DNA of 64,000 nt from Corynespora cassiicola (taxonomy: Eukaryota; Ascomycota; Dothideomycetes; Pleosporales; Corynesporascaceae): NCBI GenBank assembly GCA_022059125.1, contig JAEUWY010000002.1, positions 4,712,001 through 4,776,000 of the forward strand, in the 5' to 3' direction. The notes under the pieces were generated by a model that was not told the DNA's origin, did not search any database, and saw only the letters and a program-made list of their open reading frames with translations. Position 1 is the first letter of the stretch. Every line of letters starts with the position of its first letter. This document shows, in pieces, positions 1-64,000 of the stretch. The position numbers were made by a program, and so were the translations under genes.

Positions 1-1745
1 CCATCAGTTCCCCAGACGCCCCATTGGGCGACTTAACTCGATGACATCCCATCATATTCCTTTGTTGAAGATAGGAAAGGGCGTCGTCGAGGACCACATG
101 TGCATTGGTCCCTCCATAGCCGAAGGAATTTACAGACGCTCTTCTGATACCGGCTGAAGGCCAAGACACTGCTGACTGGGGAAACTGCATAATATTAGCC
201 GGTGCTGGCTTCAGAAGATGAACTTGAAACTCACCGCGAGATGGAAATATTCATCGTCTATTGCAGCATTTAGAGTTTCAAAATTGGTGTTGGGGGGTAT
301 TATCCCCTTCTCCAGTGCAAGAACGGTCTTGATAACTCCAGCAAGACCGCTAGCTCCCTCAAGGTGCCCAAGGTTCGTCTTGACAGCGCCGCTAATATGG
401 TCAGCGTAGAGCCTCTGCCAGTGATTGGGTACTGCCTTACATGTGTAATGGATCTTCGGTGCTTCGGAATGCGCCAAAGCACTCCCCGATTGCGCGAGCT
501 TCTATCGGATCTCCAACTGGTGTCCCGGTGCCTTCGTATCGTTAGAGGATTGGAATATTTCACAATACGTTATGACTTGCCGTGCGCCTCAAAATATCGG
601 GTATCGCTCATATCAAGACCAGCCTTCCGATATGTATCGTGAATTAGCTGAACCTGTGAGCTTTTGTTGGGCAAAGTGATTCCACCAGCTGTGTGGCCAT
701 CCTGGTTAGTACCTGTCGATCGAATCAATGCTCTGATGGTATTGTTTTCTTTGAGTGCCTGAGAAAGTGGCTGGAGAATTAGAGTAGCAAATCCCTCCCC
801 TCTTGCATAGCCACTAGCTCGATGGTCAAAACTATAACATTTTCCGTCTGGAGAGAGGAAGTTCATGTTGGATAGAGTCATGTTCATTTCCGGTGAGAGC
901 ATGACATTGGATGCTGCACAAACTGCCTAGAGAGACATTGAGTGAAGTCTTTCCATCCTAGGTAGGCTTCAACTTACAGTTGAGGAGCGGCCGGACCAGA
1001 GTTCTCGGCACGCTAGATCCAACGCTACCAATCCACTTGAGCAGGCAGTATCAAGGGTCAAGCTGGCTCCGCGAAGATCGAACGCCCAACTTATTCTATT
1101 TGATAGCAACGTCTGAGAGCATCCAGTTGCGTTGTATGTCGGAATCCGTTGCTCGTCGCGCAAGACAAACGTGAGGTAATCTGTACAGAAACTGCCTACG
1201 TGAACTGACGTGTCAGTTCCCGCGAGATCTCTTGTACGTATACCGGCTATCAACGGTTAACAATCAGAGATCCATAAAGATAGAGAATCGTGTACCATTT
1301 TCGAATGCGTGGAGTGTAGTTTCCAGGAGCCCTCGTTGTTGGGGGTCTAGGCCTGCTGCCTCGGCTGGTGGAAGCCCGAAAAACTGCGCATCGAAGTTCC
1401 TTATATCTCCGTGTAAGAAGTGAGCATTTCGCGGGCGAATCTGCACGAAATCTTGTTATTCTGTCTACCAGATGAAGGGAGAAAAGAAGGACCGGAAAAT
1501 CTTACTGTGTTCATCTTCTTCGGGTCGGGGTTCCAGAAGCCATTGATGTTTAGCCGGTCTTTTGGCCATTCAGTCGATGTACACTCCTGCTTCATCAACT
1601 TGTCCCATAGTGAGTTCTCGCTCTCGGCTCCCTGGGGGAACTTGAAAGCAATGCCAACAATAGCAATTGGCTCCAGTATGCCATCACTGGCTCGAGGCAT
1701 CTCGTCACCATTGCCCAAGGTGACCTCTGAACTATTCGAATCCAT
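1..1745 (-). CDS. Highly reducing polyketide synthase, N-terminal KS part (partial, runs off left edge)
   Basis: This is the start of a type I iterative PKS; only the beta-ketoacyl synthase domain and its C-terminal edge are in the window. ATG at 1745 is followed by [12 protein letters not shown], the usual KS opening. The catalytic triad is visible: cysteine in DTACSSG (exon 3), histidine in [12 protein letters not shown] (across an intron) and histidine in [20 protein letters not shown] follows near the left edge. Likely exons on the minus strand are 1745-1506, 1440-1296, 1246-978, 926-581, 531-441, 391-235 and 184 to beyond 1. The intron at 580-532 appears to be of GC-AG type (GCAAGT donor). 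The KS style ([26 protein letters not shown]) fits highly reducing PKSs, but AT, DH, ER, KR and ACP lie outside, so the class is inferred. It is transcribed divergently from the MFS gene. The product is unknown. Confidence 0.93.
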
Positions 1746-2653
1746 TGTTGCTGCTCTTTTGAGACAGAAGGTGTCACGTCGATGTAGATAAACGAGGAAT
1801 GTGACGGTATCGTATCATTTGGAGGGCCGCCCTGCGAGCAAGCTCGGCAAACGACCTTCTTTCGAGCCTAGAGGGTGGCAATCGACGCCCACAGTCTGGA
1901 CCTGGATGCATGACGATCATCTCAGCCGTTGCCGCCTCACAGGATCAGCCACCCCGTCAGCTGCAGGGGTTTACTAGAGACCCACCCAACATGGCCTTAT
2001 AATAGCCGTTTAGGCCAAAACTTCTAGCGTGTAGTCTTTGCGGAGGTCGACTCCAAAGCGTCAAGTCTGGACAGGGGGGACGAGGCGAGCTTATGTGGTG
2101 CGGAGCTCAAACCGCATGGGGCAGTACGGCGCTAAGGCACCGTGCCAGGCGGAGAAGAAAAGTGGTGGACGTGATATTTTGGAAGAGTCTATCACGTGCT
2201 TGGATTGCGTCCGCGGCAGAGACCCCGGGACCCAGGGGTGGCCGCAGTCGACGGTGGGGCGTGCTGACAAGCAGCTAACCCGATTAGGGTTGTGACCGGG
2301 GCTTCGCCGCGCTCCCGACGTCTCTCTGCCCTCGCCCGTCACAATCGCAATCATTACCCGCCATCACCGCCCTCCATCACCATGTCATCAAACCTAATAT
2401 CCGCCTGCAGATGCGCCTCGCGGTTGATGGAGTGGGTCCCCTGGTGGCATCACCTCCACAGCCGACTGGGCAACGGCTCCGCAGCTGGCTCTACTACCTA
2501 GTCCTGCAACAATGCGACGCCCCCACAGCACTGGCCTGATCATTTGCCTTTCTCCATCGCAGCCCTCGCCGGCTTTCTCGCTTTCGTTGCCATTGATGAT
2601 TCTTCGTTGTCTCCAGTGCGCTCCAACCCACCTCTCGCGCCAGAGCATCCATC
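1746..2653. promoter_or_regulatory. Divergent intergenic region between the PKS and MFS genes
   Basis: This 0.9 kb region separates two divergent gene starts, so it should hold both promoters. No convincing gene is seen in it. A G/C-rich stretch (2040-2350) gives several overlapping short ORFs on both strands with no recognisable motif, which I treat as chance. No specific transcription-factor site was identified. Confidence 0.5.
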
Positions 2654-4535
2654 ATGCAGACAGAACCGCGAGACCCTGAGAAGCGCTTGGATGGTGCGCT
2701 CAAAGCCCAATCCTCGACCACGACTGATGTTTTCGAATATCCCCGAGGATTTTGCCTTCATACCATCACTGTCGGGCTTCTACTGGCCATGTGGCTTGCC
2801 CAGATGGAATCTACCATTACCAGTACATCAATCGTGACGATAACGAATGATCTGGGAGGTTACATCCGAAATTCGTGGGTTTTGACCGCCTACTGGTTGA
2901 CCTCCGGTGCGCTTCAGATTGTAATCGCGAAACTGAGTGATATATATGGTCGCAAGCACACCATTCTTGCTTCGCTCTTCCTCTTCACCGTCTTTTCGGG
3001 AGCATGCGGAGGCAGCCAAACCGTGTTTCAATTGTGCGTAACCACTACACAGAGGTCCGGCTGCTTGTTGACTCATCGTGATAGAATCATGTTCCGTTGG
3101 CTCCAAGGCCTGGGAGGGTCAGGTATAATGGCACTCGGGCAATTGTTATTTTTGGAGCTGGTCCCACCGCAACTCGTGCCCCGATATATAGGCATAGTGA
3201 CCGCTGTATTGGCTCTGCCACTGGTGACTGGTCCTCTGATAGGAGGAGGTATCACCGTTCACGGCGACTGGAGGTGGGTTTTCCTCGTGAAGTGAGTCCA
3301 CCATTGGCGAAACCCAGCTTTTAGGGTCTATCTGACATGTTTATACGCAGCGTACCTGTCGGAGCATTGATTTTTGTCACTTTTCTCTTCGTTTTCCCAC
3401 GCAAGTTGAGCAAAGAGCCCGCAAATAGCCAAGAGACGCGATCTATGCAGTCCCTCAGGCGAGTTGATCTTGTGGGCTCTACTCTGCTGCTCGGTACATG
3501 CGTACTACTCATCACAGGTCTTCAGCAAGCCATTGTTTACGACTTTCAATCTGCATATGTCCTGCCATTATTAGTTTGCACGGTTCCAATGTTGATTGGT
3601 TTCTTCACATCCCAGTGGTACTTGACCACGCGCCAATCCATCACTGAGCCAGTCTTCGCCTGGCGGTTTTGCATTGACCGGGTGCAAGCGTCTCTTTTTC
3701 TGTGAGCACCACCAAATATCTTTTTCAATTTCATGCTGATGCCTCTGAAGGATTACTCTGCTCAACGGCGGTGTGCTATCAATCTGCGTGGTTCAGATCC
3801 CCCAACGCTTCATGGCAGTAAATGGCATGTCGGCTTTCTCTGCCGCTGCAAAATTACTTGCCTTTGGCGTCTTGGTGCCTGTAGGGTCCGCTGTAGCTTT
3901 GGTCATGGTAAACAAAGTTGGGGTTCGTCCATCAGTGATGTTAGCAACTGGGGCTGTATTCCAGCTCTCAGGGTGTATCCCTCTCTCTCAAGCTCCGACA
4001 AGTCACCAAGTTGAGCCATGGCAGTATGTATGCCAAGCTCTCATCGGCATTGGTGTAGGATGTATCATACCTATCGTGGTTCACATGATTCCACGTGTCA
4101 TGGAGGAGCGTGATATGGGTATGTATCTTGTAACTGTTCCAGTCCCTTGGCAGCTACTGACGCCCCGAAGCTGTTGCTGTCGCAGCTCAGTCACAATTCC
4201 GGACATTGGGTGGCTTGATTGCCGTTTCAATTGGTGCTACCATAGCCACGCGCTACCTGAGAATCAGAGTACAAGCTTTACTTCCGCCTCCTTTAGCCGC
4301 AATGTTACTTGAAAAGACAGAAACTATATCCATGTTATCTGGGACAACACTCGAGGAGGTCCGAGCTGTGTTTGGAAGGGCATATAATCAAGAAATGTAC
4401 CTTGCCATTGGGCTTGCAGCTTGCTGTTTACCGCTCGCGGCTATGTCATGGAGAGTAAAGAAGGCAAATGAAGGAACAGTCTCAACATCGCAAGCTCCCT
4501 CTGGAGATAGGTTCATCACCGAGGCTGAAATCTAA
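2654..4535 (+). CDS. MFS transporter, DHA14-type (drug:H+ antiporter family), five exons
   Basis: This is a membrane exporter of the major facilitator superfamily, probably for the polyketide of this cluster. Exons are 2654-3033, 3085-3291, 3351-3701, 3751-4118 and 4171-4535, giving about 556 aa, normal for a 14-TM member. A short soluble N-terminus is followed by TM1 (TVGLLLAMWLAQMESTITST), then WVLTAYWLTSGALQIV and the loop motif KLSDIYGRKH (the MFS A-motif, G-x-x-x-D-x-x-G-R-[RK]-like), then RWLQGLGGSGIMALGQ and GPLIGGG. DWRWVFLVNVPVG (spanning intron 2) is the conserved segment before TM7. All introns are 49-59 nt with GT/AG borders and restore one frame. It is divergent from the PKS and convergent with the FSH1 hydrolase, only 39 bp from stop to stop. 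Export or self-protection is inferred from context. Confidence 0.93.
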
Positions 4536-4574
4536 AAGATTCATTGGACTATAGCTTCACAGCTTCTACCTTGT

Positions 4575-5307
4575 CTAAGATCCCAGTTTCCGTTCCGCGA
4601 GATTGGTCACCCTCCGTATCAACTTCACTGTGTTGACAATCGAACCTTCGATCTGCTGTGAGGGAAGCTCGTGCCCTCCATTAAAGATATGGTGCCAGAA
4701 AGATCTAGCCTGAAACAATACCTTCAACGAAAGAAGGTCTACGGCGTATTCATCTCTGCTGCCCCATATCATCGTTGTCGGGATGTCAATTACGGAGTCT
4801 CCAGGGAGACGTTGGAGACGGTGCATCTCACCAGTCTCCAGCCATTGGAACGGATCGCCAATTGCCGTCGGCGAGAAAAGGATGGCGCAACGCCATGGGG
4901 GGGAGGCTTGTGGATTTTCAATCTTCCGTTTAGCCATGTACATGATAGCTAGACCCGCCCCCTGAGAAAATCCAATTACACCGTCGAACGGACCTTCGAG
5001 CTCGATGAAGTTTTCTAGCATGGCAAAAGCTGAGAGGTAGCTTGCCGGGTCGTTTGGATCGAAATATGCGTAGTGGTTCTCTTTGCTACTGGATATTCCA
5101 GATAGATCTATATTCTGTGTTTACAATTGAGAAATCTTTGTGGTGCGGTAAGGAGTGCTACTGACCTGGTGCCATTGGCCATTCGACAGTCCCTTGAGCC
5201 CAGATGTATTCTGTATCATTCTCATCTAAAGCATATCTCAAGGCTGCTGTTTGCATTTTGAATATGTGGCTATTAGTGCCAATGCCATGCAAGCAAAGGA
5301 AGCGCAT
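4575..5307 (-). CDS. FSH1-family serine hydrolase (alpha/beta hydrolase), two exons
   Basis: This is a small alpha/beta-hydrolase of the FSH1 (family of serine hydrolases) type. Exons are 5307-5166 and 5107-4575, giving about 224 aa, typical of the family. The start MRFLCLHGIGTNSHIF is the canonical FSH1 opening and places the start at 5307, not at an upstream in-frame codon near 5397. The nucleophile elbow is GFSQGAG, the acid is probably the aspartate in WGSRDEY, and the histidine is in NGGHELP. Such enzymes occur often in fungal polyketide clusters, where they release or hydrolyse the chain (the LovG-like role). That role is an inference here from the neighbouring PKS. The intron (5165-5108) uses a GTCAGT donor. 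Confidence 0.88.
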
Positions 5308-5709
5308 GATGGTTGATCGCTTATTCTGTCGATGCAGCGGTGCAAGTCTGTAGAGAGATTTGTCTCGCGAAGCATCATGTAATCTACCTCTCACCACTCC
5401 ACGTCAGGCTTGGTACGAACAACTAGCCGCACTCGATGGCGCGCTAGGCACCCTAGTCTTCAGGTGGAAGGATTCGCTGCAAGTGGAAGCTCAACCCCCG
5501 GGGGCGGTGGACCTTCTCAATCGGGCATAGCGGTATAAGCACGGCAATAATACCCCGGGAACGTTGGGAACAAAGGCTGCGGCGAAGGTTGGCTTCTGCC
5601 TTGCTTCCGCCTCGAACTTGTTCCACCGATGATCATCCATTGACACTGTAACTGACTTCTACATCGCCATCGCCATCTCAATCGATTCCAGTATTCGTGG
5701 CCGGCCAAA
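5308..5709. promoter_or_regulatory. Divergent intergenic region between the FSH1 and DUF4188 genes
   Basis: About 400 bp between two divergently transcribed genes. No gene or clear motif is seen; it presumably contains both promoters. Confidence 0.4.
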
Positions 5710-6630
5710 ATGACACCCCTCGAGCGCTGGGCGAGGATACAAGCACGGATCAAGTACTTCATTGTCCCGAACATGTTCAGAGTCTCGACGTGGCTTGCTC
5801 TAGGTAGCCTTCTCCAGATTCTGAGCCTGGTGTTTCTCCCGCTCAGGCTGAGTGGCCTTGCACCGATACTGCTCCTGCTCCAGCGTTTCGTGAAGGCGGC
5901 GAGAGAGTCTCGCCAGATCTATACAAAAGTCTTCAGAGATGTACGTCTAGGAAGATGGACTGCGGTGATACCTTCCAAGCGGGCAGACCAAAAGGAGGCT
6001 GGCGTGGTCATGTTTGTCTTGGGTGCGAGGGTGAATCAGTGAGTCCGCGCAACTCGGTTTGCAATGGATCTTTTGACCAGATTTAGTCCCCAAGGGCGAC
6101 TCCCTGCAAATGGTCGGCAACTAGGTAATCTCTACGATGATATGTGGCAAGAGGCTGACACGAACCGCGTAAAGTGGGGTTGTAAGTTAATCTACTTTCT
6201 GTGCCCTTTTGTGCAGTTGTGGATCGGTACCTGACACTCAAATATCTTTCTAGACCTTGGACGCACTCCAATGTTGATGAGCACCAATGATGAAAAAGGA
6301 TTTACCATGATATGGCTCAGTTACTGGCGCGACATACAAGGGCTTCATCAATTCAGTAAATCCACGGCTCATATCACTGGACAGAAAGCATACCAGGGAG
6401 ACAATAAGTTCCCACACATTGGCATCATGCATGAGCTCTACTATGCTCGCAAAGACTCGACAGAGACTCTTTACAACAATTTTCCTCCCTTTGGCCTTGG
6501 TGCGACAAAGCTTATCGTTGATGGGGAGGATGGCCCGACACTTGAGGATCCACTTATACCCGATGCGAAAAATTGGAGCACCATGTTTGAGCGCATGAAG
6601 AGGGAACGCGAAAGTTCAGATGAAGCCTGA
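5710..6630 (+). CDS. DUF4188 (af470-like ABM) monooxygenase, three exons
   Basis: This resembles the DUF4188 family, which includes the ABM-type monooxygenase of fumagillin biosynthesis. Exons 5710-6038, 6081-6181 and 6254-6630 give about 268 aa. The N-terminus has a hydrophobic segment (STWLALGSLLQILSLVFLPL), suggesting membrane anchoring. The C-terminal part has family-like features: MIWLSYWRDIQGLHQFSKST, then HIGIMHELYYA and NNFPPFGLGAT. I expect a cofactor-independent oxygenase acting on a cluster intermediate; the substrate cannot be read from sequence. All splice sites are GT/AG and the frame closes exactly. Family assignment rests on remembered motifs and needs a profile search (PF13826). 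Confidence 0.8.
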
Positions 6631-7149
6631 ATGTTGGGTTTGTATGGCTTTTTAATCCGTTTCGATCGTTTGAAGTAGCATATCAAGATTTGAAACACAC
6701 CTCAATGCCACCTATAAGTGTTCGGTCCTAGCATGTGCTCATGGCTCAAGTTCTTCTGCGAAGTCGATATGCAGCTGCTTTCCGGATAAGATAACGCGAT
6801 ATGGGGATGGTAAATGAGCTACGCGGAGATTATTGACACATATTGAACTACAAGCCGTTGTGTAGGAGTGTGCAGCGTGAGTGGTCCTGTTCGCTACGCG
6901 CTGCATGCTCTCGGACTCCGGTGGCTATCCCTGTCTATCCCTGGTACCCTGTACCCGGCGCTGACAATGCATGTAATAATAGCTGGAGCACCCTTCTCCA
7001 ATGTTTCCTTAAGTATCGGTAATGTGTAAAATTCGATCTGGTGGCTTACGCCCTTTGCAAACGTCACGCGCCACCATCGTTCCCACGCTCCTGTCGCCAT
7101 TCGCGTCTTTTTCTCATCTTCTTATTCTCTCCAGCAAAGGTCCAGCAGG
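6631..7149. other. Intergenic region, no gene seen
   Basis: About 520 bp between two co-oriented genes. Short ORFs on either strand have no recognisable motif. It presumably holds the 3' end of the DUF4188 gene and the promoter of the rhodopsin-fold gene. Confidence 0.4.
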
Positions 7150-8449
7150 ATGGCGCAAGATCGTGAAGAATTCCTAGATTCAATCGCGGCAGACCCACCA
7201 TGGGGTGCTGTATCCAATCTTGACAACCCGGAATACGCGAAGTTTGCGTTCCCTCTGTTCGTGGGAGTCTTCGTGTTATCTCAGTTAGTATTCAGTATGA
7301 AGATGTACGTGCAGTTGCGCGTCATTCGCCGCATGCTACCGGAAGACTATTTACTTGTCGCTGGATGGGTATGTAGCTAATTGTGAGAAATCGTGCGAGT
7401 CGAGCTGAAATGCTGACATGGCGGTAGTTCATCTACAGTGCCGGCTTCGCTCCAGTCGGCATCATGATATGCAAACTGCCCGTCGGCGTGCATCAATGGG
7501 ATATAACGAACAGGCATTTGATGCGACACATGCTGGTCAGCTCTATCGAAGTCTTCCATCTGAAACTATCGCTGACTTTATTTAGCTCTACTATATCTCT
7601 CTCATTGTGTGGACTGGTGTGGCTATTTGTGTCAAGGTGAACATATTACTACAGTACATCCGCATTTTTGTACCACCAGGAACACGGAATAGCACGTATT
7701 GGGCATCGATATCGCTCATTTGCCTGAACTGTATCTTCGACTTCACGCGGTTGATGTTGTTGGTGTTCAACTGCAACCCGCGCGCTAAATTCTGGGACAG
7801 AACGATCGAAACGGGTACATGCCTGGACTGGGTTACCATATCAGTCGCTGGCAGTGCTATCACACTTTTGACTGATAGTTTGACCTGGCTTCTTCCTGTG
7901 CGCGCAATCCTGGGCCTGCAAATCAAAAGAAGTCGGAAGATTGGGCTGACGGCGCTTTTTACTCTCGGTGCTTTTGCCTTGATTTCTTCCGGCCTGCGGA
8001 TCCATTATCTGTTGAAACTACGAGATGACCGGAACGACACAACATTTTGGATGGGAAAGGTCTGCTTCTTCGCCACAACACAGTTGACAACAGGATTCCT
8101 GGTTGCATCTCTTACCGCTTTTCCCATGTTCGCAAACCACACGGGCAATCAGCCTTGGGTCATCCGGGCAGCTTCCACGGTAAATTCGTGGCTTTTGTCC
8201 AGCGGCATAGCCTCTCGGATAAGCAGCCGTGTAAATAGTCAAGAAGGTCGTATAACTAGGTCCGTAACAACGATCGGCGGAAACAAAAATAGAAACAAGG
8301 CAAAGGGCAAAGTCGTAACCGACGTGGAGTTTGAAGAGTTGGTGAACAGTACTTTGCCGGCCGGAAGTCTCATGAGCGTAAACGGGCCGGAAAGAGCCCA
8401 GTCCATCGCGGGGAGCTCATCGCAGGGTGTCGGAACATTTGATCGATAA
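7150..8449 (+). CDS. Fungal rhodopsin-fold integral membrane protein (PTH11/SAT5-like), three exons
   Basis: This is a seven-transmembrane protein of the fungal 'rhodopsin domain' family (often annotated as integral membrane protein, related to PTH11-type and SAT5-like proteins). Exons 7150-7368, 7428-7535 and 7586-8449 give about 396 aa. Hydrophobic helices include FPLFVGVFVLSQLVFSM, YYISLIVWTGVAICVKVNIL, YWASISLICLNCIFDF and WVTISVAGSAITLLTD. The family-typical C-rich extracellular region (FNCNPRAKFWD...GTCLDW) and the region around TTQLTTGFLVASL are present. The last 100 residues are polar and basic, likely a cytoplasmic tail. Its role in a metabolite cluster is unclear; members occur in several fungal clusters. 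Its stop is 29 bp from the P450 stop (convergent). Confidence 0.85.
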
Positions 8450-8478
8450 AAAAAAGTCAATAGAGATATATCATGCGA

Positions 8479-10089
8479 TTATCTTCTAGTAATCTCCAGT
8501 ACAACTTCTTCGCCCTCCTTAGGTGCCAACATTCCCTTGGTGGGAATTTTACTATCAGTTTGAGGCACCCCTTCTTTCGCCACCTGAACACGATATTTCT
8601 CCAAGATAGACGTTATCAAGATGGTAAACTGCATACGTGCAATGTTCCTACCAGGGCAATATGAGCTGCCGCCGCTGAACCCCCGAAATCTCGGACTATT
8701 ACACAATTTTTTATCATTGATGAACCTTGTGGGATCAAAGCTGTCTGCGTCGTCGCCAAAGATGCTTGGATCAAAATGCTGGGGTCTAAATGGCAAGAAA
8801 ACAACGGAGCCTGCCGGAATGGTCTTTCCACGGACTACTGCCGGACGTGACGTAGCCCGGATAGAGGAGCTGGCGCTGTAGTAGCGGAGTGATTCATGGA
8901 AGAGTGCAGAAGTCCAAGGAGTGGAATTACGAAGGTAGGCGAGATCCATAGATTTCTCTCCAGCAGCTGGGTGGGCGAGCTCGGCTTGAATCTTGGAAAG
9001 AAGAGAAGGCGAGTTGAAAAGGTGAGCGAGGCCCCAGTAGCATACTTTGTATGTGTTGGTGTTCACGCTTCGGACGATTAAAATCTCATCAGGTTTATAA
9101 TGGGCGTGCCACTTACACGAAGATGATCAAGTTCATGATCTTAGCTAGGTCTGAAGTCGACGTTCCGAGTCCTCGCTGCGTTCTCTCAACCGTGTCTATC
9201 AGGAAGCTTCTCCCAGGTCTTCGCTCTAAGGGAATCTCGACCCATCTTTTCAGCGCATTTTCCAGCAGAGCTTTGCGCTCGTACATGGTTTTGGCAAAAG
9301 GCCATTTGAACCATAATTTCCAACTCTCAGTATCGAACGCTACGTATGTCTCAACGAGATCGGGCTGCATCTCGAGCAGCGACTCTCCAAAAAGAGCCCG
9401 AAGGGCTGCACCAACAAGTACTACGTTGGTGAGATGCGAAAGTCTAATTGAACCGGCGTTTGAAGCTGCTCTATCAACTTGCTCGGATAGCAGTATGTTG
9501 ATGTAGCGCGAGAATTTGGTCTCAAGATCGTTGTATCCTTCTGTACCAACTGTCTGCATCCTCCAAAAATCCATACTGAGCTCCCCTAGGCTCTTGCTTG
9601 ACAGTTTTCGAGCTTTATCATGGTCGTCAATCTTTTCACCACTGGCTGCATGATCATACCCAGGCTTCCAGGTAGCGGTCATTGTCTCGTCAGATATTCC
9701 GAAGGTGCGTTGCAGCGACTGAACGACTTTGTCGAAAACAAAACTAGTAGTGTTTTTATAGACATTTGCTGCATCTTCTGGATCCACAACAAAGTACATT
9801 TTACGCGTAACGAGCGTTATTGCAAACGGCTCCCGCGAACCGACATAATTTCTAATCGGTAAATCAGCGGGGAGCTTCTATCACTTGACACTAAAGTGGC
9901 CACAAACCGCGCACGTAAAAGTACAGCATGGCCGTTACTGACATAGCTAGCAGTATGTCCCAGGAATGGTACCCAATAAGGTAACTCTCGTGGTTCTTGA
10001 GGATGTAGCCAGGGCATTATAGTGAACCTCCATAACCTCCATGCTATTAGTGAAAGGGAAGCGAGCAAGATGTGTACGAAGACTGCCAT
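8479..10089 (-). CDS. Cytochrome P450 monooxygenase, three exons
   Basis: Exons 10089-9908, 9851-9117 and 9067-8479 give about 501 aa, the normal length of a microsomal fungal P450. The N-terminal membrane anchor is VFVHILLASLSLIAWRLWRF, followed by the proline-rich hinge (ELPYWVPFLGHT). The second exon starts with YVGSREPFAITLVTRKMYFV. The ExxR pair is in FHESLRYY, and the heme-binding loop is FSGGSSYCPGRNIA with the cysteine ligand. The sequence style (VVDPEDAANVYKNT) recalls the CYP7B/CYP8-like fungal clans, but I cannot name a CYP family. It probably oxidises the cluster product. The first intron (9907-9852) uses a GTTTGT donor, unusual but needed to join the frames. Confidence 0.92.
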
Positions 10090-11155
10090 AATAAAGATTT
10101 CTGGTTGTTGCTTTAAGAATTGCGATTATGGCTGCACTGCTGGTGCCGAAAACAGAGACGTTGTGTTAAGTCGCACTGGGTCCTATCGGCCGTGTGTAGA
10201 TGTACTAGGTGCTTCGGGGGTCTCCGCACACTCTAAGTTTAAATTTGAACAATAGGCACAGTAAAATCCTGCGCATTAATTGCTACACAAATAGAATTTC
10301 CATATACACAGCTTCTCACGCTACAGGCAACGCACCAAGGAAACCCTGGCAGGGATGCTAGTCAAGGTGAAGCTGTAGATCAGTCGCAAGCTAATCGCCA
10401 CAATCGTTTTATGCATATTGTAAATGGGATCTCCACACTTGATCACACAAGCTCACGCCCTCATATATTTTCGGTCTCCGAATGATCCTGCAGCGGCAGG
10501 AACCGTTGTGTCTGCCTTACGCCTCGAAGAAAGGATGCTCGCTAGTCCTGATATGGCAACAGCCCCGCCGCTTGGCCTCGCTAGAGACTCTAACATGGTC
10601 TCGTGCATAAGCGAATGTGGATCTATGAAGTGTATATTAATTTATCTTCGGACTCCGAGACTGATGCATGCAGTATCGTAAGCACTATATCTTTACATGT
10701 GCGTCTATCGTCGAAGCTGTATTTGCTGGTAATGAGGCGCGGCTAGCCTGCCCCAGGTAAATACTGATTGGCATAACACTGCGCTTGTATATGCCATCTT
10801 CATGCTCTTTCCGTACGAATTCCGATGCCTCGGTAGATCAGCTTCTGGTATTGCCTGCTTGGATGGTTGAGCTTATGTGGGTCTCAAGCTATCAAACGCC
10901 GGTCGACACTGCCTATGCACCAACCTACTGGCGTGGAGTTTTTTGCAATCATATGATGATGCTGTACTAAGACTACGGCTCCTGGCCGTTGTCCAAAGCA
11001 GGCTTCATTTCCGACGAGTTGTCCAGCACATTTCAGAAATGTAGGTGGCGCAAGATACAGAATTTCCGATTTCCGATTTCCGTCGGACGGAGACTGTCGG
11101 CTCATTATCATGAAAGAATGGATACAGACTCTACCCTTTTCCGAACAAACGCCGC
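10090..11155. other. Intergenic region, no supported gene
   Basis: About 1.07 kb upstream of the P450 and downstream of the PaxU-like gene. ORFs of 60-90 codons occur on both strands (for example 10424-10681 plus and 10884-11159 minus), but none shows a domain, a good splice extension or a consistent codon pattern. The P450 promoter should lie at the left part. Confidence 0.4.
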
Positions 11156-11992
11156 TCATAACTTTGACTTTGTCCAGGCCGCTCTCATTGTCTTCTTGTA
11201 CTCATCTTCGTGCTTCGCCATGTGATTGCAATGTGGGGTATCGTCGTACATGAACATGACGACTTTCCACCCCTCCCTGCGAGCCTTTTCCGCGTGACTG
11301 ATAACGTCTTCCCAGGGTATCATGGTATCTGCCTTGGATGCAATGTAGCATATTCGTTTGTGCCCTTCTTCGCCAGGCTGGCCGACTCTTAGAAGTCGCT
11401 CGTCGAGAATACTCTTCCGCAGATACTCCTCAGGCCTCTCATACCTGCCGATGGCGATAGACAGCTCTTGGAGTAGTATCATGAGATTTGAGATTGGCGG
11501 CCCAGCAATCTTGAATGCAAAAGTCCTAGGAAGTGAGCTTAGGGAGCTGCTGTAATTTTGTTTATATCCTCCCTTCGCAAATGAGCTGTCGCAAATGAGG
11601 CCAACGACCGGTAAGGGTATCTTAAATTCTTCAAGGAAAACATGTGAAAGATTGGCAACCGTAGCTGCTCCAGCATTGGAGAAAGCGTGTAGTAAGATAT
11701 GTGGACGAGCTTCGTCACAATCATTGCACACATCTTTTATCGCTTTGACTGCCGGTCGCATGGCTCGTCGATGCGCCCCATATGTTTGGAACAAGCCGCT
11801 CACTGGGCTCTGTATGAGCAAAATCCGTGATTCAGGCGCCAGCTCAGTATATGCTGTTGTATACTTGGTGATGTGCTTCTCGGCTGCACCCAGCCATGTT
11901 GCGATAATAATGAGATGGCCCGAGGCAGCAGTTGGCGGAGTGTAAAGTGATGTGGACGCCCCGAGGGACACGAAATTGGGTGCAGGCATCAT
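11156..11992 (-). CDS. PaxU/TMEM53-like alpha/beta hydrolase (DUF829)
   Basis: This single-exon gene of about 278 aa resembles the DUF829/TMEM53 family, which includes PaxU of indole-diterpene clusters. The opening (MMPAPNFVSLGASTSLYTP), the strand LIIIATWLGAAEKHITKYT, the segment PHILLHAFSNAGAATVANL (the serine elbow equivalent) and the C-terminal SKADTMIPWEDV and DTPHCNHMAKHEDEY (catalytic Asp and His positions) all fit. I start at the ATG pair at 11992/11989, because the longer frame to 12016 begins with TTG. It is the last intact gene before the AT-rich block. The enzymatic role of this family in clusters is not settled. Confidence 0.85.
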   Translation of the reverse strand: MMPAPNFVSLGASTSLYTPPTAASGHLIIIATWLGAAEKHITKYTTAYTELAPESRILLIQSPVSGLFQTYGAHRRAMRPAVKAIKDVCNDCDEARPHILLHAFSNAGAATVANLSHVFLEEFKIPLPVVGLICDSSFAKGGYKQNYSSSLSSLPRTFAFKIAGPPISNLMILLQELSIAIGRYERPEEYLRKSILDERLLRVGQPGEEGHKRICYIASKADTMIPWEDVISHAEKARREGWKVVMFMYDDTPHCNHMAKHEDEYKKTMRAAWTKSKL

Positions 11993-12689
11993 ATGATTCA
12001 GAATAGACAGCTTCAAAAGCGTTGTATTCAGTGTGGCAAAGGCTGAAGTGAGTTGGGAGTTGTTACAGTGTAGAGAATTCGCCTCAAAGACGTGGGGACA
12101 TTAACGTGTTCGGCAAGCGAGCTGATTAGCTCTATTACGCGTCGCGTACAAAAACAGCTCTAGTTATTTTTAAGATAAACAAAATTAAAAGTAATTAATT
12201 TACTATTAAAATCTTACCCGTTCTACGTATATATAAATAGTTATAATAATCTAGATATAAGTACGTAGATATTTAAATATTTTATTTTGATTTTTTTAAA
12301 CTAGTTTAAAACCAGTTTAGCTGTATAAATTTTTAAATTATTTTATTAGAATTTCTAGTTTTTAAACTAATTAGTAATTATATTAAATTTATTTTAAAAA
12401 ATTGAAAAAAGTATATAAACTAACCAGGTTTTTTTTTTTTAAATAATAAGCTTAATACTTTTTATATATAATCTTTATTATTAAAGTTTTTTTTAGAATT
12501 AAGTGTTTGAATAAATATTAATTCTAATCTTCTTTCTATCTAAATAGTTTTTTATATTAATATAATATTATTTTAAACTATAATTTAATTAGTATTAATT
12601 TTTTTTAATTTTTTTTTTACTTATAATTTAATTTTATAAAAGCTAATTTAGCTTCTACTGTAAAAATATAAAGCGATTTATTTTTAATA

Positions 12690-12790
12690 CATTTTAAAAA
12701 CTATTTAGAATAAAGATTTACGGAACTAAAAAATAATTATAAATTAGAACTAACTGTTATTCTACAAGAAATCACACCGTGTTTCTAAAT
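12690..12790. repeat. Partial copy of the LTR sequence
   Basis: The segment around TAGAATAAAGATTTACGGAA followed by an AAATAATTATAAATTAGAAC-like run aligns with the early part of both LTRs described at 14.92 and 21.79 kb. It is a short, more diverged fragment, either a solo-LTR remnant or a nested insertion scar. Confidence 0.55.
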
Positions 12791-13429
12791 TTTCAGCTAA
12801 TTAAAGCGCTGGAAAAAAACTAAGCGAGAATAAATAACGGTGTATTTCTAACAGCGTACTCTACAGTTTTTCTAGTAGATATACTTTTTAAAAATTAAAA
12901 TAATTATAGAATAATATATTCTATTACTATACGCGGTACTTTTAAACTATATTTTAACTATTTAAATAGAAAAATATAAAAGTAAAAACTTAAATATTAC
13001 GTTTTAAAGTTTCTGCACAGACTATATAGTTAATTTAATTTTAGTTTTTAAAGCAGTGCGAAACCGCGTATACGCTAGAGTAAAATAATATTTTTATAAA
13101 AGTTAGATTTTAAAAAGTAACTCCCGCAGAGATACGCTTTATTATATACTTTTTAATTAAAAATAATAGTAAATAAAAAAGCGGTTAATTTTTATACTAA
13201 AGCCTCTTTTTCCGCTAAGTACTTTTTTTCTACTAAATACTTTTTTTCTACTAAATACGCTGTTTCTACTAAAAAAAGCTAGTAAAACTAAAAAATTTTT
13301 ACTACTAAAGGCAAGGCTTCTGCAGAGAGGCTTTCTAGATATAAAAAACCCGTATAACTAGAGGCACGGCTTCTGCTAAAAGAGAAAAAGAAAAAAAAAG
13401 AGAAAAAAGAGGCCTCCCGCTAGTATAGA

Positions 13430-13770
13430 AGACTTCTACTACAGGCGGCAAAGCTAGTAGAAAAAAAAAAGCTTTTTTTTATACAGAAAATATCTACTAC
13501 TAAAAACAGAGCTACTAGTAAAAAAGCAGCTGTTACTAAATACTTATATAAAAAAAAGCTTTTTTTATATAGAAAACGCTTACTACTAGCGGCAGAGCTA
13601 CTAGTAAAAAAACAGCTATTACTAAGTACTTATATAGAAAAAAAATCTTTTTTATACAGAAAACGCTTATTACTAAAAATAAAGCTACTAATAAAAAAGC
13701 AGCCGTTACTAAGTACTTACATAAAAAAAAAAACTTTTTTTTACTTTTACTAGTATATAAAACGTCTACT
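13430..13770. repeat. Short tandem array, unit about 87 bp
   Basis: GCTACTAGTAAAAAAGCAGC-like units start near 13511, 13597 and 13684, each followed by a TTACTAAGTACTTATATA-like run and a poly-A/poly-T hairpin (AAAAAAAGCTTTTTTT). A degenerate copy precedes them. The units have diverged by transitions, consistent with RIP. Confidence 0.65.
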
Positions 13771-14919
13771 AGCAGAGGTAAGACTTCTACTAAAAAAAAA
13801 AAAAAAACTTTCTATTTATAAAAAACTTTTACTACTACTAAAAGCGATATTCTACTAAAAAAAAAGTATTTTCTACTATAAAATACTTACTATAAGCGGT
13901 AGGTTTTTATTTTACACAGCTTTGTACAGAAAAAAAAAATTAGTAAAATATAAAAAAAATTTTAGTAAAAATTTTTTATGTATTAAAATTACTGGTTTTA
14001 TTCATAAACGCTAAGTCTTATTCTAATAAATAGTGTTTTTTATAAATACTTACCTTTACTACTAAATAGCTCTTTTATCTAAATCTATTTTTTTAAATAA
14101 GCTAACTTTTTTTATAAGTAGCTCGTCTAGAAGTACATCTTATTATATTTTTTTTAATAGTACTTATTATTTCTATAGTTTTAAATACTAACGCACTTTA
14201 GAAAGCGTCAGCATTAATAAAATAACTAAATATTACTTCTATAGTAAAGTAAATATTAATTTATAGTTAAAGTAGATACATACTACACAATACTAGAGTA
14301 TATTAAACTACTAGTCTGCTTTATTAACAAAATCGCCTTTAGTAAAATAGAAACTAATATCTAATTTTTTTAAACTATAGTTAATATCTAGCTATTTTAG
14401 TTAAAGCGTACTATATAGTAGTAGGCGGCTAAGTATACAGTCTACTAGTAACTTATTTATATACTACGCTAAATCTTATAAACCTGTAGTATATATAACT
14501 AGTAGTCTAGCTTAAATAGATACTTAGTTAACTAGAAGTATTTTTTTAATAAATAAGTTAAGTATTTTTTATAGTATCAGCTTTAGAACGCTTATTTCTA
14601 GTTTATTACAGAGTATAAACTAACGTTTTTTATATTTCTGTATACGCGTTATCTGCGCCTATAATTTTAAATATAATACTATTATATAATCTGTATTTAG
14701 CTTTTCTGCGTAATATTTTTAAAAGCGTTATTCTATAGTAAAAGTAGCTTAGTTAATATCTATCTTCTTAGATTAGATATTTTTATCTTCTAGTAAGGTT
14801 CGCCGCTTAATAAAATCGCAATACTATAAAATAAATATTTATTTATACTTTATATTAGAGATTAATCTCTAATTTTCGCCGCGCAGTATAGCAAAATAAA
14901 AATTCTACTTTTACTTAGT

Positions 14920-15285
14920 AATATACTTATAAGAACACAGGGCGACTTGTCTCCGATACGGCTCAGGTACTACTTAGAATAAGAGTTTACAGAACTAGAG
15001 AATAATTACAAGTCGGAACCTATAGGTCTTGTACGAAAAAATATTTCTAAACTACAGAACTATCTAGAACTATCGCAACTTTTTATAGTTTTCCTTTAGT
15101 ATCTTATTCTAAGTTTAGTCTAGTTTTATTTTTTAGTTATTATAGAAGGGTACAAAAAAATAAAAAATTAGAGCTAAGTTAGATATTAAAAGCTAGAGAT
15201 TAAATGTAAAGTTCTGAATTACGTGCGTAATATTTAAAAGTAAATATATTTAGACTTTATACAAACGAAGTTTGTTATATTACTT
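14920..15285. repeat. LTR (left copy)
   Basis: It begins around GGGCGACTTGTCTCCGATAC and ends around ACGAAGTTTGTTATATTAC. It aligns along its length with 21785-22150 in direct orientation. This copy keeps slightly more G/C at its start than the right copy. The exact ends are uncertain because the terminal dinucleotides are mutated. Confidence 0.75.
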
Positions 15286-18200
15286 TTTTTTTAGTAAATA
15301 AATTATTCTAATCTGTTCTAAGTTATAGCCTATTTAGAAAAAATATAAATATTTTTTATTAAAAGCGGGGCACTTTATTTTGTTATTTATTTCTTACTTC
15401 TAGTACTTTATAGAAAGAAGTATTACGCGTTTACGTAACTAGTAAAATACTTTTATAAAGCTACTGCCTAGCAGGTATAAATTTAGTTTTTCAGCTTTTT
15501 TTTTTTTTTTTTTTTTACTTTTTTACTTATTACGTTCCGTAAGTAGTTTATTCCGGATCTAATACCTTTACTAACTTTTTCTAAAGCTTTCTATTATTAA
15601 ATCGGCCCTCTAATTTACTTTATAATACCTATTTTAGTTTTATTTAGTACTTTATTAGCAGTTTACTGTAAAATATGCTTACGCGCCTATTACATATTAG
15701 TAAAAAAATATATAATTAATTTTAAGTTTAAGTTAACTTTAAGTAAGAAGTGCGAGTACTGTACTACTTAGAAAAATTTATATAAGCCGGTATATATCTA
15801 ACTTAGTGCGCATTTAGAATAGTTAGCTAATACTTTATTCTAGATTTTAGAGTACTGTACTGCTAAGTACGAGGCATTAATACAAACTATAAGTAACTAA
15901 AAAAAGAATTTAAATAACTTTATTTTAACTACTATAGTAAGAATTACGGCTAGAGCTGTTTTAGTAGTAGCTTAGATAACTAGAGTAGAGTTAGAACGCA
16001 TACAAACTAAAAAAGTGTTACTAACTATTTATATAACTCTAAAAGCGGTCTAGCAGAGTATAGAAAAAATAAATTAAAAGCTAGCTAATTTAAAAACAGT
16101 TTTTTTACGCAGTCTAGTTTGCGTAAATAGAAAAAAAGCTGCTAAATCTACTAAGTTTTTTTTAGTAAAGTAGTTTCGGCGGGCGGGCAGATTAGATAAA
16201 ATATTACTAAAGCTTAAAAATAAGTTTAAATTAGAAAAATCTAATAGTAATAGCGATCTAATTTTTAATAAAAATAAAGAGAACTAGTAGTTAGGCCTGA
16301 GGAGTTTCGGAGGCGGGTCTAAAAAAAGTTCTAAATAGACATCTAATAACTATTCTATTCTACTCTATTATCTTATAAGTAATTTATATTTTTTATTTTT
16401 TGCTTCTATGCTTAAAGCTATTAGTTTAGAAATCTAAAAAGTTCTAGCTTGTCCGGGTACTTATTATAAAATACTTTTAGCTTATATAAAGCTTTTATAA
16501 AGTTTAATGCGTTATACTACGTAGAGTCCAGATTATATCTAATTTAACTTATTTAGTACTTTAGTAATAAGCGTACCAGTTTGCTAGCGAGAATATTCTC
16601 TACTTTCTATTTTTCTACTTTATTAATAGGTACTCCGCTAAGTTTCAGAGCCTCTTATTTTAAAAAAAAGTTAGCTAAGTTTTTATATAGAACATCTAGT
16701 ATAAATATATTATAGATTTTTAATCCGGGAGGCAGTTTAAAGCGGTATAAATAATCTACTTTTTTTAGTATTTTAAAGAGATCTGTCTACTGTTCAGACA
16801 GCTTTTAGCTTAGTTTTATAGATATTAGATTTTTTATACTAAGATATACTTAATCTCTAATATTCTAATCTACTTATTAGTAATAGAGGTTAACTTAAGC
16901 TTATATTTATTTCTAAGCTTTTTTAAAATTTTTTTTCGTAAGCTTCTATACTCTATATATTTATAAAGCAAGTACTAGAGCGTTTTAGTAGTTTAGTCTT
17001 TTCTAAGACTTAGAAGATTCTGGCTTTTTCTAATGCTAACTCTAACGGGGTTTAGAACTGAATAGAACTTAGTAGAGAGTTATTTCTAAGCTTATATATA
17101 AGAGAGTAATCTAAACGCGATCTATTAACGGCAGAAGTTCGCTTTAGTTATTTTAGTAGTAGCTTATAAATAATTTTAGTCTTTAGTTAATATATTAGTT
17201 TATAATTTTAGTTTAGTTATTTATTTTTTTATAATATACAGTAAACAGTTTAACTTTAACGCTAATAATTCAATAGAATTTAAACTAGAAACTAGAAATA
17301 AACTGTAGTCTTTAGTCTGATATAATTAACTTTAAAGTATATCTAAATTAGTATATCTACTAAATAAACAGATAAGCTATACTATGTGCGTTAGTATTTT
17401 TATAATATAGAATTAATACAGCTTACTTAGAAAGTTGATTAATAATTACTAAAATCTAATTATAGCCAGCTTTGTTATAAAGAAATTTTTTAAAGTCTAT
17501 ACAGAAGTATTATATAAAACGGTTTAGAATAGAAAAAAAATAGATCTCTCTAGTAGAACGAATTTATTTTAGATATATTTATTAACAGATAAAGCAGTTC
17601 TGTATATATTACTTATATAAGTTACTTATACCTTTTTAGTAGTACTTTTAGGCTAATAGCTGGTAGGTTTTCGTAGCGCTGAGGTGTGCTAAAAAAACTT
17701 AGTTATAAGCTTTTTATATTAAGCGTGTGATAAGCGTCAAGTTCTAAAAAATATATAATTAATATTAGTATAATATAAGTCTATTATATATTTAGTACTA
17801 GTTAAAAAAGTTTTCGCGTTTTTTTATAAAGCTTAATTAATTTTTTTTTAGAAGGGTATTAATAAGTTCGAGAGAGTTAAAGCTTATTAGATTCTCTAGA
17901 AATATTGTATATACACGAGCCACACACTTAGTTTAAACTCTAATATATTTCTAAGCTAACTTAGCGTTAATACAGAGATTAAAGTAATATAGTTTTATTA
18001 GCACGCGAAAACAGTTATCGCGCTAGATAGTAAAAAAATTTTTAAAATTTTATTTATAACAGCTAAAAATATTAGCTTTAGTATTATTTTTATTTAGAGT
18101 ATATTTAATTCAGAAGTTAAAGAGCGCTAGTTTTTCTACCTATTTTACTTATCTAGTATTTAGAATCTTAGTCGTTATAAAGTATTCTAGTAATTTATAA

Positions 18201-21200
18201 TTAGAATATATCTAAATCTAATACTTTACGGAGAAGAGATTAGCTCGCTATTTCTAAAAGGCGGTAATAATAGCGAAAAGTTTTTTATTATATATTTTCT
18301 AGTTAAGCTTAAAACTAGATAGAGTTTTGCTGTAAAAAGCATATAAGTACTAATTTCTGTTAGTATATTACTAAGACTGTACGTCTGCGATAGCGCTATT
18401 AAATATATTAGTTTCTAGTTTTATAAGTAGTTTAGAATTAAAATAATAAAAAGTTAGAATAGAAAGAAGAGAGTTTTTTAAGGTCTTAAATGCTTAGTCG
18501 TATTTTTAGATCTATTTAAAAAGTATAGTAGAGCTTTAAAGTATACTAATTAGTAGAATAATACAGAAATATTCCAGTACGAATTATTAGTAGAAGCTAG
18601 TAAATTTAAAAAAAAACTTTACTTCTATAACAGTAGTAGATCGGACCTAATTCTATAAAGCTTTAACTTTTTCTAAATCTACTTTTAGTTTTTAGTTAGT
18701 TAGAATATATTCTAAGTATTAGGTACGTTTTATATAGAATTTAGATTTAGCTATATCTATTTATAGTCTAGCTTAACGTAGTTATTCTAAAATAGCTTTA
18801 ATATACTAGATATAAATTCGTTTATTTTTAGAGTAGATAAGAATATTATTTAGATATGTAATACAAAAGTTATTAAGGTAGTTAATTAGAACGTTGTTTA
18901 TGTATCGCTGGAAAGTAGCTGATCTGTTATATAATCTAAATAGAAGAACTTTATATTTATACGTTCTGTATTATATCTAAAAAGTAGTATATTCTTTATT
19001 ATTAAAGTTTATTTAAATTTTATTAAATACAGCGTAAATGTCTAACTTAGTAAAAACTTTAGCCTTACTAGACTTTACTAGAAGTTCGTTTATTTTAAGT
19101 ATTAGATAGATATTCTTTTTAGTTAGAGCGTTTAGTTTATAATAGTTAATATATACTTTAAGCTTTCTATTTGCTTTACAAACACACAGAATAAATAATA
19201 TAAAAAAGCTTTAACTCTATTTAATAAGACTGTATTATAGTTAAGTTATTACAAACTTTTAGATAGCTTTAAGTTTTTTAAAGTTCTGCTTATACAGAGA
19301 ACTGTAGCTGTTTAAAAAAAGTTTAGTAAAAATAATTTTATAGTTATAGAGTTAGTAGAGCGGAAGTTAGAGTGCGGTCTTAGAGTCAAATATATTCTAG
19401 TATATCTAATATATAGAAGAAAGTTAGAATAATGCCGGAACTGCAGTATTCTAAGTTCTAAAAAAAAAGTTCTTAATTAGTTAGTTAATCTTAAAAATAG
19501 TTATTGTAAAAAATTTATCTTTAAATTATTTTATTTAGAAATAAAAAGTATTAGCTAAGATAGCAGCTATTTAGAAACCTTAACTAAACTTAAAATTTAG
19601 TTAAAAGTTAGTTAGAAGAGGGCGTCTAAGCTAAAAAAGTTTTAGTTCTTAAAATTAATACAGATAAGTTTTTAAGCTTTAATAGTATCTAGTTTAGTTA
19701 GTTTTCTAAAAGGCGTTTTTTTAAAAAATATCTTGCTCTGCACTCTAGCTAGTAGATAGTTAGTATAAGTATTAAAGTATAAATAGAGTAGGTATATATA
19801 AAAGTAGGTGCTGAGGGGGCCAGATAATCCGATTATATTCTGTGTCTAGTTTAAGTTTAAATCTTTTTATTTATTTCAGACTAATAATACAGTTTTAAGA
19901 TCTAAAGTTAAGAATAATAAAAAAGTAATTTAGTATTGTACGTCTATTCAGGCGAAAATAGAGGTAGATATAATAAGTAACTAAAAATTTAATCAAATCT
20001 TAAAAACTGCGTACCTTAACCTAGTAAAGCAGTTTTCAGATTAGAATCTAAAAAATACAAGATAATAAAATCGTAATAGAAGTATTAATAAACAAAAAAC
20101 CTTGTGTGCTAGTATTAATAAGAGAATATAAATAGATTTTAAACCCGTTAGAATAGAGAACTAAAAGTACTCTAAAGTGCTTTTTTTCTAGTAAATTTAA
20201 AATCTTTATTAGTAATAGGTTGTACTTACCTAAACCTAGAGCAGAAAATTTTTCTAGACGTTTTTATTTTTTAATTAAAATAGATCTAGGTTACGGAAGT
20301 TAAGCGTATCTTTAAATTAGTTATATAAATTATTTTTTATATTAATTTAGTTTACTCGCAGAAGGTTGTAGTTGTATAAAAAATAGCTTTACTTACTACA
20401 GTTATAGCAGTTTTTTTCTACAGCCTAAGCTGTTTTAAGTAGCTTAGTAATTTCGCGTTAGTATAGTAGTTGCGACTCTATACGAGTAGTGCTTAAATAA
20501 GTAGTATTTTTTAGTCTGTTAGAAGCGGTAGAAATAACTGCTAATTTCTAAAATTCTAAAACTTTAAAAAATAGAAGTAGAGTATTACTTTTTCTACTTT
20601 AGATTATATTTAATACGGGGTTACTTCGGCGTTCTATATTATAAGCTAACAGATGTTTTACTATGTTGTTAAAGAAGTTATTCTACAGAGATTTAAATCT
20701 AAGATTTAGAACTCGCAGAGCTAGGGTGATTTTTTTCTATAAGTAAAAGAACTACTTTTTTTGTTGTACTCTGCTTTTAATAGCAGCAGATAGAAATTAG
20801 ATTTTAAAAGTAGAAAAGGTTTTTTTTTATTCTATCTGCAAGTAGTAGAAAGCTACTTAATTTTCTGCTTTTTTGTTTTTTAAAATAAAATATAATTTTA
20901 GAAAATTAAGTATTTTCTTAGCGTTAAAAAACCGTTTTTAAAAGTTATTAGTTAAGTAATAAAGCTTTAAGTATTCGCGAGCTAGTTCTAACGTATATTT
21001 TTAAACTTCTGCTATACGAGCTTACTTAGTAGAATAGTAGTTCTAATTAATATTAAGGCAATCTTAGATAGAGGCTAGCTATTATAAAAAGATAACAGTT
21101 TTTCTGTCGCTAAAAAGCTTAATTTTAAAAATTTACTTAGATAACTTTATTTAAACTAAAATTAAAAATAACTTAGATAGTTGTTAGATACGAGTTAATA

Positions 21201-21784
21201 GTAATAGTTTTAGCTATTTTTTATTTTAAAGAGAAGAGTCTGTAGCAGCGGCTTTGAGTTCTAATATTCTAGCTTATAACTATAAAATCTCTATCTCTAT
21301 TAGTATAGAATAGAGATCGTCGTTATTAGATTAAAATAGAAATCTAGTAGATTCCGGATCGTTGTTAGAGAGTTAAAATAGAAATCTAGTAAGTTTTAGA
21401 TTATTATTAGAGGGTTAGAGCTGCTTTTACAGCCGGCTTAATCTTTAAACAGTATCTTTCTAAAATATATTTAGCAGGTATATAGAGCCAGATATTAATA
21501 GTTAGAATTAATTCTAGTAAGTTTTTAGTAGTTATTTAGTTTCTACTTTAGCGTATAACGCGTTTTTTCTAAAAGTAATCTAACTTATATAAAAGTAGAA
21601 GTTCTAAACCTAAAAACTTTAGTTATTAAAAGATCTAAAAAATTTTAACTTTATTAAAAGTTAAAAACGTATGTAGTAATTTAGAACGGACCCGATTTAA
21701 CACATATACTATCTAATTATACTTCTTTTTATAATAAATAGAAAAATAATATTTTTAAGCTGTTACCGGCGAAAAGTAGTTTAG

Positions 21785-22150
21785 AAATATAATATAAAAA
21801 TATAGAGCGACTTATCTCTAATACAGCTTAGATACTACTTAAAATAAGAGTTTACAGAACTAAAAAATAATTATAAGTTAGAATCTATAGGTCTTGTACG
21901 AAAAAATATTTCTAAACTACAGAACTATTTAGAACTATCGCAATCTTTTATAGTTTCTTTTTAGTATCTTATTCTAAGTCTAGTCTAGTTCTATTTTTTA
22001 GTTATTATAGAAAAGTATAAAAAGATAAGAGATCAGAGCTAAGTTAGATATCGGAAGCTAGAAATTAGATGTAAAGTTCTGAATTACGTGCGCGATGCTT
22101 AGAAATAAATATATTCGGATTTTGTGCGAACGAGGTTCGTCACAATACTA
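21785..22150. repeat. LTR (right copy)
   Basis: Direct repeat of the left LTR. Shared landmarks are AGAGTTTACAGAACTA, ATAGGTCTTGTACGAAAAAA and GTAAAGTTCTGAATTACGTG. It ends with GAACGAGGTTCGTCACAATAC, a version with more C and G than the left copy at this end, so the two copies were mutated independently. Confidence 0.75.
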
Positions 22151-24451
22151 CGAAAAGAAATATATAAAAAAACTATAGTATGTATTAAAAGTAATAAGTA
22201 TAGAGATTAGTAAAGTTAACAGTAGTAGCGAGTTATTCTGTTATTATTTTTAATATAAAAAACGCTACTGTTATATAACAGTTTTTTAGTTATTTATTAT
22301 ATAGCTAAAGGCTACTACAGCCGCTGTCTGGATTATTTCTAATATATATACTATATTTAGATTTAAGTACTTATTAAAAAAGTTATAGTATTTCTGCTGC
22401 TTGCTAGTAGGTACTATATCTATTACTATACGTTTTTTTTTAAAATTTGTTTAAATGTCTGTATAGCGCAGTAGTACTTTTTTATTTAACTTTACTATTA
22501 TATTCTGCGTTTTGTTTCTACTCTACTGCTTTATAGTAACTTACTATTTTTTATAACTTTTTTTTATTAATAGCTTTTATATACTAGCTAGTAAAAATAA
22601 AAAAGTTTTTTTTTTGTGTCGCGCGCGCTTACAGCCGCTTCTATTTAATTTTTATAATATTTACTATATTTTTTTACTACTATTATTTATAACGTTTATA
22701 TTTATAGTTTTTAAATAGTTAATAACAGCTGCTGTAAAATACTTACTATAAAACTACTAAAATACGTTAATAAAAGTACAAGCTATAAATATAGTAAGAT
22801 TTTTAGAGTAAGCGTTACTAACTATATAGAAAACTTTTTTTAAGTTACTAAAATAATAGTATAGATTTTCTACTATATTAATATTTAGCGCGTCCTCTAG
22901 TCTAGTTACGTAATATTTTATATTAAAAGATAATACTATTATATAAGTATTAAGTGTAGGTAGATTAGCTTTAAAAGTGCTAAGCTAAGCTTTAAAAATC
23001 TAGTAGTATATAGTCTGTGCATCCAGCTCCGCGCGTTTTATATTTTTTTTCTATTTAAAACTTTTTATTTTTTTTTTTATTTAAAATTTTTTATTTTCTA
23101 CTTCTAATTAAAATCTAGTTTATTTTTCTGTAATTTATATCTGACGTTAGTCGCTACGTATTATATTATTTTTATTATTACTTTTTAATCTGTCTGCTCT
23201 GTTTCTATTATATTTTTAATACTAAGTATTACTATAAAAAGTAATATAGCTAGATCTTTTTTATTACGCGCAGAGCTATTAACAAATATACTTTTATTTT
23301 TAATATTATAATAATTAAATAAGTATAGAATATTTTGTTTAGTTACGCACTTATTAGTAAACTGCTAGTTTATAATAGGCTAATATATAAGTTTTACAGA
23401 TATCTAGCTACTACTACTTATATAATATAGAAACACGCTAAGCGCTAATATTACTAAAAAGCTAGATTTAACGTAGTCTGAAAAAACGCTGCTATTTAAA
23501 CTATATTTACTAATAAAAACTAGCGCTTTTTTAAAATAGTACTATTTATTTCTATTTTTTTTTCTATTACAGCTGTTACTAACTAAAGCTTTAAAACTTT
23601 TTTATAATAAAACTAAAAATATAATAGATAAAAAAATATTTAGCTTGCAGTATTAGAGAATTACAGAGTATAAACTATATCTAACTAGAATTAGTAAATA
23701 AAATAAATATAATAGGCTGCTCTCTTCCGCGATTAGAACTTTTATACTATTATTTAAACTAAATAAAAGTTTAAAATAGATAAATCTTTTTTAATAGTTA
23801 TATAAAAAAATATTTTTTGTATTATAAAGTTCTGCAGAGCTAGTTTTAAAATATAATATATCTACTAATATAATAGTAAGCTAGTATTTTACTAGCTTAA
23901 TAGCTTACAGTTTACTATATATACTCCGCAGCTATTTAGTATTTTTTATAAATTAGTTACGCACTATTACTACTACAGCTATTAAATAAAACTAATATAC
24001 TACTATCTGCGCACAGTAGATAAGTCTAACTAATATAAGTATATTTATTTATTAGAGAAAAGCGATGCTCTGCGCAGTCTGTAGTCTACTATTACTTTAC
24101 TATAAATAAATAAAAAAAAAGTTAACTAACTAGTATTTAATATTAGTATTTATATGTAGATAACGAGTACTAAACACAGCATTAAGTTAAGTATTATTTA
24201 TTTTACTGCTGTGCTTAGTATTAACTCTACTACTACTATATTTTAGCACTCTATTAGCTATAAGCAGATACTAGCTGCTCTGCTGTACTATAGTTACTTA
24301 CTACTTTTTAAATATACTTTTTCTACTAGTAGCTAATAGTTTTTTAATAATTTATTAGATATTTTTCGTGCTGTGCGCAACTAGTAGCTTATTAATAGCT
24401 TTTCTACGCTTTTTTAGTATATTAATAACTTTTTTACTTTTGCTCGGGCTT

Positions 24452-24899
24452 TTACTATCTATAATTCAGGTGTTGGTGTTCATACATCCAAATTTGGAGG
24501 TTTTGGCTGCTGCTTTTGGAGGCACCAACACCGCGCACAGCCCCTGCAATCTCTTGCCGCTTTAAACCATTAAGCGAACCACCCATGTCTTCCTGTCAAC
24601 GCTCAGACCTAACAAGGTGAATGCTACGCCTCAATTCAAGCGCTTATGTTCGAAGCGCTGGTGTTCGTGTACAAATAACTGTCCCTTCCTCTCCAACACC
24701 GTCATTATAGCCTCATGCCCTTCCGAAATTTCTAATATCCCTGCAACACTCACATTTACACAAGTATACTCCAAGCCTGGATTCATGAGCCTAACCACTT
24801 CTTCGTTTCGTCTCCGATCTCTATTGCTATTCCCATTTCCGCTCTGTATATATCTAACGGCGCCTTAACCATCCTTTTTAATATTGCAATACCTCGACA
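24452..24899. other. Edge of AT-rich block: candidate left boundary of a captain-led element, with inverted repeats
   Basis: Composition returns to normal within about 20 bp. At 24452-24463 is TTAC, seven bases, then A. Just inside lies GGTGTTGGTG (24469-24478), repeated inverted as CACCAACACC at 24523-24532, with the 12-bp palindrome TCCAAATTTGGA (24487-24498) between them. The captain ATG follows 367 bp further on. Starship elements usually start a few hundred bases upstream of their captain, so this is the most likely 5' edge. The TTAC(N7)A pattern is one I recall as a reported target site for some Starships; it is also frequent by chance in AT-rich DNA. No gene is seen in 24533-24899. Confidence 0.4.
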
Positions 24900-27336
24900 A
24901 TGGCGATACAGACAAAATCTCGGAAGAGCCGGCGCAAACCCGTCCAACGCTCGGCTGATTATTATAAGAATCTGCGGAAGGAGCTGGCAGTACAGGGTCC
25001 TGTACAGGTGAAGTATTCACCAGCTACGGAACTGAACATGAGCGGGGTTTGGAAAAAGTGGACCTTGTACGCTTATCTATAGAGTTCTGCTCATTTGTAC
25101 CTATTCAACAGTAGCTTACAGTCCGTTAGATTCTCCAAAGATACCAACGAAGAACCGGTCGATTTCATCAAGTCCGCAAGTACGGCAGACTATAAGGCCT
25201 TTTTCACCTGGGTCTTAGATCACTCCCCCAGAACAATGAAGAAGTCCAGTGTTCATCAATACTGGAGACAACTTAAAATGCTTTACAATAAGCATACAGG
25301 AAAACTCCTTGATAAGGATCTTGTGAATGACGTTAACCATGTATGTAAGGGCTGTAAAGGTTTAGAAAAGTAATATTAACTTTTTGCGGTAGTACATAAA
25401 TGTCCTTAAGGATAGGTATAGGCTTGACACATCTGTACGAGACAAGCCAGTCTTGTCCGTTGATGACCTGCTCCTTCTACAGCACTACCACTGGGTACTG
25501 GATACATGGGTGTATCCAGACGAAGAACAACGGCTGCTTTTAGCTCTGATATTTTTGTTCGCCGCCTACACAGGATGCCGACCATGCTCTTTAGTAGACG
25601 CAAGCGTGAAGAGGTCGGGCAAGAGTGCAGGAACCACCGTCAAGGATAAGGCCATCAGATTTTACGATTCTGAGGAGGACGATGAAGACGACGACGAACC
25701 TGATCGCGAACATGATAAAGAGGCAGATTATGATGAAGATGACCTTCCTCTTACCAGCACAGAAGAGCTAATGTCAGTTCTGTACGAGCATGTCACGATT
25801 GCGGCCGTGAAAGTACAGGGTCGTACGCAAATAGTCATGTTTGTCACGATTACACATACAAAGGGGGAGAAAAGAAAACCACAACCGTCTGTATCCACGA
25901 GATTTCGTTTTTTCACGAGCTGACGGGCGTAGAAAAACGTTTAGAATGTACCAAAACAACAATCCCTTACTTTGTCCCATCGCGCACATGATTGCCGTGG
26001 GCCTCCATAACAAGGCATTTGCTGCAACTACCATTCACGGGCCTGAGGATATCTTGCGTGCACAGGTCCCCAAGCGAAAGAATTGCCTGACTTTCAGATG
26101 GGATGAAAGCAAATTGAAGGAGCCCATTTTTCGGGAGCCTCGACGTTCGAAAAGCCAGAAACCGCAGGAGTCGGCAATGCCTCTACGCGCGTCTACTTCA
26201 GGACGTTACATGAAGCGTCTAGGGCGAGATGTTGGCATGGAACAGTCATTGTCGCATTCGTGCTTTCGACGCGGCACTGGAAATGCTGTCGACAGTGTGT
26301 ATTCCCTGAAAATTCACTTCTTTAGACTAATGGTTTGGCAGGCGCTGGAACTGTAGGCGAGCGTGATCAAGTCATGGGGCACAGTTACTCGGGTATATTC
26401 CAGTTTTACATCAACCCCAACGTGAAGTGCGATGTACAGGCTGCCTATCTGGATCAACCTTCTGATAAGGCTTTGATGAAGGTGTTGGGCAATATGTCTC
26501 TGACGTGCGACCCACTCGCACCAACCAGGCTCAGTCCAGACGATGCTCGCGCGATCCAACAAGACTCCAAAGTTGCTACCCTACGTAAAAGAAGGGACTC
26601 TCTATCGAAGGCGTTGAAGAAAATGCGAAGAGATGATGAGCAATTTGGAGATGTTCAGGACAAGGAGCAGCTTCTTCGGTTAAAGACGAAAGCCGACGCA
26701 GCTCTACGTCGAAGGAAGAAGCGCTTACATGACCACCGATTAAAGGATAAAAGAGAGAAATACTACTTGGAGAACGACACAAGAGAATTGGAAGATGGAA
26801 AAGGCTCGTTGTACCAAGATGAGGATAAGGGCGAAAACAGCTCTATGACCTACCATCTGAAAGAGCGTTCTCGCGTTGCAGCTATGATGTCCAGACCACC
26901 CGCTGATCTTACCGAGTCCGATAATCTTGATCAGCGAATCGACCTTATCCGAGAAATGACAAAGTTGTGCTCTCGTCGAGAAGCACGGCGTCGTAATACG
27001 GCCTTGAGTTCCGGGAGGCTTGAGATAGTCGCGGAAGACACAGTTTCGCTCTCCTCGCTTCCGTTAGAGTGCAACCCTAGCCAATGTTTGTTCTGTATAG
27101 GCGATGAGAGGCTACCTCCCGAACACCGGACGTTTTGTTGGAGCCGACCAGCAAAGATGATGGACCATATCGAAGATCAGCATTTGAAAAGTCTGGCACT
27201 CGACGCGAAAATCCTCTGCCCTCACCCGAGATGCCGAGAAAGCGGAGTGGTGTTAGATGGTGTGTCGCATTTCAAGAGTCATGCTTTGCGTATCCATAAA
27301 ATCAGGCTTCGAGTCCTCAAGACAGATTGTTCATGA
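24900..27336 (+). CDS. DUF3435 tyrosine recombinase ('captain' type of Starship elements), five exons
   Basis: Exons 24900-25066, 25112-25340, 25393-25886, 25933-26294 and 26342-27336 join in frame to about 748 aa, with introns of 45-52 nt. Order: N-terminal DNA-binding-like helices (WRQLKMLYNKHTGKLL), then KPVLSVDDLLLLQHYHWVL, then the catalytic core. Core residues visible: Arg near 195 (AAYTGCRPCSL), Lys in HTKG, the second Arg box HSCFRRGTGN (Arg 409/410), His near 431 (QVMGHS) and Tyr near 440 (FQFYI). DVQAAYLDQPSD and NMSLTCDPLAP are family signatures. An acidic insertion (DSEEDDEDDDEPD) follows the first box. The C-terminus has a C2H2-like region (CLFCIG...HIEDQH, CPHPRC...FKSHALRIH). 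What looks like a frameshift near 25.89 kb is removed by a GTCTGT-donor intron. It probably cuts and joins DNA to move a large element; its rightward orientation makes 28-64 kb candidate cargo. Confidence 0.9.
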
Positions 27337-28236
27337 ATTTCTCAGAGAAGAGAGTGTATCATCTTCATGTCCGTTGAGAATGTGTATAATTCAAAAGTCT
27401 TCTTTTGCTGCGCTACGCCTGGATTAGATAGTTTCATCCGGATACATTAAGAAGTTCCTTAGTATATCCAAATGAAACTGCGTAATCAAAGTGTGATGTA
27501 GCATAAGACGACTTTTAAGGAGAACTTCTTTATTGATGATCTCATCAGTAGCTTATCAATATGCCAATAGAATTTCAAAAAGGAAGTGCTTAAAAAAGGC
27601 TGAACTGAGCTAGGAGAGACCAAATTTATTCCCTGAGGGTGAACGAAGATATCGCCCTAGATCTCCGCTTAGGGATTAAACGCTGCACGCCTCTCATAAT
27701 TAGGTTTTTTACTTTTCAGTTTTCGTTCTCAGATCCAATATCTGTTCCCTGCAATGCGGCACAGTAACCAATAACAACCTTTGAACATGGGCGCTTAGCG
27801 ATTTAGCCGCCATATAACGTCATTCTATTTCTGAATGCCCTCATGATGCCCATACAATACTACTGTGCCTCATTAGGACCGGGTTCATGAGACTGCATCT
27901 AACGTTTTGATGCAGGCGCCAGTATCCCGCCAGAAGTGCCAAGGCTATATAATCGCGGTGCTATTGGTTGTGAGGCATAGCTTTGGCTACGGCAGCGGCT
28001 CGGTCAGCTAGCTAGAGGTCTTTATGCTTCAAGCCAGGCACTCCCAACTAGCATTTATTCGGATCCTGGCTTTCGGCTTGGGGAGGGGGCTCGCGTCAAG
28101 CTCATTGGTCAAGCCCAAACGCGCTAGTTCGGTATAACTTGTATCTGATAGCGAGTCACGCCACATCTTGAACCACAACCAGCCCAAAATCTATTTGTTA
28201 GTATTACCTACTCTACCTTCGAGGCATAAATAGTTG
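27337..28236. other. Intergenic region after the captain gene, no gene seen
   Basis: About 900 bp of ordinary composition between the captain stop and motif copy A. No ORF with a recognisable motif, no tRNA-like fold noticed and no copy of the junction motif. Confidence 0.4.
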
Positions 28237-28280
28237 CAAGGTCATGGCAGGAGCGGGTCGGCCATCCTTCCCGCAGCTAG
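28237..28280 (+). repeat. Junction motif copy A
   Basis: The sequence contains the core GGCAGGAGCGGGTCGGCC followed by ATCCTTCCCGCAGCTAG. It is the left end of the inverted-repeat arm: homology between the two TPR-gene arms stops exactly at its first bases (CAAGGTC). It lies 125 bp past the stop of the left TPR gene. The tail present in copies C-G is absent here. Confidence 0.85.
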
Positions 28281-28404
28281 TGGCAATATCGCTTTTTAAA
28301 CTATTCTTGACTGTTCTATATCGCTTACAAGCATGCTGACTAGCTTTCGCCACAGTCAACATGCACAAGCACCGTATTTTATATACTAAAGCAGCACCGA
28401 TAAT

Positions 28405-31400
28405 CTATTCATTACTATCTGCCTCCCACTTATGCAAGCTGCTCAACGAAGATGTGGTGTAAGGATGCAGAGGGCCGAGCTTCAATTCCCGCAACCTATA
28501 GCATGTCTGCATTAAGGATAGCGCGTCCTGATTACGACCTTGAGATTTGAAAGTGTATGCGAGGTTGTTCATGCTTGTTAAGGTCTCGGGGTGCTCCGCT
28601 CCAAGCACCTTCTCATACCCTGTCAGAGCTCGCCGGTGCATCGCTTCCGCCTCTTCGTACTTTCCCTGCCTCTCCAACACCGACCCAAGGTTGCTGACGC
28701 TGGTGAGCGTGTCTGGATGCTCCGCTCCAAGCACCTTCTCTCTCCCTGTCAGAGCTCGCCGGTGCATCGCTTCCGCCTCTTCGTACTTTCCCTGCCTCGA
28801 CAACACCGACCCAAGGTTGCTGACGCTGGTGAGCGTGTCTGGATGCTCCGCTCCAAGCACCTTCTCATACCCTGTCAGAGCTCGCCGGTGCATCGCTTCC
28901 GCCTCTTCGTACTTTCCCTGCCTCTCCAACACCGACCCAAGGTTGCTGACGCTGGTGAGCGTGTCTGGATGCTCCGCTCCAAGCACCTTCTCATACCCTG
29001 TCAGAGCTCGCCGGTGCATCGCTTCCGCCTCTTCGTACTTTCCCTGGCTCTCCAACACCGACCCAAGGTTGCTGACGCTGGTGAGCGTGTCTGGATGCTC
29101 CGCTCCAAGCACCTTCTCTCTCCCTGTCAGAGCTCGCCGGTGCATCGATTCCGCCTCTTCGTACTTTCCCTGCCTCGACAACACCGACCCAAGCTGGCTG
29201 ACGCTGGTGAGCGTGTCTGGATGCTCCGCTCCAAGCACCTTCTCTCTCCCTGTCAGAGCTCGCAGGTGCATCGATTCCGCCTCTTCGTACTTTCCCTGCC
29301 TCGACAACACCGACCCAAGCTGGCTGACGCTGGTGAGCGTGTGTGGATGCTCCGCTCCAAGCACCTTCTCTCTCCCTGTCAGAGCTCGCAGGTGCATCGA
29401 TTCCGCCTCTTCGTACTTTCCCTGCCTCGACAACACCGACCCAAGCTGGCTGACGCTGGTGAGCGTGTCTGGATGCTCCGCTCCAAGCACCTTCTCGCTT
29501 CCTGCCAGATCTCGCCGGTGCATCGCTTCCGCCTCTTCGTACTTTCCCTGCCTCTCCAACACCGACCCAAGCTGGCTGACGCTGGTGAGCGTGTCTGGAT
29601 GCTCCGCTCCAAGCACCTTCTCATACCCTGTCAGAGCTCGCCGGTGCATCGCTTCCGCCTCTTCGTACTTTCCCTGGCTCTCCAACACCGACCCAAGCTG
29701 GCTGACGCTGGTGAGCGTGTCTGGATGCTCCGCTCCAAGCACCTTCTCGCTCCCTGTCAGAGCTCGCAGGTGCATCGCTTCCGCCTCTTCGTACTTTCCC
29801 TGCCTCGACAACACCGACCCAAGCTGGCTGACGCTGGTGAGCGTGTCTGGATGCTCCGCTCCAAGCACCTTCTCATACCCTGTCAGAGCTCGCCGGTGCA
29901 TCGCTTCCGCCTCTTCGTACTTTCCCTGGCTCTCCAACACCGACCCAAGCTGGCTGACGCTGGTGAGCGTGTGTGGATGTTCCGCTCCAAGTAACCTATC
30001 CCTTGCCGTCACCGCGTCTTGAATGAATTCAGCCGCTGCCGTGTACTCTCCCATGTGGAGTAGATACCACCCTGTATTGCCCGCAATCTTCGCTCCATCT
30101 AGTGCCGCCGCCCTTTCCCTTCGAGGATAACAGAGCACCTTCTGCGAGTGTGGAAGAAGCGCCCGACAAGTCGTCCACGTCTCGTGCCGCCCGCTCGGGA
30201 AGGCCGCGCCCATGATCCGCAGCGACGCCATCTGCCATCTGCTCACTTGCCCCTGCACCTCCAGCCACTTCCTCATCGCCAGCTGCACCAGCCCGTGCAT
30301 CTCGAACAGACCCTCCCCGGTCTGCCGCTCTGGCTGCCCCCTGCTCTGCGATCGGATCAGAGAAAAGCTCGTCAGCGGCGCTACCGCATCCTCGAACTGC
30401 AGCCTGCTCCGGCCGTCATACACTATCCGCTCTGGGATCCCCTGCCTGTCGAACATGGCCATCAGCGACAGCAGCTCCGCTGCCTCGGGCTTGGTCGCCT
30501 GGATCTGATCGAATGACACCTGCCAAGTCGTGATGACGGCATCCGACACGCTATCGTCCCGCCGTAAGTCTCGCCCCTCTTCGCTGTTGAGGAGAGATGC
30601 CCGGTTCTCCTCGCTCTCGCGGAACAGCCCGAGGTAGACCGAGATGGTGATCCGCTCTCTGACGGCCATGTACGCCCCTGCGTGCGTAACCGCGAGAGGG
30701 ATGCACTCCAGCGTCTGCACCAGCAGCCTTGCCTCCGCTTCCAAGCTCTCACCCACGGACACCCTCGTCTTCAGCAGCACCAGCGCATCGCCCTCTTCCA
30801 TCGGCGTCACCTGAGCCACACTCGCCCTCTTGCCGACGAGGTTTATCGCTGCGACCAGGTCCCGCGACGTGACCAGTATCCATCCGTTCTGGCACTGCGG
30901 CAGGAAGGCCGCCAGTGCCCTCACGTCGCCCTGCTCAATCGCTTGCCCGCCGCTCTTTGAGCCAGCGCCAGGAGAGAAGACCCGGTCGTCGTCGGCGTTG
31001 TCGACTATCATGAGCCATCGCCCATTCCTCTCGTCAGATAGCCAGTTGGACACCAGCCGGAGGATGTCCGTCTTCGGATCGTCTAGGCCCGGAAGCTCGA
31101 CCTTGGCGGCGATGTCCCTGTAGGCCTGCTCGAATCGGGCGGCGTTGCTCGCGTGCACCCAGAATACCCAGGTGTCCGGCGCAAACTCCCTCAGCCTGTA
31201 TGCATATTCGATGGCGATCTGGGATTTGCTACAGACAGGTGAGTGAGGTATCGCATTTGCGAACGCGTGGGTATGCTCACCCTACACCGCCTAGACCAAC
31301 GAGAGCCACTCGAGCATGGTCCTGCTGTGCTTCCTGTTGAAACATCCTCTTCAAGTCGGCTAGAGTATCCTCTCTGCCTACAAACATGCGATCTCTCTGG

Positions 31401-32892
31401 AAGGGGACCATCGAACATGGCTTGGGTCTGTTCTGCAGTCGTGCTGCATTCAAATGGCATCAGCTGCGAGTAGACACATAGACAGCGGGTAACACTAGGC
31501 TTTGAAATGAAACAAGGCGAAGGCTACATACAAAACCGAGCCGCGATCACGCCTGGAGCTTCCCGCTCGAACTGCGTCAGCTTGTCCCGCGCGCTGCTGT
31601 ATCCCCGGTGGTTCCTAGTGTCGAACTTGACCATCATCGAGTGGTCTGCGTCGATAGGAACTTTGTCTTCGATAGAGTCGGGCAGCTGCAGGAGAGCTGA
31701 GTCGGTATCGACAGCCGTGATGAAGTCGCCCGTCCGCTTCCAGCGTTTGCTTGCACTGTCCTGTCGTACATTGTTAGTAATGCGTCACTGCATTGTCCTC
31801 AAGCAAGTATCGTACAAACTCAAGCCGCCTGGTCTGGCCCGTCTCATAGAAGCTTACGATCTTTCGGTCGCGGATGAGGTTCTTAAAATCTGCCAACTGG
31901 AACGCGAGCAGATCCGACTTCGTTTTAATCTGTCCAAGTAGTGCGCCTCGCGGATGGTTGTTCTCGTTAGCCAGCATCTTCTCAATATCGTCGACTACGA
32001 GGCCCTTGTGCGGGATCCCGAAAAGAAGCATCCCGTACGTGGCCCTATGCAGAGATGCAATTGTGGGGTGGTCGTCCTCGCTCGTTTGAACCGCTTTTAC
32101 AAGACACTGCTAGCTTAGCTACGGACATAGCATGCTCGACCTTGTCACTTACATGAGCAAGAATGATGCCGCCAAAGCTGTGTGCGACAAAGAACAACGG
32201 TCGCTCCCGTAGCTGGCAGGGTAGAGGTATTAGCTCAGCGTGCCGCCGCTCTCTATAGATCTGCTCACCTCTTCTGTATTTCGGACCTTCTTCAGCTCCT
32301 CCATCAGCCCCCGCCCGTAGTCCATGATCGTGTCGATCCCATGGCTCGACAGCTTCGAGTTGTACCCGTAGATCATCGTGCGGCAGCATGGCAGGTCCTT
32401 GGACAGGAAGTCGCGCAACCACACCCTTCCGAGATTCCCCTTTCCCCTCCATGACCCGTAGGCGTGGCCGTCGAGGCCAGTAATGGCGATGATACTGCGC
32501 GAGCGGTCAGCCGACATGGCTTGTTAGGAGAGAGGTACGTACTCGGCATTGATCGGCGAGTCCGCCTTCGGACTGTACAGCTGCGTGAAGCCGAAGAAGT
32601 GCTGGTCGAAACTGATGTCTGTGTCGCCCATCTCCACCTGCCAGTCCCCTAGTGGGTCGTTCGTCAGTTCGGACAGGAAGGTGGGCGCCCCGCCGTGAAA
32701 CTCCACCAGTGCGACCTTCTCGTCATAGCCGTAGCAAGAGGGGACAATTGCTATGCTAGGGGTCGGCTTCGACTGCTCTTCTGCGGCCAAGTTGTCGTCG
32801 ATGGCAGCCTTCAGCAAGGCAGTCAGCTCGTCGTTCGGCTGCGAGGCTGGCAGGCCCGTGACGCGGAAAACGGGGCCCTTCGTCCGGGCCAT
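28405..32892 (-). CDS. NLR-like receptor: SesB-like lipase domain, NB-ARC, TPR (left copy)
   Basis: STAND-type receptor of about 1380 aa. Exons (mirror of the right copy) are 32892-32543, 32494-32269, 32212-32153, 32106-31816, 31760-31532, 31443-31281 and 31228-28405. Start MARTKGPVFRVTGLP is chosen over a longer frame because it follows the arm edge and resembles the opening of related proteins. Domains: alpha/beta-hydrolase of SesB type (IIAITGLDGHAYGSW; nucleophile elbow AHSFGG, about residue 204); NB-ARC with P-loop VGLGGVGKS (about 435-441), Walker B WLMIVDNADD, ILVTSR, CIPLAVTHAG and MHGLVQL in the MHD position; then 11 near-identical 42-residue TPRs and one diverged repeat. Known fungal relatives sense non-self or control cell death; that function is inferred here. 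It is transcribed away from its twin. Confidence 0.92.
28584..29994 (-). repeat. TPR-coding tandem array, 11 near-identical 126-bp units
   Basis: Each unit encodes LGAEHPDTLTSVSQLGSVL followed by QGKYEEAEAMHRRALTG-type sequence. Units differ only at a few positions: H/D after HP, Q/N before LG, S/E and R/S before QG, A/S and R/L around MH, A/D-L-T/A, and Y/S/R before EKV. A twelfth unit (HPETLTSMNNLAYTF) is diverged. Confidence 0.95.
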
Positions 32893-33206
32893 GCCGGTCC
32901 AGGCGTGCGTCCAGGCGTGCGTCGGGGTGTGCGCCGTCGAGTGCAGCGTCCGCCAGCGACTCTGGCGGGCGTGCAGGAAGTTGGTAGGTGCGAGGCCCGC
33001 TGCATCATGAGTGAGCTGAAGACAATGGGGGCTGAGCCGGTCTGCAAGGCTGAGGCCAACGTCGACATCCTCGCTTATCGAGAGAGCATCGCTGCCGGCG
33101 GGCCGCACCATTACATGTAATTGCAAAGCATGTTAGAGGACAAGGTGTGTTCTCTCTGCCTAACCTAGTACAATTTGGTTTGTGCTGTTCCCGTTCTACA
33201 CACTAT

Positions 33207-34256
33207 TTAAGCAGACTTGACTGCTGATCTTCGACGTTTTACATCTCTATCGTTCAGCCATGTCGCTAGCAAGTGATACCAAAACAAACTAAGCCATATA
33301 AAAAAAATAGCTGTGAGGCTCGCCGCCACAGCAACCAAAGATGTTACAGTAAAACCGTATGAAGTACTCTGGAACGGTTCATTGCCCTGCAGTGTTGTTG
33401 TCGCAAGCCCGACCTGCAATGCTGACAAGACAACAGAGAGGATGGCAAACACGGCTAGCATCCATTTGAAATGGCGGTCGAAGAAAGCTTGGTACCATGT
33501 CGATCGGCTTTGGTACCCTCCGATAAGATTACGAAAAGAATATGAGGGTGGAAGAATTCTGTATATAGCGTTGAGGCGGCTCAATCGTAGCTCTCCGTAT
33601 TCATAACGTCGGTTCACGCCGCTCAGTGTCTCGCAATTGATGTTCTCCAGAAAGGCATCTATGAAGTCAACCCAGCCGGACCATTTTATCTCTTTCGGCA
33701 AGAGCCCCATTTCCGTTGCGATATCAAGATCGCTTTTGTACCGGATAAGCCATGCATAGGATAATAGCAATCCGCATGCAGCTTCGTGCAACTCTTGATC
33801 CGAGGATAGCTGGCTGTTCCACGATTCCCAGTCGAGGAGGAAAGCAGGCAACGGCTTAATGAAGATTTGGTCTTCGAACCACACTAGATGCTCGTCAGGA
33901 TCCTCGGTGATGAGGATAGTGCGTCCTAGCAACTTCTGCCGGTGCAAAGGCCGTGCAGCTGCTGGGCGGCCTGCGAGCCAAAGACGATGATGGACGTCGT
34001 TGAGTCTCGGTGTTTTCAGCTCGTCAGCCAGATGAGTGAATGGCTCTTCGCTTGTTTGCGACGACTGCTTCTCTCGGAAAGCTGTCGCAACTTGTACCGC
34101 TGTAAAGCGAACTGAAGCGGGAGCAGCGGTTGTTGAAGGGTTGGTCTTCGATATTGGTGGCTGAATCTTCTCAATTCCTGTATGCCTGGAACGAACATAA
34201 GCCTAAGCTTGCTGAATTATTGAACACACTACTTGCTTCCCAGCAGGGCTGTCCAT
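33207..34256 (-). CDS. DUF6601-like membrane protein, in the loop between the inverted arms
   Basis: The main frame runs continuously from about 34180 to 33207. It begins with a serine/threonine-rich leader, then ELKTPRLNDVHHRLWLAG, then LHRQKLLGRTILITEDPDEH and LVWFEDQIFIKPLPAFLL, a pattern I associate with the fungal family DUF6601 (function unknown). Two transmembrane helices close the protein (WMLAVFAILSVVLSALQVGL and LVAVAASLTAIFFIWLSLFW). A small first exon from ATG 34256 (MDSPAGKQV) joined through an intron ending TTCCAG near 34181 fits, but the donor is uncertain, so the N-terminus is provisional. The length is about 330 aa. It is single copy and sits almost exactly in the 1.4 kb spacer, outside both arms. 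Confidence 0.7.
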
Positions 34257-34701
34257 TGAAGAGAGTCTCTAGGCAATTACAGCGCGCAACGTGTGATGGA
34301 TATTAGCGTGAAAAAAATGCCTCAGCCAAACGACGGTCAGGAATGCACTGACGTCGATCTAACTCTGTGGGTTGAATAAGAAAGGAATAACGGATGTTGG
34401 GAAAAAGGACCGATGTTTTGATATGAGGTAAAGCCTGGGTGTGTAAGATGCTGGGGTGGTGGTGGGTAATAGCGGGACACAATAGGTGCGGCCCGCCGGC
34501 AGCGATGCTCTCTCGATAAGCGAGGATGTCGACGTTGGCCTCAGCCTTGCAGACCGGCTCAGCCCCCATTGTCTTCAGCTCACTCATGATGCAGCGGGCC
34601 TCGCACCTACCAACTTCCTGCACGCCCGCCAGAGTCGCTGGCGGACGCTGCACTCGACGGCGCACACCCCGACGCACGCCTGGACGCACGCCTGGACCGG
34701 C
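34257..34701. promoter_or_regulatory. Upstream region of DUF6601-like gene and right TPR gene
   Basis: About 445 bp between the DUF6601-like start and the right TPR-gene ATG. The right arm begins at 34485, so only 217 bp of the upstream region are shared by the two TPR genes; more distal promoter sequence differs between them. Confidence 0.5.
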
Positions 34702-37700
34702 ATGGCCCGGACGAAGGGCCCCGTTTTCCGCGTCACGGGCCTGCCAGCCTCGCAGCCGAACGACGAGCTGACTGCCTTGCTGAAGGCTGCCATCGACGAC
34801 AACTTGGCCGCAGAAGAGCAGTCGAAGCCGACCCCTAGCATAGCAATTGTCCCCTCTTGCTACGGCTATGACGAGAAGGTCGCACTGGTGGAGTTTCACG
34901 GCGGGGCGCCCACCTTCCTGTCCGAACTGACGAACGACCCACTAGGGGACTGGCAGGTGGAGATGGGCGACACAGACATCAGTTTCGACCAGCACTTCTT
35001 CGGCTTCACGCAGCTGTACAGTCCGAAGGCGGACTCGCCGATCAATGCCGAGTACGTACCTCTCTCCTAACAAGCCATGTCGGCTGACCGCTCGCGCAGT
35101 ATCATCGCCATTACTGGCCTCGACGGCCACGCCTACGGGTCATGGAGGGGAAAGGGGAATCTCGGAAGGGTGTGGTTGCGCGACTTCCTGTCCAAGGACC
35201 TGCCATGCTGCCGCACGATGATCTACGGGTACAACTCGAAGCTGTCGAGCCATGGGATCGACACGATCATGGACTACGGGCGGGGGCTGATGGAGGAGCT
35301 GAAGAAGGTCCGAAATACAGAAGAGGTGAGCAGATCTATAGAGAGCGGCGGCACGCTGAGCTAATACCTCTACCCTGCCAGCTACGGGAGCGACCGTTGT
35401 TCTTTGTCGCACACAGCTTTGGCGGCATCATTCTTGCTCATGTAAGTGACAAGGTCGAGCATGCTATGTCCGTAGCTAAGCTAGCAGTGTCTTGTAAAAG
35501 CGGTTCAAACGAGCGAGGACGACCACCCCACAATTGCATCTCTGCATAGGGCCACGTACGGGATGCTTCTTTTCGGGATCCCGCACAAGGGCCTCGTAGT
35601 CGACGATATTGAGAAGATGCTGGCTAACGAGAACAACCATCCGCGAGGCGCACTACTTGGACAGATTAAAACGAAGTCGGATCTGCTCGCGTTCCAGTTG
35701 GCAGATTTTAAGAACCTCATCCGCGACCGAAAGATCGTAAGCTTCTATGAGACGGGCCAGACCAGGCGGCTTGAGTTTGTACGATACTTGCTTGAGGACA
35801 ATGCAGTGACGCATTACTAACAATGTACGACAGGACAGTGCAAGCAAACGCTGGAAGCGGACGGGCGACTTCATCACGGCTGTCGATACCGACTCAGCTC
35901 TCCTGCAGCTGCCCGACTCTATCGAAGACAAAGTTCCTATCGACGCAGACCACTCGATGATGGTCAAGTTCGACACTAGGAACCACCGGGGATACAGCAG
36001 CGCGCGGGACAAGCTGACGCAGTTCGAGCGGGAAGCTCCAGGCGTGATCGCGGCTCGGTTTTGTATGTAGCCTTCGCCTTGTTTCATTTCAAAGCCTAGT
36101 GTTACCCGCTGTCTATGTGTCTACTCGCAGCTGATGCCATTTGAATGCAGCACGACTGCAGAACAGACCCAAGCCATGTTCGATGGTCCCCTTCCAGAGA
36201 GATCGCATGTTTGTAGGCAGAGAGGATACTCTAGCCGACTTGAAGAGGATGTTTCAACAGGAAGCACAGCAGGACCATGCTCGAGTGGCTCTCGTTGGTC
36301 TAGGCGGTGTAGGGTGAGCATACCCACGCGTTCGCAAATGCGATACCTCACTCACCTGTCTGTAGCAAATCCCAGATCGCCATCGAATATGCATACAGGC
36401 TGAGGGAGTTTGCGCCGGACACCTGGGTATTCTGGGTGCACGCGAGCAACGCCGCCCGATTCGAGCAGGCCTACAGGGACATCGCCGCCAAGGTCGAGCT
36501 TCCGGGCCTAGACGATCCGAAGACGGACATCCTCCGGCTGGTGTCCAACTGGCTATCTGACGAGAGGAATGGGCGATGGCTCATGATAGTCGACAACGCC
36601 GACGACGACCGGGTCTTCTCTCCTGGCGCTGGCTCAAAGAGCGGCGGGCAAGCGATTGAGCAGGGCGACGTGAGGGCACTGGCGGCCTTCCTGCCGCAGT
36701 GCCAGAACGGATGGATACTGGTCACGTCGCGGGACCTGGTCGCAGCGATAAACCTCGTCGGCAAGAGGGCGAGTGTGGCTCAGGTGACGCCGATGGAAGA
36801 GGGCGATGCGCTGGTGCTGCTGAAGACGAGGGTGTCCGTGGGTGAGAGCTTGGAAGCGGAGGCAAGGCTGCTGGTGCAGACGCTGGAGTGCATCCCTCTC
36901 GCGGTTACGCACGCAGGGGCGTACATGGCCGTCAGAGAGCGGATCACCATCTCGGTCTACCTCGGGCTGTTCCGCGAGAGCGAGGAGAACCGGGCATCTC
37001 TCCTCAACAGCGAAGAGGGGCGAGACTTACGGCGGGACGATAGCGTGTCGGATGCCGTCATCACGACTTGGCAGGTGTCATTCGATCAGATCCAGGCGAC
37101 CAAGCCCGAGGCAGCGGAGCTGCTGTCGCTGATGGCCATGTTCGACAGGCAGGGGATCCCAGAGCGGATAGTGTATGACGGCCGGAGCAGGCTGCAGTTC
37201 GAGGATGCGGTAGCGCCGCTGACGAGCTTTTCTCTGATCCGATCGCAGAGCAGGGGGCAGCCAGAGCGGCAGACCGGGGAGGGTCTGTTCGAGATGCACG
37301 GGCTGGTGCAGCTGGCGATGAGGAAGTGGCTGGAGGTGCAGGGGCAAGTGAGCAGATGGCAGATGGCGTCGCTGCGGATCATGGGCGCGGCCTTCCCGAG
37401 CGGGCGGCACGAGACGTGGACGACTTGTCGGGCGCTTCTTCCACACTCGCAGAAGGTGCTCTGTTATCCTCGAAGGGAAAGGGCGGCGGCACTAGATGGA
37501 GCGAAGATTGCGGGCAATACAGGGTGGTATCTACTCCACATGGGAGAGTACACGGCAGCGGCTGAATTCATTCAAGACGCGGTGACGGCAAGGGATAGGT
37601 TACTTGGAGCGGAACATCCACACACGCTCACCAGCGTCAGCCAGCTTGGGTCGGTGTTGGAGAGCCAGGGAAAGTACGAAGAGGCGGAAGCGATGCACCG

Positions 37701-39819
37701 GCGAGCTCTGACAGGGTATGAGAAGGTGCTTGGAGCGGAGCATCCAGACACGCTCACCAGCGTCAGCCAGCTTGGGTCGGTGTTGTCGAGGCAGGGAAAG
37801 TACGAAGAGGCGGAAGCGATGCACCGGCGAGATCTGGCAGGAAGCGAGAAGGTGCTTGGAGCGGAGCATCCAGACACGCTCACCAGCGTCAGCAACCTTG
37901 GGTCGGTGTTGGAGAGGCAGGGAAAGTACGAAGAGGCGGAAGCGATGCACCGGCGAGCTCTGACAGGGTATGAGAAGGTGCTTGGAGCGGAGCATCCAGA
38001 CACGCTCACCAGCGTCAGCCAGCTTGGGTCGGTGTTGTCGAGGCAGGGAAAGTACGAAGAGGCGGAAGCGATGCACCTGCGAGCTCTGACAGGGAGCGAG
38101 AAGGTGCTTGGAGCGGAGCATCCAGACACGCTCACCAGCGTCAGCCAGCTTGGGTCGGTGTTGTCGAGCCAGGGAAAGTACGAAGAGGCGGAAGCGATGC
38201 ACCGGCGAGCTCTGACAGGGTATGAGAAGGTGCTTGGAGCGGAGCATCCAGACACGCTCACCAGCGTCAGCCAGCTTGGGTCGGTGTTGGAGAGGCAGGG
38301 AAAGTACGAAGAGGCGGAAGCGATGCACCGGCGAGATCTGGCAGGAAGCGAGAAGGTGCTTGGAGCGGAGCATCCAGACACGCTCACCAGCGTCAGCCAG
38401 CTTGGGTCGGTGTTGTCGAGCCAGGGAAAGTACGAAGAGGCGGAATCGATGCACCTGCGAGCTCTGACAGGGAGAGAGAAGGTGCTTGGAGCGGAGCATC
38501 CACACACGCTCACCAGCGTCAGCCAGCTTGGGTCGGTGTTGTCGAGGCAGGGAAAGTACGAAGAGGCGGAAGCGATGCACCGGCGAGATCTGGCAGGAAG
38601 CGAGAAGGTGCTTGGAGCGGAGCATCCAGACACGCTCACCAGCGTCAGCAACCTTGGGTCGGTGTTGGAGAGGCAGGGAAAGTACGAAGAGGCGGAAGCG
38701 ATGCACCGGCGAGATCTGGCAGGAAGCGAGAAGGTGCTTGGAGCGGAGCATCCAGACACGCTCACCAGCGTCAGCCAGCTTGGGTCGGTGTTGGAGAGCC
38801 AGGGAAAGTACGAAGAGGCGGAAGCGATGCACCGGCGAGCTCTGACAGGGTATGAGAAGGTGCTTGGAGCGGAGCATCCACACACGCTCACCAGCGTCAG
38901 CCAGCTTGGGTCGGTGTTGTCGAGGCAGGGAAAGTACGAAGAGGCGGAATCGATGCACCTGCGAGCTCTGACAGGGAGAGAGAAGGTGCTTGGAGCGGAG
39001 CATCCAGACACGCTCACCAGCGTCAGCCAGCTTGGGTCGGTGTTGTCGAGGCAGGGAAAGTACGAAGAGGCGGAATCGATGCACCGGCGAGCTCTGACAG
39101 GGTATGAGAAGGTGCTTGGAGCGGAGCATCCAGACACGCTCACCAGCGTCAGCAACCTTGGGTCGGTGTTGGAGAGGCAGGGAAAGTACGAAGAGGCGGA
39201 AGCGATGCACCGGCGAGCTCTGACAGGGTATGAGAAGGTGCTTGGAGCGGAGCATCCAGACACGCTCACCAGCGTCAGCAACCTTGGGTCGGTGTTGGAG
39301 AGGCAGGGAAAGTACGAAGAGGCGGAATCGATGCACCTGCGAGCTCTGACAGGGAGAGAGAAGGTGCTTGGAGCGGAGCATCCACACACGCTCACCAGCG
39401 TCAGCCAGCTTGGGTCGGTGTTGTCGAGGCAGGGAAAGTACGAAGAGGCGGAATCGATGCACCGGCGAGCTCTGACAGGGAGAGAGAAGGTGCTTGGAGC
39501 GGAGCATCCAGACACGCTCACCAGCGTCAGCAACCTTGGGTCGGTGTTGGAGAGGCAGGGAAAGTACGAAGAGGCGGAAGCGATGCACCGGCGAGCTCTG
39601 ACAGGGTATGAGAAGGTGCTTGGAGCGGAGCACCCCGAGACCTTAACAAGCATGAACAACCTCGCATACACTTTCAAATCTCAAGGTCGTAATCAGGACG
39701 CGCTATCCTTAATGCAGACATGCTATAGGTTGCGGGAATTGAAGCTCGGCCCTCTGCATCCTTACACCACATCTTCGTTGAGCAGCTTGCATAAGTGGGA
39801 GGCAGATAGTAATGAATAG
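34702..39819 (+). CDS. NLR-like receptor: SesB-like lipase domain, NB-ARC, TPR (right copy)
   Basis: Exons 34702-35051, 35100-35325, 35382-35441, 35488-35778, 35834-36062, 36151-36313 and 36366-39819 join in frame to about 1590 aa. The intron at 35779-35833 has a perfect TACTAAC branch site; the others are 46-88 nt GT/AG. The P-loop lysine codon begins right after the last intron (GG|C AAA TCC). Domains are as in the left copy: N-terminal segment of unknown function (residues 1-117), alpha/beta-hydrolase (about 118-330, AHSFGG), NB-ARC (about 415-800) and TPRs (about 851-1523, 16 near-identical units plus a diverged one). The duplication must be recent, since only the TPR array differs. In this family the repeats are expected to bind the ligand and the N-terminal hydrolase to be the effector; this is family knowledge, not shown here. 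Confidence 0.93.
37600..39640 (+). repeat. TPR-coding tandem array, 16 near-identical 126-bp units
   Basis: Same unit as in the left copy, but with 16 units in a different order of variants. For example the AMHRRDLAGSEKV variant occurs four times here and once on the left. The order cannot be derived from the left array by one simple block deletion that I can see. Confidence 0.95.
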
Positions 39820-39943
39820 ATTATCGGTGCTGCTTTAGTATATAAAATACGGTGCTTGTGCATGTTGACTGTGGCGAAAGCTAGTCAGCATGCTTGTAAG
39901 CGATATAGAACAGTCAAGAATAGTTTAAAAAGCGATATTGCCA

Positions 39944-39989
39944 CTAGCTGCGGGAAGGATGGCCGACCCGCTCCTGCCATGACCTTGTG
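39944..39989 (-). repeat. Junction motif copy B
   Basis: Reverse orientation of copy A. It lies 125 bp after the right TPR gene stop and 255 bp before the first nuclease-like gene start. Its head (CACAAGGTC on the minus strand) faces the nuclease-like gene. Confidence 0.85.
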
Positions 39990-40243
39990 TTGAGGTTTCT
40001 TTTCTGCAAGTGTGGAACAGAGATAGCAGTGAGGATGAATGACTATGATTGGTGTTAGGACCATTTTCTCTACTGTGGCGTTGTGGCGGTGCACCATATC
40101 GGAAGCTGGGTCATAACGTGCTGTTGCTTGGGAAACAGCGCGCGAAGCTCAGGCCATATCCAGCAAGCTGCTCCGCGCCGGAACTTTGGGCGTGACAAAA
40201 GCCTTCCTCTTGCTCTGCACTCTGGTACTAACACGTCATCGGA

Positions 40244-41916
40244 ATGCGACCCGCTGTTATATCGGCCTGGCAGCACGACGTTGCAGCATCGGTTGCTGCC
40301 TGCTCGGAGTCGACACCCCCGCTGACAGATCGAAAGCGTTCGCGTCCTTACGAAGCCGGAGCCGCACCAAATCAACGATCGCCGAAAAGACCCCGCGTCG
40401 CACTTTCGACAATCAACGCCAATCCTCGAAGCATGTCTGCTCATACGAAAGATCGATCTCCTAGCAAGCGGACTCGCGCACCGTCACCTCGAAAACGCGG
40501 CAACCACGTCCTAGATGATGCCGAGAAGGAGCCAGAGATTGCGCACCCACGACCACACCCCCCGATTCACCATTTCGATCCTCCATCTTCTTATCCAGAA
40601 GCATTAGCAGCAGATTATCATGAATCGGAAGTCTCGCGGCGCAGTTCGCCTTCTCGCCGAGCACGGACTGAGTCAGATGCCCCGTCGACCTCGAAGCGAT
40701 CCGCAAGCCCTGTCAAGCGCGTTGCTGCACTCCAGGACGTTGGTAGTGGTATATTCTATCAGGAGCTCAGCGATAACGGTGCCGAACTGGGAACCGAGGG
40801 ACAACAGCTGTTTTGGTCGCTCCAGGATTCAAGCCTCGGAATAGCCGCTCTACCATCGGCACTGGAACCTGAATTGCTACCTGAATTAGGGAGGAATCGA
40901 CCGTTCCAAATGGACACAACAGATTCGCGAAGTCGAGAGGAACTGCTCGCGGAATTAGAGAGCGTACGCGAAATAAATAGGGCATCGCGACGATGCGTGA
41001 AGGAGAGCGAGAGCGAGCCAGAATGGAACAGCTCGGTGCATGGTAGATTGTTGCATCTGGCGCTGAAGAACGAGGATCGAGCAGGGTTTCGATATATGTA
41101 CGTGCACTCTCTTTGGAAAACTGGTGCGGCCGCTGAGCTCTTTCTAGTACTACAGCTAGGATCGATCCGCAATACGTACCTGCGCATTCGTCTGGTCTTG
41201 CTGTGTCGTCAAAGATGGTTGATTATGCAATATATCTCGAAGCAAACGGGTCTTCTCCTGATTCTTCTACTTCCAGCCCTCTTCAAGAAAAGATCTCGGC
41301 CCTCGTCACCGACATAACACAGTCCATAAATCACACATCCTACGTCTCACTTCGCCATCGACCTATTGCAATCAGCATCGAAACGAAGACAATTAGCCGA
41401 ACAGAGGAAGAAGCAAGGGTTCAGCTGGCGATTTGGGTGGCTGCGCAACTTGAACGCATACGAAGCCTGGTTACAGAGACTGCCTGTCTAGCCCCCATAG
41501 CGGCTCCTACAAAAGCATCCCGTAGGAAGAATCCAAAAGCATTGTCAAGGGAGCAGGACCGTAACGCTGTACTAAGCGAAATGGTGTTCCCGCTCCTCTA
41601 TGTGCAATCAGCACAGTGGACTGTTCTTTTTGGGCGCCCCTCACTATCCCCTCTCACCGACAAAAGTGTTGTGAGTTCTTGCCTCATTCTTTACATCTAC
41701 TCTTGTCAATCTATTACTGTTGTATTCATTTATATATTCGTTAAGTTTGAGTCAAGTACTAATAGTAGGCAGACTATATTTTCTTCTATTATTCTCGGCG
41801 AGACATCCTCTCTGTTTGGAACGTACAGAGTATTACGAGGACTACGGGTACTAGAGCAATGGATCGATACAACGTATCGCAATTGGTGGGAAGAGTTACT
41901 CGATGTTACGAAGTAA
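40244..41916 (+). CDS. PD-(D/E)XK nuclease-like protein 1
   Basis: Exons 40244-41097 and 41148-41916 give about 540 aa (about 506 if a further in-frame segment, 41671-41772, is an intron with GTGAGT and GCAG borders, which I think likely). The N-terminal 150 residues are a low-complexity, basic, Ser/Pro-rich region (KRPRVALST, SPSRRARTES, SASPVKRVAALQDV) typical of the fungal PD-(D/E)XK-like family (PF20516). The core follows: SEPEWNSSVHGRLLHLAL, ITTARIDPQYVP, then SSKMVDYAIYL (metal-binding Asp), then IAISIETK (the E-x-K signature), ARVQLAIWVAAQ and a C-terminal ETSSLFGTYRVLRGLRVLEQW. The catalytic-type residues are kept, so activity is possible. The cellular role of the family is unknown. 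It lies between two inverted junction motifs. Confidence 0.87.
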
Positions 41917-42480
41917 TCTTCAGTCTGTACCTTGTGCGATTATTCCATGGCGCTTCAAAAAGCTCTGGCATTAATCTTGCTGCAAATATAGGCGTTCTCC
42001 AAGGACATTGGTTCTCACTCATTAATGTGTATCGCGAAGCGCAAATTGCTAATTTATTATGGCTCTCATTTAGGTACTTTCCAGGGAGACCATTTTGAAT
42101 ATCCGCTTCAATCGGTAGATCATGCCCCACAGGCCTCATTTTAGTTTCTCCAGTGGGCCCATTCCAGACCCCTTCCCTCTGAGACCCGATCATAGCAAGA
42201 CTGGGCACGAAAGCTCTTGGTGCTTACCACGGATGCCTATACTATAAACATCTGATGGCAACTAGGCCCAGCCTAATTTGTCCTTGGATACCCAAAACTT
42301 CAACGCTTTTCGCGCGCATATGTCTACGTAAGTTCTATTATGGCCATGCACACTGATAGTATGGGCCATTACGGGGCGTCAGTTACAAACATCCTTCTAC
42401 TCTACACCTTCTCCATTTCAGAAGCCAACCGTGAGACCTGCTCGTCCTTTGTCTAACACTTTGCTTATGAACGCCTCCAT
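41917..42480. other. Intergenic region, no gene seen
   Basis: About 560 bp downstream of nuclease-like gene 1 and before motif C. Short ORFs on both strands lack any family motif. Confidence 0.4.
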
Positions 42481-42547
42481 CACAAGATCAGGGCAGGAGC
42501 GGGTCGGCCAGATTCCCTGCTAGCGTAAGCGAGTCGTTCATGCGCAC
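42481..42547 (+). repeat. Junction motif copy C
   Basis: Full version: CACAAGATCAGGGCAGGAGC, then GGGTCGGCC, then CCCTGCTAGCG and the tail GAGTCGTTCATGCGCAC. It lies between the 3' ends of nuclease-like gene 1 and the NACHT-ankyrin gene. Confidence 0.9.
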
Positions 42548-42799
42548 TTTTAGCTTCCGAAGGTGGCAAACTTGATAGCTCAGCCCTAATTGCGCAATAC
42601 AGTGATGGTATTTAATTTCCCTGTCCTATTTGACTTCCTAATCGGATATATACTGTATGAAGTTGTAGGGACAGAGTTATACATAAAAGGATTGGTCGAT
42701 TGCACTTATCACACTATTGGATCGATCTTGATAGTTCACTGCAGTGGAGCAAAATCCGCCTCGAGGTAGAAAAAAAAACCTTCAATGGAAATCAATTCC

Positions 42800-45700
42800 C
42801 TATTGAACAGCACCGGACCTCTTAAGACATTGCCCTACCTCGAAATGGCATCCTTCTGCCGCCGCCTGCAGTGCCGTTCTTCCATTGTATCTCGCTGCTG
42901 CTGCATTGACGTCGGCCTTCTCTTGAAGCAGCCGCTCGACTACTGCGAGATGGCCTTGTTCTGCCGCCGCCTGCAGTGCCGTTCTTCCCTCATAATATTC
43001 TGCTGCCGCATTGACATCGGCCTTCTCTTGAAGCAGCCGCTCGACTACTGCGAGGTGGCCTCCTCCTGCCGCCGCCTGCAGTGCCGTTCTTCCACTATTC
43101 TTTGCTGCTGCTGCATTGACGTCAGCCTTCTCTTGAAGCAGCCGCTCGACTACTGCGAGATGGCCTCCTTCTGCCGCCGTCTGCAGTGCAGTTCTTCCAC
43201 TATCCTCTACTGCTGCTACATTGACGTCGGCCTTCCCTTGAAGCAGCCGCTCGACTAATGCGAGATAGCCTCCTCCTGCCGCCGCCTGCAGTGCCGTTCT
43301 TCCATTTGCTGCTGCCGCATTGACGTCGGCCTTCTCTTGAAGCAGCCGCTCGACTACTGCGAGATGGCCTTGTTCTGCCGCCGCCTGCAGTGCCGTTCTT
43401 CCCTCATAATATTCTGCTGCCGCATTGACATCGGCCTTCTCTTGAAGCAGCCGCTCGACTACTGCGAGATGGCCTCCTCCTGCCGCCGCCTGCAGTGCAG
43501 TTCTTCCATCCCTTGCTGCTGCTGCATTGACGTCGGCCTTCTCTTGAAGCAGCCGCTCGACTACTGCGAGATAGCCTCCTTCTGCCGCCGCCTGCAGTGC
43601 CGTTCTTCCATTGTATCTCGCTGCTGCTGCATTGACGTCGGCCTTCTCTTGAAGCAGCCGCTCGACTACTGCGAGATGGCCTTGTTCTGCCGCCGCCTGC
43701 AGTGCCGTTCTTCCCTCATAATATTCTGCTGCCGCATTGACATCGGCCTTCTCTTGAAGCAGCCGCTCGACTACTGCGAGATGGCCTCCTCCTGCCGCCG
43801 CCTGCAGTGCAGTTCTTCCATCCCTTGCTGCTGCTGCATTGACGTCGGCCTTCTCTTGAAGCAGCCGCTCGACTACTGCGAGATAGCCTCCTTCTGCCGC
43901 CGCCTGCAGTGCCGTTCTTCCATTGTATCTCGCTGCTGCTGCATTGACGTCGGCCTTCTCTTGAAGCAGCCGCTCGACTACTGCGAGATGCCCTCCTTCT
44001 GCCGCCGCCTGCAGTGCCGTTCTTCCATTTGCTGCTGCCGCATTGACGTCGGTCTTCTCTTGAAGCAGCCGCTCGACTACTGCGAGATGCCCTCCTTCTG
44101 CCGCCGCCTGCAGTGCCGTTCTTCCATTTGCTGCTGCCGCATTGACGTCGGCCTTCTCTTGAAGCAGCCGCTCGACTACTGCGAGATAGCCTCCTTCTGC
44201 CGCCGCCTGCAGTGCAGTTCTTCCACTAATCTTTGCTGCTGCCGCATTGACGTCGGCCTTCTCTTGAAGCAGCCGCTCGACTACTGCGAGATGGCCTCCT
44301 TCTGCCGCCGCCTGCAGTGCCGTTCTTCCATCACTTTTGCTGCTGCTGCATTGACGTCGGCCTTCTCTTGAAGCAGCCGCTCGACTACTGCGAGATGCCC
44401 TCCTTCTGCCGCCGCCTGCAGTGCCGTTCTTCCATTTGCTGCTGCCGCATTGACGTCGGCCTTCTCTTGAAGCAGCCGCTCGACTACTGCGAGATGGCCT
44501 TGTTCTGCCGCCGCCTGCAGTGCCGTTCTTCCCTCATAATATTCTGCTGCCGCATTGACATCGGCCTTCTCTTGAAGCAGCCGCTCGACTACTGCGAGAT
44601 GGCCTCCTCCTGCCGCCGCCTGCAGTGCCGTTTTTCCATTCCTTACTGCTGCCGCATTGACGTCGGCCTTCTCTTGAAGCAGCCGCTCGACTACTGCGAG
44701 ATGGCCTCCTTCTGCCGCCGCCTGCAGTGCAGTTCTTCCACTAATCTTTGCTGCTGCCGCATTGACGTCGGCCTTCTCTTGAAGCAGCCGCTCGACTACT
44801 GCGAGGTGGCCTCCTCCTGCTGCCGCCTGCAGTGCCGTTCTTCCATTCCTTGCTGCTGCTGCATTGACGTCGGCCTTCTCTTCAAGCAGCCGCTCGACTA
44901 CTGCGAGATGCCCTCCTTCTGCCGCCGCCTGCAGTGCAGTTCTTCCACTATACTCTGCTGCCGCATTGACATCGGTCTTCTCTTGAAGCAGCCGCTCGAC
45001 TACTGCGGTGGCCTCCTTCTGCCGCCGCCTGCAGTGCTGTTCTTCCACCATAATATCCTGCTGCCGCATTGACGTCGGCCTTCTCTTCAAGCAGCCGCTC
45101 GACTACTTCAAGATGGCCTCCTCCTGCTGCCGCCTGCAGTGCCGTTCTTCCATCCCTTGCTGCTGCTGCATTGACGTCGGCCTTCTCTTGAAGCAGCCGC
45201 TCGACTACTGCGAGATGGCCTCCTTCTGCCGCCGCCTGCAGTGCTGTTCTTCCACCATAATATCCTGCTGCCGCATTGACGTCGGCCTTCTCTTCAAGCA
45301 GCCGCTCGACTACTTCAAGATGGCCTCCTCCTGCTGCCGCCTGCAGTGCCGTTCTTCCATCCCTTGCTGCTGCTGCATTGACGTCGGCCTTCTCTTGAAG
45401 CAGCCGCTCGACTACTGCGAGATGGCCTCCTTCTGCCGCCGCCTGCAGTGCTGTTCTTCCACCATAATATCCTGCTGCCGCATTGACGTCGGCCTTCTCT
45501 TCAAGCAGCCGCTCGACTACTTCAAGATGGCCTCCTCCTGCTGCCGCCTGCAGTGCCGTTCTTCCATCCTTTGCTGCTGCTGCATTGACATCGGCCTTCT
45601 CCTGAAGCAGCAGCTTTACAACCTCATCATGACCTATTTGACAGACACTTACCAAGGCATGTCTGATCTCGCTCTCTGATGGTCTCACTACTGGTTGAAT

Positions 45701-48667
45701 TCTGTCTCGAGCATGGAACATCATCTCCAGTTGCTCAAAATTGGCCGTTATACATGCAGAAGTAAACAGCCTCTGCCCGTCTTTCCGCCAAAGGTATTCC
45801 CAGTAACTTGACTCTTGCATGGGTGCAACCTTCTGCCAAATACAGAACATGGCTGTATGACCGTTTTGTACAGTCCAAACAAACATATTCCAGAGAGGCA
45901 ATGATCTCGTGTCTTCGATAGAATTCCATGGCATCCATTCTACCGGTAAATGCTTTCCGCATACAAAGTTTTCCAAGATCGTACAACGTGCTACGTCTTG
46001 CAAATCTAGGTAGCGGCTATGGCTGTGCCAGTAGGACTTACAGTATTCAGCAATTTGGAAGACAGGATCCATTTTTTTTGCTTGATGAACGTTAAGTTGA
46101 GTTCTTAGAACATCAACCAAATCAACTGGTTGGTGTGCCCTCCTGTCTCGACGGCTTCTGAAAGAGTTAAATGCTGCGAATGGTCGTACTAAAGTTGGAG
46201 TTATAGTCCCTACAATTCTCATCGGGTGATTCATGGAATTGAGGTTTGCTGTATCAGACGTTCGCGTGATAGCTTGATGAAAGTCCGTAAAGGACAAATA
46301 TGTAAGGCAAACATCTGCCAGATATTGCTCTGCACTAGCTTCCTCAATAGCGAACTTGGATGCTTCTTCTCCGTTGTTATAGTCTTGTAGAAAAGCCTCA
46401 ACCGTATGGTGAGCCAGTGATACTGTTTGGTTGGCCTCATCGAATTCGATAAGATTTCCGCACAGTCTAGCTAGTTTCGGTAAGTCAAACTTGAAAGAAG
46501 GGCTTTTCCACGACTTCTGGCCTGCACTGATGGATACAGCTTCTTCCAGCTCACCGATCATCAGTGGCCGTTTGCTGTAGACAATCCATTGAAATGTTCT
46601 CTTTGCTCGCTCAGCGTGATCATCCATTCTTTTAGAGAGTCTCTTTAACAAGAGACTATACAGATCTGTAATCTTTCGTGGAAGAGTCTCAAGAAGGTCA
46701 GGGATTCTGTTCGGGGTTCCATCCTCCTCACAAACATCGAGAATGGCTTTGAATTGTAGGTCAACCCAAAGGAACCTTACATGAATATCAGTTCACATGT
46801 TCTACTACGTTGAAATGGAAACTTTATCTTGCGACGTACATTCCTTCAGAGTCGGCCATCAATTTTCGCTTAATTGTGTCGAGTACGATGGGCGAACAGA
46901 CAGACAGTGCTCCCTCTGAGTATTTGTCGACCTGCGAATCGATGAACGTTTCGATATCATCCTTAAGGTCCTCTCCCGTAATGTGTAGCTGCGAGCAGGG
47001 AGCTAGAACTTGCGACATGTTCATGGCTGCATGAGTGAAGACAAGGATTCGAGCACTGTCCGTCTTTTGTACTTCCTTGAGAAAGGATTTGATATTGCGC
47101 TGTTCCACCTCGTTCACCTCGTCGAGTCCATCGATTAGAAGGAATGCTTTTTTGAATTGTCCGCAAGAGTGGAGAAAAAGCTGCTCAAGTTCGCTAGTAG
47201 AAGGCTCGAGCTGATTCATGCGGTTACCGAAAAGCGACTCCAAGCGTCTTTCAACGACCGGGGAAAGATTTTCAAGATTAAGAGCCTGGTGTAGAATGCA
47301 CCTCAGAAAGGTTGGTATTTCCAAAGACTTCTTATTGAGAGAATCGAAAAAATAATAGATGACCGCTGTTTCTTTCTGGTCTGGAAAGGTCATTCGTAGA
47401 TGATCGACAACGGATGCCCTTGACGTTCACTTAGAGTTCTAGATCATGTAGCCACGTTGCAAGTTTATGGGGTCACATACAGAAGAATGGTTTTTCCACA
47501 GCCAGCTTCAGGTTCATAAGTCAGTACAACGACATGGTAAAACCACTATGTAGTTGGGGAGTACCATACGAATTCCGTAACACCAGAGATGTTTTGGGCT
47601 TACCCCCTCAATCCAATTCCAAAACTCTGATTTGCGAGGGAGCCAACCGGATGTTCCTGGACAACGCTGCCTTTGGGCTCGACGAAGGCTAGCAGCATAG
47701 TCATGGTTGAGGACATGTTCCAAAAGTCGGATTTTATCACGCCCTATAGAAGTCAAATGATTGTTTCGTTCCAAAAGTAATGCTCCTGCTTAGATGTAGT
47801 CACCTTCTTTTCGGAGGATCTTCTGGATCTGTCGAGCGTCGCTTCGCCGTCTTTCAAGCTCCTGCTGCGATCGGAAAGCCCGGTTCTCTTGTATGTCTGC
47901 GGTTTGTGTAACACGGAACGCTCTGCTCTCGTCTGCTTCTGCTGTTAACAAGCGACGAAAGCTCGCTGCTTCCCGTTCGGATGCCAGTTGTAGCTCCTCA
48001 GTAACTTCATTCTTGGCTTCACTGATGTCCTCCTCTATCTCTTTAAAATCCACTTTGAATGATTTCCAAACTGACTTTGAAAATCGTTTAGTGCCTAGAA
48101 AACATTGGTCCTTTAGCAATCTTGTAGACACACACAAGTGGAACAGGGAATACCACCTTTCTCCTGGACTACTCCCAGTGCCTTTGAGCAAAACCGCACC
48201 ACAATAGCGTAAAAGTCGGCCAGTGCCTGTTGCAATCTCACCGAGGTAGAGAAAAGCTTCTCATACTCAGAGAGTCTGGGACAGTAATTGCTGAGTTGAG
48301 CTACTAGTTTCGACAACTTGTCAAAGTACTCAGCAAAATTTGTCAAGGTCTAGCACACAATAAGTACAAATCAAATGCGCTAGTAGCAAAATAGGCCACA
48401 GACTAGGAGAACGAGTCTGATACCACCCCAGACTAGTGCCGCTATCTGGTTTGGCCCTGCGCATACATCGATGATTTTGCAATACTGCTGGATGGAGCTT
48501 AGGAATCCTTGGAGTCGCGAAGCGAAGAGACGGCTCTTGCGGCTTGCGTTTGCCTCCACGATGTCCTTTGTTAGATGCACGACATCATCTTGTGTCGGCG
48601 CAGGGTTTGAGAATGAGCGAAGTTGAGCGGCTTGGTCTGCTGTGAGAATCTGCTGAAATTCGCTCAA
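42800..48667 (-). pseudogene. NLR-like receptor: DUF7708-like N-terminus, NACHT, ankyrin repeats; two frameshifts
   Basis: Exons (minus) are 48667-48404, 48349-48154, 48094-47804, 47743-47570, 47505-47481, 47418-46840 and 46775 to 42800. The true start is unresolved: the frame opens upstream of a TTG at 48667. N-terminal part: FLSSIQQYCKIID and QIAALVWGGIRLVLL, as in many fungal ankyrin-NACHT proteins, then a coiled-coil-like segment (EIEEDISEAKNEVTEELQLA). The NACHT P-loop is WCYGIPGCGKTILL, with its Pro codon across an intron; Walker B is AFLLIDGLDEV. From about 45.65 kb come some 27 ankyrin repeats. A 2-bp loss at about 45007 breaks the frame (stop at 44948), and a 2-bp gain near 44332 restores it; the last repeats then read to TAG at 42800. 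It is either a decayed gene, a truncated protein or a sequence error. Without the indels it would be a complete receptor. Confidence 0.85.
42840..45650 (-). repeat. Ankyrin-coding tandem array, about 27 units of roughly 99 bp
   Basis: Units encode GRTALQAAAEGGHLAVVERL followed by LQEKADVNAAA and a short variable junction. Unit length varies by a few codons at the NAAA-x-GRT junction (for example AAARYNGRT, AAARDGRT, AAANGRT, AAAEYYEGRT and AAAKISGRT). The first three coding repeats after the unique region form a higher-order pair pattern (LEVVERLLEEK alternating with LAVVERLLQEK). Confidence 0.95.
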
Positions 48668-49021
48668 TGCTGTCGATAGCTCGCTATGTGCCCTGCTGTT
48701 ATCAGTCGAACCCTCTAAAAGAACACCGGAAGGTATAGGCTAACATGACTTATGTGTACTTCCTTATAGCTTGAATCAGACAGTGTATCTTATGTTGCTG
48801 GATAGAGTGTGTCGTTTCCGTGAGCGGGGTGGATTCAGGGCCGACTGATTGCTAGGCTGAAAGGCTGAAGAGCTGAAGAGCGTAGTTGCCAAGCTAATGC
48901 GTCTCGTTACACGAATACGAAAATACGCGCGCCATTAGATTGCCATTAATCACAGTCAAATAAGAGAGCTTATCATTGGTCTTCCGGAAGCTATCCTTGG
49001 GGGCAAAAACAAAAGGATATT
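48668..49021. promoter_or_regulatory. Upstream region of the NACHT-ankyrin gene
   Basis: About 350 bp between the NLR N-terminus and motif D. It should hold the promoter and possibly a short first exon. A possible ATG lies near 48747, but the splice needed to reach the main frame would give an intron of only about 34 nt, so I do not annotate it. Confidence 0.35.
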
Positions 49022-49086
49022 GCGCGTGAACACCTGGAGCACGCTAGTAGGGACGCTGGCCGACCCGTTCCTGCCCTGATCTTGTG
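49022..49086 (-). repeat. Junction motif copy D
   Basis: Reverse orientation. It contains GGCCGACCCGTTCCTGCCC with the head GATCTTGTG facing nuclease-like gene 2, and the tail toward the NACHT-ankyrin gene. It lies 245 bp before the nuclease-like start, nearly the same spacing as copy B to gene 1. Confidence 0.9.
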
Positions 49087-49330
49087 ATAACCTTTTTCGT
49101 GGTGGTGAAATAGATAGAGCAGTCAGGATGCATGCCTATAATTAGTGTAATAGAGATAACTTTCTCGGTTACGGCAATGTGGCGTCGGGTCGGTGCTATC
49201 ATCTCCGCTCTCCTATCACGTGCTGTTGCTTCGGAAACAAAGCGCAAAGCTCGGACCATATCCAATATGCTGCTTGGCCTCATTCAAAACCTGACATCAT
49301 ATCAACCACCATACGCCAACAGCCTCTATT

Positions 49331-50836
49331 ATGTGCGCGCGCGAGCGAGAAACTTCAATTTTGAAGTGGCTTGAAGATTTCCCTTGCGACCGTCAGAATC
49401 CTTCATTGACATCCGCAGAACCACTTACACCATTGTCATTGCGTTCGGGTCCGTCGACCCCCACTTTGTCAGGCAAACGGAAACGGGGGAGAAGCATGCC
49501 TGAACCCCGATCACACAGCCCTCAAAAGCGCCAACGGAGACTACCCGATGATGATGACATATTTCCTGATCAGAGTGCTTCAGACATAGGGGTGACAGAA
49601 CTGTCGGAGAGGACTAAACTGTCGCGTCCATCGCAATCTGCCGGATCGAGTCCGAAGCGAGCAACGAGTCCCGTGCGAGACCTTTTGAATGATTTACGCG
49701 TGTCGAAACCCTCTGTACTCTGTGAAATTCCGTCCTCGGTGACGCTTCCTGAGCGTGCTGCGGCCCTGCAGCGACGTCTGATGGACGAGCTTGAAGAGCG
49801 GCTTATTCCGGCAAGCTTAAAGGTAATGGGACCAGTCAGCTTAAGGACTTATTCCATGACATCTGACAAACAATACTCTGCAGCCTCGAATACTTGCGAC
49901 ATATCCTTCTGTAGCGGCGACCATTCCAACCTCAGCGTACGACGTCTCAGATACGCGATCAGCAGATGAACTCAACATATTATGGGATTGCGTGGAGGAG
50001 ATTTTAAGCGAGAGCAGGGACTGTGGGAGATACCAACAAGATGAGAATGCTTGGTGTATGAAGGTGGTCCATCCAACCTTGCGCCTAGCACTGAAGGGGA
50101 GCTCTATGCTGAAAGTCGAAAGCGTGTATGTCTTAACCTGAGCAACGCTCTCCACCGGTACTCAGTATGACTGAATATTGCCTTTGCAGACAAACCCAAG
50201 CGGTCAATCCCGATATGCTGCCAATCACGCCAAAGAATTATCGTGTTCAAAGAAAAGCGGACTATACATTCGCTTTTCATCGGAACAATGAGCAGGTGTC
50301 GGAGCTCTACAACAAACTCCATCTAGTTGGCCTGGGTGACATGATCAGTCAGACAATACCAAGCGACTAGCTCTATTCTCTGGGATTGAGGTGAAACAAG
50401 AGAATGGAGGCAAGGACGAAGCGCTTGCCCAATTAGCAATTTGGCTGGCTGCAGGGCTAGAGAATGTTAGGAGATTGGCCGAAATAGGGCAAAAGCGACA
50501 ATTTTCCGTTGAGGAACTCCGCCCCACGGTCGGATGGACGATCATCGGGCATGACTGGCATACATATATTGCTCACAGGGTTCATCAGGATGGCCGAGAT
50601 ACGTTTGTAAGCATATCTGCACAAGCGGTCGCACATTGCCTAGCTAACCGAGCTGCGGACAGAACGTTGTGGGACCATGGAGACCTGCTACCGCGGACAC
50701 GAGGGATGTGTATGGAATCTTCAAGCTATTGCGATTGGTGAGAAGAGCAGCCGAATTTGCCTCGGATGAGTATTGGCCGTGGCTGAAAGACGAAGTATTG
50801 ATACCTTGCGTTAGCCATAATGGCCAAGGCCTGTAA
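49331..50836 (+). pseudogene. PD-(D/E)XK nuclease-like protein 2, one frameshift
   Basis: Exons 49331-49822, 49884-50125, 50190-50606 and 50663-50836 cover a full family member of about 441 codons. The Ser/Pro/Arg-rich leader (KRKRGRSMPEPRSHSPQKRQ) is followed by LEERLIPASLK, DENAWCMKVVHPTLRLAL, VQTQAVNPDMLP, RKADYTFAF (Asp), FSGIEVKQENGG (E-x-K), AQLAIWLAAGLENV and VVGPWRPATADTRDVYGIF. The summed exon length is one base short of a multiple of three; the break lies near 50357 (between DMISQT and TKRLALFSG), where a single lost base would explain it. Upstream sequence from motif D to the start resembles that of gene 1. It is either decayed or affected by a sequencing error. Confidence 0.78.
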
Positions 50837-51641
50837 CAAGCAAGAGCTAAAAGCCTCCACTCATGGATAAAACTTCTTGGTAGCGCAAATGATAGGGCAC
50901 AAGAAGAGGTGTTTTCACCTTCAGAGTGCATGGGAATAACTCGGATAGGGACTGAAGGACCGAAGGACTCAACAGCGGAAGCTAGTCACGGAAAATAGGA
51001 AGCAAATTCATTTTTAGTTTGAGTTCCGGACTGGGTCCCAGGGTCCAGGCCCGTGCCCTAAGACAACATATGAGCATCAGTCGGCTACGTATCCTTAGTA
51101 GGTTCTGTCCTTCCCTGCTGGAATACGAGTAAACGCCTCTGGAGTTTTTATCAGAGGTGGCACACATATTAGAGGATCGTTCAATAGATTTTACATGGGA
51201 TTGCAACGAAGTGCTGCTACACGCTTATGGTTTTCCATGGTAATGCTACTATGCTGTGATGAGCTAGCGCATGTTCCAATTAGTCTCAATCAAGGATCTT
51301 TGCGGGAACCAATCTGAACACCAAGACTCCCTGTAGTGCCAGCAACAACCACAAACTCAAAAGCATCTTTTTGAAAAGACTTTATCGCCTCTCGCACATG
51401 CAATATGGAAAATTCTGTAGAAATAAACAACCAGCCAGTGACCTCTTTAGAAGTTCATTTGGATAGGGACGTGTATGTGCCAATGGCTCCTGCTTCTTCG
51501 GGCTAGCCAAATGCGACACTGCGGGGCTGTGCTCTGCAGAGAATATTAGTCGAGCGGGGGGCTTATAATGGAGGCATCTAAATCACGACCAACTCCTTAG
51601 AATATTGTTTAGTACGAATATACTGGCAGTCTGTAGCAGCC
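50837..51641. other. Intergenic region, no gene seen
   Basis: About 800 bp inside the second nuclease cassette. No frame with a recognisable motif. It may be the remains of a 3' region or a decayed gene. Confidence 0.35.
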
Positions 51642-51924
51642 ATGACCCTTCCTTGCTTTGTTTGCGACCAAATGCGAACCCGTAACCCAAAAAAAACACG
51701 AAAATCTCCAAACATCTGGACCCACTCAAACTTGTCTCCTCTGCGACCGAGATTTCTGCGGCAAGCACAAGGGGGAATCCGATGAGGTGTGCGAGATCAA
51801 TCATGTCTCATACTATAGGAACCATAGACACCTTGGAAACACTTTTCCAACGCTGGCTGAGAGACTGAAGATGTTAAGTAGAGAAAGTGAGACTGTAAGT
51901 CTCTTGTTCTTGCCTTTAGACTAG
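51642..51924 (+). pseudogene. Small Cys-rich (zinc-ribbon-like) protein, frameshifted at a poly-A run
   Basis: ATG at 51642 opens MTLPCFVCDQMRTRNPKK. After a run of eight A the downstream family-like sequence continues in another frame: LQTSGPTQTCLLCDRDFCG, then KHKGESDEVCEINH and YYRNH, with LAERLKML. The Cys/His spacing (CxxC, CxxCx4CxxH, C-x3-H) suggests a small zinc-binding fold that I remember as a common uncharacterised protein of Dothideomycetes. A GTAAGT donor at 51895 suggests a further exon that I could not place. A one-base change in the homopolymer would restore the gene, so a sequencing error is as likely as decay. It lies in the same motif-bounded cassette as nuclease-like gene 2. 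Confidence 0.55.
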
Positions 51925-52245
51925 AGAGGTGTTTGCAACTAAGTATCACACAGATCATTGAAGGTAAATCAGATTCTACCTGTAGAGCTGATTAAGAATG
52001 AAGTAAACCATACTATTTCAATCCAGACGAGTATTGTGCCTAGGGCAATCAAGGAGAGTATTTTTACGGAGTGGAGCGGTACATGTTCCGTGGATAATGT
52101 GGGATGAGACAGCCAAAACAGCCTCGTTACCTTCAGAATATTGTAGCAGAGCTAATCTAAAGATCTGTCCCCACGCAGCAATACACCGCCTCATAAAAGC
52201 TTGCCCTTAATCCCAATCCTATCTACTGTTCAAATTCAAAAGCGG
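51925..52245. other. Intergenic region, nothing recognised
   Basis: About 320 bp between the small Cys-rich gene and motif E. It may hold the last exon of that gene; nothing firm is seen. Confidence 0.3.
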
Positions 52246-52310
52246 ACAAGGTCAGGGCAGGAGCGGGTCGGCCATCGTCCCGCCAGCACGATTGAGCCGT
52301 TCATGCACGT
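52246..52310 (+). repeat. Junction motif copy E
   Basis: ACAAGGTCAGGGCAGGAGCG, then GGTCGGCCATCGTCCCGCC and the tail GAGCCGTTCATGCACGTC. It lies 392 bp before the first HET-NACHT-WD40 gene start. Confidence 0.9.
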
Positions 52311-52637
52311 CGTTCTTGCCCCTCCGCCACCACCACGAACGACTTATGCTGCGCCACACTCTGGGCTGTGCGAGCACTCGACCTCCAGCTACGACCTCAG
52401 CCTGATGCAGCTTTGTCTCGCGAAATGGAGCACACAATAGCTGGTTGCATCATCGCGCTCTCTAATACTGGAATCAGGTGCTACCGATCCTCCTAACAAC
52501 TCGACGCATTTACTAAGCTAGTAGCTAGGTCGTACGCGAAATAGACGACCGAGCTTGCTGTGCTCGCCTTGCTGGCTAGGCCGCCGCGATCAAGGAACTG
52601 TTCCTCCTGCATCTTTCTACCATCTCGATGCGACACC

Positions 52638-55600
52638 ATGCGCCTTCTACAGCACAGCGGTACTGACGCATACCAATTTACGAAGCTTTTCACCAACGAT
52701 AGGGCGATTCCTCCCTACGCGATCCTCTCACATACATGGGGAGCGGACGGCGATGAGGTCACATATGATGACTTAATAACGGACAATGGTACGCATAAGC
52801 CTGGGCATGAAAAGATTCGGTTCTGCGCAGAGCAAGCCAGGCAAGATGGCTTAAAGCACTTCTGGATTGACAGTTGCTGTATCAATCAAAAAGATAAGGC
52901 CGAGCTGTCGAAAGCCATCAACTCTATGTTTACCTGGTATCGTAGAGCAGAGCGGTGCTATGTCTATCTGTCAGATGTTTCGACAGCTAAGCGGAAGTTA
53001 GATGGCGACACCTGCGAGTGGGAAGCTGCCTTTCGGAGGAGCAAATGGTTCACTCGAGGCTGGACGCTCCAAGAGCTGATTGCACCTCGTATAGTCGAGT
53101 TCTTCTCTCGGCAATGCAAGTGCCTCGGCAACAAGGACTTACTGAGGCAACAGATCCATGAGATCACCAATATCCCAGTGGCTGCGCTTCAGGGAGAGCT
53201 GCTCTCGCAATTCAGCGTTAACGACCGCTTATCATGGGTCCAGCACCGCGAAACAAAGCGTGAGGAAGATAAGGCATACTCATTAGTGGGTATTTTTGGT
53301 GTTTATATGTCCCCCATCTACGGCGAAGGGATAGGTAGAGCTTATGGCCGACTCCAAGACGAGATTAAGAAGCTGGAGGAGTGTATGAGAGACCTACACG
53401 TCACCGATCCGCGGCGCGACAAAGCGCGTATTGAAGAGACCAAAGGCGGACTATTAGAGGAGTCGTACCACTGGATCTTCCAAAACCTAGACTTTATCCG
53501 CTGGCGTAAAGAAACGCAAAGCCGGCTGCTGTGGATTAAAGGCGATCCTGGCAAAGGCAAGACTATGCTGCTTTGCGGCATCATCGACGACCTGTACAGG
53601 TCCACGGCCAAGACGACTCTTCTCTCATACTTCTTCTGCCAGGCCACTGACTCACGTATTAACAATGCAACGGCTGTGCTAAGGGGTCTCCTATTCATGC
53701 TTGTCGACCAGCAGCCAGCGCTCATCTCGCATCTGCGGAAGGAATACGACCAGATAGGCAAAGCGCTCTTCGAAGATTCTAATGCCTGGGTTATTTTACG
53801 TGAGATCTTTTTAGACATTCTACAGGACTCGATCTTGGACAGCATGTACTTTTTCGTCGATGCGCTCGACGAATGTATAACGGATCTTGACAAGTTGCTG
53901 GTCTTCATTGTGCAGAGTTCGTCTCTGTCACCTCGTGCCAAGTGGATACTGACGAGTCGCAACTATGTCAACATCGAGCAGCGACTACAGCTCGACGATT
54001 CTGGAGCGAGGCTCAGTCTTGAGTTGAAGGAAAACGCTGAGCAAGTCTCCCGTGCCGTTGGCGCTTACATCAAATATCGCGTTGGAGAACTGGAACAAAT
54101 CCGGCATAACCAGCTACTCCAATCATCAGTTCGAGAGAAGATGCAACAGAAGGCGAACGGCACTTTTCTTTGGGTGGCTCTAGTCATGAAAGAGCTTAAA
54201 GAGGCACAGTCCTGGGAGGTATTGCAGGTCCTCAACGAAGTCCCGTCGGAGCTAATAGACGTGTACCGGCGGATGATGGAGCATATTAAGCAGTTAAGGC
54301 GCCGTAATCCAGAACTGTGCCGTCAAATTCTCTCTACTGTCATCGCTACGCAACGTCCGCTACATCTACAAGAGCTTTACGTTCTAGCGGACTTGCCTAA
54401 CCAGGACCCTAATATAGAAGAAACGACCGCGACGATGGTAAAAATGTGCGGTTCATTCCTCACATTACGAGAAAATCATATATATGTTGTTCATCAGTCA
54501 GCTAAGGATTTCTTATTAGACGAAACGACCCTCAGCAAGTTTCCGTCCGAAGCTGGAAAGATTCACCAAAACATCTTTTCCAGATCTATACAGGTCATGT
54601 CTAATAGTCTCCAGCGAGATATGTATCAGCTGCATGCGCTAGGATACCCTATCGAGCAGGTACAACAACGCAAGCCTGATCCACTAGCGGCACTACGGTA
54701 CTCGTGTATCTATTGGATCGATCACCTCTGCGAATGGATTTCTAAGTCATCAACGTGCGATGGGAGCATTCTCAAGAGTGGTGGGGTGGTAGACGGATTC
54801 ATAAGAGAGAAGTATCTCTACTGGCTCGAGGCTATTAGCCTTTGCACAAGCATGTCGAAGGGTGTAATGTCAATGGCTAAACTAGAGGCCTTAATCGATG
54901 TAATCTCCTACCAGCTCATTCTGTATAATAAGCATTTACTAACTAGACCAGAAGCAAGAAGCTACATCTTCGATAATGGAAGTAGTTCGAGATGCACGGC
55001 GATTCATTATGTACCACAAATCGGCTATTGAGAGTAGTCCGCTTCAGGCATATGGCGCGCTTCTATTTAGTCCAACTCGTAGTATTATACGAGTGCTATT
55101 CAAAGATGAAGAGCCAAAGGGGATAGTAATTAAGCCAGGAATACAGGAACGATGGAGTAACTGCCTCTTAACACTCGAGGGCCACAGCTCCGCCGTCAGC
55201 TCGGTGGCCTTTTCTCACGACTCGACCTTGATGGCGTCCGCGTCCGACGACCGCACGGTGAGGGTGTGGAAGCCAGGCAGCGGCGAGTGCATGTCGACGC
55301 TCAAGGGCCACAGATCCTGGGTCAGGTCGGTGGCCTTCTCCCACGACTCGACCCTGCTGGCGTCCGGGTCCGGCGACTGCACAGTGAGGGTGTGGAAGCC
55401 AGGCAGCGGCGAGTGCGTATCGACGCTTGAGGGCCACAGCGCCGCCGTCAGGTCGGTGGCCTTCTCCCACGACTCGACCCTGCTGGCGTCCGGGTCCGGC
55501 GACTGCACAGTGAGGGTGTGGAAGCCAGGCAGCGGCGAGTGCGTATCGACGCTTGAGGGCCACAGCGCCGCCGTCAGGTCGGTGGCCTTCTCCCACGACT

Positions 55601-56364
55601 CGACCCTGCTGGCGTCCGGGTCCGGCGACTGCACAGTGAGGGTGTGGAAGCCAGGCAGCGGCGAGTGCGTATCGACGCTTGAGGGCCACAGCGCCGCCGT
55701 CAGCTCGGTGGCCTTTTCTCACGACTCGACCTCGATGGCGTCCGCGTCCGACGACCGCACGGTGAGGGTGTGGAAGCTAGGTAGTGGCGAGTATATGTCG
55801 ACGCTCGAGGGCCACAGCGCCGCCGTCAGCTCGGTAGCCTTTTCTCACGACTCGACCTTGATGGCGTCCGCGTCCGACGACCGCACAGTGAGGGTGTGGA
55901 AGCCAGGCAGCGGCGAGTGTATGTCGACGCTCGAGGGCCACAGCTCCTACATCAACTCAGTGGCCTTCTCTAACGACTCGACCCTACTAGCGTCCGCATC
56001 AGATGACCGCACGGTGAGGTTGTGGAAGCCGAGCAGCGGCGAGTGCCTTCTTATAGTCGACACTGGGAAGGTACTCTTTTACATTGCATTCGAATCCAGT
56101 GGTAACTACCTACACACTGACAACGGTATTATTAATGTCAGTGCTCAAACGACTACAACTCCAGCGCAAACCAGTGTAGAAACTCAGACCGCTCGGTATC
56201 AGGGCGTGGCTTTAGATGCAGCTGGTACATGGATAACACATAACTCGCAGAATATAATATGGGTGCCTTTAGAGTACCGATCATCTTGTCAAGCAGTGTT
56301 AGGAAATGTTATTGCTGTCGGAGTTGGGAATGGAAGGGTATGGATGTGCGAAATTCGAGAGTAG
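52638..56364 (+). CDS. HET-NACHT-WD40 receptor 1 (HNWD/HET-E-like)
   Basis: Exons 52638-54899 and 54952-56364 give about 1224 aa. This is the domain plan of the Podospora het-e/het-d/het-r incompatibility proteins. HET domain, residues about 1-170: MRLLQHSGTDAYQFTKLF, PPYAILSHTWGADGDEVTY, HFWIDSCCIN and FTRGWTLQELIAP. NACHT: P-loop LLWIKGDPGKGKTMLL near residue 302, Walker B YFFVDALDECI. The segment IYVVHQSAKDFLL is the winged-helix-like part. From about residue 827 come seven WD40 repeats, then a diverged C-terminal blade-like region. The start at 52638 is chosen because MRLL is the conserved N-terminus. The intron (54900-54951) uses GTAATC and an ACTAACT branch. Such proteins trigger cell death when the WD40 domain recognises a partner variant; that is family knowledge. 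Confidence 0.94.
55170..56065 (+). repeat. WD40-coding tandem array, seven 126-bp units
   Basis: Units encode STLEGHSAAVSSVAFSHDS followed by ASASDDRTVRVWKPGSGEC-type sequence. Units 3 and 4 are almost identical at DNA level; the last (HSSYINSVAFSNDS) is the most diverged. Variable residues cluster around GHSxxVxS and ASxSxDxT, the positions reported to be polymorphic and under selection in HNWD proteins. Confidence 0.93.
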
Positions 56365-56547
56365 AGTGCGCTAGGGATGTTACGGCATTTACGTGCACTT
56401 TTTCCCTCCTTAATCTATTTCCTATTAAATCTATATCATAGAGGGGGGCTGGGGCAGATATAGTACACGAGATTCCCCCAACGATACTGCGTGTATGTTC
56501 TACTCATGTAAGCATGGTTCGTCAATTTGTCACTTACTCCTTTTTAG
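56365..56547. other. 3' region of HET-NACHT-WD40 gene 1
   Basis: About 180 bp between the stop codon and motif F. No gene; it presumably contains the 3' UTR. Confidence 0.35.
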
Positions 56548-56610
56548 GTGCATGAACGACTCGATTGCGCTAGCGGGAGGATGGCCGAACCGCTCTTGCC
56601 AGGAGCTTGC
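56548..56610 (-). repeat. Junction motif copy F
   Basis: Reverse orientation: the tail GTGCATGAACGACTCGATTG faces the HET gene, then CGCTAGCGGGAGGATGGCC and a diverged head (GAACCGCTCTTGCCAGGAGC) toward nuclease-like gene 3. It lies between the 3' ends of the two genes. Confidence 0.85.
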
Positions 56611-56977
56611 GCCGGAGGCGTTGAATTTTCAGGTACATGTCAGAAGAGCAAGAAGGTATGCAGGGTTGCTGTCACAAGGATCTATTGAGCTAGTTACGGT
56701 CAAGATGTATTCCACAGGGTACCAGGCTCAGGATCAGCCGAAGCATAGAACTAAAGTCAACTAGCGTCAGAGCACGATCCACTGCGGGAACTACAAGCGG
56801 GACCTAAATTAGCCAGGCACGACCGTGGCACGAGCTATAGATACGTCGTCGGTCTTCAGTTTTGTATCGGAGAGTAAACCAAAGCCGCCCAGCGTGCGCT
56901 GATTGGACGTGAGAATGTCTACACATGGCGAAGATTGATGCAATCCACTTCGTTGTTGTGGAACAGGTTATTTCGCA

Positions 56978-58558
56978 TCAGGAGAGCCCAAGAGTGAAGG
57001 TCAAATTATGTTCTGTGAAGCCTGAGTGCATCTTGTGGGATGAAGGTTGCGTTGTAGAATCGAGAGTAGCACCATGTCCCTCGTCAACGTCTCCGGCGAG
57101 CCTTTGCAACACTACCTCCATGAAGCTGCCCCAGAACCCACCATTTCCTCCATCCCTCCCGTACTTAATCACGTTTTGCCAAAGTCTTAGCGTCCGAAAG
57201 ATACCACTCACACTCCTCGTCTCGCAGAGACCTAAGGAACCAACCTCTGGTCCCAGAATATGCACAGCATCCCGCTCCTCCGATTCCATGTACGCAAAAT
57301 AAACGTGCGTCTCATGCCCTATGATAGCGAAGCAGGGTTCCACTAGGTTGCTCTTGTCCACTAGTCCTACCCGTCGCGCAAGCTGCATCTTCTTCCGTAA
57401 GCTAGCTGCCATCCATATGCTGAGTTGGTATTCGGCTTCCGTGTGATCGCCGCTGGCGGGCTTGACCTCAACGCAAGAGAAGAGGGCCGTTGTTTTTGTA
57501 AAAGCGTCTGCCATGTGGCTTATGACGGGATTGCCTACATTTCTTAAACGGCTATACAGATCTTCGAAGCCCGGCGATTTTAGATGGGAGAAGGAGAGGG
57601 TAAAGTCGGCTTTGCGATCGAGTAGGCGAGGTTTGCCAGAAGCATCGGTGGTGGAGGATAGAAATTCACTAGCGATAGCCTGCGACTGTCTATTGAGGTG
57701 TCAGTGCTTACATCCTAAACAGAAGCAAAAGAAGTCTTACACGCTCTGGAGCCAGAACTTCTCCTCCCCTTCCAGCCTCATCGCGAGCTTCATCAATGGC
57801 TGAATCACGTCCATACACCACGCATTCTCATCGCGGCCTTTTGCCTGACACATACGTGCGTTAATCCAAATCTTCTTCACCTTTCGCAGCAGATACGCCA
57901 GTGCTTCACGCTCTTCACTGTCAACAGCTGGGTCCGCGAGGCGCCGCGCCGCGGCATTACTCCAAGCATGAGACTCAATCCTTTGGTATCCAAAATCTTC
58001 GTCTTCTTCTATCAGCTCCAGTAGCTGTCCTGGTATCCAGCCTCTGTCCAAGCCATCTTCTAGCCGCTCAATGACATCCCTTACCCTCCGTGGTGGCGGT
58101 GTTTTGAGCCCTGAGCTCGGTTCTGTTATCGTCGGAGGAGATGCGGAGGCTAGTATAGCGATGTTATCGCGCGACGGACTATTTGCTCGACGAGGGCTTC
58201 TGTTGCTAGCTTGGCTGCTTGGTGGACTGAAGGTATTCCTTTCATTGAGCGTCAGCGCGCCCGCACTCGAAGCCGCTCCAGCTGCTGATGCGCTATGAGT
58301 AGGCAGGATTTCGGCATCGATATCGGTATCGCGTCTGGGTCGCTTAGGACTGGGATTGCGCGTCGACATTGTATGGGCACAGCACGCGGAGCAGGTCGCA
58401 CGCTTCCGCTTCAGCGATGGGGCGTTCTCAGGCGTTGAGGGTGGGGAGATAGCGTCTGCCTGGCCTGGGACCGGTTCAGAGAGCTGCTGAACCCAGCCTT
58501 CCACGCGCAAAGTCTTCGCAGCGGCGATAGAGGGCGACAATGGCGGCGTTGTGGCCAT
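56978..58558 (-). CDS. PD-(D/E)XK nuclease-like protein 3, intact
   Basis: Exons 58558-57741 and 57689-56978 give about 509 aa, with a clean GTAAGA/ATAG intron of 51 nt. MATTPPLSPSIAAAK is taken as the start, although the frame stays open further upstream. The leader is Ser/Pro/Arg-rich (STRNPSPKRPRRDTD, ASNRSPRRANSPSRD). The core has RGWIPGQLLELI, RDENAWCMDVIQPLMKLAM, then LLDRKADFTLSF (Asp), LFSCVEVKPASGD (E-x-K), AEYQLSIWMAASL, FAIIGHETHVYFAYM and SVSGIFRTLRLW. All catalytic-type positions are present, making this the best-preserved of the three. Unlike the other two it is on the minus strand, yet it is still enclosed by inverted junction motifs. A Gly-rich C-terminal extension follows (GRDGGNGGFWGSF). 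Confidence 0.9.
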
Positions 58559-58997
58559 GGTGGTTGGGTGCTTTGGTGGTTGCCTACCTTCTAGGTCCGA
58601 CGCAGGGCACTCAAACGCGGCTAGAGCACGCTTAGTCGCGTCACCCAGGAAACAGTGCATAGGTTGGTACAAGAGATACTTTCACCACCACGGCAGCGCG
58701 ACAACCACACAATACGCACAGAGTTGCGTGACAGATTTCGAAGCCCATCTCGTTAACTTTAAAGCTGAAGGCGAGTGAGCTTGCATTCAATGTAAGCATT
58801 GGGAGTGAAGATTTGATGTTCTCATCTGCGCTGGAGCTTACCAAGAAAGGGTTAGTACATCTGCAGCGACTCGGCAAGAAGATTCACCTACCGCCCCAGC
58901 ATCAGAACGGCTTGGCTCCCCATGAGTTACATCTGATCTCCATCAAAGGATGGTTCATCAACAACTCTCGCTAACATTTACGGCAGTAGCAAGCTAT
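58559..58997. promoter_or_regulatory. Upstream region of nuclease-like gene 3
   Basis: About 440 bp between the gene start and motif G. No other gene is supported. Confidence 0.35.
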
Positions 58998-59062
58998 CAC
59001 AAGGTCCGGGCAGGACTGTGTCGGCCGTCATCCCTGCTAGCGCAGTCGAGGTGTTCATGCGC
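58998..59062 (+). repeat. Junction motif copy G
   Basis: CACAAGGTCCGGGCAGGACT, then GTGTCGGCCGTCATCCCTGC and the tail GAGGTGTTCATGCGCGTC. It lies 382 bp before the start of the second HET-NACHT-WD40 gene, close to the 392 bp seen for copy E. Confidence 0.85.
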
Positions 59063-59105
59063 GTCTCCCATGTCCGCTTTCTGTGACCGCTGCGCGCCAG
59101 CCTTG

Positions 59106-59130
59106 CCACGCCACGCCACGCCACGCCACA
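59106..59130 (+). repeat. CCACG pentanucleotide microsatellite
   Basis: Four perfect CCACG copies and one CCACA, in the upstream region of HET-NACHT-WD40 gene 2. Gene 1 has a related but non-repetitive sequence at the same place, so the repeat arose after the genes separated. Confidence 0.8.
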
Positions 59131-59379
59131 CTGCTACCTCAGCCTGACCGAAATCTTTCTCACAACACTAGATCATGCAACCATGCACTGCTGTTGTCAC
59201 AGCTTCTGAGCGCAATCCTTCGGTATTTCTCAACGCTTCATAGTCTTATATGCTTGCTGACCTTGTAGCCAGCCCTACGAAAGAAGACAACCTAGTTGCG
59301 GGGTTCATCTCTCTAGCTAGGCTGCCGCAAACGGTCGCAGCTAACGCCTGCTCTCACCGCGTCTCTTCTCTCCTCCATC

Positions 59380-62300
59380 ATGGCCGAACTTATGCGTCTT
59401 TTGAGATGCAGCGATACTGGCGAATTTGGTCTCCCTGAAGCTTTCGTCAGCCACAAAACTATCCCGCCTTATGCTATTCTGTCGCATACATGGGAAGAGG
59501 GCCAAGAGGTCACCTTCAACGATCTTGTGAACGGTACTGGAAAGGACAAGACTGGCTGCGATAAGATCCGACTTTGTTCACAACAGGCTAAACGCGATGG
59601 CTTGCAATACTTCTGGGTAGATACCTGCTGCATCGATAAGTCAAATCCTGCCGAGCTTCAGAAGGCCATCAACTCGATGTTTCGCTGGTATAGGAATGCG
59701 ACGAAGTGCTACGTGTATTTACGAGATGTTTCGACCATGAAGCGGAAAGCAAGCGATGGAGTCTTGAGATATACTTGGGAGCCAGCATTTTTGCAAAGTA
59801 GATGGTTCAGGCGCGGCTGGACGCTCCAAGAACTGATCGCCCCAGCTTCGGTTGATTTTTTCTCTCGAGAATGGCAGAAGCTTGGCGACAAACAGTCGTT
59901 GACGCAGCAAATTCAGGAAGTTACAGTGATCCCAGAAACAGCGCTGCAAGGAACCTCTATGTTTCGATTCAGCGCTGAGGAACGATTTTCCTGGATACAA
60001 AGCCGCGAGACGACGGAAAAAGAAGACAAAGCGTACGCTCTCCTCGGTATTTTTGATATTGAAATGCCACTTTGTTACGGAGAAGGATATGCAAGTGCCT
60101 TTAAACGACTTCAAAAAGAGATCAGCAAGATAAAAACATGCCTTCAAGACTTACACTCAACCGATCCCCTTAAAGATAAGAAGCGTATCGAAGATACTAA
60201 AGGCGGACTACTGCTAGACTCGTACCGCTGGATCCTGGAACACCTGGACTTCCAGCAGTGGCAAGGAGAGTCGCAAAGCCGATTGTTGTGGATCAAGGGT
60301 GACCCCGGCAAAGGGAAGACTATGCTCCTATGCGGCATCATCAACGAACTGGAAAAGTCACTAGCCGAGACAACTCTGCTCTCCTACTTCTTCTGTCAAG
60401 CAACAGACTCACGTATCAATAGCGCAACGGCCGTGCTGCGGGGTCTGCTGTTCACGCTTATCAGGCAGCAGCCATCGCTCTTCTTTCACATGCGGGAGAA
60501 GTACGACCAGGCGGGCAAAGCGCTCTTCGAGGATGCAAATGCCTGGGTTTCTCTATCTGAAATCTTCACGAGCATTGTACAAGACACAAGCCTGAAAATC
60601 ACATATCTCATTATCGACGCACTTGACGAATGCGTCACGGACCTGCCGAAACTGCTGGATTTAATTATCCAGACGTCTTCCGCATCATCACGCGCCAAGT
60701 GGATTTTGTCGAGCCGTAACTGGCTTAATATTGAGGAACGTCTTGAGCGAGCGGAGGATAAGGTCAGGCTGAGCCTAGAGCTGAACGCCGAATCAGTATC
60801 TGCTGCCGTGTACTCCTATATAAATTACAGAGTATCACAGTTGGCGCGAGTTAAGAATTTCAGTAATCAGACGAAGCAGGCTGTCCTGGATTATATTCAC
60901 ACTAACGCAAACGACACTTTCCTCTGGGCAGCTTTGGTATGTCAAAATCTCGGCAACGTGTCGCGGCTTAACATTGTCACGAAGCTAAAGGCCTTCCCTC
61001 CCGGACTCGACTCTCTCTATGAGCGGATGGTGCAAAACATCAACGATTCAGAAGATGCTGGTCTCTGCAGGCAGGCGCTGGGAATAGTTTCCGCCGTGTA
61101 TCGACCTATTACACTACACGAGCTGGCTTCACTTATGGAGGGGCTCGACGGCACGGATGAAAATTCGGACTCTGCCCGAGAGATCATCAGCTTCTGCGGC
61201 TCGCTTTTGACCATCCGAGATGGCACCATCTACTTTGTGCATCAGTCCGCAAAGGACTTCCTGCTTAAAGAGGCATCTAACACAATTTTCCCGTCCGGAA
61301 GAGAAGTTGTCCACTATGCAATCTTCTCTAGATCGATACTAGCTATGTCTAACACGCTCCGACGAGATCTTTATAGGCTAGGTGCTTTGGGGTATCCTAT
61401 TGAGCAGATCCACCAGCCAGATCCTGACCCACTAGTAGCGTCACGATACTCCTGTATCTACTGGGTCGATCACCTCTGTGACTCCATTCTGGGCTCTGCT
61501 ACAAACAACCGAGAGAGTTTGCAGGATGGAAGTATTGTTGATGTGTTTCTACGAAAAAAGTATCTTTATTGGCTGGAAGCTCTCAGCCTCTGCCAAAGCG
61601 TATCCAAGGGGGTTGTTTCAATGGCAAAGCTGGCAGCCTTAGTCCAGGCAAGTAAACGAGCAATATAGTTTTATTACAATGTATGCTAATATGATGTAGA
61701 GTAGAGAACACGCACACTTATTAGTTGAACAAGTTCAGGACGTATATCGATTTATAATGTATTTCAAGGTCGCAATAGAGAGTGCGCCTCTTCAGGTATA
61801 TGCATCAGCACTATTATTCAGTCCTAGGCGCAGCTTAGTAAAGATGCTTTTTCAAGAGGAAGCACCAAAGTGGGTCACAATAGCACCATCTGTGGCAGAT
61901 GACTGGTCTGCTTGCCTGCAGACGCTCGAGGGCCATAGCAGTGTGGTCGACTCGGTGGCCTTCTCGCCCGACTCGCAACAGCTGGCGTCGGCGTCGTACG
62001 ACAGCACGGTCAAGATCTGGGATCCGACGAACGGCAAGTGCTTGCAGACGCTCGAGGGCCATAGCAGTTGGGTCAGCTCAGTGACCTTCTCGCCCGACTC
62101 GCAACAGCTGGCGTCGGCGTCGGGCGACAAGACGGTCAAGATCTGGGACCCGACGAGCGGCAAGTGCTTGCAGACGCTCGAGGGCCATAGCGATGGGGTC
62201 AGCTCGGTGGCCTTCTCGCCCGACTCGCAACGGCTGGCGTCGGCGTCGTACGACAGCACGGTCAAGATCTGGGATCCGACGAGCGGCAAGTGCTTGCAGA

Positions 62301-64000
62301 CGCTCGAGGGCCATAGCCATGGGGTCAGGTCAGTGGCCTTCTCACCCGACTCGCAACAGCTGGCGTCGGCGTCGTACGACAAGACGGTCAAGATCTGGGA
62401 CCCGACGAGCGGCAAGTGCTTGCAGACGCTCGAGGGCCATAGCGATGGGGTCAGCTCGGTGGCCTTCTCGCCCGACTCGCAACGGCTGGCGTCGGCGTCG
62501 TACGACAGCACGGTCAAGATCTGGGATCCGACGAGCGGCAAGTGCTTGCAGACGCTCGAGGGCCATAGCGATTGGGTCTGGTCGGTGGCCTTCTCGCCCG
62601 ACTCGCAACAGCTGGCGTCGACGTCGTACGACAGCACGGTCAAGATCTGGGATCCGACGAGCGGCAAGTGCTTGCAGACTCTCGAGGGCCATAGCGGTTG
62701 GGTCAGCTCGGTGGCCTTCTCGCTCGACTCGCAACGGCTGGCGTCGGCGTCGGGCGACAAGACGGTCAAGATCTGGGATCCGACGAACGGCAAGTGCTTG
62801 CAGACGCTCGAGGGCCATAGCCATGGGGTCTGGGACCCGACGAGCGGCAAGTGCTTGCAGACGCTCGAGGGTCATAGCCGTTGGGTCAGGTCGGTGGCCT
62901 TCTCGCCCGACTCGCAACAGCTGGCGTCGGCGTCGAACGACAAGACGGTCAAGATCTGGGATCCGACGAGCGGCAAGTGCTTGCAGACTCTCGAGGGTCA
63001 TAGCCGTTCAGTCAGCTCAGTGACCTTCTCGCCCGACTCGCAGCGGCTGGCGTCGGCGTCGGGCGACAAGACGGTCAAGATCTGGGATCCGACGAGCGGC
63101 AAGTGCTTGCAGACGCTCGTGGGCCATAGCAGTTGGGTCAGCTCGGTGGCCTTCTCGCCCGACTCGCAGCGGCTGGCGTCGGCGTCGAACGACAAGACGG
63201 TCAAGATCTGGGATCCGACGAACGGCAAGTGCTTGCAGACGCTCGAGGGCCATAGCGATTGGGTCAGGTTAGTGGCCTTCTCGCCCGACTCGCAGCGGCT
63301 GGCGTCGGCGTCGGGCGACAAGACGGTCAAGATCTGGGATCCGACGAGCGGCAAGTGCTTGCAGACGCTCGAGGGCCATAGCAGTTGGGTCAGCTCGGTG
63401 GCCTTCTCGCCCGACTCGCAGCGGCTGGCGTCGGCGTCGAACGACAAGACGGTCAAGATCTGGGATCCGACGAACGGCAAGTGCTTGCAGACGCTCGAGG
63501 GCCATAGCGATTGGGTCAGGTTAGTGGCCTTCTCGCCCGACTCGCAGCGGCTGGCGTCGGCGTCGGGCGACAAGACGGTCAAGATCTGGGATCCGACGAG
63601 CGGCAAGTGCTTGCAGACGCTCGAGGGCCATAGCAGTTGGGTCAGCTCGGTGGCCTTCTCGCCCGACTCGCAGCGGCTGGCGTCGGCGTCGGGCGACAAG
63701 ACGGTCAAGATCTGGGACCCGACGAACGGCAAGTGCTTGCAGACGCTCGAGGGCCATAGCGGTTGGGTCTGGTCGGTGGCCTTCTCGCTCGACTCGCAGC
63801 GGCTGGCGTCGGCGTCGAACGACAAGACGGTCAAGATCTGGGATCCGACGAACGGCAAGTGCTTGCAGACCATTGGTGTTGGCACATTCCTTCGCATCAT
63901 AGCTTTTAATGCTGATAGTTCATCTCTGCACACAAATATAGGCACTATCGCCGTTAATGCACCTATGGCCTTGTCTTCTTCAAACATGACAGACATTACA
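59380..64000 (+). CDS. HET-NACHT-WD40 receptor 2 (HNWD/HET-E-like), partial, runs off right edge
   Basis: Exons 59380-61651 and 61734 to beyond 64000 give at least 1513 aa. HET domain: MAELMRLLRCSDTGEF, PPYAILSHTWEEGQEVTF, YFWVDTCCIDKSN and FRRGWTLQELIAP. NACHT P-loop LLWIKGDPGKGKTMLL near residue 307, Walker B TYLIIDALDECV, and IYFVHQSAKDFLL. The WD40 domain starts near residue 820 with 15 full units and one truncated unit, then a diverged segment (IGVGTFLRIIAFNADSSSLH) matching the C-terminal region of gene 1, so the end is probably less than 100 residues beyond the window. The intron (61652-61733) uses GTAAAC; an alternative GC donor at 61647 would also join the frames. It is a clear paralogue of gene 1 but with about twice as many WD units. 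Confidence 0.93.
61914..63876 (+). repeat. WD40-coding tandem array, 15 full 126-bp units and one truncated unit
   Basis: Units encode QTLEGHSSWVSSVAFSPDS followed by ASASxDxTVKIWDPTSGKC. The unit near 62800 jumps from GHSHGV directly to WDPTSGKC, an in-frame loss of 72 bp (24 residues). Variation is confined to the two residues after GHS, S/R-S/L, Q/R-LAS, Y/G/N-D and S/N-GKC. Between about 63106 and 63735 pairs of units repeat as a two-unit block (SSWVSS...ND, SDWVRL...GD). Confidence 0.95.

Follow-up and report, generated by a model that had tools for sequence, protein, structure and literature searches.

A polar motif at the borders between NLR-type and nuclease-type genes in Corynespora cassiicola

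Introduction

In a 64,000-nucleotide stretch of Corynespora cassiicola DNA (the window), a short motif recurs in alternating orientation between NLR-type genes and genes of the PD-(D/E)XK nuclease type, which raises the question of what such a sequence does at the gene borders. We followed up a sequence-only reading of this locus, using profile, structure, and alignment searches in the window and throughout the genome.

Results

Motif copies and units in the window

A search with the 18-base core recovered seven of seven copies in the window with 0 to 3 mismatches, versus a mean of 0.03 matches in shuffled sequence, and their order (+ - + - + - +) confirms the strict alternation described in the sequence-only reading. 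The copies were taken there to be 45 to 67 bp long; the conserved length is about 50 to 58 bp, and the motif opens at its head with CRCAAG. Pfam identified PDDEXK_12 in three units, an ankyrin gene of the NACHT type, and a HET-NACHT architecture in two further genes (Table 1), in keeping with the identities first assigned; WD40 repeats were found by Pfam in the first HET-NACHT gene, and the supposed WD40 region of the second is a related 126-bp repeat array. What had been called a TPR-NLR pair does carry TPRs, but it is a single TPR gene in two copies forming an inverted repeat of 98% identity. Its Pfam matches were TPRs and a weak DUF7779, and the scan found neither NACHT nor NB-ARC, so its NLR label is less certain. 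Nuclease unit 2 has four stops within its profile match and may be either a broken gene or one containing introns. The head had been said always to face a nuclease-like gene; at copy A, the gene on the head side is a DUF3435 gene and not a nuclease.

Table 1. Positions of motif copies and neighboring units (window coordinates unless a contig is given)
Feature	Position	Strand	Basis or remark
Head-side unit, DUF3435 (Starship-captain-type) gene	25286..28234	+	PF11917 matches at 25393-27333
Motif A	28235..28292	+	Core match and alignment of copies
Tail-side unit 1, palindromic TPR gene pair	28237..39987	.	Arms 28408-31281 (-) and 36313-39816 (+)
DUF6601 gene, inside tail-side unit 1 between TPR arms	33210-34202	-	
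Motif B	39932..39989	-	Core match and alignment of copies
Nuclease unit 1, PDDEXK_12 gene, two overlapping frames	40232..41913	+	PF20516 E 1.1e-11, 2e-42
Motif C	42481..42538	+	Core match and alignment of copies
Tail-side unit 2, NPHP3_N/ankyrin NLR-type gene, several frames	42803..48739	-	Limits approximate
Motif D	49029..49086	-	Core match and alignment of copies
Nuclease unit 2, PDDEXK_12 match with internal stops	49295..50738	+	PDDEXK_12 at 50340-50738
Motif E	52245..52302	+	Core match and alignment of copies
Tail-side unit 3, HET-NACHT-WD40 gene	52545..56361	+	Pfam
Motif F	56554..56611	-	Core match and alignment of copies
Nuclease unit 3	56607..58896	-	Pfam; PDDEXK_12 at 56981-58681
Motif G	58998..59055	+	Core match and alignment of copies
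Tail-side unit 4, HET-NACHT gene, 126-bp repeat array	59317..64000	+	Pfam and repeat search
Motif closing tail-side unit 4	C2:4776390-4776415	-	Beyond the end of the window

Genome-wide distribution and polarity

The motif pattern is real and genome-wide. A search of the 44-Mb genome with the core placed most copies in clusters: after removal of likely duplicate contigs there are at least 91 motif places, of which five clusters contain at least 80, and 5 of the 11 places outside them are three-mismatch places that may be due to chance. The 91 places are 105 (100 listed of 115, plus 5 from another search) minus 14 on contigs C3 (5), C13 (5), C22 (3), and C17 (1); duplicate status was checked by sequence for C3 (98.8% and 100% identity) and judged from mirrored coordinates for C13 and C22 and from one common motif variant for C17. 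Contig C3 also matches as a multi-unit block, which is taken as an assembly duplicate. All counts refer to one genome; those against the motif cover 101 of 123 NLR matches (second pieces and weak matches left out), 19 of 28 PDDEXK_12 matches, 6 of 6 DUF7924 matches, 22 FunK1 matches grouped into 15 places, and 11 DUF3435 matches grouped into 6 places.

Among the listed places, neighboring motifs no more than 15 kb apart are oppositely oriented in 53 of 61 cases and share an orientation in 8. Tail-to-tail intervals among these places contain an NLR domain in 21/29 and a nuclease-type gene in 0/29; head-to-head intervals contain a nuclease-type gene in 18/24 and an NLR in 0/24. These counts tie the motif to NLR and nuclease genes, in place of a scatter without gene link. 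An NPHP3_N match is absent from 8 of the 29 tail-to-tail intervals; four of the eight were read, with TPRs in window unit 1 and two unit-X loci and ankyrin repeats at C6:2824774. No NLR domain was found in the scanned portion of the tail-side unit starting at C1:177586. Exceptions to the polarity exist: the head faces an NLR at 4 of 66 NLR-adjacent motifs, and the tail faces a PDDEXK_12 fragment on C8, two FunK1 places, and two DUF7924 places. Moreover, 57 of 93 NLR places lie farther than 12 kb from any motif. Gene orientation is mixed (single-NLR units, 9 plus and 6 minus; head-to-head units, 9 and 9) and the motif occurs at both 5' and 3' gene ends; a promoter or terminator alone was thus rejected, as the sequence-only reading had argued.

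Gene families on the head side

Head-side genes belong to PDDEXK_12, FunK1, DUF7924, an unnamed PD..E family, or the DUF3435 recombinases. All 28 PF20516 matches in the genome lie above the curated cut-off (best E value, 1.1e-55), and DUF3435 (PF11917) has 11 matches and is the head-side gene in three places. Two head-to-head intervals, C1:95322-97082 and C1:144959-146950, contain no Pfam nuclease and encode an "EPD..IIEV" protein, which, like DUF7924, appears by eye to be of the PD-(D/E)XK type. FunK1 is a kinase with an N-terminal D..ELK signature. Its predicted structure gave nothing in Foldseek at an E value of 0.001 or better; BpuSI was the sole restriction endonuclease among the 50 VIA-align matches listed, a result that does not count against a putative PD-(D/E)XK fold. 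A PDDEXK_12 structure model was discarded for low quality (pLDDT 39). The head-side hexamer is common to several unrelated gene families, and an older AACGCCTCCA extension is present in 8 of 43 head flanks, versus 0.3 in shuffles.

Unit borders and break positions

None of 45 homologous matches crosses a motif, whereas random placement, restricted to parts of two arrays, gave a mean of 8.1 and a minimum of 1 over 2000 trials; some of the 45 were ended by the edges of fetched pieces or represent internal repeats. Among 903 motif pairs, 32 have the head flank in common, 27 the tail flank, and none both; in a looser count of 666 pairs, the numbers were 36, 22, and one. Unrelated units align in the motif only, and it is conserved where their flanks differ, which argues against residual paralogy of an untranslated region. 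Homologous units thus end at the motif while their neighbors differ from place to place, in support of the earlier proposal of a recombination or boundary site assembling an NLR island.

Five pairs of recent copies first differ at motif bases 6, 7, 7, 8, and 15, in or just after CRCAAG, although one of the five exchanges could have broken at any base up to 14; the pattern suggests exchange at a fixed site position, as in integrons. As a rule, the hexamer goes with the head-side unit, and the remainder of the motif tracks the unit on the tail side. At three motif-less joins, the sequences part after bases 5, 5, and 2. Two joins are imprecise, one having lost about 10 bp and the other about 70/32 bp. 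The DUF3435 unit of the window has a 97 to 99% identical copy at C1:492301-495760, the two sequences diverging at motif base 6; nuclease unit 3 has a 97.2% identical copy without a motif at C1:169070-171360; and a nuclease unit spanning motif head to motif head (C1:372713-374994) has a 98.4% identical copy without motifs at C1:166786-169069.

Comparison with known element classes

Each of the 13 tail-side units that were read at both ends is flanked by opposite motifs, as it would be by terminal inverted repeats. Direct repeats of at least 3 bp, sought as target-site duplications, occurred in at most 1 of these 13 units at each of nine offsets, no excess over re-pairing (mean up to 0.45), and no transposase was found among the subset of unit ORFs scanned with Pfam. 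The sequence-only reading had also considered the motif to be the terminal inverted repeat of a nuclease-carrying cassette. Inverted motifs are indeed present, but this fits less well because the motif past its first six or so bases follows the tail-side unit; nuclease units cut at the same spot also occur without motifs, and direct repeats around the tail-side units show no excess. A DUF3435 tyrosine recombinase gene, as in Starships, adjoins motif A (Table 1). An RNA element was rejected: there were no predicted pairs across 37 motif copies and no Rfam matches at 28000-64000, and no tRNA.

Discussion

The interpretation that we lean towards, with moderate confidence and from sequence comparison, is that exchangeable gene cassettes are bordered by the motif, which acts as a polar site of breakage and joining. 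On the tail side, the cassettes would be NLR-type genes, either singly or as palindromic pairs, and head-side cassettes would be PD-(D/E)XK-type genes (PDDEXK_12, FunK1, DUF7924, and the unnamed family) or the DUF3435 recombinase. The DNA would be broken at a fixed place just within the motif head, approximately 5'-CRCAA/G/GTC-3', the hexamer being kept by the head-side cassette and the motif body by the tail-side cassette; the ends would then be rejoined with those of other cassettes, mostly precisely and sometimes with loss of bases. Neighbors would change under exchange, and gene orientation probably would too; because polarity is equal at all sites, the nuclease would stay at the head and the NLR at the tail. 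A dedicated enzyme presumably acts at the site, with either the DUF3435 recombinase or nucleases encoded in the arrays themselves as candidates by position only, and selection may act on the pairing of a sensor with a killing enzyme. A fuller version, offered tentatively, is a shuffling system in which a dedicated recombinase or nuclease would cut CRCAAG/G, reassort and flip cassettes of NLR-type sensors and of PD-(D/E)XK nucleases or nuclease-kinases, and make palindromic sensor pairs.

Conservation of the motif where the flanks of unrelated units diverge could also reflect a selected cis element, such as an insulator or a chromatin or transcription boundary, with neighbors changing by ordinary ectopic recombination; a constant polarity would be compatible with a boundary element, and shared homology would likewise place breaks at the motif. 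However, the breaks fall at one end of the motif rather than being spread over it, the three motif-less joins part at the same bases, and many NLR places lack a nearby motif, which makes this explanation rather unlikely. We regard as less probable still that the motif serves as the terminal inverted repeat of a cut-and-paste transposon family carrying the tail-side units as cargo: the scarcity of direct repeats, the lack of a transposase in the units examined, and the concentration of most copies within a few arrays adjoining nuclease-type genes all weigh against it, even though inverted motifs stand at both unit ends, end similarity runs well past the motif in C1:126298/131774 and C1:137299/144958, and a join without the unit exists at C1:169070. 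Simple duplication, tandem and inverted, of an ancestral nuclease-NLR block would leave the motif as residual similarity and would account for the abundant recent duplication, the palindromic units, and the older head-flank extension; with no copy continuing through a motif and one hexamer shared across unrelated head-side families, it was already disfavored and is very improbable.

Integron arrays and V(D)J segments have polar sites at their borders and are joined at a constant position, and the present arrays appear to resemble them in both respects; unlike in those systems, orientation alternates from site to site here, and the genes kept apart are whole and of two classes. Bacterial Avs STAND proteins join an NLR-type sensor to a PD-(D/E)XK effector domain, whereas here the two are separate adjacent genes in a putative partnership. 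Sordariales NLR clusters hold up to five NLRs, similarly grouped along the chromosome, in an arrangement thought to aid diversification, but the sections of that account consulted do not mention a motif, nuclease partners, or a fixed break (PMC12258605). Starships, described in part of a second source as DUF3435 captain elements that can have NLR cargo, share with this locus a DUF3435 gene, here adjoining the array (PMC12134995); they differ in that a site sits at every gene border in the present arrays. SPOK spore killers combine a PD-(D/E)XK nuclease and a kinase within one protein, a layout that the domain order alone suggests for FunK1, and no NLR array is described in the sections consulted (PMC6660238). 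We found no description of polar-motif NLR/nuclease arrays in the parts of the open-licence literature covered, preprints lying outside its scope.

The apparent swapping of whole genes at one spot in the motif looks like a natural mix-and-match of immune genes, and the systematic linkage of NLR-type and nuclease-type genes suggests sensor-effector partnerships. If the fuller shuffling version is true, the arrays would be the eukaryotic equivalent of integron arrays, continually making new sensor-killer neighbors. A polar site broken at a constant position would provide a concrete mechanism for the large, fast-changing NLR repertoires of fungi.

Motif polarity and gene partners

The sequence-only reading had claimed seven copies of a motif core in strictly alternating orientation in the window (C2:4712001-4776000), and this was borne out for an 18-base core in motifs A to G, with 0 to 3 mismatches per copy (shuffled sequence gave 0.03). 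All motif and unit counts come from pattern searches in one genome (44.35 Mb, 23 contigs). Allowing at most 2 mismatches, the core was found at 40 places, versus 10 for the reversed control; a 26-place pattern, at a tolerance of 3 mismatches, was found at 115 places, versus 6. The 37 aligned copies share about 50 to 58 bp starting with CRCAAGGTCAGGGCAGGA (mean column identity, 70%), and no RNA pairing was predicted in them. The first six bases, CRCAAG (the hexamer), lie at the head of this polar motif and are followed by its body; a AACGCCTCCA-like extension lies directly outside the hexamer in 8 of 43 heads, across different head-side families. The arrays on contigs C2 (holding the window) and C6 have near-duplicate stretches on small contigs or contig ends (C3, C13, and C22), which are likely assembly duplicates; 80 of the 91 places kept after removal of likely duplicate contigs lie in five clusters (C1, C2, C6, C8, and C9).

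Neighboring motifs up to 15 kb apart are oppositely oriented in 53 of 61 pairs (binomial p = 3e-9). Tail-tail intervals (n = 29) contain an NPHP3_N NLR in 21 cases and a nuclease-type gene in none, versus 0 with an NLR and 18 with a nuclease-type gene among head-head intervals (n = 24; Fisher tests, 2e-9 and 1e-8). Among motifs adjacent to each gene within 12 kb, the head faces PDDEXK_12 (24/25), FunK1 (13/15), DUF7924 (8/10), and DUF3435 (3/4), and the tail faces NLRs (62/66); gene orientation is mixed (9/6 in single-NLR units and 9/9 in head-head units). No motif lies closer than 12 kb to 57 of the 93 NLR places, so it is no general NLR feature. In two head-side stretches, DUF7924 has a C2H2 zinc-finger protein gene nearby. 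An intact PDDEXK_12 protein encoded in this genome has its closest relatives in Lindgomyces (82% identity), Byssothecium, and Amniculicola, all Pleosporales.

Homology stops at the motif

None of 45 matches (at least 400 bp, at least 80% identity) extends more than 60 bp across a motif (random placement, 8.1; minimum 1 of 2000). When 43 copies were compared pairwise (903 pairs), the head flank was common to 32 pairs, the tail flank to 27, and both flanks to none; a looser earlier count (37 copies) gave 36, 22, and one. The same end of the FunK1 unit adjoins different tail-side units on C1 and C6, and the set of neighbors of unit X likewise differs between these loci.

Coordinates of units, joins, and associated features
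Feature	Location	Second copy	Observation
Nuclease unit 3 (PDDEXK_12)	window 56607-58896	C1:169070-171360	97.2% identity; match begins inside head of motif F
Stretch from motif G	window 58999-63240	C1:97084-101307	88.6% identity; match begins at head of motif G
NUC-A, motif head to motif head	C1:372713-374994	C1:166786-169069	98.4%; second copy without motifs, right side joined directly to unit 3 copy
FunK1 unit	C1:341269-344382	C6:2747956-2751070	ends compared: 97.9%/585 bp, 95.0%/621 bp
Unit X (TPR repeats; putative NLR, as for all TPR-type units)	C1:328598-341269	C6:2751070-2760937	ends 100% alike within locus (572 and 530 bp), 97.3-97.6% between loci
First unit, palindrome	window 28237-39987		inverted duplication, arms 98% identical; DUF6601 gene in 1.4 kb center
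Inverted repeat, C1 island	C1:224800-228296	C1:230379-233875	perfect, 3.5 kb
Ragged join	C1:117439		~10 bp of head-side unit and hexamer lost
Ragged join	C1:151499		about 70 and 32 bp lost
TPR, ankyrin, WD40-type repeats	window 37468-39783, 42796-45567, 55162-56091, 61787-63907		within-gene repeat identity high, up to 90% or more
Low-G+C block, 12 kb	window 12001-24000		23-25% G+C in 48-60% surroundings; adjoins DUF3435 gene
C2H2 zinc-finger genes	L036:73-1275, L015:1920-2966		near DUF7924

Equal-score NLR matches in opposite orientation suggest further palindromic NLR units on C1, C6, C8, and C9. The low-G+C block looks like RIP-type mutated repeats.

In pairs of head-side units with 96 to 100% identity across the 400 bp that precede the motif, the first difference falls at motif base 7 (FunK1 left), 8 (FunK1 right), 7 (NUC-B right), or 15 (NUC-A right); DUF3435 unit copies (97.4% over 898 bp, last 40 bp identical) first differ at base 6. 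Three motif-less joins diverge after base 5 (NUC-A left), base 5 (unit 3 left), and base 2 (NUC-A right). The hexamer therefore travels with the head-side unit and the motif body with the tail-side unit.

Proposed breakage and rejoining at a polar site

The motif is best read as a polar site where DNA breaks at one set position and the ends are rejoined, which would account for the preserved polarity, changed neighbors, mixed orientation, and motif-less and ragged joins. Movement as a classical transposon is less likely because direct repeats are not in excess among 13 units, and recombination through shared motif homology alone is also less likely, since the breaks lie at one end of the motif. 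For breakage and rejoining at the polar site, the DUF3435 recombinases and the nucleases are, by position, candidate enzymes. Judged from gene types, the NLR-type and nuclease-type genes would form sensor-killer pairs.
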